DNA of 64,000 bases from Pegea sp. RAD2-039 (Eukaryota; Chordata; Thaliacea; Salpida; Salpidae). The position numbers were made by a program, and so were the translations under genes. The notes under the pieces were generated by a model that was not told the DNA's origin, searched no databases, and saw only the letters and a list, made by a program, of their open reading frames with translations. The stretch lies in assembly GCA_034620365.1 (NCBI GenBank), contig JAQGEQ010000237.1, positions 268,001-332,000 of the forward strand, in the 5' to 3' direction. Positions 1 to 64,000 of this stretch are shown one piece after another (positions within the stretch are counted from its first letter, which is position 1; every line of letters begins with the position of its first letter).

Positions 1-964
1 TTTAAAAGCCATTTTAGTGTTCGTTGCTTTTATCAACTTTTCTTGGAAATCGTTTTTTTTTTAAGAAATCGAATTTTTTTTTTAACTTTTTTACTTGGAA
101 GCACTTTTAATTTGATAAAACAAAGTTTTGAAAGTAGTTTAATTTGTGAAATTTTAGTTTGGAAACATAAACACGTGGTTTGCTGTTATGAATCAACTTA
201 ACGTTCTGCTTCAGTGATTTTATTGTTCCAACCACGTGACTCAAGTTAAACTTGTCAAAAATGTTTTTGATTTTTCATTTCAAAGATAAAATCAATTGTT
301 ACGACGGTTTTTCTGTTATTTTAAACTTTTTTTGTGAAATATTTTATTTGATGCAATGTTATTGTAAAAAAATATTTTGTTTATTTTCCAAATTTAATGA
401 AAAATTTTTAAAGAAATGCAAAAAAACAAAAAAAAATTTTTTAACTTTTCTCAATAAAATTTGGAAGTTATTGTTTAATTTGTTGATAATTTTTATTTTC
501 ACAAATTTTGTTGATATTTTCAGTCCTTAAAAAGTAATAAAACAACAACAAAAAACAATAAATTTCATTTATTAACAGATTACAGAAGTTTGTTAAACTT
601 TTTAGTGGAAGAAAAAACAGTAAAAATATTAATTCTTTGAACGATAAATAATTCATATGAAACTTCAAAACTATGTGTCACATCTTACAGGGTTTCAAAA
701 CAGAAAAATCAAAACCAATATTCATTAAATGATGTTATCAAATAAACTTATTTAACCAAAAAAATTATAAAATTTCGCCTTGATTTATGACTTCAAACCC
801 CGCTGAATTGCTTTCAAATTACCGATCATTCAAAAATGTCGATTAGTTGATGATTAGATCTTAAAAAATCGTTGAGAACTCAAACGAACTTTTTAATTAC
901 GTTGTCATAGAAACAGAAGTCTCGTCTTTTTACGTTTACTCATCAACGTTATTTTAATTTTCAG
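1..964. other. intron or upstream sequence of the EAG gene; no gene seen
   Basis: This is AT-rich sequence with long T and A runs. I see no exon with homology to the PAS domain that normally starts EAG channels. It ends in a good 3' splice site (ttttcag, AG at 963-964). The most likely reading is that the window starts inside a large intron of the channel gene, with the PAS exons further left. The short open frames here are low-complexity Phe/Lys/Asn strings and look like chance. Confidence 0.5.
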
Positions 965-3900
965 CAAGCTTTCTTCGCTTTTCAAATTTTTCTCGATCAA
1001 CTTTACCAACAACTGAAGTAAAAATCAAATTACAACCATACACTAATCCACTAATAACCAACAAGAAGAAAATGACATCCGACGTAAGTTAAGAAGAGTA
1101 AAAGATCAAATTTATACAAGACCTCTTTTTAGATGCTGAGTTTCAGCCCAGCAGTTCTTCCAAAATACCATTATGAAGCACCACAAACACCTAAGCATAT
1201 AATTTTACATTATTGTGCTTTTAAAACATTCTGGGATTGGTTTATTTTAAGTCTAATCATTTACACAGCAATCTTTGTTCCTTATCACGTGGCTTTTAGT
1301 GTAGGTATGGACGATAGAACAGGGTGGTTATACGCGGATAGTATTGTTGTAAGTTTGTATTTTATTGGCATTCACTTGTTTCAACAGTTTGAATTTTAAG
1401 TTAAGTAAAATTTAATAAAAAGTTGGTAGAAGGTGACATCTCTACTACCAAGCCAAAAAAACTTGTCTTGTAGACAAATCTTGTGTTTGGTGGTTAAAAG
1501 TAATAAGAATGTAGATAATTTGATGTATTTTCAAAAAACTTCATGTTCCAAACTCTTTTTATGAATATTATGCAACGATTTATTACTTAAATTTATTAAA
1601 AATTATCCAAATTTATCGATTAAAATTTTTTAAAAGTTTTTTTCGAGATGAATTTTCCGTTTTTCTTTAAAAAAAAAACTAGAAAAAGATTTTCAACAAA
1701 ATTTACAATTTTTGTAAAATTAAATTTTTTTATTTTTATTTAAACATCATTTTATAAAAATAATTTGATAAATAAAATTTCTTAGATTGATTCAATTTTT
1801 CAAGCATTTTACTAAGATTTGTCTGAAATTTAAACTTTATGTTTTTTAGTATCTATACCTAAAATGGTCGAAAAACAGATAATAATTTCATTAAAAAAAA
1901 ATTTAATAATTTTTTCATCATCAATTTTTTTTCCAAAAACTATTTTAAAATTTAATTATTTATAAAAAAAAAACTTTTAAACCAGAAACGAAAAACGCCA
2001 AATTCGTTTATACCAAAATCTTTATCTTTAGGATCTTATCTTTATCGCTGACGTGGCAATCAACTTTCATACAACTTACGTAGGCCCAGGAGGTGAAGTA
2101 ATTTCAGATCCAAAAATTATTAGAACCAATTACATTAAAAGTTGGTTTATTATTGACTTATTGGCCTGTCTGCCCTATGATCTTATTGACATGGTCAATT
2201 TTTTCTATGACAATCGTCAAAACGAGGTTTGTGTTTCCAAACAATTTTTTTTAATTTTTTTAAATTTGTTGTTTGGAAACACTTTTTTTGCGCTTCTAAC
2301 TTGTTTTTAAAACCTAACGTCTAAAACTTCCTGCGTCGTGACGTCACTATCCGGAAGTTAAGATTATCGTGAAGTTTTGAGACCTAGTAATGAATTATTA
2401 ATTATGAAGCTTTTAGAGGGATAAATAAATTAATTGTTTCAAAGCTTGCTTATGATTGGTTACTTAAATGAGTCATGTGACTATGAAATGGGAATTTTGA
2501 TGTTTTGGTTATGATAGCTGATGTTTTATTTATGATGGAGTAAAAATAGAAATTTTTTATTCTACTAATTGGTTAGCAAATTATCAAAATGACAAAAGTA
2601 GTATTCCTGAAGAAAGCTAATTCTGAAGTTTGGCTAATTAATGGATTTAAAACATTACAACTAGTTAGAAAAATTTAAATGTAATTATTATTGATTTAAT
2701 ATAAAATAATCAATGATTAAACATAAACATAAAAGTTTTTTTTTCTTCTGATTTTCGTCTATAATACTTTAAGTAATGAAAAGCGACAGGTTTGATGTAT
2801 GATTATTTACTTGTTATCATTATGAGATGATGAATGAGATAATGACACTGTGAATAATTGAGATTTCGCTCAAAGTACATTTCTTAAATATCTAAAAAAC
2901 TATTTGATAAAACTATTTTTGCTTAAAAAATCACAAATAGCATTTTATAGTCAGGTTGCGACCTTTTAAGTGCACTAAAAATTGCTAGATTATTAAGATT
3001 GGGACATGTAGTTCGTAAACTAGATCATTATATTGAATATGGAGGTGCAATGCTGTTTTTATTGGTGAGCAATTCATTTAAAAATCTACCGCTAGATGGT
3101 GTAAGTGAGTTTTTTTTCAGGTTTGTTTTTTTGGTCTATCTGCTCATTGGTTAGCTTGTATTTGGTATACAATTGGTAGAAGTAATTTAAAAGGAAATAA
3201 TAATCAACTAGTTAATCAAAATTGGTTAGTTATTTTATCGCGAGATACAAATAGGAGTTTTAATATCACTGGTAAGTTGTTTTGACCTTATTTGCTTGAT
3301 CAATAAATTTATAAAATTTTTAATATAAGCTTTTGTTTACTCCGCTATAAGAAAAATGTTTCTAATATCGAATAACTTCGGTGATTTATCATAAAAATAA
3401 GAAATATTACAAAAAAAAATATTTTACAACGAAAAAAACCATTTCCTATTTTTTAAAAAACAAATTAATCATCAAAAATTTCCAAGCTTTTCACCTTATA
3501 AACAAACTAATTATTTTTATGAATGAGAACAAAAGATGATTTTATAGATACTGAACATATTAGTGGAGGACCCTCCGTGTCACAATGTTATATTGCAGCT
3601 TTATATTTCACTATGACTGGTCTGACATCAGTTGGTTTTGGTAATGTAGCTGGGAATACAGAATCAGAACAAATATTTTGTGTTGTTATGTTAATATTTG
3701 GATGTAAGTAAATTGAAAATAGTTTAAAAACAATTTGACTTAAATTTTTTTTGGTAAATTTAATTTTGTTTTATTTACAGCAGTAATTTTTTTATATAAC
3801 TTCAATAAAAATAGGAAAGTCAATTTTAATACAATCTAAAACCATTTTCTCATAACTTCATTTAGTAATAAAAAAAAAACAATAAAAAAATTTATTCACC

Positions 3901-6397
3901 TCTAAAAGCGTAAAAAGTTTTTTTACAGAGAAAATTAAATTAAACATTTTAAAAACCACAATTCTGAATTTTCATCTTTTAGTATTCATCTTATCTTATC
4001 AGAGTATTAATAATTAAACTAAAGATTAAAGTAAATAACTAAATTTGGCTTTCATTTATTATCTAGCACTTTTATATGCTTGTATATTTGGAAATATTAC
4101 AACAATTATTCAACAAATGTATGCTGACACAAACCGTTATCATGACCGTTTAACTAGCGTAAGAGAATTTTTAAGGCTTTATCATGTTCCTAAGGAGCTA
4201 AGTAACCGAATTATGGATTATGTGGTTTCAACTTGGTCCATTACTAAGGGAATAGATACAACTCAAGTAAAAAAAAAAACCTGAAAAAATGCTTTTTATC
4301 AAAACTGTTTTTATTTTATCAAAACTGTTTTTTAGGTCCTTAACTACTTCCCAAAAGATATGAAAGCTGATATTTGTGTTCATCTAGGCAGAGAAACTTT
4401 TACAAAGCAATCTGCTTTCAGGTTAGATTTTTATATTTCTGAACTTTAATATATTTAATACATTTTTCTGAAAAATTAAACTCATTAATTATTAATGTTT
4501 TTATGGATATTCTATTATCCAAATTTTTTATAATATTAATTAAAGTAATTATTTTAAATGAATTAAACTTTTCATTTTTTTTATTAAAACAAAAAAAACC
4601 TGTCTGTTACTAATACTAATCAATTTCTTGATTTTCTACAACAGTATTAAGTGCTTTGTAAAAGTCGATAGAAATCGAGCTTTGAGGTCAAATTAGCAAA
4701 TTGACTTCTGGTTTGGACTGTTAGTTTGAAATCGATTAAGTAGTTTAACTTTCTCTTTGACCATCTAAAGTTTAAGTTGACGGTCGATTATTGTCAAGAT
4801 ATTTGAAATATAGGTTAAGCCGGATAAACTGTTCATTTAAGTTCCTTTTTTATATTATTAACTTTCCATGTATTTGTTATATGCTTTGAGGACTACTGAA
4901 ATGCCATGTGTTACATCTTTTGCTTTCTATATTTCCAACTTAATAGATGTAATTTGTGAGAATGTGTGTTAGTGAGAGATACTCTCTTCATGCACCCTTT
5001 GTCATCTTAAAAATTAAAGAAAATGTTTCTAAATTATTTTCCTATAAATTTCTTTTTTAAAGTTATTTTTTATGCTTTGAAAATTAGAATTTTAAAATTC
5101 TAGAAAAAGATGTTGGTAAATTTAAAGTTTAATTTTTTGTCAGATTTTTTGACTTCTTAAATTAAATTTGGAAACACTGTTTTTATTCATAAAATTAAAT
5201 TTGTGAGAATGTGTGTTAGCGGGAAGTGCTCTCTTCAGGCACCCTCCTTCGCATTTATTGAAATAAATAAATAATTACTTTTATATTTCTAACTTAAAAG
5301 ATATTACCTTCACTTATAATTTACATTAATAAGAAGAATGTGTCTTACCCTCCTTCACATTTATTAAGATAAATTAAGTTATTTTTTTACGATTTGAAAA
5401 CTCACCAATCTTCGACGAACATTTTCAGTTTGGCGAGTAACAGTTGCTTAAGAGCTCTCGCTGTTGAGTTTGAAACAAGTCACAACGCCCCGGGAGACAT
5501 GATCGTCCATAAAGGCGAAAGCATCGAAGCCATCAACTTCGTTGTATCTGGTTCCCTAGAAGTCATTCAAGATGACGAAGTAGTCGCCATCTTAAGTGAG
5601 TCAACCATCTTTCATCAGCTGATAATGATGACGTCATCAGGTAAAGGTGACGTGTTTGGTGACGTGTTTTGGAACGGGGAAGCCCCTGCATCTTCTGAGT
5701 CTCATGTTAGAGCGTTAACGTATTGTGATCTTCACTCAATTGGAAGAGAACCTCTTCTTCGGATTCTTGACTTCTACAAATCCTTCGCGCTCTCATTTGC
5801 TCGAAAGATGCTCCTCACTTTTAATCTGACCACTAGAGTGCGTAGTACAAACACTGATGACGTCATCGACGCTTTGATTTTTAGTTCCGCTTCCGGAAAG
5901 TTGATGATGTTCATCGGGAGCGAGAACAAAATGAGATCCGGGCGAAAAGAGAAGAAGTCTTTGATGAAAGTGACTTCCCAGAAAATCATCCAATCAGAAT
6001 GGTGATCCGCAGGTGATCTCTATGATCTTATTGATGACGTCATCAGCTCTTTTTTTCAAGATTCAAGAATAGAATCCGAGAACGACAACGTAACGAACAA
6101 ACCCCGGGTAAGAAAAACGTTGCAACATCCACAATGACGTCATCGTCGCTTCCCGATGCCGTACGGTCAGCTGCTGATCAAAATAGCTTTGATGACGTCA
6201 GTAGTGGGTTTCGTTTAAGTTTTGATGAAGAAGACGCGAAGACTGTTGAAGAACGAATCCAAAGAAGTCTAAGTCGAGTCAGTGATCGAATCTCAGCTAT
6301 TGAATCAACACTTGCTGCTATTTTATCATACGTCACTACTACGTCATCAACACGTGATCAGAAGAAGTTGTTTGATCGTACTGGGAGCAAGGAATGA
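965..6397 (+). CDS. eag: EAG-type voltage-gated potassium channel (KCNH1/5-like), 3' 13 exons, N-terminus outside window
   Basis: Pore-forming subunit of a plasma-membrane delayed-rectifier K+ channel. Exons: 965-1083, 1133-1348, 2032-2226, 2951-3064, 3121-3271, 3536-3703, 4067-4266, 4336-4421, 5429-5595, 5641-5837, 5885-6012, 6061-6107, 6171-6397. All junctions are GT-AG, all phases agree, and together they give about 670 codons. Seen in order: pre-S1 segment with [19 protein letters not shown]1; the S2-S3 signature [19 protein letters not shown]4 with [20 protein letters not shown]5; selectivity filter SVGFGN (about residues 296-301 of the partial protein); S6 with [13 protein letters not shown]-linker with NRYHDRL and [12 protein letters not shown]; cyclic-nucleotide-binding-homology domain with [18 protein letters not shown] and [10 protein letters not shown]; and a C-terminal heptad-like segment (about 621-649) matching the EAG tetramerising coiled coil. 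The S4-S5 side has His where vertebrate EAG has Arg (RLGHV). The long linker between the CNBHD and the coiled coil is very short. The first exon (965-1083) is the least certain; an ATG at 1072 could be read as a start but would remove the PAS domain. Confidence 0.93.
1349..2031 (+). other. EAG intron (exon 2 to 3)
   Basis: Donor gtaagt follows ATTGTT; acceptor tctttag precedes GATCTTATC. It joins DSIV to [12 protein letters not shown] exactly as in other EAG channels. AT-rich, and I see nothing else in it. Confidence 0.9.
2227..2950 (+). other. EAG intron (exon 3 to 4)
   Basis: Donor gtttgt after AACGAG; acceptor ttttatag before TCAGGTTGC. Contains one GTGACGTCAC palindrome at 2338-2347. No other recognisable content. 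Confidence 0.85.
3272..3535 (+). other. EAG intron (exon 5 to 6)
   Basis: Donor gtaagt at 3272. The phase-1 junction forces an acceptor at 3534-3535 (aacaaaag), a weak site with no pyrimidine tract. The pore exon then reads GAT GAT TTT. The acceptor is chosen by phase and could shift by a few codons. Confidence 0.6.
3704..4066 (+). other. EAG intron (exon 6 to 7)
   Basis: Donor gtaagt at 3704; acceptor ttatctag at 4065-4066. The split codon T|CA gives the Ser that starts the S6 motif [10 protein letters not shown]. Confidence 0.85.
4845..5000 (+). mobile_element. 5'-truncated LINE 3' end (copy 1 in EAG intron)
   Basis: Closely matches the last part of the LINE copies at 49.0 and 59.8 kb: the run from ttatattattaac through gaatgtgtgttag to ctctcttca and accct. 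Only the 3' end is present, typical of abortive target-primed reverse transcription. Confidence 0.75.
5199..5275 (+). mobile_element. 5'-truncated LINE 3' end (copy 2 in EAG intron)
   Basis: Carries gtgagaatgtgtgttagcg, then gctctcttcaggcaccctcc, and ends in attgaaataaataaataa, the same terminus as the full LINE copies. Shorter than the neighbouring tail. Confidence 0.75.
5281..5376 (+). mobile_element. 5'-truncated, degenerate LINE 3' end (copy 3 in EAG intron)
   Basis: Starts with ttatatttctaacttaa, carries gaatgtgt and ccctccttcacatttatt, and ends in an AATA-rich tail. More diverged than the two tails before it, with an internal deletion. Confidence 0.6.
5596..5640 (+). other. 45-nt intron of EAG with 14-nt palindrome
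   Basis: GTGAG...CAG, lying between EVVAIL and [10 protein letters not shown], which are contiguous in other EAG channels. The intron is exactly 15 codons with no in-frame stop, so retention would insert 15 residues into the CNBHD. TGATGACGTCATCA occupies 5626-5639 and itself supplies the acceptor (catcag). Confidence 0.8.
5838..5884 (+). other. 47-nt intron of EAG with palindrome
   Basis: GTGCG...TTTTTAG. Removing it joins LLTFNLTTR to [12 protein letters not shown], matching the EAG post-CNBHD consensus; without removal the frame runs off family homology. GATGACGTCATC lies at 5856-5867. Confidence 0.85.
6013..6060 (+). other. 48-nt intron of EAG with palindrome
   Basis: GTGATC...TTTTTCAAG. 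It joins NHPIRMVIR to [11 protein letters not shown], a match to the family's HPVRRLFQRFR segment. TGATGACGTCATCA lies at 6032-6045. Confidence 0.8.
6108..6170 (+). other. 63-nt intron of EAG with palindrome
   Basis: GTAAGA...GGTCAG. The phase-1 donor after CCCCGG and the acceptor at 6169-6170 keep the final coiled-coil exon in frame. ATGACGTCAT lies at 6134-6143. The acceptor choice is supported by the duplicated exon fragments downstream, which start at about this boundary. Confidence 0.65.
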
Positions 6398-6511
6398 TAG
6401 GAAAACTTTTTTGATGGGATTTTTAGGGATTCTTCCACTTTTCGAGTTGAAACTCAAAAATAAGATTTTTTTGAACTTTTTTTCAATTGTTGCAAATGTA
6501 GTGAATCTAAT

Positions 6512-6517
6512 AATAAA
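6512..6517 (+). terminator. polyadenylation signal AATAAA of EAG
   Basis: AATAAA lies 115 nt after the EAG stop codon, within a T-rich 3' UTR. It is the first canonical hexamer downstream of the stop. In the copy at 24.9 kb the same place reads ctaatattaaag, so the signal is lost there. Confidence 0.6.
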
Positions 6518-7230
6518 GAAAATTTGATTTCTGCGAAAAAAAGTACTCCAAAAATTATTAATTTATCTTTATCAGATATTTAAATTAGTTTTGAATAATT
6601 TAAATGAAATTAAAATCTAATTTTATCGACAAAAAGTTTCCAGATTCAATTCTTTTTTCTTTTATAAATTTAATAAATTAGAATTTGTTATTTTTTCATC
6701 AAGTTAAAAATTTAAATAACTTTTTGGTAAGTTACTTTCAAGAACATATATTCATCTTAAAAGATTTAATTAGTAAATGTAAGTTATTTTCTATTAATAA
6801 GAAATATCCAAATAATTACCACAAATACTTTGATGATAAGTTTAAAGTCAGAACGAGCAATTTGTGATTTTAAAGAAAAATACTTTTAAATTGCTATCAA
6901 CGAAAAATCTTTGAAAGTTCAAAGTCCAAAAACCAAGTTAACTGATTTAGTTGAAGTGAATTTGATTTTAAATTTTGTTAAAAGCTCAAAAAATTAAATT
7001 TTAATTTTGCTTTTAACTAGTTAACTAGAAAGTTAAATGATAAGCTTTCATCTGGATACAAAATTAAAGACTCCTCATCAATAAGACATTTTTTGTGAAA
7101 TCAGATGCTGCTGATTAAAGAAGAAAGGAAGATGAAGATCTCAAGATCACTAAATCTTAATTGCATCTTCTGGAAGAAATGTGTCTTCCACACATTGAGT
7201 CATAAATGAGTAAAAAAGAAGATAAAATTT
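6518..7230. repeat. EAG 3' flank, duplicated at about 24965-25680
   Basis: Non-coding, AT-rich. Nearly identical sequence follows the orphan EAG exon at 24.6 kb, including ggaagatgaagatctcaag and the segment cttccacacattgagtcat. This fixes the left part of the ancestral duplication unit. I see no gene in it. Confidence 0.8.
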
Positions 7231-8494
7231 AATTTCTGAAATTTAGTAGAAAAATCAAACAACATTTTTCAGCAGTTACTTCACGATATGTGAAAAGTAA
7301 TTGAAAAATCTGAGTATATTACAAACACAAATTTCTATTGTTTGATTTCAGTTTGTTCTTTAATAGTTTGTGTTCTTGTTACAATCTAAGACTAAATTGG
7401 ATATTGGATTTTACAGAATCAATCAACTTTATATAAAAAAGAAAATATTTTCTCCGTTTAAAAAGTGAATAATTATTAAGGTGTTAGAAAGTAGATAGAA
7501 AAGTTTTGAAATAAAATTACAACTTGTTAAAGAATATGTTAGCTTCATCTTCCAATTTGTTAGCTTTAGTGTTACCAATTAAAATTAATTTAAATTTAAT
7601 TAAACTATAAACGATTTAATCAAAGATTTCCTAATTAGTCTGAAGATTTTAATGAGAAATTTTGCTTTATTGTTGAATTAACTAAATTATTATTTATGAT
7701 AATTTTATTATAATCTTAATAATTTATTTTTCAATAAATTCTTTAAGAAAAAAGTTTTGTGATAGCTTGCAAAGATAAAGATTAAATCAGATGTCTTAGA
7801 TTTAATAGAATTGAAAGGGAAATAAATCTACTTTTTTAACAAATAGGCTTTTATTAAAATTTAAATAAAAATTTTAACTTATCTATTTTCTTGTAGATTT
7901 TTTTTTGTTTTTTTATCTGTGGTTTACATAAGATGTTTTTATAAAAAATTAGTAAAAACAGAATAGTTGTTTGCATAAGATGTTAATATTCGTTAAATTT
8001 ATGAATTGTTAAAAATTATCGTTGAATTCAAACTTTCTACTTTCAAATTTCATTATTATTTTCAAGGAATTTTTTCAGATAGATTTAATTAAGATTTGTT
8101 AAATTATTTGAAGATCTTTTATTATTCTAGAAATATCATTGAACAAAAGATTGGAATTACTGACATAAAGTTTATTTAAGAAGTTGTTTTTGAAGATCCA
8201 CCTATATAACAATTGTTTCTATTGATTTAAAATTATTTTGAGGTAAGTTCGACTCTTGCTTTTTTACTAATGTTCTTACCAACTATCTAAAAATATATTT
8301 TTAAATAAATCAACTTTTATAAACAATTCCGTTTTATTTCAATTTATTTAATTCTTTAATTTCATTTTTGTTTCTAACTTTTTATATACAAACTTTGATT
8401 GTAAAAAGAAACTAAAAAAAATGTTGCTAGTATTTCAAAGTTAAAAATTATCTACTTTATGTAAAAACTGTATTTCTATTTCATTAAAATAAAA

Positions 8495-8720
8495 ATGTTA
8501 AAGTCTAAGGCGTACATATAAGGATGTACCAATAGAAAATAACTGTTTTTTGTTAAGTTTATTTATAGAGTTGTTTTTGTAAACATGTTTTCCAAGATAG
8601 AGAATAAATACGATTTGATTTATCTAGCCAATTCATTTTATAAAAGCTTGACAGCTAGTAGTTTATCAGACCTTGTAAGACTTTTATTGTATTTGTAGTT
8701 TTATACTCAGAAAGCGACTT
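8495..8720 (+). promoter_or_regulatory. conserved promoter-like block of forkhead copy 1
   Basis: About 220 bp almost unchanged in all five array units while flanking sequence has indels. Contains the inverted repeat GTACAT/ATGTAC (8512-8529), a TATA box TATAAAA (8639-8645), an initiator-like TCAGA at 8666-8670 about 28 nt downstream, and a donor-like GTAAGA at 8675. An acceptor (tttttttcag, 9403-9405) precedes the coding exon in every unit, so a small non-coding 5' exon is possible. Promoter role is inferred. Confidence 0.4.
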
Positions 8721-9560
8721 TATTTTAGTTATAATTTTGATTTTTGTAATATTTAGTTGTAATTAGAAAGTTGTTTTACAAATTTATTTTTAAATTATAT
8801 CCTAAAAATCTATTTTACTTTTAGTTTGTAAATCATTAGTTATATTGAAGACGTTTTGTTTTAGAGTTTATTAATTTAAAATAATTCTTATCTAATAGTT
8901 ACAAATTTAGTTGAAGTAATATTTAGTTGAAGTCACAAAGTTTTAAATTGAATATGAATTTTTAAAAATCTATTCATCTTTAGATTTATCTTCATCTTTT
9001 AACTAACAAACATGACTTTCTTTATAATTTTGTAATTATAGAAAGTTATTAGATTATTTATTATATTGAATATTGGAAAAGAACAGAATTGAAGATATTT
9101 AAAAATTAGAAGTGAAAGCTACAAAATGCAATAAATAAAGTAATAACTTTAGGTAATAAACAAAACATTTTGTAAATTACTTATAAATAAAATCAAATTA
9201 GAATTTATTACAGTAAGAACTCATTTATAAGCAGTTCGAAAAATTAGATATCATAAAAGTTGTTTTTACGAAAATTATTCTATTTATTTTTATGTTGAAA
9301 CTTTGACCCCTAAGAATTATCGACAAAAATTCTTCTGATGTTTACTTCATCTAGATTTAAATATTTGAAATTTTGAGGTTTATATTTTTTTCAATTTTTT
9401 TTCAGTTTATTAACTAACTTAAGATCTTAAGAATTCCATCAAATTTTTTCAAAGATTTTCCAGCCTTCAATTTTAATTTAATTTTCATCAAGCTGTTTAA
9501 GTAAGAACAAATTTTGAGTAGAAGTTTTTACTGTTTATTCGAGAACATTATTAGTCTAAG

Positions 9561-11892
9561 ATGGAAAGATATCTCAACATTCCATACAAGAAGTCCCACG
9601 CTACATCTGAGAAGTAAGATTAATTCTTATTTATATTTTTAACATACTTAATAAAAATGTTTTAAAAAAGTAACCATAACTTAAAAAATATATCTCTAAA
9701 ACTTGTTTTTATACTATTATGTTGTTAGTTTATATTATATTGTGTTGTTGTTTATTAAATAATCTAATTGTTTTTTTAAACTGGTATTTATCCCTCAAAC
9801 TTTTGATGCTTATTTAAACTGTGATTATTTTTTAATGTTGTCATTTAACATTTTTTAAATAATATTTAATTTCTAAATACAAATATTTATTTGAGATAAA
9901 ATGATTTTCTTTTCATTTATTTTTAGTAACTCAACTCTTGTACCAACCAATCAGCATAATGAAGAAGAAATATTTAAACAAAATCCTTCTTCAGCAGATG
10001 AAGAAAACATCAATTTAACTTCAACAAAAACCTATTTTTCAAATCGTCGACAAAACTTCTTGGTCCCTGTTACACAACAACAAACTTTCAGCAACATAGT
10101 ATCTCATCCTAAAATTATTTTTAAGCAAAGATCTACCAGTAATAGAAGCAACACTTCTAATGGTTATGCTTTACCTGCTACTACCAAACAAAGACAACTT
10201 TGGAAAAGAATTGGTTTAGTTACTAACAGCACTTCCACTGTAAATGCTCCATTACTTAGAAAGCTTTTAATGGATCCTTCTAAACCCAAACCTACTCACC
10301 ATGGTAACCAAGCAATAACTTCTTTAAATACTTCATTTTTTACGCAATCAGTTGGAACTGAAACAGATTTACGAAATCCTACTGATCAAAGTAAACTAGG
10401 TTTTGATAAGAGTTACAATGACAATGCAATCATACCACCTCAAACAAGCAACAAAAACCAATCACCTACTTTTCATTCTAACAAAAATGGCCGACAAAAA
10501 TACAGCATCGTAGCTCTTATATTGAAAGCTCTAGAATCAAATGAAGATAAAGACATGTCTCTATCTGATATTTACAAGTTTGTTGAAAATATAGAATCCT
10601 CTGTCGAAAGTTTGAAAACTACCAAAAGAAACTCAATCAGAACTACTTTGAGTATTTATGATTTCTTTTATAAGGTTCCCAAAGAAAACGGGAAGAAGGG
10701 AAACTACTGGAAGTCGAAACGTAAATTGAAAGAGTTGTTTCATGAAGATAACTTTTCAAGAAGATTATCAGAAAAGAAGATTTCTTCGACTCCTAACCCT
10801 AATCCAACAGATTACTTACCAAGAAATGATTTTGCTTCTACATCATTATTTGTTGGAAATTCATCTCAAATAATTCAAAGTAATTGTAGAACTCAACCAC
10901 TGGCTAATTACTCTGTAAATAATTCCAAGCAGCAATTACTAAATCAAACTAATGTTATTTACTCACAACAATCTAATCCAATCAACAATTTGGAACAAAG
11001 AAGTAAAGAAACTCGAGTCGATGCTGTTTATATTTCTGAAAGAAATCAGTTTCAATCAACTAACAGTAATTGTCAGCAACAAATTTTACCTCAAAACCAG
11101 ATAAACAATTTTCAACCAACTTCAATTCCATTCAATGCTACAGGACAAGTCAATGCTGTTAACATAGAACCACAAATTGAAGGTTGTTCTGATTTTAATA
11201 AAATTAATTGTGGATACAGTGATTTGAAACCAACGAATCATTTGTCGTATCAATCAGTTGATCCTCAATCGAATCATATATTAGATTCATCTCAAGTGGT
11301 TCCAACCAACAGAGCTCATCAACAACCAACTAACTTCTATCAACATCTTTGTACTGATCAACTAACACCAAATCAAATAACTCAGTTTAACTCACAACGA
11401 GTGATTCCAGTTAATAACTTTGGACAAATTCAAGAAACTCAATTTGATTCTACTTATCAAGTTCAGCAAATTCAACCTCAGTTTCGTGAGTCGAATCATC
11501 TGCAAGAAAATTTCAACCAATCAAATACCAGCTACTTACAACCCAGTCAACTTCCAGTTAATATTATTGGACAAACTAATAATCCCAAATCTTCTGTATC
11601 AGTGAATCATTCGTTGAATTGCAATCAAGTATTACCAACTCATACAAACAAGTATATTTCACATTATTCACCAAATCGTTTGAATCAAACCAATCAGACC
11701 GATTATCTTCATAATAATAACTTTGGACAAGGAATTATTCAAAATATTCAAAATGTTTCCAACTGCAACCCTACAATAAGCCACCATCAGCCAGCAAACC
11801 CAAATATTCAGCAGAATAATCAGATTCAAATCATTAATGTACAACCCAACTGGTCTCAAAATAAAACTACGAAACAAAGATGGTGTTGGTGA
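9561..11892 (+). CDS. divergent forkhead (FOX) protein, copy 1, stop-loss extended
   Basis: Predicted nuclear DNA-binding protein of 672 aa in two exons, 9561-9613 (starts MERYLNIPYKK) and 9927-11892, with a 313-nt GT-AG intron; the split codon AA|T gives Asn. The forkhead domain is at about residues 206-298: QKYSIVALILKAL (helix 1), SLSDIYKFV (helix 2), KRNSIRTTLSIYDFFYKV (helix 3), then the well-conserved wing KVPKENGKKGNYW and a basic end (NFSRRL). Family canon in helix 3 is NSIRHNLS; here His-Asn is Thr-Thr. Residues 300 to the end are Gln/Asn/Ser/Pro-rich and unstructured-looking. In this copy the common stop at 11851 is TGG, adding 13 residues ending in WCW. I cannot place it in a named FOX class. 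Confidence 0.85.
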
Positions 11893-13524
11893 CAACAAAT
11901 CATATTTGGATGTCAGTTCTTTTTTCAACTAAATTTGAAGTTACGAAAACTGAACAAGTCTTTGTTAATAACGAATCTCAAAAACAACTTCTAATTTACA
12001 GCTGCAGTCAAGATTGATATTTCCTTAAAATTGTTTGAAGTTTTTATCATATTACTTTTGATTTCCTTCGTTTCTTTTTTGATTGAATTAAATTATGTGA
12101 AGTTTTAAGTTGTATTGTTACATGTATGTAACTGTTTGTGTTGTTTGCAATTTAACAATTAATTTCATTAAATGTTTATTTTCAGTAAAATTTGTAGATT
12201 TTTTAACAAGATGGTTATTTGCTTGATTAAAGAGCTTAGTATAATTTATCGTCATTATATCGCTCTTTCGCGTTTCTTCTTCTACTTCATTTCATTAAAG
12301 AATGATGTCTTCATCATCTCATGAAACACGAAGCACTCTGGAATCAGATTTCAAAATTTTGATTCAGTTGATTTCTAATTAATTTAATTTCTGAAATTTA
12401 GTAGAAAAATCAAACAACATTTTCAGCAGTTACTTCACGATATGTGAAAAGTAATTGAAAAATCTGAGTATATTACAAACACAAATTTCTATTGTTTGAT
12501 TTCAGTTTGTTCTTTAATAGTTTGTGTTCTTGTTACAATCTAAGACTAAATTGGATGTTGGATTTTACAGAATCAATCAACTTTGTATAAAAAAGAAAAA
12601 TATTTTCTCCATTTAAAAAGTGAATAATTATTAAGGTATTAGAATGTAGATTGAAAAATTTTGAAATAAAATTAGAATTGTTAAAGAATATGTTAGCTTC
12701 ATCTTCCAATTTGTTAAATTTAGTGTTACCAATTAAAATTATTTTAAATTTAATTAAACTATAAACGAATTTATCAAAGATTTTATAACTTGTCTGAAGA
12801 TTTTATTTAGAAATTTTGCTTTATCGTTGAATTAACTAAATTATTATTTATGATAATTTCATTATAATCTTAATAATTTATTTTTCAATAAATTCTTTTA
12901 GAATAAAGTTTTGTGATAGCTTGCAAGGATAAAGATTAAATCAGATGTTTTAGATTTAATAGAATTGAAAAAGAAATAAATCTACTTTTTTAACAAATAG
13001 GGTTTTATTAAAATTTAAATAAACATTTTAACTTATCTATTTTCTAGCATCGTTGAATTCAAACTTTCTACTTTCAAATTTCATTATTATTTTCAAGGAA
13101 TTTTTTCAGATAGATTTAATTAAGATTTGTTAAATTATTTGAAGATCTTTTATTATTCTACAAATATCACTGAACAAAAGATTGGAATTACTGACATAAA
13201 GTTTATTTAAGAAGTTGTTTTTGAAGATCCACCTATATAACAATTGTTTCTTTTTGATTTAAAATTATTTTGAGGTAAGTTCGACTCTTGCTTTTTTACT
13301 AATGTTCTTACCAACTATCTAAAAATATATTTTTAAATAAATCAACTTTTATAAACAATTCCGTTTTATTTTAATTTATTCAATTCTTTAATTTGATTTT
13401 TGTGTCTAACTTTTTATATACAAACTTTAGTTGTAAAAAGAAATTATAAAAAAAGGTTGCTAGTATTTCAAAGTTAAAAACTATCTACTTTATGTAAAAA
13501 CTGTATTTCTATTTCATTAAAAAA

Positions 13525-13750
13525 AAAATGTTAAAGTCTAAGGCGTACATATAAGGATGTACCAATAGAAAATAACTGTTTTTTGTTAAGTTTATTTATA
13601 GAGTTGTTTTTGTAAACATGTTTTCCAAGATAGAGAATAAATACGATTTGATTTATCTAGCCAATTCATTTTATAAAAGCTTGACAGCTAGTAGTTTATC
13701 AGACCTTGTAAGACTTTTATTGTATTTGTAGTTTTATACTCAGAAAGCGA
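13525..13750 (+). promoter_or_regulatory. conserved promoter-like block of forkhead copy 2
   Basis: Same block as in unit 1: GTACAT/ATGTAC inverted repeat, TATAAAA at 13672-13678, TCAGA at 13699-13703, followed by GTAAGA. Conservation among copies is seen; function is inferred. Confidence 0.4.
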
Positions 13751-14590
13751 CTTTCTTTTACTAATAATTTTGATTTATGTAATATTTAGTTGTAATTAGA
13801 AAGTTGTTTTACAAATTTATTTTTAAATTATATCCTAAAAATCTATTTTACTTTTAGTTTGTAAATCATTAGTTATGTTGAAGTCGTTTTGTTTTAGAGT
13901 TTATTAATTTAAAATAATTCTTATCTAATAGTTAAAAGTTTAGTTGAAGTAATATTTAGTTGAAGTCACAAAGTTTTAAATTGAAAATGAATTTTTAAAA
14001 ATCTATTCATCTTTAGATTTATCTTTATCTTTTAACTAGCAAACATGACTTTCTTTATAATTTTGTAATTATAAAAAGTTATTAGATTATTTATTATATT
14101 GAATATTGGAAAAGAACAGAATTGAAGATATTTAAAAATTAGAAATAAAAGCTACAAAATGCAATAAATAAAGTAATAACTTCAGGGAATAAACAAAACA
14201 TTTTTTAAATTACTTTTAAATAAAATCAAATTAGAATTATTACAGTAAGAACTCATTTATAAGCAGTTCGAAAAATTAGATATCATAAAAGTTGTTTTTA
14301 CGAAAATTATTCTATTTATTTTTATGTTGAAACTTTGACCCCTAAGAATTATCGACAAAAATTCTTCTGATGTTTACTTCATCTAGATTTAAATAATTGA
14401 AATTTTGAGGCTTATATTTTTTTTAATATTTTTTTAGTTTATTAACTAACTTAAGATCTTAAGAATTTCATCAAATTTGCTAAGATTTTCTAGCCTTCAA
14501 TTTTAATTTAATTTTCATCAAGCTGTTTAAGTAAGAACAAATTTTAAGTAGAAGTTTTTACTGTTTATTCGAGAACATTATTAGTCTAAG

Positions 14591-16882
14591 ATGGAAAGAT
14601 ATCTCAACATTCCATACAAGAAGTCCCATACTACATCTGAGAAGTAAGATGAATTTTTATTTATGTTTTTGACATACTTAATAAAAATGTTTTAAAAAAG
14701 TAACCATACCTTAAAAAATATATCTCTAATACTTGTTTTTATACTATTATGTTGTTAGTTTATATTATATTGTGTTGTTGGTTATTAAATAATCTAATTG
14801 TTTTTTTAAACTGGTATTTATCCCTCAAACTTTTGATGCTTATTTAAACTGTTATTATTTTTTAATGTTGTTACTTACTTTTTTCAAAATAATATTTATT
14901 ATCTAAATACAAATATTTATTTGAGATAAAATAATTTCCTTTCATTTATTTTTAGTAACTCAACTCTTGTACCAACCAATCAGCATAATGAAGAAGAAAT
15001 AATTAAACAAAATCCTTCATCAGTAGATGAAGAAAACATCAATTTAACTTCAACAGAAACCTATTTTTCAAATCGTCGACAAAACTTCTTGGTCCCTGTT
15101 ACACAACAACAAACTTTCAGCAACATAGTATCTCATCCTAAAATTATTTTTAAGCAAAGATCTACCAGTAATAGAAGCAACACTTCTAATGGTTATGCTT
15201 TACCTGCTACTACCAAACAAAGACACCTTTGGAAAAGAATTGGTTTAGTTACTAACAGCAGTTCTACTGTAAATACTCCATTACTTAGAAAGCTTTTAAT
15301 GGATCCTTCTAAACCCAAACCTACTCACCATGGTAACCAAGCAATAACTTCTTTAAATACTTCATTGTGTACGCAATCAGTTGGAACTGAAACAGATTTA
15401 CGAAATCCTACTGATCAAAGTAAACTAGGTTTTGATAAGAGTTACAATGACAATACAACCATGCCACCTCAAACAAGCAACAAAAACCAATCACCTACTT
15501 TTCATTCTAACAAAAATGGCCGACAAAAATACAGCATCGTAGCTCTTATATTGAAAGCTCTAGAATCAAATGAAGATAAAGACATGTCTCTATCTGATAT
15601 TTACAAGTTTGTTGAAAATATGGAATCCTCTGTCGAAAGTTTGAAAACTACCAAAAGAAACTCAATCAGAACTACTTTGAGTATTTATGATTTCTTTTAT
15701 AAGGTTCCCAAAGAGAACGGGAAGAAGGGAAACTACTGGAAGTCGAAACGTAAATTGAAAGAGTTGTTTCATGAAGATAACTTTTCAAGAAGATTATCAG
15801 AAAATAAGATTTCTTCGACTCCTAACCCTAATCCAACAGATTACTTACCAAGAAATGATTTTGCTTCTACATCATTATCTGTTGGAAATTCATCTCAAAT
15901 AATTCAAAGTAATTGTAGAACTCAACCACTGGTTGATTACTCTGTAAATAATTCCAAGCAGCAATTACTAAATCAAACTAATGTTATTTACTCACAACAA
16001 TCTAATCCAATCAACAATTTGGAACAAAGAAGTAAAGAAACTCGAGTCGATGCTGTTTATATTTCTGAAAGAAATCAGTTTCAATCAACTAACAGTAATT
16101 GTCAGCAACAAATTTTACCTCAAAACCAGATAAACAATTTTCAACCAACTTCAATTCCATTCAATGCTACAGGACAAGTCAATGCTGTTAACATAGAACC
16201 ACAAATTGAAGGTTGTTCTGATTTTAATAAAATTAATTGTGGATACAGTGATTTGAAACCAACGAATCATTTGTCGTATCAATCAGTTGATCCTCAATCG
16301 AATCATATATTAGATTCATCTCAAGTGGTTCCAACCAACAGAGCTCATCAACAACCAACTAACTTCTATCAACATTTTTGTACTGATCAACTAACACCAA
16401 ATCAAATAACTCAGTTTAACTCACAACAAGTGATTCCAGTTAATAACTTTGGACAAATTCAAGAAACTCAATTTGATTCTACTTATCAAGTTCAGCAAAT
16501 TCAACCTCAGTTTCGTGAGATGAATCATCTGCAAGAAAATTTCAACCAATCAAATACCAGCTATTTACAACCCAGTCAACTTCCAGTTAATATTATTGGA
16601 CAAACTAATAATCCCAAATCTTCTGTATCAGTGAATCATTCGTTGAATTGCAATCAAGTATTACCAACTCATACAAACAAGTATATTTCACATTATTCAC
16701 CAAATCGTTTGAATCAAACCAATCAGATCAATTATCTTCAAAATAATAACTTTGGACAAGGAATTATTCAAAATATTCAAAATATTCCCAACTGCAACCC
16801 TACAATATACCAGCATCAGCCAGCAAACCCAAATATTCAGCAAAATAATCAGATTCAAATCATTAATGTACAACCCAACTGA
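14591..16882 (+). CDS. divergent forkhead (FOX) protein, copy 2
   Basis: 659 aa; exons 14591-14643 and 14956-16882. The start is the conserved MERYL exon, not an internal codon; without exon 1 the second exon has no ATG until far inside. Same domain layout as copy 1. Differences include Met for Ile in the forkhead helix region (VENMESS), SENKISS and LVDYS; none alters the wing motif. Ends at the standard TGA after NVQPN. An AATAAA hexamer lies only 7 nt past the stop (16889-16894), probably too close to be the working poly(A) signal. Confidence 0.85.
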
Positions 16883-18674
16883 TCTCAAAATAAAACTATG
16901 AAACAAGGTGGTGTTGGTGACAACAAATCATATTTGGATGTCAGTTCTATTTTCAACTAAATTTGAAGTTACGAAAACTGAACAAGTCTTTGTTAATAAC
17001 GAATCTCAAAAACAACTTCTAATTTACAGCTGCAGTCAAGATTGATATTTCCTTAAAATTGTTTGAAGTTTTTATCTTATTACTTTTGATTTGCTTATTT
17101 TCTTTTTTGATTGAATTAAATTATGTGAATTTTTAATTAGTATCGTTACATGTATGTAACTGTTTGTGTTGTTTGCAATTTAACAATTAATTTCATTAAA
17201 TGTTTATTTTCAGTAAAATTTGTTGATTTTTTAACAAGATGGTTGTTTGTTTGATTATAGCGCTTAGTATAATTTATCGTCTTTCTATCGCTCTTTCGCG
17301 TTTCTTCTTCTACTTCATTTCATTAAAGAATAATATCTTCATCATCTCATGAATCACAAAACACTCTGGAGTCAGATTTCAAAATTTTGATTCAGTTGAT
17401 TTCTAATTAATTTAAATCTGAAATTTAGTTGAAAAATCAAACAACATTTTCAGCAGTTACTTCACGATATGTGAAAAGTAATTGAAAAATCTGAGTATAT
17501 TACAAACACAAATTTCTATTGTTTGATTTCAGTTTGTTCTTTAATAGTTTGTGTTCTTGTTACAATCTAAGACTAAATTGGATGTTGGATTTTACAGAAT
17601 CAATCAACTTTATATAAAAAAGGAAATATTTTCTCCGTGTAAAAAGTGAATAATTATTAAGGTATTAGAAAGTCGATTGAAAAGTTTTGAAATAAAATTA
17701 GAATTTGTTAAAGAATATGTTAGCTTCATCTTCCAATTTGTTAAATTTAGTGTTACCAATTAAAATTATTTTAATTTTAATTAAACTATAAACGATTTTA
17801 TCAAAGATTTCCTAATTAGTCTGAAGATTTTATTAAGAAATTTTGCTTTATTGTTGAATTAACTAAATTATTATTTATGATGATTTTATTATAATCTTAA
17901 TAATTTATTTTTCAATAAATTCTTTTAGAAAAAAGTTTTGTGATAGCTTGCAAAGATAAAGATTAAATCGGTTGTTTTAGATTTAATAGAATTGAAAAAG
18001 AAATAAATCTACTTTTTTAACAAATAGGGTTTTATTAAAATTTAAATAAACATTTTTACTTATCTATTTTCTTGTAGATTTTTCTTGTTTTTTCATCTGT
18101 TGTTTACATAAGATGTTTTTATAAAAAATTAGTAAAAACAGAATAGTTGTTTACATAAGATATTAATATTCGATAAATTTATGAATTGTTAAAAATTATC
18201 GTTGAATTCAAACTTTCTACTTTCAAATTTCATTATTATTTTCAAGGAATTTTTTCAGATAGATTTAATTAAGATTTGTTAAATTATTTGAAGATCTTTT
18301 ATTATTCTAGAAATATCATTGAACAAAAGATTGGAATTACTGACATAAAGTTTATTTAAGAAGTTGTTTTTGAAGATCCACCTATATAACAATTGTTTCT
18401 ATTGATTTAAAATTATTTTGAGGTAAGTTCGACTCTTGCTTTTTTACTAATGTTCTTACCAACTATCTAAAAATATATTTTTAAATAAATCAACTTTTAT
18501 AACTAATTCTGTTTTATTTTAATTTATTTAATTCTTTAATTTCATTTTTGTTTCTAACTTTTGATATACAAACTTTGATCATACAGAGAAATTATAAAAA
18601 AATGTTGCTAGTATTTCAAAGTTAAAAATTATCTACTTTATGTAAACACTATATTTCTATTTCATTTACCAAAA

Positions 18675-18900
18675 AAATTTAATGTCTAAGGCGCACATAT
18701 AAGGATGTACCAATAGAAAATCATTGTTTTTTGTTAAGTTTATTTATAGAGTTGTTTTTGTAAACATGTTTTCCAAGATAGAGAATAAATACGATTTGAT
18801 TTATCTAGCCAATTCATTTTATAAAAGCTTGACAGCTAGTAGTTTATCAGACCCTGTAAGACTTTTATTGTATTTGTAGTTTTATACTCAGAAAGCGACT
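18675..18900 (+). promoter_or_regulatory. conserved promoter-like block of forkhead copy 3
   Basis: TATAAAA at 18820-18826 with the same downstream spacing. The inverted repeat has one change here (gcacat instead of gtacat), so perfect pairing of that element is not strictly kept. Confidence 0.35.
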
Positions 18901-19741
18901 TTCTTTTATTTATAATTTTGATTTTTATAATATTTAGTTGTAATTAGAAAGTTTTTTTTTAAATTTTTTTTTTAAATTATATTCTAAAAATCTATTTTAC
19001 TTTTAGTTTGTAAATCATTAATTATGTTGAAGTCGTTTTGTTTTAGAGTTTATTGAATTATAATAATTCTTATCTAATAGTTACAAATTTAGTTGAAGTA
19101 ATATTTAGTTGAAGTCACAAAGTTTTAAATTGAATATGAATTTTTAAAAATCTATTTATCTTTAGTTTTATCTTTATCTTTTAACTAACAAACATGACTT
19201 TCTTTATAATTTTGTAATTATAAAAAGTTATTAGATTATTTATTATATTGAATATTGGAAAAGAACAGAATTGAATATATTTAAAAATTAGAAGTGAAAT
19301 TTACAAAACAGCAATAAATAAAGTAATAACTTTAGGTAATAAAGAAAACATTTTTTAAATTACTTTTAAATAGAATCAAATTAGAATTATTACAGTAAGA
19401 ACTCATTTATAAGCAGTTCGAAAAATTAGATATCATAAAAATTGTTTTTACGAAAATTATTCTATTTATTTTTATGTTGAAACTTTGACCCCTAAGAATT
19501 ATCGACAAAAATTCTTCTGATGTTTTGTTCATCTAGATTCAAATAATTGAAATTTTGAGGCTTACATTTTTTTCAATTTTTTTTCAGTTTATTAACTAAC
19601 TTAAGATCTTAAGAATTTCATCAATTTTTTCAAAGATTTTCTAACTTTCAATTTTAATTTAATTTTCATCAAGCTGTTTAAGTAAGAACAAATTTTGAGT
19701 AGAAGTTTTTACTGTTTATTCGAGAACATTATTAGTCTAAG

Positions 19742-22032
19742 ATGGAAAGATATCTCAACATTCCATACAAGAAGTCCCATACTACATCTGAGAAGTAAGA
19801 TGAATTTTTATTTATATTTTTGATATACTTAATAAAAATGTTTTAAAAAAGTAACCATAACTTAAAAAATATATTTCTAAAACTTGTTTTTATACTATTA
19901 TGTTGTTAGTTTATACTATATTGTGTTGTTGTTTATTAAATAATCTAATTGTTGATTTAAACTGGTATTTATCCCTCAAACTTTTGATGCTTATTTAAAC
20001 TGTGATTATTTTTAATGTTGTCATTTAACTTTATCTAAATAATATTTAATATCTAAATACAAATATTTATTTGAGATAAAATAATTTCCTTTCATTTATT
20101 TTTAGTAACTCAACTCTTGTACCAACCAATCAGCATAATGAAGAAGAAATGTTTAAACAAAATCCTTCTTCAGCAGATGAAAAAAACATCAATTTAACTT
20201 CAACAGAAACCTATTTTTCAAATCGTCGACAAAACTTCATGGTCCCTGTTACACAACAACAAACTTACAGCAACAAAGTATTTCATCCTAAAATTATTTT
20301 TAAGCAAAGATCTACCAGTAATAGAAGCAACACTTCTAATGGTTATGCTTTACCTGCTACTACCAAACAAAGACACCTTTGGAAAAGAATTGGTTTAGTT
20401 ACTAACAGCAGTTCTACTGTAAATGCTCCATTACTTAGAAAGCTTTTAATGGATCCTTCTAAACCCAAACCTACTCACCATGGTAACCAAGCAATAGTTC
20501 CTTCAAATACTTCCTTGTGTACGCAATCAGTTGGAACTGAAACAGATTTACGAAATCCTACTGATCAAAGTAAACTAGGTTTTGATAAGAGTTACAATGA
20601 CAATACAATCATGCCACCTCAAACAAGCAACAAAAACCAATTACCTACTTTTCATTCTAACAAAAATGGCCGACAAAAATACAGCATCGTAGCTCTTATA
20701 TTGAAAGCTCTAGAATCAAATGAAGATAAAGACATGTCTCTATCTGATATTTACAAGTTTGTTGAAAATATGGAATCCTCTGTCGAAAGTTTGAAAACTA
20801 CCAAAAGAAACTCAATCAGAACTACTTTGAGTATTTATGATTTCTTTTATAAGGTTCCCAAAGAGAACGGGAAGAAGGGAAACTACTGGAAGTCGAAACG
20901 TAAATTGAAAGAGTTGTTTCATGAAGATAACTTTTCAAGAAGATTATCAAAAAATAAGATTTCTTCGACTCCTAACCCTAATCCAGCAGATTACTTACCA
21001 AGAAATGATTTTGCTTCTACATCATTATTTGTTGGAAATTCATCTCAAATAATTCAAAGTAATTGTAGAACTCAACCACTGGCTAATTACTCTGTAAATA
21101 ATTCCAAGCAGCAATTACTAAATCAAACTAATGTTATTTACTCACAACAATATAATCCAATCAACAATTTGGAACAAAGAAGTAAAGAAACTCGAGTCGA
21201 TGCTGTTTATATTTCTGAAAGAAATCAGTTTCAATCAACTAACAGTAATTGTCAGCAACAAATTTTACCTCAAAACCAGATAAACAATTTTCAACCAACT
21301 TCAATTCCATTCAATGCTACAGGACAAGTCAATGCTGTTAACATAGAACCACAAATTGAAGGTTGTTCTGATTTTAATAAAATTAATTGTGGATACAGTG
21401 ATTTGAAAACATCGAATCATTTGTCGTATCAATCAGTTGATCCTCAATCGAATCATATATTAGATTCATCTCAAGTGGTTCCAACCAACAGAGCTCATCA
21501 ACAACCAACTAACTTCTATCAACATCTTTGTACTGATCAACTAACACCAAATCAAATAACTCAGTTTAACTCACAACAAGTGATTCCAGTTAATAACTTT
21601 GGACAAATTCAAGAAACTCAATTTGATTCTACTTATCAAGTTCAGCAAATTCAACCTCAGTTTCGTGAGATGAATCATCTGCAAGAAAATTTCAACCAAT
21701 CAAATACCAGCTACTTACAACCCAGTCAACTTCCAGTTAATATTATTGGACAAACTAATAATCCCAAATCTTCTGTATCAGTGAGTCATTCGTCGAATTG
21801 CAATCAAGTATTACCAACTCATACAAACAAGTATATTTCACATTATTCACCAAATCGTTTGAATCAAACCAATCAGATCAATTATCTTCAAAATAATAAC
21901 TTTGGACAAGGAATTATTCAAAATATTCAAAATATTCCTAACTGCAACCCTACAATAAGCCACCATCAGCCAGCAAACCCAAATATTCAGCAAAATAATC
22001 AGATTCAAATCATCAATGTACAACCCAACTGA
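19742..22032 (+). CDS. divergent forkhead (FOX) protein, copy 3
   Basis: 659 aa; exons 19742-19794 and 20106-22032. An in-frame ATG at 20149 exists in exon 2, but the conserved exon 1 gives the likely start. Carries SKNKISS after the forkhead domain and KTSNHLS in the Q/N region. The forkhead core matches copy 2. The 3' UTR continues into the tail repeat. Confidence 0.85.
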
Positions 22033-22423
22033 TCTCAAAATAAAACTACGAAACAAGGTGGTGTTGGTGACAACAAATCATATTTGGATGTCAGTTCTGT
22101 TTTCAACTAAATTTGAAGTTACGAAAACTGAACAAGTCTTTGTTAATAACGAATCTCAAAAACAATTTCTAATTTACAGCTGCAGTCAAGATTGATATTT
22201 CCTTAAAATTGTTTGAATTTTCATCTTATTACTTTTGATTTGCTTATTTTCTTTTTTGATTGAATTAAATTATGTGAAATTTTAATTAGTATCGTTACAT
22301 GTATGTAACTGTTTGTGTTGTTTGCAATTTAACAATTAATTTCATTAAATGTTTATTTTTAGTAAAATTTGTTGATTTTTTAACAAGATAGTTGTTTGCT
22401 TGATTATAGAGATTAGTATAATT

Positions 22424-24619
22424 TCAACTTCAGTGAAAGTTAAGGATTTCTATAAAGTTCTGTTATTGTAAATCTTTTAGGTTGTATCTTTATATTTTAG
22501 TTTATATGAAAGATTTTTTATAATTATATTTTTATTTTAATTAATTATGAAACGTACACTAGCTGAAAATGCTGCGCAAGTTGTTTATAGACCCAAATAA
22601 TCTATTGTCAGTTAATAACAGGCCTTACAAGGAAACAACTTTCATCACCTTCCTACTAGTGTTGATGTAGAGTTTGAACAGTGAAGTAAAATGTGAAGAG
22701 CTTCTTGGTTGCAAAACACAAGATGTTACCAGCACTTTAATAGGTTGAATCTGATTAGATTATGTTGAAATACAAGTTGACTTGACAAAATTTAATGCTC
22801 AATTGGGTAGATACACTAAAATAAATATATATTTCTCAACACATGGTCCCGTTTCTATTATCTTCTGATTTCAAATTCTTATTTATAATAAATTAATATT
22901 TGAATAGTTGTGAGTTTAAAGTGAGTCTAGCCAACTGTGTATTTTTATATATATCAGCAAATGACTTTTTAATTGAAATGAAAAACCTTTTTAAATTAGT
23001 TTTTATTATAAAGTATATTGTGTAACTAAATATCAAAACTTTTAAAGTTTAATCTAATTTATATTTTGTCACCAAGTATTTAACAATACCACCAATGAAA
23101 AACTCAATAACCTACTATTAAAGCAAATCAGATGAAACTTAATATAACAGATAAACTAGAATCAGATGAACAAACAGCAGATAAACAATCAAGAAAACAA
23201 ACCAACAACAAACGAAACTGCAACAGTTACACCAGGAAAGAGTTACTTGTTAGATTCTTGATGAAAAATTTAAATTAAAATGAAAACTAATTTTCAGTTT
23301 GTATAATTGTTAGCTCATTCTCTTACTAGAACTACTTAGTGGCAATATTTTTGTATAAATGTTGGTTGGTTGATTGAAAAGATTTTCTAAAAACTTGATT
23401 ATTTAACTTGAAGTTGTTGTTGCAGCAAAGCAGCAGGACTTTTTGGCTTTTTTTCTTTAAGACTTTACAAAAATAGTTTTTAAAATGAATTATTTTGTTG
23501 GGGTTCTTTGACTTCTTACAATTTTAACTTATTGAATCTATTGAAGCTATGAAGATTGGTTTAGATGATAAATTAATCTTATAAAATACTTGGAAGTAGT
23601 ACTTGGAAAACTGATATTTTCTTGAAAGTTACTACAACTTTAAGATTTTATTTAATTATTTCAATCTTCAATTAGTTTTGATCTTAAGTAATTGATAAAA
23701 TTAATTAGATATCTGCGCATCTGAATTGGTTTAAATGTTTTTAAGGTGTTTATCTGTAATCTACACAACAGAAAATAATTTTTGGTTGATAATATATGAA
23801 TAATCCAGCAGGCCAAACCAGGAGGTTCGATAATAATAAGAACAGAATTTCTTCAAAAACAGAACAAGGTAGCCAAATACCTTCACTGGCTTATTTGCAG
23901 ATCAACAGTATTTCCCTGTAAATGAAAAATAAAATCTACAGAATACAAAGAGAAGTTAAAACCAACTGATCAGATATTGCTGTAAAATATAAAAGTAAGA
24001 AAAACGGTTTACTAGTAGATGACAAAGTAACAAGCAACATAAATTTAAACATAAAAAAATTCTAAAAAGTTGAAATAGAAAAATGTAAAAATAAATATGA
24101 AGATTATGGAAAGTAAAAACTAAATTACTTCTAAATAAATTAAAATATTTAACAAATACCAATTATTAAACTTTTAGTAATTATTTGTTTCTATTTGTAA
24201 ACTGAAAGAATCTTATAAGGCTTGATGTAAGTATATAGAAATATTAAAACATTTTTTTCTGTGAGAATTTTTTAATTGTGTGAGAAAAAATCAACTTTCA
24301 TCCCTTTAAAAGATCAATCACAAGATCTATCTGCAAGCCAGAAGTATCCTTGTTCATAATATTTGGAAATAAAAGCTCTCTTAAATATTTGAATTATATA
24401 TTTTACATTAGTAAAAATAATATAAATTTTTGTTATAATCTATAAACGAAAATATATTATCTAAAAAACTTATTTCTTATTGTTTTGCTTTGCTTGTGTA
24501 AATTCTAATCATTAATCATAATAATAATGGTAATAATTGAAACAAGCTTACAGAACTGTGGGTTTGAGGTAACCACAGTATTATAAAAGCTTGTTATAAG
24601 GTTCTGCTTGTAAGTTCTG
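22424..24619. repeat. 2.2 kb non-coding tail repeat, copy A
   Basis: AT-rich, with no open frame of note. Repeated at 30367-32511, 37675-39455 plus 40965-41317, and in part at 52681-53060. It ends with the AACAAGCTT...AAGCTTGTT hairpin just before the EAG exon copy. It could be a decayed transposon, but I see no transposase or target-site duplication. Confidence 0.75.
24541..24595. repeat. imperfect 55-nt hairpin, copy A
   Basis: Outer arms AACAAGCTT (24541-24549) and AAGCTTGTT (24587-24595) pair perfectly; inside them CTGTGG (24556-24561) pairs with CCACAG (24573-24578). Found in all four tail copies. Confidence 0.7.
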
Positions 24620-24846
24620 CTGCTGATCAAAATAGCTTTGATGACGTCAGTAGTGGGTTTCGTTTAAGTTTTGATGAAGAAGACGCAAAGACTGTTGAAC
24701 AACGAATCCAAAGAAGTTTAAGTCGAGTCAGTGACCGAATCTCAGCTATTGATTCAACACTTGCTGCTATTTTATCATACGTCACTACTACGTCATCAAC
24801 ACGTGATCAGAAGAAGTTGTTTGATCGTACTGGGAGCAAGGAATGA
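24620..24846 (+). pseudogene. orphan copy of the last EAG exon
   Basis: Same length as the real exon (227 nt) and open to the same TGA, with few changes (for example Glu to Gln in VEQRIQ and Glu to Asp in AIDST). It has no other channel exons and no good acceptor (ttctgctg instead of ggtcag), so it is a duplication by-product rather than a gene. Confidence 0.9.
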
Positions 24847-25680
24847 TAGGAAGACTTTTTTGATGGGATTTTTAGGGATTCTTCCACTTTTCGAGTTGAA
24901 ACTCAAAAATAAGATTTTTTTTGAACTTTTTTTTCAATTGTTGCAAATGTAGTGAATCTAATATTAAAGAAAATTTGATTTCTGCGAAAAAAAGGACACC
25001 AAAAATGATTAATTTATCTTTATCAGATATTTAAATTAGTTTTGAATAATTTAAATGAAATTAAAATCTAATTTTATCGACAAAAAGTTTCCAGATTCAA
25101 TTCTTTTTTCTTTTATAAATTTAATAAATTAGAATTTGTTATTTTTTCATCAAGTTAAAAATTTAAATAACTTTTTGGTAAGTTACTTTCAAGAACATAT
25201 ATTCATCTTAAAAGATTTAATTAGTAAATGTAAGTTATTTTCTATTAATAAGAAATATCCAAATAATTACCACAAATACATTGATGATAAGTTTAAAGTC
25301 AGAACGAGCAATTTGTGAATTTAAAGAAAAATACTTTTAAATTGCTATCAACGAAAAATCTTTGAAAGTTCAAAGTCCAAAAACCAAGTTAACTGATTTA
25401 GTTGAAGTGAATTTGATTTTAAATTTTGTTAAAAGCTCAAAAAATTAAATTTTAATTTAGCTTTTAACTAGTTAACTAGAAAGTTAAATGATAAGCTTTC
25501 ATCTGGATACAAAATTAAAGACTCCTCATCAATAAGACATTTTTTGTGAAATCAGATGCTGCTGATTAAAGAAGAAAGGAAGATGAAGATCTCAAGATCA
25601 CTAAATCTTAATTGCATCTTCTTGAAGAAGTGTGTCTTCCACACATTGAGTCATAAATGAGTAAAAAAGAAGATAAAGTT
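24847..25680. repeat. copy of EAG 3' UTR and flank
   Basis: Follows the orphan exon collinearly and matches 6398-7230. The poly(A) hexamer has been altered. No gene seen. Confidence 0.85.
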
Positions 25681-26619
25681 TAATTTCTGAAATTTAGTAG
25701 AAAAATCAAACAACATTTTCAGCAATTACTTCACGATATGTGAAAAGTAATTGAAAAATCTGAGTATATTACAAACACAAATTTCTATTGTTTGATTTCA
25801 GTTTGTTCTTTAATAGTTTGTGTTCTTGTTACAATCTAAAAACGAATTAGATGTTGGATTTTACAGAATCAATCAACTTTGTATAAAAAAATAAAATATT
25901 TTCTCCGTGTAAAAAGTGAATAATTATTAAGGTATTAGAAAGTAGATTGAAAAGTTTTGAAATAAAATTAGAACTTGTTAAAGAATATGTTAGCTTCATC
26001 TTCCAATTTATTAAATTTAGTGTTACCAATTAAAATTATTTTAAATTTAATTAAACTATAAATGATTTTATCAAAGATTTCCTAATTAGTCTGAAGATTT
26101 TATGAAGAAATTTTGCTTTATTGTTGAATTAACTAAATTATTATTTATGATAATTTTATTATAATCTTAATAATTTATTTTTCAATAAATTCTTTTAGAA
26201 AAAAGTTTTGTGATAGCTTGCAAAGATAAAGATTAAATCAGATGTAATAATCTAGAAATATCATTGAACAAAAGATTGCAATTACTGACATAAAGTTTAT
26301 TTAAGAAGTTGTTTTTAAAGATCCACCTATATAACAATTGTTTCTTATGATTTAAAATTATTTTGAGGTAAGTTCGACTCTTGCTTTTTTACTAATGTTC
26401 TTACCAACTATCTAAAAAAATATTTTTAAATAAATCAACTTTTATAACTAATTCTGTTTTATTTTAATTTATTTAATTCTTTAATTTCATTTTTGTTTCT
26501 AACTTTTTATATACAAACTTTGATCATAAATAGAAATTATAAAAAATGTTGCTAGTATTTCAAAGTTAGCAATTATCTACTTTATGTAAAAACTGTATTT
26601 CTATTTCATTAAAAAAAAA

Positions 26620-26840
26620 TGTTAAAGTCTAAGGCGTACATATAAGGATGCACAAATAGAAAATAACTGTTTTTTGTTAAGTTTATTTATAGAGTTGTTT
26701 TTGTAAACATGTTTTCCAAGATAGAGAATAAATACGATTTGATTTATCTAGCCAATTCATTTTATAAAAGCTTGACAGCTAGTAGTTTATCAGACCTTGT
26801 AAGACTTTTATTGTATTTGTAGTTTTATACTCAGAAAGTG
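26620..26840 (+). promoter_or_regulatory. conserved promoter-like block of forkhead copy 4
   Basis: TATAAAA at 26763-26769, TCAGA 28 nt later, then GTAAGA. It survives although a nearby 330-bp segment is deleted in this unit. Confidence 0.4.
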
Positions 26841-27683
26841 ACTTTATTTTGGCTATAATTTTGATTTTAGTAATATTTAGTTGTAATTAGAAAGCTGTTT
26901 TACAAATTTATTTTTAAATTATATCCTAAAAATCTATTTTACTTTTAGTTTGTAAATCATTAGTTATGTTGAAGTTGTTTTGTTTTAGAGTTTATTAATT
27001 TAAAATAATTCTTATCTAATAGTTACAAATTTAGTTGAAGTAATATTTAGTTGAAGTCACAAAGTTTTAAATTGAAAATGATTTCTTAAAAATCTATTTA
27101 TCTTTAGATTTATCTTTATCTTTTAACTAACAAACATGACTTTCTTTATAATTTTGTAATTATAGAAAGTTATTAGAATATTTATTATATTGAATATTGG
27201 AAAAGAACAGAACTGAAGATATTTAAAAATTAGAAGTGAAAGCTACAAAACAGCAATAAATAAAGTAATAAATTTAGGGAATAAACAAAACATTTTGTAA
27301 ATTACTTTTAAATAAAATCAAATTAGAATTATTACAGTAAGAACTCATTTATAAGCAGTTCGAAAAATTAGATATCATAAAAATTGTTTTTACGAAAATT
27401 ATTCTATTTATTTTTATGTTGAAACTTTGACCCCTAAGAATTATCGACAAAAATTCTTCTGATGTTTACTTCATCTAGATTTAAATAATTGAAATTTTGA
27501 GGCTTACATTTTTTTCAATTTTTTTTTAGTTTATTAACTAACTTAAGATCTTAAGAATTTCATCAATTTTTTCAAAGATTTTCTAGCCTTCAATTTTAAT
27601 TTAATTTTCATCAAGCTGTTTAAGTAAGAACAAATTTTAAGTAGAAGTTTTTACTGTTTATTCGAGAACATTATTAGTCTAAG

Positions 27684-29976
27684 ATGGAAAGATATCTCAA
27701 CATTCCATACAAGAAGTCCCATACTACATCTGAGAAGTAAGATGAATTTTTATTTATATTTTTGACATACTTAATAAAAATGTTTTAAAAAAGTAACTAT
27801 AAGTTAAAAAATATATCTCTAAAACTTATTTTTATACTATTATGTTATTAGTTTATACTATATTGTGTTGTTGTTTATTAAATAATCTAATTGTTTTTTT
27901 AAACTGGTATTTATCCCTCAAACCTTTGATGCTTATTTAAACTGTGATTATTTTTTAATGTTGCCACTTAACTTTTTTTAAATAATATTTATTATCTAAA
28001 TACAAATATTTATTTGAGATAAAATGATTTTCTTTTCATTTATTTTTAGTAACTCAACTCTTGTACCAACCAATCAGCATAATGAAGAAGAAATAATTAA
28101 ACAAAATCCTTCATCAGCAGATGAAGAAAACATCAATTTAACTTCAACAGAAACCTATTTTTCAAATCGTCGACAAAACTTCTTGGTCCCTGTTACACAA
28201 CAACAAACTTTCAGCAACATAGTATTTCATCCTAAAATTATTTTTAAGCAAAGATCTACCAGTAATAGAAGCAACACTTCTAATGGTTATGCTTTACCTG
28301 CTACTACCAAACAAAGACACCTTTGGAAAAGAATTGGTTTAGTTACTAACAGGACTTCCACTGTAAATGCTCCATTACTTAGAAAGCTTTTAATGGATCC
28401 TTCTAAACCCAAACCTACTCACCATGGTAACCAAGCAATAGTTTCTTCAAATACTTCATTGTGTACGCAATCAGTTGGAACTGAAACAGATTTACGAAAT
28501 CCTACTGATCAAAGTAAACTAGGTTTTGATAAGAGTTACAATGACAATACAATCATGCCACCTCAAACAAGCAACAAAAACCAATTACCTACTTTTCATT
28601 CTAACAAAAATGGCCGACAAAAATACAGCATCGTAGCTCTTATATTGAAAGCTCTAGAATCAAATGAAGATAAAGACATGTCTCTATCTGATATTTACAA
28701 GTTTGTTGAAAATATGGAATCCTCTGTCGAAAGTTTGAAAACTACCAAAAGAAACTCAATCAGAACTACTTTGAGTATTTATGATTTCTTTTATAAGGTT
28801 CCCAAAGAAAACGGGAAGAAGGGAAACTACTGGAAGTCGAAACGTAAATTGAAAGAGTTGTTTCATGAAGATAACTTTTCAAGAAGATTATCAGAAAAGA
28901 AGATTTCTTCGACTCCTAACCCTAATCCAACAGATTACTTACCAAGAAATGATTTTGCTTCTACATCATTATTTGTTGGAAATTCATCTCAAATAATTCA
29001 AAGTAATTGTAGAACTCAACCACTGGCTAATTACTCTGTAAATAATTCCAAGCAGCAATTACTAAATCAAACTAATGTTATTTACTCACAACAATCTAAT
29101 CCAATCAACAATTTGGAACAAAGAAGTAAAGAAACTCGAGTCGATGCTGTTTATATTTCTGAAAGAAATCAGTTTCAATCAACTAACAGTAATTGTCAGC
29201 AACAAATTTTACCTCAAAACCAGATAAACAATTTTCAACCAACTTCAATTCCATTCAATGCTACAGGACAAGTCAATGCTGTTAACATAGAACCACAAAT
29301 TGAAGGTTGTTCTGATTTTAATAAAATTAATTGTGGATACAGTGATTTGAAACCAACGAATCATTTGTCGTATCAATCAGTTGATCCTCAATCGAATCAT
29401 ATATTAGATTCATCTCAAGTGGTTCCAACCAACAGAGCTCATCAACAACCAACTAACTTCTATCAACATCTTTGTACTGATCAACTAACACCAAATCAAA
29501 TAACTCAGTTTAACTCACAACAAGTGATTCCAGTTAATAACTTTGGACAAATTCAAGAAACTCAATTTGATTCTACTTATCAAGTTCAGCAAATTCAACC
29601 TCAGTTTCGTGAGATGAATCATCTGCAAGAAAATTTCAACCAATCAAATACCAGCTACTTACAACCCAGTCAACTTCCAGTTAATATTATTGGACAAACT
29701 AATAATCCCAAATCTTCTGTATCAGTGAATCATTCGTTGAATTGCAATCAAGTATTACCAACTCATACAAACAAGTATATTTCACATTATTCACCAAATC
29801 GTTTGAATCAAACCAATCAGATCAATTATCTTCAAAATAATAACTTTGGACAAGGAATTATTCAAAATATTCAAAATGTTCCCAACTGCAACCCTACAAT
29901 ATACCAGCATCAGCCAGCAAACCCAAATATTCAGCAAAATAATCAGATTCAAATCATTAATGTACAACCCAACTGA
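27684..29976 (+). CDS. divergent forkhead (FOX) protein, copy 4
   Basis: 659 aa; exons 27684-27736 and 28050-29976. The forkhead region is the same as in copies 2 and 3. Copy-specific change NRTSTV in the N-terminal linker. Like copy 1, the end of its intron opens an in-frame ATG (28024) that would replace MERYL by a hydrophobic MIFFSFIF start if the first intron were not spliced; the conserved splice sites argue against this being normal. Confidence 0.85.
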
Positions 29977-30366
29977 TCTCAAAATAAAACTACGAAACAA
30001 GGTGGTGTTGGTGACAACAAATCATATTTGGAGGTCAGTTCTGTTTTCAACTAAATTTGAAGTTACGAAAACTGAACAAGTCTTTGTTAATAACGAATCT
30101 CAAAAACAACTTCTAATTTACAGCTGCAGTCAAGATTGATATTTCCTTAAAATTGTTTGAAGTTTTTATCTTATTACTTTTGATTTGCTTATTTTCTTTT
30201 TTGATTGAATTAAATTATGTGAATTTTTAAGTAGTATCGTTACATGTATGTAACTGTTTGTGTTGTTTGCAATTTAACAATTAATTTCATTAAATGTTTA
30301 TTTTCAGTAAAATTTGTTGATTTTTAACAAGATGGTTGTTTGCTTGATTATAGAGCTTAGTATAAT

Positions 30367-32511
30367 TCCAACTTCAGTGAAAGTTAAGGATTTCTACAAA
30401 GTTCTGTTGCTGTAAATCATGAAGATTGTATCTGTATAAAGTACTTTGTATATTTTAGTTTATATGAAAGATTCTTTATAATTATATTTTTATTTTAAGT
30501 AATTATAAAACACAAGAGCTGAAACCACTAAGTAAGTTATTTATAGACCCAAATAATCTATTGTCAGTTAATAAGAGGCATCACAAGGAAACAACTCTCA
30601 TCATTTTCCTACAAGAGTAGATGTAGAGTTAGAACAGTGAAGTAGAATGTGAACAGCTTCTTGGTTACGAAACATAAGATTTGTTACCAGCACTTTAATA
30701 GGTTGAATCTGATTAGACTATATTTAAGTAGCTTGAATTACTTTAGATTATATCGAAATACAAGTTGATTTGACAAAATTTATTGTTAAATTGGGTAGAT
30801 AAAGTCAAATAGATACATGTTTCTCAATACATGGTCCTGTTTGTATTATCTTCTGATTTTGAAGTATTAGTTATAACAAATTAATATTTGAATAGTTGTG
30901 AGTTTAAAGTGAGTCTAGGCAAATGTGTATTTATATATATCAGCAAATGACTTTTTAATAATTGAAATGAAAAGTTTTTTAAAAATTAGTTTTTATTATA
31001 AAGTATATTTTGTAACTAAATATTAAAACTTTTATAGCTTTATCTAATTTATATTTTTTCACCAAGTATTTAACAATGCCACCAATGAAAAAGCTTAATA
31101 ACCTACTATTAATGCAAATCAGATGAAGCTTAATATAACAATAACATATAAACTAAAATCAGATGAACAAACAGCAAATAAACAATCAAGAAAACAAACC
31201 AACAACAAATGAAACCGCAAAAGTTACACCAGGAAAGAGTTACTTGTTAGACTCTTGATGAAAAACTTAAATTAAATTGAAAACTAAATTTCAGTTTGTA
31301 TATTTGTTAGCTCATTCTGTTACTAGAACTACTTAGTGGCAATATTTTTGTATAAATGTTGGTTGGTTGATTGAAAAGCTTTTCTTTTCAAATCATTATT
31401 TAACTCGAAGTTGGTGTTGCAGCAAAGCAGCAGGACTTTTTGGCTTTTTTCTTTAAAACTTTACAAAAAATAGTTTTTAAAATAAATTATTTTGTTGGGG
31501 TTTTTTGAAACATCTTAACTTATTGAATCTATGAAGCTATGAAGATTAGTGTAGATGATAAATTAATCTTATAAAATACTTGGAAGTAGTATTTGGAAAA
31601 CTGATATTTTCTTGAAAGTAACTACAACTTTAAGATTTTATTTATTTATTCTAATCTTGATTTAGCTTTTATCTTAAGTAATTGATAAAATTAAATAGAT
31701 ATCTGCGCTTCTGAACTGGTTTAAATGTTTTTAAAAGTTTATCTGTAATCTGCACAACAGAAAATAAAATAACAAGGTAGCCAAATACCTTCACTGGCTT
31801 ATTTGCATATCAACAGATATTATTGTAAATGAAAAATACAAACTATAAAATACAAAGAAAAGTTAAAACCAACTGATCAGATATAGCTGTAAAATATAAA
31901 TGTAAGAAAAACGATTTACTAGTAGATGACAAAGTAACAAGCAACATAAATTTAAACATCAAAAAATTCTAAAAGTTCAAATAGAAAAATGTAGAAATAA
32001 ATATGAAGATTATGGAAAGTAAAAACTAAATTACTTCTAAATAAATTAAAATATTTAACAAATATAAGTTATTAAACTTTTAGTAATTATTTGTTTTTAT
32101 TTGTAAACTGAAAGAATCTTATATGGCTTGATGTAAGTATATAGAAATATTAAAACATTTATTTCTATGAGAATTTTTTAATTGTGTGAGGAAAAATCAA
32201 CTTTCATCCCTTTAAAAGATCAATCACAAGATCTATCTGCAAGCCAGAAGTATCCTTGTTCAGAATATTTGGAAAGAAAAGCTCTCTTAAATATTTGATT
32301 TATATTTTACATTAGTAAAAATACTATAAATTTTTTTTTATAATCTATAAACGAAAATATATTATCTACAAAACTTATTTCTTATTTTCCTCTTTGCTTG
32401 TGTAAATTCTAATCTATAATAACAATGGTAATGGTAATAATTGAAACAAGCTTACAGAACTGTGGGTTTGAGGCAACCACAGTATTATAAAAGCTTGTTA
32501 TAAGGTTCTGC
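30367..32511. repeat. non-coding tail repeat, copy B
   Basis: Matches 22424-24619 with several small deletions (for example around 31770, where about 70 bp are missing). Contains the hairpin at its 3' end. Confidence 0.75.
32445..32499. repeat. imperfect hairpin, copy B
   Basis: Same outer arms (AACAAGCTT/AAGCTTGTT) and inner CTGTGG/CCACAG pairing as copy A. Confidence 0.7.
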
Positions 32512-32710
32512 TTGTACGGTGAGCTGCTGATCAAAATAGCTTTGATGACGTCAGTAGTGGGTTTCGTTTAAGTTTTGATGAAGAGGACGCGAAGACTGTT
32601 GAAGACCCAATCCAAAGAAGTCTAAGTCGAGTCAGTGACCGAATCTCAGCTATTGAATCAGCACTTGCTGCTATTTTATCATACGTCACTACTACGTCAT
32701 CAACACGTGA
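32512..32710 (+). pseudogene. truncated copy of the last EAG exon
   Basis: Begins with tacggtgag (the original is tacggtcag, so the intron end is included) and follows the exon to acgtcatcaacacgtga, then jumps straight into the unit 5 flank (agcagttacttc). About 0.9 kb of EAG 3' end and flank has been deleted relative to the copy at 24.6 kb. Confidence 0.85.
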
Positions 32711-33934
32711 AGCAGTTACTTCACGATATGTGAAAAGTAATTGAAAAATCTGAGTATATTACAAACACAAATTTCTATTGTTTGATTTCAGTTTGTTCTT
32801 TAATAGTTTGTGTTCTTGTTACAATCTAAGACTAAATTTGATGTTGGATTTTACAGAATCAATCAACTTTGTATAAATAAGGAAATATTTTCTCCATTTA
32901 AAAAGTGAATAATTATTAAGGTATTAGAAAGTAGATTGAAAAATTTTGAAATAAAATTACAACTTGTTAAAGAATATGTTAGCTTCATCTTCCAATTTGT
33001 TAAATTTAGTGTTACCAATTAAAATTATTTTAAATTTAATTAAACTATAAACGAATTTATCAAAGATTTTATAACTTGTCTGAAGATTTTATTTAGAAAT
33101 TTTGCTTTATCGTTGAATTAACTAAATTATTATTTATGATAATTTCATTATAATCTTAATAATTTATTTTTCAATAAATTCTTTTAGAATAAAGTTTTGT
33201 GATAGCTTGCAAAGATAAAGATTAAATCAGATGCTTTAGATTTAATAGAATTGAAAAAGAAATAAATCTACTTTTTTAACAAATAAGGTTTTATTAAAAT
33301 TTAAATAAACATTTTAACTTATCTATTCTCTTGTAGATTTTTTTTCTTTTTTATCTGTTGTTTACATAAGATGTTTTTATAAAAAATTAGTAAAAACAGA
33401 ATAGTTGTTTACATAAGATGTTAATATTCGATAAATTTATGAATTGTTAAAAATTATCGTTGAATTCAAACTTTCTACTTTCAAATTTCATTATTATTTT
33501 CAAGGAATTTTTTCAGATAGATTTAATTAAGATTTGTTAAATTATTAGAAGATCTTTTATTATTCTAGAAATATCATTGAACAAAAGATTGGAATTACTG
33601 ACATAAAGTTTATTTAAGAAGTTGTTTTTGAAGATCCACCTATATAACAATTGTTTCTATTGATTTAAAATTATTTTGAGGTAAGTTCGACTCTTGCTTT
33701 TTTACTAATGTTCTTACCAACTATCTAAAAATATATTTTTAAATAAATCAACTTTTATAAACAATTCCGTTTTATTTCAATTTATTTAATTCTTTAATTT
33801 CATTTTTGTTTCTAACTTTTTATATACAAACTTTGATTGTAAAAAGAAACTAAAAAAAATGTTGCTAGTATTTCAAAGTTAAAAATTATCTACTTTATGT
33901 AAAAACTGTATTTCTATTTCATTAAAATAAAAAT

Positions 33935-34160
33935 GTTAAAGTCTAAGGCGTACATATAAGGATGTACCAATAGAAAATAACTGTTTTTTGTTAAGTTTAT
34001 TTATAGAGTTGTTTTTGTAAACATGTTTTCCAAGATAGAGAATAAATACGATTTGATTTATCTAGCCAATTCATTTTATAAAAGCTTGACAGCTAGTAGT
34101 TTATCAGACCTTGTAAGACTTTTATTGTATTTGTAGTTTTATACTCAGAAAGCGACTTTC
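33935..34160 (+). promoter_or_regulatory. conserved promoter-like block of forkhead copy 5
   Basis: Inverted repeat GTACAT/ATGTAC intact; TATAAAA at 34077-34083; TCAGA then GTAAGA at the usual spacing. Confidence 0.4.
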
Positions 34161-34994
34161 CTTTATTTATAATTTTGATTTTTGTAATATTTAGTTGTAA
34201 TTAGAAAGTTGTTTTACAAATTTATTTTTAAATTATATTCTAAAAATCTATTTTACTTTTAGTTTGTAAATCATTAGTTATGTTGAAGTTGTTTTGTTTT
34301 AGAGTTTATTAATTTAAAATAATTCTTATCTAATAGTTACAAATTTAGTTGAAGTAATATTTAGTTGAAGTCACAAAGTTTTAAATTGAAAATGAATTTT
34401 TAACAATCTATTCATCTTTAGATTTATCTTTATCTTTTAACTAGCAAACATGACTTTCTTTATACTATGTAATTATAAAAAGTTATTAGAATATTTATTA
34501 TATTGAATATTGGAAAAGAACAGAATTGAAGATATTTAAAAATTAGAAATAAAAGCTACAAACAGCAATAAATAAAGTAATAACTTTAGGTAATAAACAA
34601 AACATTTTGTAAATTACTTTTAAATAAAATAAAATTAGAATTATTACAGTAAGAACTCATTTATAAGCAGCTCGAAAAAATAGATATCATAAAAATTGTT
34701 TTTACGAAAATTATTCTATTTATTTTATGTTGAAACTTTGACCCCTAAGAATTATCGACAAAAATTCTTCTGATGTTTACTTCATCTAGATTTAAATAAT
34801 TGAAATTTTGAGGCTTACATTTTTTTCAATTTTTTTTCAGTTTATTAACTTACTTAAGATCTTAAGAATTTCATCAATTCTTTCAAAGATTTTCTAGCCT
34901 TCAATTTTAAATTAATTTTCATCAAGCTGTTTAAGTAAGAACAAATTTTGAGCAGAAGTTTTTACTGTTTATTCGAGAACATTATTAGTCTAAG

Positions 34995-37283
34995 ATGAAA
35001 AGATATCTCAACATTCCATACAAGAAGTCCCATACTACATCTGAGAAGTAAGATGAATTTTTATTTATTTTTTGACATACTTAATAAAAATGTTTTAAAA
35101 AAGTAACCATAACTTAAAAAATATATCTCTAATACTTGTTTTTATACTATTATGTTGTTAGTTTATACTATATTGTGTTGTTGTTTATTAAATAATCTAA
35201 TTGTTTTTTAAACTGGTATTTATCCCTCAAACTTTTGATGCTTATTTAAACTGTTATTATTTTTAATGTTGTCATTTAACTTTATCAAAATAATATTTAT
35301 TATCTAAATACAAATATTTATTTGAGATAAAATGATTTCCTTTCATTTATTTTTAGTAACTCAACTCTTGTACCAACCAATCAGCATAATGAAGAAGAAA
35401 TGTTTAAACAAAATCCTTCGTCAGCAGATGAAAAAAACATCAATTTAACTTCAACAGAAACCTATTTTTCAAATCGTCGAAAAAACTTCTTGGTCCCTGT
35501 TACACAACAACAAACTTTCAGCAACATAGTATTTCATCCTAAAATTATTTTTAAGCAAAGATCTACCAGTAATAGAAGCAACACTTCTAATGGTTATGCT
35601 TTACCTGCTACTACCAAACAAAGACACCATTGGAAAAGAATTGGTTTAGTTACTAACAGCACTTCCACTGTAAATGCTCCATTACTTAGAAAGCTTTTAA
35701 TGGATCCTTCTAAACCCAAACCTACTCACCATGGTAACCAAGCAATAGTTCCTTCAAATACTTCATTGTGTACGCAATCAGTTGGAACTGAAACAGATTT
35801 ACGAAATCCTACTGATCAAAGTAAACTAGGTTTTGATAAGAGTTACAATGACAATACAACCATGCCACCTCAAACAAGCAACAAAAACCAATTACCTACT
35901 TTTCATTCTAACAAAAATGGCCGACAAAAATACAGCATCGTAGCTCTTATATTGAAAGCTCTAGAATCAAATGAAGATAAAGACATGTCTCTATCTGATA
36001 TTTACAAGTTTGTTGAAAATATGGAATCCTCTGTCGAAAGTTTGAAAACTATCAAAAGAAACTCAATCAGAACTACTTTGAGTATTTATGATTTCTTTTA
36101 TAAGGTTCCCAAAGAGAACGGGAAGAAGGGAAACTACTGGAAGTCGAACCGTAAATTGAAAGAGTTGTTTCATGAAGATAACTTTTCAAGAAGATTATCA
36201 GAAAAGAAGATTTCTTCGACTCCTAACCCTAATCCAACAGATTACTTACCAAGAAATGCTTTTGCTTCTACATCATTATTTGTTGGAAATTCATCTCAAA
36301 TAATTCAAAGTAATTGTAGAACTCAACCACTGGTTAATTACTCTGTAAATAATTCCAAGCAGCAATTACTAAATCAAACTAATGTTATTTACTCACAACA
36401 ATCTAATCCAATCAACAATTTGGAACAAAGAAGTAAAGAAACTCGAGTCGATGCTGTTTATATTTCTGAAAGAAATCAGTTTCACTCAACTAACAGTAAT
36501 TGTCAGCAACAAATTTTACCTCAAAACCAGATAAACAATTTTCAACCAACTTCAATTCCATTCAATGCTACAGGACAAGTCAATGCTGTTAACATAGAAC
36601 CACAAATTGAAGGTTGTTCTGATTTTAATAAAATTAATTGTGGTTACAGTGATTTGAAACCATCGAATCATTTGTCGAATCAATCAGTTGATCCTCAATC
36701 GAATCATATATTAGATTCATCTCAAGTGGTTCCAACCAACAGAGCTCATCAACAACCAACTAATTTCTATCAACATCTTTGTACTGATCAACTAACACCA
36801 AATCAAATAACTCAGTTTAACTCACAACAAGTGATTCCAGTTAATAACTTTGGACAAATTCAAGAAACTCAATTTGATTCTACTTATCAAGTTCAGCAAA
36901 TTCAACCTCAGTTTCGTGAGATGAATCATCTGCAAGAAAATTTCAACCAATCAAATACCAGCTATTTACAACCCAGTCAACTTCCAGTTAATATTATTGG
37001 ACAAACTAATAATCCCAAATCTTCTGTATCAGTGAATCATTCGTTGAATTGCAATCAAGTATTACCAACTCATACAAACAAGTATATTTCACATTATTCA
37101 CCAAATCGTTTGAATCAAACCAATCAGATCAATTATCTTCAAAATAATAACTTTGGACAAGGAATTATTCAAAATATACAAAATGTTTCCAACTGCAACC
37201 CTACAATAAGCCAGCATCAGCCAGCAAACCCAAAAATTCAACAAAATAATCAGATTCAAATCATTAATGTACAACCCAACTGA
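34995..37283 (+). CDS. divergent forkhead (FOX) protein, copy 5
   Basis: 659 aa; exons 34995-35047 and 35357-37283. Exon 1 reads MKRYL, a variant shared with the two inverted copies at 43 and 55 kb, which suggests they derive from this end of the array. Forkhead changes: Ile for Thr before KRNSIR (KTIKRN), and Asn for Lys after the wing (WKSNRKL), also seen in the inverted copy at 54.8 kb. The Q/N tail is intact. Confidence 0.85.
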
Positions 37284-37674
37284 TCTTAAAATAAAACTAC
37301 GAAATAAGGTGATGTTGGTGACAACAAATCATATTTGGATGTCAGTTCTGTTTTCAACTGAATTTGAAGTTACGAAAACTGAACAAGTCTTTGTTAATAA
37401 CGTATCTCAAAAACAACTTCTAATTTACAGCTGCAGTCAAGATTGATATTTCCTTAAAATTGTTTGAAGTTTTCATCTTATTACTTTTGATTTGCTTATT
37501 TTCTTTTTTGATTGAATTAAATTATGTGAATTTTTAATTAGTATCGTGACATGTATGTAACTGTTTGTGTTGTTTGCAATTTAACAATTAATTTCATTAA
37601 ATGTTTATTTTCAGTAAAACTTGTTGATTTTTTAACAAGATGGTTGTTCGCTTGATTATAGAGCTTAGTATAAT

Positions 37675-39455
37675 TCCAACTTCAGTGAAAGTTAAGGATT
37701 TCTATAAAGTTCTGTTGCTGTAAATCATGAAGATTGTATCTGTATAAAGTATTTTGTATATTTTAGTTTATATGAAAGATTCTTTATAATTATATTTTTA
37801 TTTTAAGTAATTATTAAACATACAAGAGCTGAAAAAGCTGCGCAAGTTATTTATAGACCCAATTAATCTATTGTCAGTTAATAAGAGGCATCACAAGGAA
37901 ACAACTTTCATCATCTTCCTACAAGAGTAGATGTAGAGATAGAACAGTGAAGTAGAATGTGAACAGCTTCTTGGTTACGAAACATAAGATGTGTTACCAG
38001 CACTTTAATAGGTTGAATCTGATTAAATTATATCGAAATACAAGTTGATGTGACAAAATTTAGTGCTATATTGGGTAGATAAAGTTAAATAAATACATAT
38101 TTCTCAATACATGGTCATGTTTCTTTTATCTTCTGATTTTGAATTATTAGTTTTATCAAATTAATAATTGAATAGTTGTGAGTTTAAAGTGAGTCTAGGC
38201 AAATGTTTATTTATATACTTATATATTATATAAGGCAAATGTTTATTTTTATATATATCAACAAATGACTTTTTAATTGAAATGAAAAACTTTAAAAAAA
38301 TAGTTGTTTTTAGTTTAAAGTATATTGTGTAACTAAATATCAAAACTTTTATAGCTCTATCTAATTTATATTATTTCACCAAGTATTTAACAATACCACC
38401 AATGAAAAAACTCAAGAACCTACTATTAATGCAAATCAGATGAAACTTAATATAACAATAACAGATAAACTAAAATCAGATGAACAAACAACAAAAAAAC
38501 AATCAAGAAAACAAACCAACAACAAAAGAAACTGCAACAGTTACACCAGGAAAGAGTTACTTGTTAGATTCTTGATGAAAAATTTAAATTAAATTGAAGA
38601 CTAATTTTCAGTTTGTATATTTGTTAGCTCATTCTCTTACTAGAACTACTTAGTGGCAATATTTTTGTATAAATGTTGGTTGGTTGATTGAAAAAATTTT
38701 CTAAAAACTTGATTATTTAACTCGAAGTTGTTGTTGCAGCAAAGCAGCAGGACTTTTTGGCTTTTTTTTTATAAGTCTTTACAAAAATAGTTTTTAAAAT
38801 GAATTATTTTGTTGGGGTTCTTTGAAACATCTTAATTTATTGAATCTATTGAAGCTATGAAGATTGGTGTAGATGATAAATTAATCTTATAAAATACTTG
38901 GAAGTAGTACCTGGAAACTGATATTTTCTTGAAAGTAACTAAAACTTTAAGATTTTATTTAATTATTCATATCTTGATTTAGCTTTTATCTTAAGTAATT
39001 GATAAAATGAATTAAATATCTGCGCATCTGAACTGGTTTAAATGTTTTTAAGGAGTTTATCTGTAATCTGCACAACAGAAAATAAAATAACAAGGTAGCC
39101 AAATACCTTCACTGGCTTATTTGCATATCAACAGTATTTCCCTGTAAATGAAAAATAAAAACTACAAAATACAAAGAGAAGTTAAAACCAACTGATCAGA
39201 TATTGCTGTAAAATATAAAAGTAAGAAAAACGGTTTACTAGTAGATGACAAAGTAACAAGCAACATAAATTTAAACATAAAAAAATTCAAGAAGTTCAAA
39301 TACAAAAATGTAGAAATAAATATGAAGATTATGGAAATTAAAAACTAAATTACTTCTAAATAAATTAAAATATTTAACAAATATCAGTTGTTAAACTTTT
39401 AGTAATTATTTGTTTCTATTTGTAAACTGAAAGAATCTTATAAGGCTTGATGTAA
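37675..39455. repeat. non-coding tail repeat, copy C (left part)
   Basis: Matches 22424 to about 24230. It breaks off after cttgatgtaagta; the missing right part reappears at 40965-41317, so about 1.5 kb with three tRNA genes lies inside this copy. Confidence 0.75.
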
Positions 39456-39781
39456 GTAGATAAAATATATAAAATTAAAATAAACAAACTAGAATCAAAA
39501 GAAAAAAACCCCAAACTATATTTATATATATTGTATATGCAATTGTTCAAAACTGCCTAATTATACATAAATATTTTTTTTTATTGATAAAATAAATATT
39601 AGGAACAGTTTCTTTCCATATCTATTTTCTAAATCCTGTAAACTAATATCTACTTTTACAGGTAACATTTTTATTCTAGTGCTCAGAGTAATCATTAAGA
39701 AAATTTTTAATTTAAACAATTTCCATTTTAAAAAATTCCACATGTAATAATAAATAAATATTTTCTAGCTCTCCAACAAGT
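39456..39781. other. spacer before the first tRNA-Arg gene; nothing recognised
   Basis: AT-rich, including an A-rich stretch and alternating TA near 39520. No homology to other parts of the window seen, in contrast to the flanks of the other four tRNA-Arg genes. Confidence 0.5.
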
Positions 39782-39854
39782 GGCCGCATGGCGCAATGGA
39801 TAACGCGTCTGCCTACGGAGCAGAAGATTCCAGGTTCGAGTCCTGGTGTGGTCG
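39782..39854 (+). tRNA. tRNA-Arg (ACG), copy 1
   Basis: 73 nt, no intron. The acceptor stem GGCCGCA pairs with TGTGGTC, discriminator G. The anticodon arm is TCTGC-CTACGGA-GCAGA, giving anticodon ACG (reads CGN Arg codons once A34 becomes inosine). B-box GGTTCGAGTCC is present. A T-run two bases after the gene is a Pol III terminator. Confidence 0.96.
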
Positions 39855-40233
39855 CTTTTTTTTCTTTTTATTTTTGCTCGGTGGATTACAACAAAATATT
39901 ATTTTCTTCACAAAGTCTTCTGAAAGTCTGAATATTTCTAATTGCTGCTTTTCTATCAATTTGTTGAGTTTTTTATTTGATATATTTAGTTTTAAAAACT
40001 TTTCTTGTATTATTCTTTTATAGATTTTTCAGTCATTCGTTAGTTGATTTTTATTCAAATTTTGTTATCAAAAACAGTTTCCAAAATTTTGTTTGTCAGC
40101 ATTTTTATTCTAAAACATTTTTGATGAATAATTCTGAATAACTGATATTTAAAAATCAAATTTTAATTAAAACGTTCTTTAGTATAAAAAAAGTATAAAA
40201 ATTTCGACTAAATAAATCACTTCACAATAAAAA

Positions 40234-40260
40234 GCGACGACAGCAGGATTCGAACCTGAA
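40234..40260 (-). pseudogene. 3' fragment of a tRNA gene
   Basis: On the minus strand it reads as a T-arm and acceptor end: CAGGTTCGAATCCTG followed by CTGTCGTCG. The expected 5' half is absent, replaced by AT-rich sequence. The end resembles a type II tRNA such as Ser, but the identity cannot be set. Confidence 0.5.
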
Positions 40261-40350
40261 ATATTCTACTCCAGCAGATTTCTGTTTCTTCTTTTTATTT
40301 TTATATAATTTGTATAAAACTAAAAATAAGTTCCAAAAACGTCAAAGAAG

Positions 40351-40423
40351 TGCCTCGAGTGAGGATCGAACTCACGACCTTGAGATTATGAGACTCACGC
40401 GCTGCCTACTGCGCTATCGAGGC
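40351..40423 (-). tRNA. tRNA-Met elongator (CAT), copy 1
   Basis: The acceptor stem GCCTCGA pairs with TCGAGGC, discriminator A. The anticodon loop is CTCATAA (CAT); T-arm GTGAG-TTCGATC-CTCAC. The non-initiator-type acceptor and T-loop TTCGATC identify the elongator form. The downstream T-run (minus strand) is about 12 nt away. The upstream flank has ctgaag and aaaaatggtcga. Confidence 0.95.
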
Positions 40424-40657
40424 CGCTGAAGTTGGTCAAAAATGGTCGAATTTCCTATCAGGTGCTTCCTCTGTTTGCCTTAAGTCACGTGAGCTTTTGA
40501 ATTTTTCGATTTCGATGAAAACAAAATTTTTATAATCAGTTTCATAAAAAGTGAATTTATTTATTTGTTGAAAACTTAAATTTTTCAGATAAAATATGTT
40601 TTATTTTTTAGTCTCAACCAATTATTCGTCATTTAAAATAGAAATTTACCAAAAAGA

Positions 40658-40730
40658 TGCCTCGAGTGAGGATCGAACTCACGACCTTGAGATTATGAGA
40701 CTCACGCGCTGCCTACTGCGCTATCGAGGC
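40658..40730 (-). tRNA. tRNA-Met elongator (CAT), copy 2
   Basis: Sequence identical to copy 1. A T5 terminator lies right after the 3' end on the minus strand. The upstream flank differs (agacagagac) but keeps the aaaatggtgga element. Confidence 0.95.
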
Positions 40731-40964
40731 CGCTGAAGACAGAGACAAAATGGTGGAATCCAATTAAACTGAGATTGTAATATGAAGATAATAAAGATGA
40801 CTTCGTTGAGCTTTTACTGGAAGTTAATGGATTGAAAATTTTGTCAATAGTTTTTAATTCGATTTTATTTAAATCAGTTTGAGTTTGAACCGGATGATTT
40901 TAAAATTTAATTATTTTCAACCTAAAGTAAATCTTCAATAAAAATTTGTAAATACTTTTTTCTG
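40731..40964. other. flank of tRNA-Met pair, repeated at 52461-52680
   Basis: Non-coding; the same sequence follows the tRNA-Met pair at 52.4 kb. It belongs to the macro-repeat. Confidence 0.7.
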
Positions 40965-41317
40965 TGAGAGTTTTATAATTGTGTGAGGAAAAAATCAATT
41001 TTTATCTCTCTAGAACATCAATCACAAGATCTATCTGCAAGCCAGAAGTATCCTTGTTCAAGATATTTGGAAATAAAAGCTCTCTTAAAGATTTGAATTA
41101 TATATTTTACATTAGTAAAAATAATATAAAAATTTTTTTTAATCTATAAACGAAAATATATTATCTAAAAAACTTATTTCTTATTTTCCTCTTTGCTTGT
41201 GTAAATTCTAATCTTTAATAACAATGATAATGCTAATAATTGAAACAAGCTTACAGAACTGTGGGTTTGAGGCAACCACAGTATTATAAAAGCTTGTTAT
41301 GAGGTTCTCCTTGTAAT
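40965..41317. repeat. non-coding tail repeat, copy C (right part)
   Basis: Resumes the tail at tctgtgagag, matching 24261-24610 and ending with the hairpin. With 37675-39455 it makes one tail copy split by the tRNA block. Confidence 0.75.
41244..41298. repeat. imperfect hairpin, copy C
   Basis: Arms AACAAGCTT and AAGCTTGTT are perfect; inner CTGTGG/CCACAG kept. Confidence 0.7.
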
Positions 41318-42393
41318 CCACAGCACAGTAAGTTTAAGAAGCCTGTAGAAATGATTAAACCTTTTAATTTGTAAAACTATTTCTTTCAACAACATTGAAC
41401 TGAACTAATTGTACCAAATAATGGTTTAGACATTTAAATTATTTATAACTTGATTTCTTTAAACTATTTAGAAAGAATTTAATCTGCAAAATAGTTTGTT
41501 TCTATTTTACTGAATACTTTAACAACAAATTTAGTTTATACTTTACATCCTTCACAAATTAAAAGAACAAGCAAGTAAATTATTTCTTCAAAATTGCTTC
41601 ATCATTATACCGAATTCTCAAATGTTTTAAGGCTAGCAATATTTGCACTATTAAAATGTTTTAAATACATCAGAAACAAACTGCCTACAATGTCCTCTTT
41701 TTTAAAAAAAGTATTATAAGGCTTGAGTCCATTTACTTGAAGAGCTTTCCTCAAAGTTGACACACCCTTTTCATACAACGACAGTCTTTATATCTTGACA
41801 TAAAATTCTTGCGATATCGACCTTTTAGAATTACTTGTTTTCTCTCAAAACTTTCTATCATCTTTCATTTTAAAAACTTTTTTTAATCTCCCTTTTGCTT
41901 TTAAGGTTCGTTATTTGAAATTAACTCATTCAACAGCTTTGTTAACCACCAGCGGGCATATTTATCTTTTTAAATAGATAACTTTTCGAATCTTCTTTCT
42001 AACTCTGTCACTACATCAACATCAATCACTTCTCTCAAAACTTCCTGTGAGATTATACTAAATAATTATGACTAGAGTAATTTTGTCACCATTTGAGTTA
42101 TAATGCTGTCAGTCTCTTTATTTCTTCACTTATTCTGTTATTTTATTTTTGATTTACAATTTATATTTACCTTCTTATACTTTTGTTCTCATTTACTTTT
42201 CTACACTTATTTATATTAAACTGTAATAATAAGGAATTTTTCATTATTTTTCTGTTGCTAACTTCTTCAGCCACTGACTGATATCAAGATGCTTGTACAT
42301 ACAATTTGGTATCCTTTTTGTCAATAGTATAGGGTATGCTGTCGAAGTTTCAACCAGTTTAATTATGATCCCAACTCAGTAAATACTTGTTAT
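41318..42393. other. non-coding stretch, partly repeated at 53061-53653
   Basis: AT-rich without gene signals. The second copy lacks about 0.5 kb from the middle. Its right end leads into a decayed forkhead 3' end. Confidence 0.6.
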
Positions 42394-42560
42394 CAAACCA
42401 ATCATCTTCACTCTTATCAATAATAATCACTTTGAAGAAGGAATTATTATAAAATTCCAAAATTATCCTAACTGTGATGTAAGTCAGCTTCAAACCACTA
42501 ATATTCAGTCCAGTTAAAAATAATGAGACAAGGTACTGATGGTGAACACACTTTACTTAT
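42394..42560 (+). pseudogene. old decayed forkhead C-terminal end, copy A
   Basis: Starts caaaccaatc and follows the end of the forkhead CDS (ataataactttg, then aaggaattatt, then caaaattat and cctaactg) into the 3' UTR (aataatgagacaaggtactg against aaaactacgaaacaaggtgg). Full of substitutions and indels, clearly older than the array copies. It faces the inverted copy at 43.1 kb tail to tail. Confidence 0.65.
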
Positions 42561-43108
42561 CATCTAAAATTTCGTTTCCATTCATAGATCCAAAGTATTT
42601 AGGAGACTAAATCTAAACTAATCAACTAGAAATTGATTTTTTTCTAGCCCTATTAGATGGCAGACAAGAGTTTCAATTTGCTTTTAAACATTTAACCTTT
42701 TCTACACAAGTTCGAAAGACATCAAAATACTCCTTCAGTTGTAGAATCAACACGATCTTATAATTTCAGGCAGTCAACCTGACTTGGAAATATTTGTCAA
42801 GGAAAATAATAAAATAAATTCTACTTGATATAAATCTTTGTAGGAATTTTATTACAAATTCCGCAAAATACAAGCAACAACATACACAGAATGATACTGA
42901 TTCAAAAATGTAAATTAAAACTTAATTTATAAAAAAAAAAAGATAAACACTTAAAAAATTACGAGAAATTTAAAAAAGCTTTAAAAATTTTGGCTCGTAA
43001 TTGCAGTTGAAGAATCAACAATCTGTTTTTGAGATTCGTGTTTCAGGTTCTGTAGAGTTTTTGGAACCGTTTAATAGGGAGAAAGTTGACCTTATTGATG
43101 CAATTGTT
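42561..43108. other. region between forkhead relic and inverted forkhead copy 6
   Basis: Repeated at about 53820-54430. The part next to copy 6 (43000-43060, minus strand) resembles the forkhead 3' UTR (cgaatctcaaaaaca...ctgca), which supports a deletion origin for the short copy. Confidence 0.5.
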
Positions 43109-44701
43109 TCATTCTGATAGTCGAAAAGCTGTCTGGCTGTTTAGTTGAAAATTGTTTATCTGGTTTTGAGGTAAAATTTGATGCTGACAATTACTGTTAG
43201 TTGATTGAAACTGATTTCTTTCAGAAATATAAACAGCATCGACTCGAGTTTCTTTACTTCTTTGTTCCAAATTGTTGATTGGATTAGATTGTTGTGAGTA
43301 AATAACATTAGTTTGATTTAGTAATTGCTGCTTGGAATTATTTACAGAGTAATTAGCCAGTGGTTGAGTTCTACAATTACTTTGAATTATTTGAGATGAA
43401 TTTCCAACAAATAATGATGTAGAAGCAAAATCATTTCTTGGTAAGTAATCTGTTGGATTAGGGTTAGGAGTCGAAGAAATCTTCTTTTCTGATAATCTTC
43501 TTGAAAAGTTATCTTCATGAAACAACTCTTTCAATTTACGGATCGACTTCCAGTAGTTTCCCTTCTTCCCGTTCTCTTTGGGAACCTTATAAAAGAAATC
43601 ATAAATACTCAAAGTAGTTCTGATTGAGTTTCTTTTGGTAGTTTTCAAACTTTCGACAGAGGATTCCATATTTTCAACAAACTTGTAAATATCAGATAGA
43701 GACATGTCTTTATCTTCATTTGATTCTAGAGCTTTCAATATAAGAGCTACGATGCTGTATTTTTGTCGGCCATTTTTGTTAGAATGAAAAGTAGGTGATT
43801 GGTTTTTGTTGCTTGTTTGAGGTGGCATGGTTGTATTGTCATTGTAACTCTTATCAAAACCTAGTTTACTTTGATCAGTAGGATTTCGTAAATCTGTTTC
43901 AGTTCCAACTGATTGCGTACACAATGAAGTATTTGATGAAACTATTGCTTGGTTACCATGGTGAGTAGGCTTGGGTTTAGAAGGATCCATTAGAAGCTTT
44001 CTAAGTAATGGAGCATTTACAGTAGAACTGCTGTTAGTAACTAAACCAATTCTTTTCCAAAGGTGTCTATGTTTGGTAGTAGCAGGTAAAGCATAACCAT
44101 TAGAAGTGTTGCTTCTATTACTGGTAGATCTTTGCTTAAAAATAATTTTAGGATGAGATACTATTTTGCTGAAAGTTTGTTGTTGTGTAACAGGGACCAA
44201 GAAGTTTTGTCGACGATTTGAAAAATAGGTTTCTGTTGAAGTTAAATTGATGTTTTCTTCATCTGCTGACGAAGGATTTTGTTTAAATATTTCTTCTTCA
44301 TTATGCTGATTGGTTGGTACAAGAGTTGAGTTACTAAAAATAAATGAAAGGAAATTATTTTATCTCAAATAAATATTTGTATTTAGATATTAAATATTAT
44401 TTAGAAAAAGTTAAATGACAACATTAAAAAATAATCACAGTTTAAATAAGCATCAAAAGTTTGAGGGATAAATACCAGTTTAAAAAAACATTTAGATTAT
44501 TTAATTAACAACAACAACACAGTATAGTATAAACTAACAACATAATAGTATAAAAACAAGTTTTAGAGATATATTTTTTAACTTATGGTTACTTTTTTAA
44601 AACATTTTTATTAAGTATGTCAAAAACATAAATAAAAATTCATCTTACTTCTCAGATGTAGTATGGGACTCCTTGTATGGAATGTTGAGATATCTTTTCA
44701 T
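43109..44701 (-). CDS. truncated divergent forkhead protein, copy 6 (domain kept, Q/N tail lost)
   Basis: Exons (minus) 44701-44649 (MKRYLNIPYKES) and 44333-43109; the open frame is about 425 codons. The forkhead domain and the first part of the Q/N region are intact. After QNQINNFQ the protein ends in a new 11-residue tail (LNSQTAFRLSE). The break lies at ttttcaac, a short sequence also present in the normal 3' UTR, so a deletion of roughly 0.9 kb is likely. The 5' flank is interrupted about 90 bp upstream by a tRNA-Met block, and the TATA-containing promoter block is not seen, so expression is doubtful. Forkhead change: WKSIRKL after the wing. Confidence 0.6.
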
Positions 44702-45101
44702 CTTAGACTAATAATGTTCTCGAATAATTAGTAAAAACTTCTACTCAAAATTTGTTCTTACTTAAACAGCTTGATGAAAATTAAATTAGTTTAAAAAATT
44801 CAGATAACGTTTTCTGTAAAACAGAGCTATAATAAAGTTTGAAAACCAAAAAATGTTTAAAACTTAAATAAATGATTCTGTCCCTGTAGAGGTTTCAACG
44901 CCAGCCTAACACATAGAAGGTCCTACATTTGAAGCTTGCTAAAGAAATTAAAGAATAAGAAGAAAATTTATGAACTTTTCTGGCTCTTTTTCATTTGGTG
45001 TTGTTCTGTTTCTGACATAACTTCTTGGGCACCTCCAACACGGCCGTTCTTGGCTTTACTGCTTTTAATTTCGAATTTAAAATATAAAAAATACAAAAAT
45101 G

Positions 45102-45174
45102 TGCCTCGAGTGAGGATCGAACTCACGACCTTGAGATTATGAGACTCACGCGCTGCCTACTGCGCTATCGAGGC
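45102..45174 (-). tRNA. tRNA-Met elongator (CAT), copy 3
   Basis: Identical to copy 1. T5 run three bases beyond the 3' end on the minus strand. Upstream type: gaccaaaaatggtgga followed by ccgaaatatcgat. Confidence 0.95.
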
Positions 45175-45442
45175 CGCTGAAGATGACCAAAAATGGTGGA
45201 TATTCAAAAACCGAAATATCGATAAAAAGTCAATTAAAATGATTTTGCCGAAATCCTTTTCAGCTTTTTATACTTCTGAGGCATCGTTAAATTGAATAAA
45301 GTTCACATTGACTTATACATTGACTACAGAAACCAAGAACTCAAGTCCTACATTTGAACCCAGGTGAACATCTATTTATGACAATCAAAAATCCAATGAA
45401 GACCATTGAATAGTCTTGTAAGTCTGTTTTATGATAAAACTT

Positions 45443-45625
45443 CTAGAAGACGCCGAATTTAAAAGCGGAGTTGAAGCCTCGTAGGCAGCTTGTCACTGTA
45501 CTCAGTGTCGTTCTGACAACTCCTGAGACGTTAGCTGGATGTAGCTGCATCAGTCTTTGTTTAACATTATATAGTTTCCGTAGAGAATGGAATCCTGATA
45601 CACGAGCATCAAAATCTTTTAACAT
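45443..45625 (-). other. partial copy of repeat ORF (C-terminal part)
   Basis: Contains QLHPANVSGVVRTTLSTVT as in the 93-codon frames at 49.9, 60.6 and 63.1 kb, with a different N-terminal part and an earlier end (FKFGVF). I recognise no family. It looks like part of a repeat rather than a gene. Confidence 0.25.
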
Positions 45626-45715
45626 CTGCTCTGATTTTCAGTATTCTAAGCAGAAGCAGTTTAAAAAAATTTATGACAATCAAGATATCTCCTCTTTGCT
45701 GCTTTAACTTGAAAA

Positions 45716-46533
45716 ATTAGAATAACTTTTGTAAAAACAATTTCTATGATATCTAATTTTTCGAACTGCTTATAAATGAGTTTTTACTTTAATAAATTCT
45801 AATTTGAATCTCTTAAAAGTAATTTAAAAAGTGTTTTGTTTATTACCTAAAGTTATTACTTTATTTATTGCTTTTCGTAGCTTTTATTTCTAATTTTTGC
45901 TACTTAAAAGATACAATTCTGTTTTTTGTTAACATTCAGTATAATAAATAATATAATCTTAAATAAGAATCTTATATAATTATTGGAATTATTGTTTATT
46001 AAAAAACTATAGAGAAAATAGAAAAAAAATAAGTTATTTACTTGAGAACCAAATAAAACTAAAGATAAATAGAATTTAAAGAAATCATTAATATAAGAAT
46101 GTGAAACAAATTAGTGAATACAACTATATATTACAAAAACAAATTTATAACTATAAAATAGAAATCTTTTATTAAAGTGATAAAATACTTCATTTTATTT
46201 TAGTAATTTTTTTTTAATGAAAAATCTCCAAATCAAAATAACTGATTGATGTTCTGCGAGAACTTTAAGAGAATGAAGAAATAACTCGAATTTTATTTAT
46301 ATGCTATTTGAATAAAAACAAACTGAACTACAATAACAAGCTTGTAAGTTAAAACAGAGTAACTTTCTCATTTTTCAAATTCTTTCGTCGTAAAAAGAGA
46401 AGTTTTTGTTTAAATTAATTTACTTTCAGCAAAACCAATCAGCAAAGCTTTTTCGTCATTTTTGCAATTAAAGTTTTTATGTAACAAGTTTGAAAAAAAA
46501 ACGAATTTATGAATTGTTTAGATTGAAGTAGAA
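45716..46533. other. non-coding; forkhead 5' flank piece then macro-repeat sequence
   Basis: 45716-46000 is reverse-complemented forkhead 5' flank. 46150-46533 is shared with 56800-57176. In the second macro-repeat the forkhead-flank piece is missing. No gene seen. Confidence 0.6.
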
Positions 46534-46562
46534 CACCAACTAAGTTCTAGTATCAGTTGGTG
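46534..46562. repeat. short perfect hairpin upstream of tRNA-Arg, copy A
   Basis: CACCAACT (46534-46541) and AGTTGGTG (46555-46562) with a 13-nt loop. It is the left end of a conserved block of about 110 nt (through ggtgttgtgagaagctc and attctgaaac) present four times. Confidence 0.6.
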
Positions 46563-46874
46563 CTTTTACTTGAGTAATATTTTTGGTTTTGTGAGAAGCT
46601 CTAAAGTTAATTCTGAAACAAAACAAAAGTATTTTTTATATGTTTTGAAATCTATAGCTAATTAGTTATTGAAACATTTTGATTTTGATAATTTACTAAA
46701 GATAAAATATTCTTATAATTATAAAATCATATCTAATATGTAAAATTTAAACAAAGAATTTGTAAAGCTATTCAATTCCAGAAACATAAAATTATTAAAT
46801 TTTGTTGAAATCATTGTTTTAAATATTCTGATCTTATAAAACTCCATATTACTAAATAAAAATACCCATTATGT

Positions 46875-46947
46875 GGCCGCATGGCGCAATGGATAACGCG
46901 TCTGCCTACGGAGCAGAAGATTCCAGGTTCGAGTCCTGGTGTGGTCG
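46875..46947 (+). tRNA. tRNA-Arg (ACG), copy 2
   Basis: Identical to copy 1. T7 terminator after gtcgc. The LINE ORF begins 172 nt downstream. Confidence 0.96.
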
Positions 46948-47119
46948 CTTTTTTTCAATTTACGTTTCTATTTAAGTTGTATTTTGGATATTTTATTGAA
47001 TATTGCTTATAAGTTGTGATAAAATTATTTTTGATAAGTAATTTGTATATTACTTGTAGTTCATTCTAGACAAAAATATTATTCAAATTTTTTTGATTTG
47101 GTTACACTAAAAATCATTC

Positions 47120-47683
47120 ATGGTAGTAACCACTATGGTGGATCCTAATAAAAACCTTAAGATCTTATTTTCCAGTATACAGAAGTTAAATTCTATTTCT
47201 GATAAACCGACTTCATCAAAACAATCCTGCAATAAAATTTGCTCCGGTGAAGATGCAGAAATAGAATGTATCAAATGCCTCTCCTGGTTTCATCTTGTTT
47301 ATAGTGATGTGAGCAAGAAAATTTATAATTTGTTGGATAAAAACAAGATGAAGCAAATGGGGTTTAAATGCTTTTGCATTAAATGTAGAAGCACGGATAT
47401 AACATCTATCTCCTTTAGTTTTAATTCAAATCTATTATTCGGCATCAGCAAATCTAAATCTGCTGAGTTGATCAAATTTAAATCTGGCAATACTCCTTCT
47501 CTTTCTTACTCCAACATTCTCACAAATGTCTCTAAGATGATAGATCTTGACATAACGGTCGATATGGTATCTAAGACTATTTCTTCTTTAAAATCATCAG
47601 TTTTCAATACTCCAGATAAGATCCCAGCTTTGTTTAAGAAAAACTACTTCATATTTATCACTACCTTTATCGCTTTTCTTTAA
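47120..47683 (+). CDS. LINE ORF1-like protein with PHD-type zinc finger, copy A
   Basis: 187 codons. A Cys/His cluster at about residues 37-89: CNKIC, IECIKCLSWFHL, then FCIKC, the C4HC3-like spacing of a PHD finger as found in ORF1 or N-terminal regions of some CR1-type LINEs. One expected Cys after WFH is replaced (HLVYSD). The frame ends at TTTIAFL; the expected continuation into an endonuclease is absent. Confidence 0.6.
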   Translation: MVVTTMVDPNKNLKILFSSIQKLNSISDKPTSSKQSCNKICSGEDAEIECIKCLSWFHLVYSDVSKKIYNLLDKNKMKQMGFKCFCIKCRSTDITSISFSFNSNLLFGISKSKSAELIKFKSGNTPSLSYSNILTNVSKMIDLDITVDMVSKTISSLKSSVFNTPDKIPALFKKNYFIFITTFIAFL

Positions 47684-48141
47684 CATGACTCTGAGGCAAA
47701 AAATGGTTGCACGAATTTGAGAAAAGCTATCATTTCTACTAATCATAAAAAGGGTCCTAGAAACACCACACTTAACTAGAGACCAGTTTTGCTGACTTCA
47801 GTTATCTGCAGAACTCAAGAACATCTCACTATTCTTAATGAGCTTACAGCCCATTATGAAAGTAATACTCCCTGTGACATCATATATCTCGATTTTGCTA
47901 AAGCGTTTGACTCTGTCCCACACACAACAAGCTCATACTGTTTTATAAAGCTTAAAAACCACTAGCTTTATCTTACAGTGGATTGAAGATTACTTATCAG
48001 GTAGAATCCAACAAACTCGTGTAGAAAGACCTTTATCTACTTCTAGTCAAATCACTAGTGGTGTTCCTCACGGTTCTGTTCTGGGTCCCCTTCTCTTTTT
48101 AATTTTCATCGAAGACCTCATTAGAAGACTAGTAGCAGTAG

Positions 48142-48618
48142 ATGATGTCAGAGTGTTTGTGTATGCAGATAATAATCAAGCTATTATCTTGTAATCCTTC
48201 AAAACTTCAAACTGCACTACACACTGCAGAAAACTGGTCTACGAATTGGCAGCTCAGAATCCAGCCCACAATGTCTGAACTTATAACTTTTTCTCGTAAA
48301 CCAGCTGTAAATTGCTTGAACCAATACTCCATCAATGGATTTATTATTCAACGAGTATCTTCGGTCCTAGACTTTGGCATTACTCTATTATCAGACTTTA
48401 AATGGGACAATTATGTTTCCAAAATCTTTGCAAAATTAATCAACCTTGTCTTCCTTATTAAAAAAAAACCTTTAATTCTAAAGACCCATGCTTCTTTATC
48501 AATCTTTTCAAATTGTAAGTACGCCCAATTCTTGAATACAATGTCAGTGCATGGATGCCATACTATGTTAGTGATATCAAAAAAATCGAATCTGTTCAGG
48601 CAACATTTACGAGATTAG
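48142..48618 (+). pseudogene. LINE reverse transcriptase C-terminal fragment, copy A
   Basis: Open for 158 codons; matches the frame at 58896-59360 (ENWSTNWQLRIQP, the thumb-side segment of LINE RTs). Here an extra base in gataataatcaag disrupts the YAD motif that stands just before it. Confidence 0.7.
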
Positions 48619-49317
48619 TATGCAGGAAACTTAATATTAAATATGATATTTATAAACATCGTCTTAGCTTCTTCAAGTTAAATACTTTGGAAATCCGCCG
48701 GACGAAATACGACTTAATTCTTATTTTTTAAACTATCCACAAGTTAATTGACCTTCAGTGTGATGATTTCTTTTCCATTAGCTCTTCCCTCAAGTTATAT
48801 CAACTCAGACGAAACACATTACATCTTAATAAGCCCATATCACCTGGTACATTAATCAGAGCAATTTTTTTCTCATACCGCCCAATTAGTGCATGGAACC
48901 AACTGCCATCAGATATTTTCATGTCAGAATCACTCGCGTTGTTCAAGCAAAAGTTGAACCATTATAATATTGCCAACACTGTCATTTCTAAACTGTAATT
49001 TTTTATATTATTAACATTCTATATAACTGTTCACTGTTATATGTTTTGAGGACTACTCAAATACCATCTGTTACATCTTTTACTTTGTATATTTCTAACT
49101 TAATAGATATTATTTGTGAGAATGTGTGTTAGCGAGAGGTGCTCTCTTCAGGTACCCTTCCTTCGCGTTTATTGAAATAAATAAATTACTCGCGCGATTT
49201 AATTCTTTTAAAGCCATTTTTAATTCCTATGTGACTTATTGAAACTCATCCAGCGTGGCTGTTCTTGGCTTTACTGCTTCTAGTTTCGAAGTTAAACACT
49301 AAAAAATACAAAAAAGA

Positions 49318-49390
49318 TGCCTCGAGTGAGGATCGAACTCACGACCTTGAGATTATGAGACTCACGCGCTGCCTACTGCGCTATCGAGGC
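49318..49390 (-). tRNA. tRNA-Met elongator (CAT), copy 4
   Basis: Identical to copy 1. T6 run after the 3' end on the minus strand. Lies about 130 bp beyond the LINE 3' end. Upstream flank of the type with gtcacgtgag. Confidence 0.95.
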
Positions 49391-49623
49391 CGCTGAAGTT
49401 GGTCAAAAATGGTCGAAATTGGTATCAGGTGCTTCCTCTGTTTGCCTTAAGTCACGTGAGTTTTTGAATTTTTCGATTTCGATGAAAATGAAATTTTTAT
49501 AATCAGTTTCATAAAAAGTGAATTTATTTATTTGTTGAAACCTTAAATTTTTCAGAAAAAACATTTTTTATTTTTTAGTTTCAACCAATTATTCGTCATT
49601 TAAAATATAAAAAAACCAAAAAG

Positions 49624-49696
49624 TGCCTCGAGTGAGGATCGAACTCACGACCTTGAGATTATGAGACTCACGCGCTGCCTACTGCGCTATCGAGGC
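49624..49696 (-). tRNA. tRNA-Met elongator (CAT), copy 5
   Basis: Identical to copy 1. T5 run at the 3' end. Upstream flank of the ccaaaaatggtggaaattc type. Confidence 0.95.
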
Positions 49697-49906
49697 CGCT
49701 GAAGGTAGCCAAAAATGGTGGAAATTCAAAAACCGAAATATCGATAAAAAGTCAATTAAGAAGTTTGTACCAAAATCCTTTTCAGGTTTTTATACTTCTG
49801 AGGCATCGTTAAATTCAATAAAGTTCACATTGACTTATACATTGACTGCAAAAACCAAGAACTCAAGTCCTACATTTGAACCCGGGTGAACATCTATTTA
49901 TGACAA

Positions 49907-50188
49907 TCAAAAATCCAATGAAGACCATTGAATATTCTTGTAAGTCTGTTTTGTGACAACTCTTTTTAGACGCAAAACTCCGAATTTAAAACCAGAGTTG
50001 GAGCCTCGTAGGCAGTTTGTCACTGTACTCAGTGTCGTTCTGACAACTCCTGAGACGTTAGCTGGATGTAGCTGCATCAGTCCTTCTGTTCCGCTGCATA
50101 CTTTGTTGGTTTTGTTAAAGTCCAGATAAAACTCAGGTAAAAGGGACCTTATGATTCTGAGAAAACAAGTTTGATGCTCACAACTCAT
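49907..50188 (-). other. 93-codon repeat ORF of unknown nature, copy A
   Basis: ATG-started frame (MSCEHQTCFLR...) kept at the same length in three copies with mostly scattered replacements. It begins about 490 nt beyond the 5' end of the tRNA-Met gene, on the same strand. No recognised domain. Equal length in copies made by one recent duplication is weak evidence for coding. Confidence 0.25.
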
Positions 50189-50832
50189 TTAGTATTTTTA
50201 AGGCAGGTTAACTTTTGTAAGTTGGACGAAATCAACTAAAATTCTTTTTTAATTTTAGATTTAAATTTTGAAGATAATTGAAAAACTATCTAGTGAACTT
50301 TTTTCATTGAAATTATATAAATATGAGATTTAATTCAACTTTTTCTTAAAAGTAAGTAATTATTGTCCTTATAATCATGAAAAGATGTGTTGTTACACAA
50401 AACCTTGACATAGAAACTTCATTTTAATGTTAGTTTAAAATTATCAAGAAAATTTTTCTTTTCCTAATTTCCTTTTTTGAAATTAAAGTTTTATTATTCT
50501 TCTTTATCTTTATGCTACCAGTTTTTTAGTTGTTTATGTTTTAAATTTTGGTTAGTTTATATTACCAGTTGATGCTTTTGATGTTCAGACCTTATTTAGC
50601 AAATTGAGATAACTTTTTTACAGAAGATTTTGTATGAGAAGCTAAAACAATTAAACTAATTTTCAATCAACCTTTTTACATTTTCTTTTCTAATATTGAT
50701 AACAATCACAAGAAGATAACTCACACCAGATTATTAACTAAATTGTTTGTTTCTAGTCTGATTATTTTTAGTTTGTTTGTTATTCATCAGTAGGTTACTG
50801 GTTTATTTTGACTGATGTTGTTGTTTCTGCAA
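50189..50832. other. non-coding spacer, repeated at 60916-61559 and 63373-64000
   Basis: AT-rich. Nearly identical in three copies. No ORF, tRNA or element signature recognised. Confidence 0.6.
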
Positions 50833-50861
50833 CACCAACTAAGTTCTAGTATCAGTTGGTG
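50833..50861. repeat. short perfect hairpin upstream of tRNA-Arg, copy B
   Basis: CACCAACT/AGTTGGTG with the same 13-nt loop, about 320 bp before the tRNA-Arg gene. Confidence 0.6.
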
Positions 50862-51181
50862 CTTTTACTTGAGTAATATTTTTGGTGTTGTGAGAAGCTC
50901 TAAAGTTAATTCTGAAACAAAACAAAAGTATTTTTTTAATATTTTGAAATCTATAGCTAATTAATTATTGAAACATTTTGATTTTGATAATTTAGTAAAG
51001 ATAAAATATTCTTATAATTATAATATCATATCTAATTTGTAAAATTTAAACAAAGAATTTGTAAAGCTATTCAATTTCAGAAACATAAAATTATTAAATT
51101 TTAATAAAATCATTATTTTAAATATTCTGATCTTATAAAAGTGCATATTATAAAATTTAAATATTCAAACCCATATCCAGT

Positions 51182-51254
51182 GGCCGCATGGCGCAATGGA
51201 TAACGCGTCTGCCTACGGAGCAGAAGATTCCAGGTTCGAGTCCTGGTGTGGTCG
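51182..51254 (+). tRNA. tRNA-Arg (ACG), copy 3
   Basis: Identical to copy 1; T7 terminator. Confidence 0.96.
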
Positions 51255-51437
51255 CTTTTTTTCAAATTAAGTTTCTATTTGAAAAAGGTTAAGTTGTATT
51301 TTGGATATAATATTGAATATTGCTGATAAGTTGTAATAAAATTATTTTTGATAAGTAATTTGTATATTACTTGTTGTTCTATCTCGACAAAAATATTATT
51401 TAAACTTTGTTTGGTTTGGTTACACTAAAAATCATTC

Positions 51438-51950
51438 ATGGTAGTAAAAACTATGGTGGATCCAAATAAAAACCTTAAAATTCATAAAAAGGGCACTAGA
51501 AACAGCGCACTTAACTACAGACCAGTTTCGCTGACTTCAGTTATCTGCAGAACTCAAGAGCATATCATTCACAATCATATGACCAGTCATTTGATAGAGC
51601 ACCATCTAATGTCTGATGTCCACCATGGCCTCAGCACAATTAGTACTTGGAACCAGCTGCCATCAGATATTGTCATGTCAGAATCACTCGCGTTGTTCAA
51701 GTAGAAGTTGAAATGTTATAATATTGCCAACATTGTCATTTCTAAACTGTGATTTTTTTTTCTCTTTTTTATATTATTAACATTATATGTAATTGTTCAC
51801 TGTTATATGCTTTGAGTGCTATCAAAATACCATGTGTTACATCTTTTACTTTCTATATTTCTAACTAAATAGATATTATTTGTGAGAATGTGCGTTAGCG
51901 AGAGGTGCTCTTTTCAAGCACCCTCCTTCGCGTTTATTGAAATAAATGAA
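51438..51950 (+). mobile_element. internally deleted LINE derivative, copy A
   Basis: Joins the LINE 5' end (MVVKTMVDPNKN) to an RT motif 1 piece (LNYRPVSLTSV) and then to the C-terminal end (STWNQLPSDIV). It forms an 88-codon fused frame and then the usual LINE 3' end. About 1.5 kb is missing relative to the copies at 47.1 and 57.8 kb. Confidence 0.8.
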
Positions 51951-52081
51951 TTACTCGCGCGATTTTATTCTTTTAAAGCCATTTTTAATTCCTATGTGAC
52001 TTATTGAAACTCATCCAGCGTGGCCGTTCTTGGCTTTACTGCTTCTAATTTCAAAGTTAAATACTAAAAAATACAAAAAAA

Positions 52082-52154
52082 TGCCTCGAGTGAGGATCGA
52101 ACTCACGACCTTGAGATTATGAGACTCACGCGCTGCCTACTGCGCTATCGAGGC
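52082..52154 (-). tRNA. tRNA-Met elongator (CAT), copy 6
   Basis: Identical to copy 1; T7 run after the 3' end. Confidence 0.95.
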
Positions 52155-52387
52155 CGCTGAAGTTGGTCAAAAATGGTCGAATTTCCTATCAGGTGCTTCC
52201 TCCGCTCGCCTTAAGTCACGTGAGCTTTTGAATTTTCCGATTTCGATGAAAACAAAATTTGTATAATCAGTTTCATAAAAAGTGAATTTATTTATTTGTT
52301 GAAAACTTAAATTTTTCAGATAAAATATTTTTTAGTTTTTAGTTTCAACCAATTATTCGTCATTTAAAATATAAAAATACAAAGAAG

Positions 52388-52460
52388 TGCCTCGAGTGAG
52401 GATCGAACTCACGACCTTGAGATTATGAGACTCACGCGCTGCCTACTGCGCTATCGAGGC
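52388..52460 (-). tRNA. tRNA-Met elongator (CAT), copy 7
   Basis: Identical to copy 1. The nearest T-run of four or more on the minus strand is about 13 nt away; flank as at 40.35 kb. Confidence 0.94.
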
Positions 52461-52680
52461 CGCTGAAGACAGAGACAAAATGGTGGAATCCAATTAAACT
52501 GAGATCGTATTATGAAGATAAAAACGATTTCGTTGAGCTTTTACTGGAAGTTAATGGATTGAAAATTTTGTCAATAGTTTTTAATTCGATTTTATTTAAA
52601 TCAGTTTGAGTTTGAACCGGATGATTTTAAAATTTAATTATTTTCAACCTTAAGTAAATCTTCAATAAAAATTTGTAAAT

Positions 52681-53060
52681 ACTTTTTCTGTGAGAGTTTT
52701 TTAATTGTGTGAGGAAAAATCAACTTTCATCCCTTTAAAAGATCAATCACAAGATCTATCTGCAAGCCAGAAGCATCCTTGTTCAAGATATTTGGAAATA
52801 AAATTGCTATCTTAAATATTTGAAATATATATTTTACTTTATTAAAAATAATATAAAAAAAATGTTTTATTTTTTTTATAATCTATAAACGAAAATATAT
52901 TATCTACAAAACTTATTTCTTATTGTTTTGCTTTGCTTGTGTAAATTATAATTTTTAATAACAATGATAATGCTAATAATTGAAACAAGCTTACAAAACT
53001 GTATGTTTGAGGCAACCACAGTATTATAAAAACTTATTATGAGGTTCTGCTTGTAATCCA
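52681..53060. repeat. tail repeat, partial copy D, with degraded hairpin
   Basis: Matches 40965-41317. The hairpin at 52984-53038 has lost pairing in the right arm (aaacttatt) and in the inner stem (ctgtat), so it is decaying here. Confidence 0.7.
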
Positions 53061-53653
53061 CAGCACAGTAAGTTTAAGAAGCCTGTAGAAATGATTAAAC
53101 CTTTTAATTTGTAAAACTATTTCTTTCAACAACATTGAACTGAACTAATTGTACCAAATAATGGTTTAGACATTTAAATTATTAATAACTTGATTTCTTT
53201 AAACTATTTAAAAAGAATTCAAACTGCAAAATAGTTTGTTTCTATTTTACTGAATACTGAAAGAACAACTCTAGTTTTTATTTTACATCTTTCATAAATT
53301 AAAAGAATCTCATAATTTGAAGGAGTTAAATTAGGAGTAATTTTGTCACCATTTGAGTTATAATGCTGTCAGTCTCTTTATTTCTTTACTTATTCTGTTA
53401 TTTTATTTTTGATTTACAATTGATATTTACCTTCTTATACTTTTGTTCTCATTTACTTTTCTACACTTATTTATATCAAACTATAATAATTAAGAATTTT
53501 TCATTATTTTTCTGCTGCTAACTTCTTCAGCCACTGACTGATATCAAGATGCTTGTACATACAATTTGGTATCCTTTTTGTCAATAGTATAGGGTATGCT
53601 GTCGAAGTTTCAACCAGTTTAATTATGATCCCAACTCAGTAAATACTTGTTAT
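53061..53653. other. non-coding; shortened copy of 41318-42393
   Basis: Collinear with the first macro-repeat except for an internal deletion near 53330. No gene seen. Confidence 0.6.
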
Positions 53654-53820
53654 CAAACCAATCATCTTCACTCTTATCAATAATAACAACTTTGAAGAAG
53701 GAATTATTATAAAATTCCAAAATTATCCTAACTGTAATGTAAGTCAGCTTCAAACCACTAATATTCAGTCCAGTTAAATATAATGAGGCAAGGTACTGAT
53801 GGTGAATACAGTTTACTTAT
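53654..53820 (+). pseudogene. old decayed forkhead C-terminal end, copy B
   Basis: Nearly identical to the relic at 42394-42560, so the decay predates duplication of the macro-repeat. Confidence 0.65.
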
Positions 53821-54430
53821 CATCTAAAATTTCGTTTCCATTTATAGATCCAAAGTTTTTAGGAGACTAAATCTAAACTAATCAACTAGAAATTGATTTT
53901 TTTCTAGTCCTATTAGATGGCAGGCAAGAGTTTCAATTTGCTTTTAAACATTTAACCTTTTCTACACAAGCTCGAAAGACATCAAAATACTCCTTCAGTC
54001 GTAGAATCAACACGATCTTATAATTTCAGGCAGTCAACCTGACTTGGAAACATTTGTCAAGGAAAATAATAAAATAAATTCTACTTGATATAAATCTTTG
54101 TAGGAATTTTATTACAAATTCCGCAAAATACAAGCAACAACATACACAGAATGATACTGATTCAAAAATGTAAATTAAAACTTAATTTATTAAAATAAAA
54201 AAATAAACACTTAAAAAATTACGAGAAATTTTAAAAAGTTTAAAACATGTTGGCTCGTAATTGCAGTTGAAGAATCAACAATCTGTTTTTGAGATTCGTG
54301 TTTCAGGTTCTGTAGAGTTTTTGGGACCGTTTAATAGGAGGAAAGTTGACCTTATTGATGCAATTGTTTCATTCTGATAGTCGAAAAGCTGTTTGGCTGT
54401 TTAGTTGAAAATTGTTTATCTGGTTTTGAG
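53821..54430. other. non-coding; copy of 42561-43130
   Basis: Collinear with the first macro-repeat. The minus-strand forkhead frame stops just beyond its right end. Confidence 0.55.
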
Positions 54431-55956
54431 TTAAATTTGTTGCTGACAATTACTGTTAGTTGATTGAAACTGATTTCTTTCAGAAATATAAACAGCATCG
54501 ATTCGAGTTTCTTTACTTCTTTCTTCCAAATTGTTGATTGGATTAGATTGTTGTGAGTAAATAACATTAGTTTGATTTAGTAATTGCTGCTTGGAATTAT
54601 TTACAGAGTAATTAGCCAGTGGTTGAGTTCTACAATTACTTTCAATTATTTGAGATGAATTTCCAACAAATAATGATGTAGAAGCAAAATCATTTCTTGG
54701 TAAGTAATCTGCTGGATTAGGGTTAGGAGTCAAAGAAATCTTATTTTTTGATAATCTTCTTGAAAAGTTATCTTCATGAAACAACTCTTTCAATTTACGG
54801 TTCGACTTCCAGTAGTTTCCCTTCTTCCCGTTTTCTTTGGGAACCTTATAAAAGAAATCATAAATACTCAAAGTAGTTCTGATTGAGTTTCTTTTGGTAG
54901 TTTTCAAACTTTCGACAGAGGGTTCCATATTTTCAACAAACTTGTAAATATCAGATAGAGACATGTCTTTATCTTCATTTGATTCTAGAGCTTTCAATAT
55001 AAGAGCTACGATGCTGTATTTTTGTCGGCCATTTTTGTTAGAATGAAAAGTAGGTAATTGGTTTTTGTTGCTTGTTTGAGGTGGCATGGTTGTATTGTCA
55101 TTGTAACTCTTATCAAAACCTAGTTTACTTTGATCAGTAGGATTTCGTAAATCTGTTTCAGTTCCAACTGATTGCGTACACAATGAAGTATCTGAAGGAA
55201 CTATTGCTTGGTTACCATGGTGAGTAGGCTTGGGTTTAGAAGGATCCATTAGAAGCTTTCTAAGTAATGGAGCATTTACAGTAGAACTGCTGTTAGTAAC
55301 TAAACCAATTCTTTTCCAAAGGTGTCTATGTTTGGTAGTAGCAGGTAAAGCATAACCATTAGAAGTGTTGCTTCTATTACTGGTAGATCTTTGCTTAAAA
55401 ATAATTTTAGGATGAGATACTATTTTGCTGAAAGTTTGTTGTTGTGTAACAGGGACCAAGAAGTTTTGTCGACGATTTGAAAAATAGTTTTCTGTTGAAG
55501 TTAAATTGATGTTTTCTTCATCTGCTGTAGAAGGAATTTGTTTAAATATTTCTTCTTCATTATGCTGATTGGTTGGTACAAGAGTTGAATTACTAAAAAT
55601 AAATGAAAGGAAATCATTTTATTCAAATAAATATTTGTATTTAGATAATAGATATTATTTAAAAAAAGTTAAGTGGCAACATTAAAAAATAATCACAGTT
55701 TAAATAAGCATCAAAAGTTTGAGGGATAAATACCAGTTTAAAAAAACATTTAGATTATTTAATAAACAACAACACAATATAGTATAAACTAACAACATAA
55801 TAGTATAAAAACAAGTTTTAGAGATATATTTTTTAACTTATGGTTACTTTTTTAAAACATTTTTATTAAGTATGTCAAAAACATAAATAAAAATTCATCT
55901 TACTTCTCAGATGTAGTATGGGACTCCTTGTATGGAATGTTGAGATATCTTTTCAT
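54431..55956 (-). pseudogene. truncated forkhead copy 7, additional frameshift
   Basis: Exons (minus) 55956-55904 and 55592-54431; open for about 404 codons. It shares the copy 6 deletion and adds an indel in the CAACAAATTTTACC segment (here caaatttaactc), which makes an immediate TAA after NSNCQQQI. The forkhead domain is complete (WKSNRKL variant as in copy 5; Pro in MEPSVES). It also lacks the TATA promoter block. Confidence 0.7.
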
Positions 55957-56356
55957 CTTAGACTAATAATGTTCTCGAATAAACAGTTAAAACTTCTACT
56001 CAAAATTTTTCTTACTTAAACAACTTGATGAAAATTAAATTAGTTTAAAAAATTCAGATAACGTTTTCTGTAAAACAGAGCTATAATAAAGTTTGAAAAC
56101 CAAAAAATGTTTAAAACTAAAATAAATGTTTCTGTCCCTGTATAGGTTTCAACGCCAGCCTAACACATAGAAGGTCCTGCATTTGAAGCTTGCTAAAGAA
56201 ATTAAAGAATAGGAAAAAGATTTAAGAACTTTTCTGGCACTTTTTTATTTTGGTGTTGTTCTGTTACTGACATTACTTCTTGGGCACCTCCAGCACGGCC
56301 GTTCTTGGCTTTAGTGCTTCTAATTTCGAATTTGAAATATAAAAAATACAAAAATG

Positions 56357-56429
56357 TGCCTCGAGTGAGGATCGAACTCACGACCTTGAGATTATGAGAC
56401 TCACGCGCTGCCTACTGCGCTATCGAGGC
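56357..56429 (-). tRNA. tRNA-Met elongator (CAT), copy 8
   Basis: Identical to copy 1; T5 run close to the 3' end; sits in the 5' flank of forkhead copy 7 as copy 3 does for forkhead copy 6. Confidence 0.95.
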
Positions 56430-57176
56430 CGCTGAAGATGACCAAAAATGGTGGATATTCAAAAACCGAAATATCGATAAAAAGTAAATTAAAAAGATTT
56501 TGCCGAAATCCTTTTCAGCTTTTTATACTTCTGAGGCATCGTTAAATTCAATAAAATTCTCATTTACTCATACATTGACTACAGAAATCAAGAACTCAAA
56601 TCCTACATTTGAACCCGGGTGAACATCTATTTATGACAATCAAAAATCCAATGAAGACCATTGAATAGTCTTGTTTTTCTGAATTTTACAACTCATTTAA
56701 ACGCAAAACTCCGAATTTAAAAGCGGAGTTGGAGAATCGTAGGCGGCTTGTCACTGTACTCAGTGTCGTTCTGACAACTCCTGAGACGTTAGCTGGATCT
56801 TTTATTAAAGTAAGAAAATACTTCATTTTATTTTAGTAATTTTTTTGAATGAAAAATCTCCAAATCAAAATAACTGAATAAATGTTCTGCGAGAACTTTA
56901 AGAGAATGAAGAAATAACTCGAATTGTATTTATATGCTATTTGAATAAAAACATACTGAACTACCATAGCAAGCCTGTAAGTTAAAACAGAGTAACTTTC
57001 TCATTCTTCAAATTCTTTCGTCGTAAAAAGAGAAGTTTTTGTTTAAATTAATTTACTTTCAGCAAAACCAATCAGCAAAGCTTTTTCGTCATTTTTGCAA
57101 TTAAAGTTTTTATGTAACAAGTTTGAAAAAAAAACGAATTTATGAATTGTTTAGATTGAAGTAGAACACCAACTAA
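56430..57176. other. non-coding; rearranged copy of 45175-46533
   Basis: Joins gttagctggat directly to cttttattaaagtaag, deleting about 0.6 kb present in the first macro-repeat, including most of the repeat ORF and the forkhead 5' flank piece. Confidence 0.6.
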
Positions 57177-57205
57177 GTTCTAGTATCAGTTGGTGCTTTT
57201 ACTTG
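57177..57205. repeat. short perfect hairpin upstream of tRNA-Arg, copy C
   Basis: CACCAACT/AGTTGGTG, same loop and same following block. Confidence 0.6.
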
Positions 57206-57507
57206 AGTAATATTTTTGGTGTTGTGAGAAGCTCTAAAGTTAATTCTGAAACAAAACAAAAGTATTTTTTATATATTTTGAAATCTATAGCTAATTAGTT
57301 ATTGAAACATTTTGATTTTGATAATTTACTAAAGATAAAAGACTCTTATAATTATAATATCATATCTAATTTGTAAAATTTAAACAAAGAATTTGTAAAG
57401 CTATTCAATTTCAGAAACATAAAATTATTAAATTTTGTTGAAATCATTATTTTAAATATTCTGATCTTATAAAACTACATATTACTAAATAAAAATACTC
57501 ATTATGT

Positions 57508-57580
57508 GGCCGCATGGCGCAATGGATAACGCGTCTGCCTACGGAGCAGAAGATTCCAGGTTCGAGTCCTGGTGTGGTCG
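57508..57580 (+). tRNA. tRNA-Arg (ACG), copy 4
   Basis: Identical to copy 1; T6 terminator. Confidence 0.96.
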
Positions 57581-57763
57581 CTTTTTTCTCGAATTAATTT
57601 TTATTTGAATGAGGTGAAGTTATATTTTTGATACTCTATTGACTATTGCTAATAAGTTGTGATAAAATTATTTTTGATAAGTAATTTGTATATTACTTGT
57701 TGTTCTATCTCGACAAAAAATTGATTCAAACTTTGTTTGGTTTGGTTACACTAAAAATCTTTC

Positions 57764-58327
57764 ATGACAGTAACCACTATGGTGGATCGAAATAAAAACT
57801 TTAAGTTTTTACTTTCCAGTATACAGAAGTTAAATTCTATTTCTGATAAACCGACTTCATCAAAACAATCCTGCAATAAAATTTGCTCCGGTGAAGATGC
57901 AGAAATAGAATGTATCAAATGCCTCTCCTGGTTTCATCTTGTTTATAGTGATGTGAGCAAGAAAATTTATAATATGTTGGATAAAAACCAGATGAAACAA
58001 ATGGGGTTTAAATGGTTCTGCATTAAATGTGGAAGCATGGATATAACATCTATCTCCTTTAGTTTTAATTCAAACCTATTATTCGACATCAGCAAATCTA
58101 AATCTGCTGAGTTGATCAAATTTAAATCTGGCAATACTCCTTATCTTTTTTACTCCAACAATCTCACAAATGTCTCTAAGATGATAGATCTTGACATAAC
58201 GGTCGATATGGTATCTAAGACTATTTCTTCTTTAAAATCATCAGTTTTCAATACTCCAGATCAGATCCCAGCTTTGTTTAAGAAAAACTACTTCATATTT
58301 ATCACTACCTTTATCGCTTTTCTTTAA
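57764..58327 (+). CDS. LINE ORF1-like protein with PHD-type zinc finger, copy B
   Basis: 187 codons, same length as copy A, with about a dozen differences. Zinc-ligand candidates are the same (CNKIC, CIKCLSWFH, FCIKC). As in copy A, the residue expected to be Cys after the WFH is not Cys. Confidence 0.6.
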   Translation: MTVTTMVDRNKNFKFLLSSIQKLNSISDKPTSSKQSCNKICSGEDAEIECIKCLSWFHLVYSDVSKKIYNMLDKNQMKQMGFKWFCIKCGSMDITSISFSFNSNLLFDISKSKSAELIKFKSGNTPYLFYSNNLTNVSKMIDLDITVDMVSKTISSLKSSVFNTPDQIPALFKKNYFIFITTFIAFL

Positions 58328-58360
58328 CATGACTCTGAGGCAAAAAATGGTTGCACGAAT

Positions 58361-58708
58361 TTGAGAAAAGCTATCATTTCTACTAATCATAAAATGGGTC
58401 CTAGAAACACCGCACTTAACTACAGACCAGTTTTGCTGACTTCAGTTATCTGCAGAACTCAAGAACATATCATTCACAATCATATGACCAGTCATTTGAT
58501 GGAGCACCATCTAATATCTGATGTCCAGTATGGCTTTGTAAAACGTAGATCTTCCCTGACTCAACATCTCACTTTTTTTAATGAGCTTACAGCCCATTAT
58601 GAAAGTAATACTCCCTGTGACATCATATATCTCGATTTTGCTAAAGCGTTTGACTCTGTCCCACACACAACAAGCTCATACTGTTTTATAAAGCTTAAAA
58701 ACCACTAG
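58361..58708 (+). pseudogene. LINE reverse transcriptase N-terminal fragment
   Basis: 115 open codons with LNYRPVLLTSV (RT motif 1), YGFVKRRSSLTQHL (motif 2) and IIYLDFAKAFDSVPH (motif A, first catalytic Asp present). The frame is lost after VPHTTSS, so no full polymerase can be made from it. Confidence 0.85.
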
Positions 58709-58895
58709 CTTTATCTTACAGTGGATTGAAGATTACTTATCAGGTAGAATCCAACAAACTCGTGTAGTAAGACCTTTATCTACTTATAGTCAAATCACTA
58801 GTGGTGTTCCTCACGGTTCTGTTCTGGGTCCCCTTCTCTTTTTATTTTTCATCGAAGACCTCATCAGAAGACTAGTAGCAGTAGATGATGTCAGA

Positions 58896-59360
58896 GTGTT
58901 TGTGTATGCAGATAATATCAAGATATTATCTTGTAATCCTTCAAAACTTCAAACTGCACTACACACTGCAGAAAACTGGTCTACGAATTGGCAGCTCAGA
59001 ATCCAGCCCACAATGTCTGAACTTATAACTTTTTCTCGTAAACCAGCTGTAAATTGCTTGGACCAATACTCCATCAATAGATTTATTATTCAACGAGTAT
59101 CTTCGGTCCTAGACCTTGGCATTACTCTATTATCAGACTTTAAATGGGACAATTATGTTTCCAAAATCTTTGCAAAATTAATCAACCTTGTCTTCCTTAT
59201 TAAAAAAAAACCTTTAATTCTAAAGACCCATGCTTCTTTATCAATCTTTTCAAATTGTAAGTACGCCCAATTCTTGAATACAATGTCAGTGCATGGATGC
59301 CATACTATGTTAGTGATATCAAAAAAATCGAATTTGTTCAGGCAACATTTACCAGATTAG
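58896..59360 (+). pseudogene. LINE reverse transcriptase C-terminal fragment, copy B
   Basis: 154 open codons starting at motif C (VYADNIKIL), then ENWSTNWQLRIQP. The second Asp of YADD is Asn. The preceding SGVPHGSVLGPLLFLFF (motif B) at 58799-58850 is readable in the adjoining sequence. Confidence 0.85.
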
Positions 59361-60051
59361 TATGCAGGAAACTTAATATTAAATATGATATTTATAAACA
59401 TCGTCTTAGCTTCTTCATGTTAAATACCTCGGAAATCCGCTGGACTAAATACGACTTAATTCTTATTTTTTAAACTATCCACAAGTTAATAGACCTTCAG
59501 TGTGATGATTTCTTTTCCATTAGCTCTTCCCTCATGCTATATCAACTCAGACGACACATCTTAATAAGCCCATATCACCAGTTACGTTAATCGGAGCAAT
59601 TTTTTCTCATACCGCCCAATTAGTACATGGAACCAGCTGCTATCAGACATTGTCATGTCAGAATCACTCGCGTTGTTCAAGCAGAAGTTGAACCGTTATA
59701 ATATTGCCAACATTGCCATTTCTAAACTGTGATTTTTTATATTATTAACATTCTATGTAATTGTTCACTGTTATATGTTTTGAGGACTACTCAAATACCA
59801 TGTGTTACATCGTTTGCTTTCTATATTTCTAACTTAATAGATGTTATTTGTGAGAATGTGTGTTAGCGAGAGGTGCTCTCTTCAGGTACCCTTCCTTCGC
59901 GTTTATTGAAATAAATAAATTACTCGCGCGATTTTATTCTTTTAAAACCATTTTTAATTCCTATGTGACTTATTGAAACTCATCCAGCGTGGCTGTTCTT
60001 GGCTTTACTGCTTCTAGTTTCGAAGTTAAACACTAAAAAATACAAAAAAGA

Positions 60052-60124
60052 TGCCTTGAGTGAGGATCGAACTCACGACCTTGAGATTATGAGACTCACG
60101 CGCTGCCTACTGCGCTATCGAGGC
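60052..60124 (-). tRNA. tRNA-Met elongator (CAT), copy 9, acceptor-stem mutation
   Basis: One change from the other copies (gccttgag for gcctcgag on +), which makes a C5:A68 mismatch in the acceptor stem. Anticodon and A/B boxes intact. Confidence 0.88.
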
Positions 60125-60350
60125 CGCTGAAGTTGGTCAAAAATGGTCGAAATTGGTATCAGGTGCTTCCTCTGTTTGCCATAAGTCACGTGAGCTTTTG
60201 AATTTCTCGATTTCGATGAAAACAAAATTTTTATAATCAGTTTCATAAAAAGTGAATTTATTTATTTGTTGAAAACTTAAATTTTTCAGATAAAATATTT
60301 TTTAGTTTCAACCAATTATTCGTCATTTAAAATATAAAAAAACCAAAAAG

Positions 60351-60423
60351 TGCCTCGAGTGAGGATCGAACTCATGACCTTGAGATTATGAGACTCACGC
60401 GCTGCCTACTGCGCTATCGAGGC
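60351..60423 (-). tRNA. tRNA-Met elongator (CAT), copy 10, T-stem mutation
   Basis: One change (ctcatgacc for ctcacgacc on +) turns G49 into A and breaks the first T-stem pair (A49:C65). Otherwise identical. Confidence 0.88.
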
Positions 60424-60633
60424 CGCTGAAGGTAACCAAAAATGGTGGAAATTCAAAAACCGAAATATCGATAAAAAGTCAATAAAAAAGATTTTGCCAA
60501 AATACTTTTCAGGTTTTTATACTTCTGAGGCATCGTTAAATTCAATAAAGTTCACATTGACTTATACATTGACTGCAAAAACCAAGAACTCAAGTCCTAC
60601 ATTTGAACCCGGGTGAACATCTATTTATGACAA

Positions 60634-60915
60634 TCAAAAATCCAATGAAGACCATTGAATAGTCTTGTAAGTCTGTTTTGTGACAACTCTTCTTAGACGC
60701 AAAACTCCGAATTTAAAAGCGGAGTTGGAGCCTCGTAGGCAGTTTGTCACTGTACTCAGTGTCGTTCTGGCAACTCCTGAGACGTTAGCTGGCAGTAGCT
60801 GCATCAGTCCTTCTGTTCCGCTGCATACTTTGTTGGTTTTGTTAAAGTCCAGATAAAACTCAGGTAAAATGTATCTTATGAGTCTGAGAAAACAAGTTTG
60901 ATGCTCACAACTCAT
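60634..60915 (-). other. 93-codon repeat ORF of unknown nature, copy B
   Basis: Same length and start as copy A. Differences include RLIRYILPEF and QLLPANVSGVAR. No domain recognised. Confidence 0.25.
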
Positions 60916-61559
60916 TTAGTATTTTTAAGGCAAGTTAACTTTTGTAAGTTGGACGAAATAAACTAAACTTCTTTTTTAATTTTAGATTTAAATTTTGAAG
61001 ATAATTGAAAAACTATCTAGTAAACTTTTTTCATTGAAATTATATAAATATGAGATTTAACTCAACTTTTTCTTAAAAGTAAGTAATTATTGTCCTTATA
61101 ATCATGAAAAGATGTGTTGTTACGCAAAACCTTGACATAGAAACTTCATTTTAATGTTAGTTTAAAATTATCAAGAAAATTTTTCTTTTCCTAATTTCCT
61201 TTTTTGAAATTAAAGTTTTATTATTCCTTCTTATCTTTTTGTTGTCAGTTTTTTAGTTGTTTATGTTTTAAATTTTGGTTAGTTTATATTACCAGTTGAT
61301 GCTTTTGATGTTCAGACCTTATTTAGCAAATTGAGATAACTTTTTTACAGAAGATTTTGTATGAGAAGCTAAAACAATTAAACTAATTTTCAATCAACCT
61401 TTTTACATTTTCTTTTCTAATATTGATAACAATCACAACCAGATAACTCACACCAGATTATTAACTAAATTGTTTGTTTCTAGTCTGATTATTTTTGGTG
61501 TGTTTGTTATTCATCAGTAGGTTACTGGTTTATTTTGACTGGGGTTGTTGTTTCTGCAA
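60916..61559. other. non-coding spacer, copy of 50189-50832
   Basis: Nearly identical to the first copy. No gene seen. Confidence 0.6.
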
Positions 61560-61588
61560 CACCAACTAAGTTCTAGTATCAGTTGGTG
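61560..61588. repeat. short perfect hairpin upstream of tRNA-Arg, copy D
   Basis: CACCAACT/AGTTGGTG with the same loop. Confidence 0.6.
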
Positions 61589-61908
61589 CTTTTACTTGAG
61601 TAATAATTTTGGTGTTGTGAGAAGCTCTAAAGTTAATTCTGAAACAAAACAAAAGTATTTTTTTAATATTTTGAAATCTATAGCTAATTAATTATTGAAA
61701 CATTTTGATTTTGATAATTTAGTAAAGATAAAATATTCTTATAATTATAATATCATATCTAATTTGTAAAATTTAAACAAAGAATTTGTAAAGCTATTCA
61801 ATTTCAGAAACATAAAATTATTAAATTTTAATAAAATCATTATTTTAAATATTCTGATCTTATAAAAGTGCATATTATAAAATTTAAATATTCAAACCCA
61901 TATCCAGT

Positions 61909-61981
61909 GGCCGCATGGCGCAATGGATAACGCGTCTGCCTACGGAGCAGAAGATTCCAGGTTCGAGTCCTGGTGTGGTCG
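61909..61981 (+). tRNA. tRNA-Arg (ACG), copy 5
   Basis: Identical to copy 1; T7 terminator. Confidence 0.96.
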
Positions 61982-62164
61982 CTTTTTTTCAAATTAAGTT
62001 TCTATTTGAAAAAGGTTAAGTTGTATTTTGGATATAATATTGAATATTGCTGATAAGTTGTAATAAAATTATTTTTAATAAGTAATTTGTATATTACTTG
62101 TTGTTATATCTAGACAAAAATATTATTCAAACTTTGTTTGGTTTGGTTACACTAAAAATCATTC

Positions 62165-62679
62165 ATGGTAGTAAAAACTATGGTGGATCCAAATAAACCT
62201 TAAAATTCATAAAAAGGGTCCTAGAAACACCGCACTTAACTACAGACCAGTTTTGCTGACTTCAGTTATCTGCAGAACTCAAGAGCATATCATTCACAAT
62301 CATATGACCAGTCATTTGATAGAGCACCATCTAATGTCTGATGTCCACCATGGCCTCAGCACAATTAGTACTTGGAACCAGCTGCCATCAGATATTGTCA
62401 TGTCAGAATCACTCGCGTTGTTCAAGTAGAAGTTGAAATGTTATAATATTGCCAACATTGCCATTTCTAAACTGTGATTTTTTTTTCTCTTTTTTATATT
62501 ATTAACATTATATGTAATTGTTCACTGTTATATGCTTTGAGTGCTATCAAAATACCATGTGTTACATCTTTTACTTTCTATATTTCTAACTTAATAGATA
62601 TTATTTGTGAGAATGTATGTTAGCGAGAGGTGCTCTCTTCAGGCACCCTCCTTCGCATTTATTGAAATAAATAAATTAC
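62165..62679 (+). mobile_element. internally deleted LINE derivative, copy B
   Basis: Same deletion joints as the copy at 51.4 kb, so both descend from one deleted element. A 2-nt loss near 62192 (aaataaacc) puts a stop after 12 codons, so the 88-codon fused frame of the sister copy is not maintained. Confidence 0.8.
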
Positions 62680-62807
62680 TCGCGCGATTTTATTCTTTTA
62701 AAGCCATTTTTAATTCCTATGTGACTTATTGAAACTCATCCAGCGTGGCCGTTCTTGGCTTTACTGCTTCTAATTTCAAAGTTAAATACTAAAATATACA
62801 AAAAAGA

Positions 62808-62880
62808 TGCCTCGAGTGAGGATCGAACTCACGACCTTGAGATTATGAGACTCACGCGCTGCCTACTGCGCTATCGAGGC
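62808..62880 (-). tRNA. tRNA-Met elongator (CAT), copy 11
   Basis: Identical to copy 1; T6 run at the 3' end. Here a single tRNA-Met follows the LINE derivative, not the pair seen at 52.1 kb. Confidence 0.95.
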
Positions 62881-63090
62881 CGATGAAGGTAACCAAAAAT
62901 GGTGGAAATTCAAAAACCGAAATATCGATAAAAAGTCAATACAAAAGTTTGTGCCAAAATCCTTTTCAGGTTTTTATACTTCTGAGGCATCGTTAAATTC
63001 AATAAAGTTCACATTTACTCATACATTGACTACAAAAACCAAGAACTCAAGTCCTACATTTGAACCCAGGTGAACATCTATTTATGACAA

Positions 63091-63372
63091 TCAAAAATCC
63101 AATGAAGACCATTGAATAGTCTTGTAAGTCTGTTTTGTGACAACTCTTCTTATACGCAAAACTCCGAATTTAAAACCAGAGTTGGAGCCTCGTAGGCAGT
63201 TTGTCACTGTACTCAGTGTCGTTCTGACAACTCCTGAGACGTTAGCTGGATGTAGCTGCATCACTCCTTCTGTTCTGCTGCATACTTTGTTGGTTTTGTT
63301 AAAGTCCAGATAAAACTCAGGTAAAATGTATCTTATGAGTCTGAGAAAACAAGTTTGATGCTCACAACTCAT
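63091..63372 (-). other. 93-codon repeat ORF of unknown nature, copy C
   Basis: Third equal-length copy (CSRTEGVMQLH variant). Evidence as for copy A. Confidence 0.25.
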
Positions 63373-64000
63373 TTAGTATTTTTAAGGCAAGTTAACTTTT
63401 GTAAGTTGGATAAAATCAACTAAAATTCTTTTTTAATTTTAGATTTAAATTTTGAAGATAATTGAAAAACTATCTAGTAAACTTTTTTCATTGAAATTAT
63501 ATAAATATGAGATTTAATTCAACTTTTTCGTAAAAGTAAGTAATTATTGTCCTTATAATCATGAAAAGATGTGTTGTTACACAAAACCTTGACATAGAAA
63601 CTTCATTTTAATGTTAGTTTAAAATTATCAAGAAAATTTTTCTTTTCCTAATTTCCTTTTTTGAAATTAAAGTTTTATTATTCCTTCTTATCTTTTTGTT
63701 GTCAGTTTTTTAGTTGTTTACGTTTTAAATTTTGGTTAGTTTATATTACCAGTTGATGCTTTTGATGTTCAGACCTTATTTAGCAAATTGAGATCATTTA
63801 TTTACAGAATAATTTGTATGAGAAGCTAAAACAATAAAACTAATTTTCAATCAACCTTTTTACATTTTCTTTTCTAATATTGATAACAATCACAACCAGA
63901 TAACTCACACCAGATTATTAACTAAATTGTTTGTTTCTAGTCTGATTATTTTTGGTGTATTTGTTATTCATCAGTAGGTTACTGGTTTATTTTGACTGGT
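63373..64000. other. non-coding spacer, third copy, cut by window end
   Basis: Matches 50189-50820 up to ttgactggt, where the window ends just before the expected short hairpin and next tRNA-Arg gene. Confidence 0.6.

Follow-up and report, generated by a model that had tools for sequence, protein, structure and literature searches.

The forkhead genes in this 64,000-nucleotide stretch of DNA (the window) raise the question of where a row of such strongly diverged genes came from, how its members remain so alike, and whether they are still working genes. The forkhead array consists of five complete copies arranged in tandem on the + strand of an AT-rich animal genome, with two truncated copies in inverted orientation (Table 1). 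Each complete copy is modeled as an exon 1 of 53 nt, a phase-2 intron of 309–313 nt, and one long exon, with splice sites predicted from the sequence (donor AA/GTAAGA, acceptor TTTTTAG/T). Joining the exons gives proteins of 672, 659, 659, 659 and 659 aa for copies 1–5, the same number of copies and range of lengths as in the first-pass annotation. The copy 1 protein is longer because its stop codon has been lost.

Table 1. Features of the forkhead array (window coordinates)
Feature	Position	Strand	Remarks
129-bp block (copy 1 coordinates)	8544..8672	+	identical in five units; contains TTTTATAAAAGC and an ORF that begins with ATG and runs up to a GTAAGA donor
Copy 1 exon 1	9561..9613	+	MERYLNIPYKKSHATSE.., ATG at 9561, phase-2 donor
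Copy 1 exon 2	9927..11892	+	encodes N-terminal part, forkhead domain and Q/N tail; 13-aa readthrough after loss of the original stop; intact long-exon ORF 9895-11892
Copy 2 exon 1	14591..14643	+	ATG at 14591
Copy 2 exon 2	14956..16882	+	intact long-exon ORF 14930-16882
Copy 3 exon 1	19742..19794	+	ATG at 19742
Copy 3 exon 2	20106..22032	+	intact long-exon ORF 20080-22032
Copy 4 exon 1	27684..27736	+	ATG at 27684
Copy 4 exon 2	28050..29976	+	intact long-exon ORF 28018-29976
Copy 4 forkhead domain	28618..28857	+	Pfam match, residues 201-280 of long-exon ORF; helix RNSIRTTLS
Copy 5 exon 1	34995..35047	+	ATG at 34995; MKRYL variant
Copy 5 exon 2	35357..37283	+	intact long-exon ORF 35331-37283
i6 old 3' flank	42816..43067	-	homologous to 11940-12193, 63.6%
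i6, inverted tail-truncated copy	43109..44788	-	core of high identity (43141-44788) spans exon 1, the intron and the beginning of exon 2
i6 old 5' flank	45703..46184	-	homologous to 8867-9299; 72.6% overall, 85% in inner 240 bp
i7, inverted tail-truncated copy	54401..56042	-	ORF of 395 aa, stop precedes core end

The other four full copies are 96–97% identical to copy 2, and the inverted copies 96 and 94%. The units are spaced at 5.0, 5.2, 7.9 and 7.3 kb, and their non-coding DNA differs by 3–5% on average. As the units differ in both spacing and non-coding sequence, they are not one locus assembled repeatedly, and we rejected an assembly artifact as their origin. In searches covering the 105.7-Mb genome, the array is confined to one contig, consistent with the initial description of a tandem forkhead array that has diverged strongly. 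No other close copy was found elsewhere in the genome by protein search among the best candidates scored (20 of 20); one tail fragment lies outside the window (C284:355604-355852). Scans of IMG/VR for the array family, and for forkhead domains generally, returned no relatives. Searches for the COX1 family and, allowing up to 3 mismatches, for the bdelloid spliced leader gave 0 matches each. The AT-richness might suggest a monogonont rotifer, although this is no more than a guess: a Brachionus asplanchnoidis assembly shows a main GC peak near 25% in its low-variability part, but measures 230 Mb (PMC8447722). The array is a real and unusual gene family, with a function that is predicted.

The assignment of a forkhead domain in the first-pass annotation is borne out by the Pfam profile PF00250, which matches all seven proteins (five copies and two inverted) with 53.3–58.8 bits against a curated cut-off of 27 bits (E values of 3.1e-14 to 4.6e-15 for the five copies). 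An AF2 model of 111 residues (190–300) has a pLDDT of 43, from an input of only 7 near-identical rows. In the recognition helix of all seven copies, the Asn, Ser and Arg are kept and the usual DNA-contacting His is replaced by Thr (NSIRHNLS to NSIRTTLS). The Trp ahead of this motif is also lost, its place being taken by Lys-Arg. The equivalent His confers pH sensitivity on DNA binding by FOXC2 (PMC12135187); with this residue lost, the array proteins may therefore have escaped pH control of binding. The tail of copy 4 is 32.5% Gln and Asn over 360 aa. The Q/N-rich tail noted earlier is indeed present, but it is not peculiar to the array, since a FoxA-like ORF of the same genome reaches 36 Q+N per 80 aa, compared to 32–34 in the array.

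Several lines of evidence suggest that the array family is most likely derived from FoxL2, a conclusion that is supported but falls short of proof. FOXL2 is the top PDB match with 52 bits, compared to 47 bits for Genesis, which we take to be FOXD3. In a tree of 13 rows (two removed), the array groups with FOXL2 and a FoxL2-like gene of this genome (C108:34936-35169) with support of 96/93; with all 15 rows, the values are 91/80 for the grouping with the C108 gene and 80/91 for that with FOXL2. Joining the array to FoxD, FoxA, FOXC2, C40 or FoxF was rejected (p 0.015–0.026, uncorrected for several tests). The class names of the genome's own FOX genes are presumptive, having been assigned from motifs.

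The predicted gene models agree with this placement. Exon 1 encodes 17 whole residues in the array and 14 in the C108 gene, followed in both by a phase-2 intron and a single exon with the domain and the tail; the C40 FOX exon, unlike these, apparently begins at a codon boundary. The C108 gene also has a KKGNYWK wing and a tail containing Q/N (23.6% Q+N). Between the array and the C108 gene, similarity is weak in exon 1 (matched by 86 of 2000 shuffles) and in the tail (17 of 2000), and none was detected in the N-terminal part (311 of 2000). The array differs from the C108 gene in its lost helix His and Trp, its very long branch, its tandem and inverted multi-copy arrangement, and a post-domain tail of 360 rather than 182 aa. 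Since the array has KRNSIRTTLS and ENGKKGNYW in place of the canonical WQNSIRHNLS and GGGxxKGNYW wing of the FOXL2 PDB chain, we refer to it as FoxL2-derived and not as a FoxL2 ortholog.

The branch from the array to canonical FOX proteins measures 4.6 and 5.8 changes per site in the two trees, and the FoxL2 placement is fragile because of this length. Alternatively, the family could belong to another FOX class, such as FoxQ2, FoxI or FoxL1, and, evolving fast, have been pulled towards FoxL2 by long-branch effects. The panel was small, with several FOX classes absent, joining the array to the C11 pair could not be rejected at the 0.05 level (p 0.053), and FoxQ2 is reported to have expanded in spiralians (PMC9539403). 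Against this, the best PDB match, the 96/93 support, and the intron phase and position common to the array and the C108 gene all point to FoxL2, and we regard origin from another class as rather unlikely.

The copies of the array exchange sequence and appear to overwrite one another. Sawyer's test was significant over all pairs (0/3000) and below 0.05 in 9 of the 10 individual pairs; the pair of copies 2 and 3 gave no exchange signal (P 0.11). This exchange is best explained by gene conversion, which would have reached the inverted unit as well; shared runs of tandem units could also stem from unequal crossing-over. The 1.65-kb core of i6 is 97.2–97.6% identical to the five copies (intron ∼96%), and lies between much more diverged flanks, whose homology to those of the array scores 279 bits on the 5' side, where the best of 60 shuffles reached 45, and 69.7 bits on the 3' side, where the best of 60 reached 36.8. 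An insertion of ∼0.8 kb separates the core from the old 5' flank. Given these older homologous flanks on both sides, we rejected the idea that i6 arose simply as a truncated duplicate. Identity in the 5' flank rises to 85% near the core, so the converted tract has no sharp boundary there. The i6 ORF encodes 416 aa with an unrelated ending (LNSQTAFRLSE), and i7 is a copy of i6 within a segmental duplication of ∼10 kb without the old 5' flank; both retain ∼117 of the 360 tail residues.

The array had been described as young. Near-identical copies do lie at a single site, but youth cannot be read from their identity because they exchange sequence; conversion hides age, and the i6 flanks record an older history. 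More generally, tandem arrays of transcription-factor genes can consist of near-identical copies without being young.

The coding exons of the five copies are intact. Over 1922 columns, they contain no premature stops, compared to 15.5 expected at the non-coding rate, and no indels, compared to 16.4 expected (17.8 with the masked count); 17 indel events occur in 1999 columns of flank and intron. Substitutions in the coding exon are also fewer than expected from the non-coding rate, with 13 synonymous changes (39.2 expected) and 55 non-synonymous changes (124.3 expected). Within exon 2, two 150-bp windows (10220-10369 and 11720-11869) are as variable as the flanks. Overall, dN/dS is 1.3; the N-terminal part, the forkhead domain and the tail have ratios of 1.9, 1.1 and 1.0, respectively, and none of these values differs significantly from 1. 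As it does not fall below 1, this test does not demonstrate amino-acid constraint; positive selection is likewise unsupported (N-terminal ω 1.9, P 0.16). The suggestion that the family evolves rapidly agrees with the long branch separating it from canonical FOX proteins, but among the copies dN/dS is indistinguishable from 1.

Such ratios near 1 would be expected if the copies were ordinary lineage-specific duplicates under relaxed constraint that are becoming pseudogenes, with conversion or recent duplication alone accounting for their similarity. Synonymous and non-synonymous changes are depressed together, the forkhead domain included (1 versus 6.3 and 3 versus 17.1 expected, respectively), copy 1 has lost its stop, and two copies are tail-truncated, one of which (i7) stops early. 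The complete lack of indels and premature stops in the coding columns is difficult to reconcile with decay, given the indels of the flanks and intron. Even at the lower synonymous rate (×0.33), one would expect 5.1 stops and 5.4 indels, and the chance of finding none is 0.006 and 0.005, respectively. We therefore consider decay doubtful as an account of the array.

We favor, with moderate confidence, an origin by FoxL2 duplication followed by strong divergence and amplification, with altered DNA-binding factors kept alike by conversion. A FoxL2 gene would have been duplicated beside a KCNH-type channel gene, and the duplicate would have diverged strongly before its tandem amplification and the formation of the inverted side branch. 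We infer that the proteins are nuclear DNA-binding factors of modified specificity or affinity, given the His to Thr and Trp to Lys-Arg changes alongside the retained Asn, Ser and Arg, and that they may act on their targets via a disordered tail rich in Q/N. Having several copies would increase or adjust the dose of a single factor, and conversion would keep the copies similar and purge broken ones. Given the activity of FoxL2 in the ovary of several animals, a reproductive or sex-related role would be the first to consider, although this step is speculative. FoxL2 has been described as a regulator of mollusc ovarian differentiation (PMC9539403) and of granulosa cells (PMC13428323).

With the contacting His gone, and the Trp ahead of the helix motif as well, the proteins might instead no longer bind DNA normally and compete dominantly with FoxL2 for its partners, i6 and i7 being the extreme form. 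The i6 copy, which keeps exon 1, the intron and the forkhead domain with only about one third of the tail, could be seen in this light, and the quagga mussel FoxL2-Y with its disrupted forkhead domain provides a precedent (PMC13015404). The helix Asn, Ser and Arg are, however, kept in 7 of 7 copies, and the FOXC2 substitutions H122K and H122N retain in vitro site binding (weaker for H122N), with reporter activity measured for both (PMC12135187). We thus find this explanation unlikely, and retain DNA-binding factors of altered specificity or affinity as the preferred reading. It is highly improbable that the array is a FoxL2-derived, copy-number-variable switch of sex or reproductive mode whose altered proteins compete with canonical FoxL2 for targets or partners and which is silenced by dsRNA from sense transcripts running into the inverted copies, as a drive-and-suppressor arrangement based on a transcription factor.

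Human FOXD4/FOXD4L are, like the array, recent near-identical multi-copy FOX genes; unlike it, they are segmental duplicates with a canonical helix and do not form a tandem array of a diverged class. The FoxL2 paralogs of the quagga mussel, including FoxL2-Y, are FoxL2 duplicates with retained exon organization and modified structure (PMC13015404). Three FoxL2-like paralogs are clustered there on one linkage group and two lie on another, and sex determination in this species has a FoxL2 duplicate as a candidate locus (PMC13015404). FoxL2-Y, unlike the array, occupies one Y-linked locus, and its forkhead domain is interrupted by a premature stop; the clustered complete-domain paralogs are 88–90% identical to zebra mussel FoxL2 (PMC13015404), whereas the array copies are far from canonical. 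The spiralian foxQ2 tandem expansions, which concern another FOX class (PMC9539403), and the suggested tandem FOX duplicates of the cat flea (PMC8918179) are similarly lineage-restricted; the consulted parts of these two sources do not describe near-identical, converted copies. A FoxL2 derivative that is multi-copy, converted and altered in a residue that reads DNA would offer a natural test of how a developmental transcription factor leaves its class, and of whether such an escape is driven by dose and conversion and not by new sequence.

At the non-coding rate, the chance of an identical run as long as the 129-bp block upstream of the five copies is roughly 0.04. The block is not recognizable in the inverted unit i6. 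It is possibly a core promoter or an upstream exon, both being equally compatible with the sequence. As a coding exon, the upstream ORF (MFSKIENK..) could splice in frame to SKMERYL.

The forkhead gene array is real, intact and capable of coding for protein. Each of the five + strand units carries one gene, modeled as a 53-nt exon 1, a 309–313-nt phase-2 intron with predicted splice sites read from the sequence (AA/GTAAGA ... TTTTTAG/T) and a single long exon. The predicted proteins of copies 1–5 (672, 659, 659, 659 and 659 residues) agree with the five complete copies of 659–672 residues proposed in the first-pass annotation, and its forkhead assignment is confirmed by profile search, with all seven proteins tested (the five copies and two inverted, tail-truncated copies, i6 and i7) matching Pfam Forkhead. 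The window corresponds to C284:268001–332000. Across the genome (105.7 Mb, 387 contigs), there are at least 37 exon matches to PF00250 at E ≤ 0.001 (40 candidates scored), seven in the array and 30 in 24 other places. A protein search gave 18 matches (20 of 20 candidates scored), recovering the seven copies and one tail fragment; past these, only distant FOX domains were found among the 20 candidates. Upstream of the copy-1 core, the 1354-bp stretch recurs at full length only in the five units, with three more short matches, two of them within the inverted unit's flank.

Features of the array, its surroundings and other loci of the genome (window coordinates unless a contig or locus is named)
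Feature	Location	Strand
Five-copy array	9561–37283	+
Invariant block (first of five)	8544–8672	
Strongest exchange, copies 1 and 5	8122–8715	
DNA of the probable channel-gene 3′ end and beyond, between FOX units	24610–26245; 32514–32710	
i6 (core)	43109–44788 (43141–44788)	-
i7	54401–56042	-
Nested direct repeats	42075–64000, on to about 65760	
Reverse-transcriptase ORFs (RVT_1)	58328–59360	
Tail fragment	C284:355604–355852	
Second diverged forkhead gene (L019/L056)	C260:385373–385612	-
Inverted FoxA-like pair	L057 (C6:3783001–3793000), 1954–4138 and 7518–9702	
Low-complexity ORFs	L051, 609–1829; L054, 5264–5860	

Averaged over the five copies, divergence rises from 1.6% (exon 2) and 1.8% (5′ leader with exon 1) to 3.1% (3′ flank), 3.9% (upstream DNA) and 4.7% (intron). 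Low divergence is mostly limited to exon 2, which has no indels across the copies and contains two 150-bp windows that vary as much as the flanks. Compared to expectations from the non-coding mutation spectrum (148 changes, 1832 sites), 13 synonymous changes were observed versus 39.2 expected, 55 non-synonymous versus 124.3 and 0 nonsense versus 15.5. Coding indels number 0, versus 16.4 expected. As synonymous and non-synonymous changes fall together, homogenization, rather than amino-acid constraint, may explain much of this depression. Neither purifying nor positive selection on amino acids is supported by omega in the five copies (overall 1.33, N-terminal part 1.90, forkhead domain 1.11, tail 1.04; none significant). 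After scaling, the absence of stops and indels remains (chance 0.006 and 0.005), and we conclude that the five reading frames are maintained. Exon 2 divergence is likewise low in the inverted copies (1.8 and 2.5%, versus 4% in the intron).

The array copies exchange sequence with one another. Sawyer's test, run on 250 polymorphic columns of the 4.1-kb unit alignment, gave a sum of squared fragments of 8061 versus a permutation mean of 4646, with none of 3000 permutations as high. Nine of ten pairs fall below 0.05, copies 2 and 3 being the sole pair without a signal in this test (0.11), and all ten possible two-copy groupings are present among 59 informative sites. Unequal crossing-over could contribute to this signal. 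A 129-bp block, which may be a promoter or a hidden exon, is free of differences in all five units; about 8% of sites vary in the DNA elsewhere, and an invariant run of this length has a rough chance of 0.04.

The clearest case of exchange is i6. Its core corresponds to exon 1, the intron and the beginning of exon 2, at 97.2–97.6% identity (about 96% within the intron). Of the collinear flanks, the 5′ one is 72.6% identical (279 bits; maximum in 60 shuffles, 45) and the 3′ one 63.6% (69.7 bits; maximum in 60 shuffles, 36.8); shuffles were used because AT-rich DNA inflates BLAST E-values. The 5′ edge of the high-identity tract is not sharp, since the 5′ flank is 85% identical over its inner 240 bp and then fades outward. 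An insertion of about 0.8 kb separates the core from this flank, the invariant upstream block is not recognizable in i6, and a DNA search found no counterpart of 11119–11892 there (18 bits, shuffle maximum 34). The simplest reading is that i6 would be an older inverted unit with an overwritten core. The tail-truncated i7 is a copy of i6 inside a segmental duplication of about 10 kb in the nested-repeat region, which includes reverse-transcriptase pieces and lacks the old 5′ flank.

The array most likely derived from FoxL2, as judged by similarity, phylogeny and gene layout. Its top PDB chain match is FOXL2 (E 5.8e-13, 52 bits), followed by Genesis, which we take to be FOXD3 (47 bits), and FOXC2 (43 bits). 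In a 15-row tree, the array, the genome's FoxL2-like gene on contig C108 (L009/L042) and FOXL2 group together (80/91; array with C108, 91/80). Without the second very long row (C260) and a partial row (C39), these values are 96/93 and 95/73. In this reduced set, placing the array with FoxD, FoxA, FOXC2, C40 or FoxF was rejected (p 0.015–0.026, uncorrected for several tests) and placing it with the C11 pair was not (p 0.053). For the genome's own genes, classes are named from their motifs, and only the FoxD-like row is anchored by a PDB row (96/94, 15-row tree). Due to the long array branch (4.6–5.8 changes per site) and the small panel, the tree by itself is insufficient for this placement. 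The C108 gene offers independent support, as it is laid out like the array genes: a short exon 1, of 14 residues in C108 (MQQNIPKKESEEIV), then a phase-2 intron, with domain and tail together in a single exon. In alignments of the two, shuffles scored as well in 86 of 2000 cases for exon 1 with the junction, 311 for the N-terminal part, 0 for the domain and 17 for the tail. The C40 FOX exon seems to begin at a codon boundary, and phase 2 would thus be no general FOX feature in this genome.

The Q/N richness noted earlier for the tail holds (32.5% in copy 4), but the prion-like label is weak because AT-rich codons favor Asn. The richest 80 residues of the five copies contain 32–34 Q+N, compared to 36 in the FoxA-like ORF on C6 and 15–26 in the rest of the 11 other FOX ORFs checked in this genome (single exons, some partial).

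We infer the biochemical action of the array proteins from sequence. The canonical recognition helix WQNSIRHNLS is KRNSIRTTLS in the array, with His replaced by Thr and Asn, Ser and Arg unchanged. For FOX–DNA structures, the core helix contacts are described as strictly conserved, the His and Asn equivalents touching an invariant A-T pair (PMC7062188). In FOXC2, replacing His122 with Lys or Asn leaves in vitro binding and a measurable level of reporter activity; both mutants lose pH dependence, and the Asn mutant is the weaker (PMC12135187). Since these mutants still bind, changed specificity, affinity or pH control would be expected here, and not necessarily loss, by analogy from Lys or Asn to Thr. 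A second strongly diverged forkhead gene, on C260, also lacks the His (KKSLRCALS); this type has one match in the genome search.

Among titles and abstract openings of open-licence papers on rotifer/Brachionus FOX or FoxL2 duplication, no array of this kind is described. In other animals, the quagga mussel has FoxL2 duplicates that are clustered, with a modified FoxL2-Y within the sex-determining region (PMC13015404); foxQ2 expansions are reported in spiralians and an intron-bearing foxL2/3 in Owenia (PMC9539403); FOX genes of the cat flea are suggested to include tandem duplicates (PMC8918179); and FoxQ2 expansions are reported in bivalves (PMC12530298).

The gene upstream of the array has PAS, Ion_trans (under the curated cut-off) and cNMP matches and is read as a KCNH-type channel. 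DNA from its probable 3′ end and beyond is repeated between FOX units. It is preceded by an Rcd1 exon, presumably CNOT9, and the repeated pieces with RVT_1 matches downstream of the array are presumably CR1-like. Elsewhere, the FoxA-like pair on C6 (99.6% identity over 2185 bp) appears to be a second FOX duplication of this genome, very recent or converted. Four DM-domain (PF00751) matches, on C30 (two), C12 and C209, are of interest beside FoxL2 for sex determination. Of the low-complexity ORFs at two other loci, one encodes a Gly-rich protein whose N terminus has a hydrophobic stretch, and the other contains TNGP repeats.
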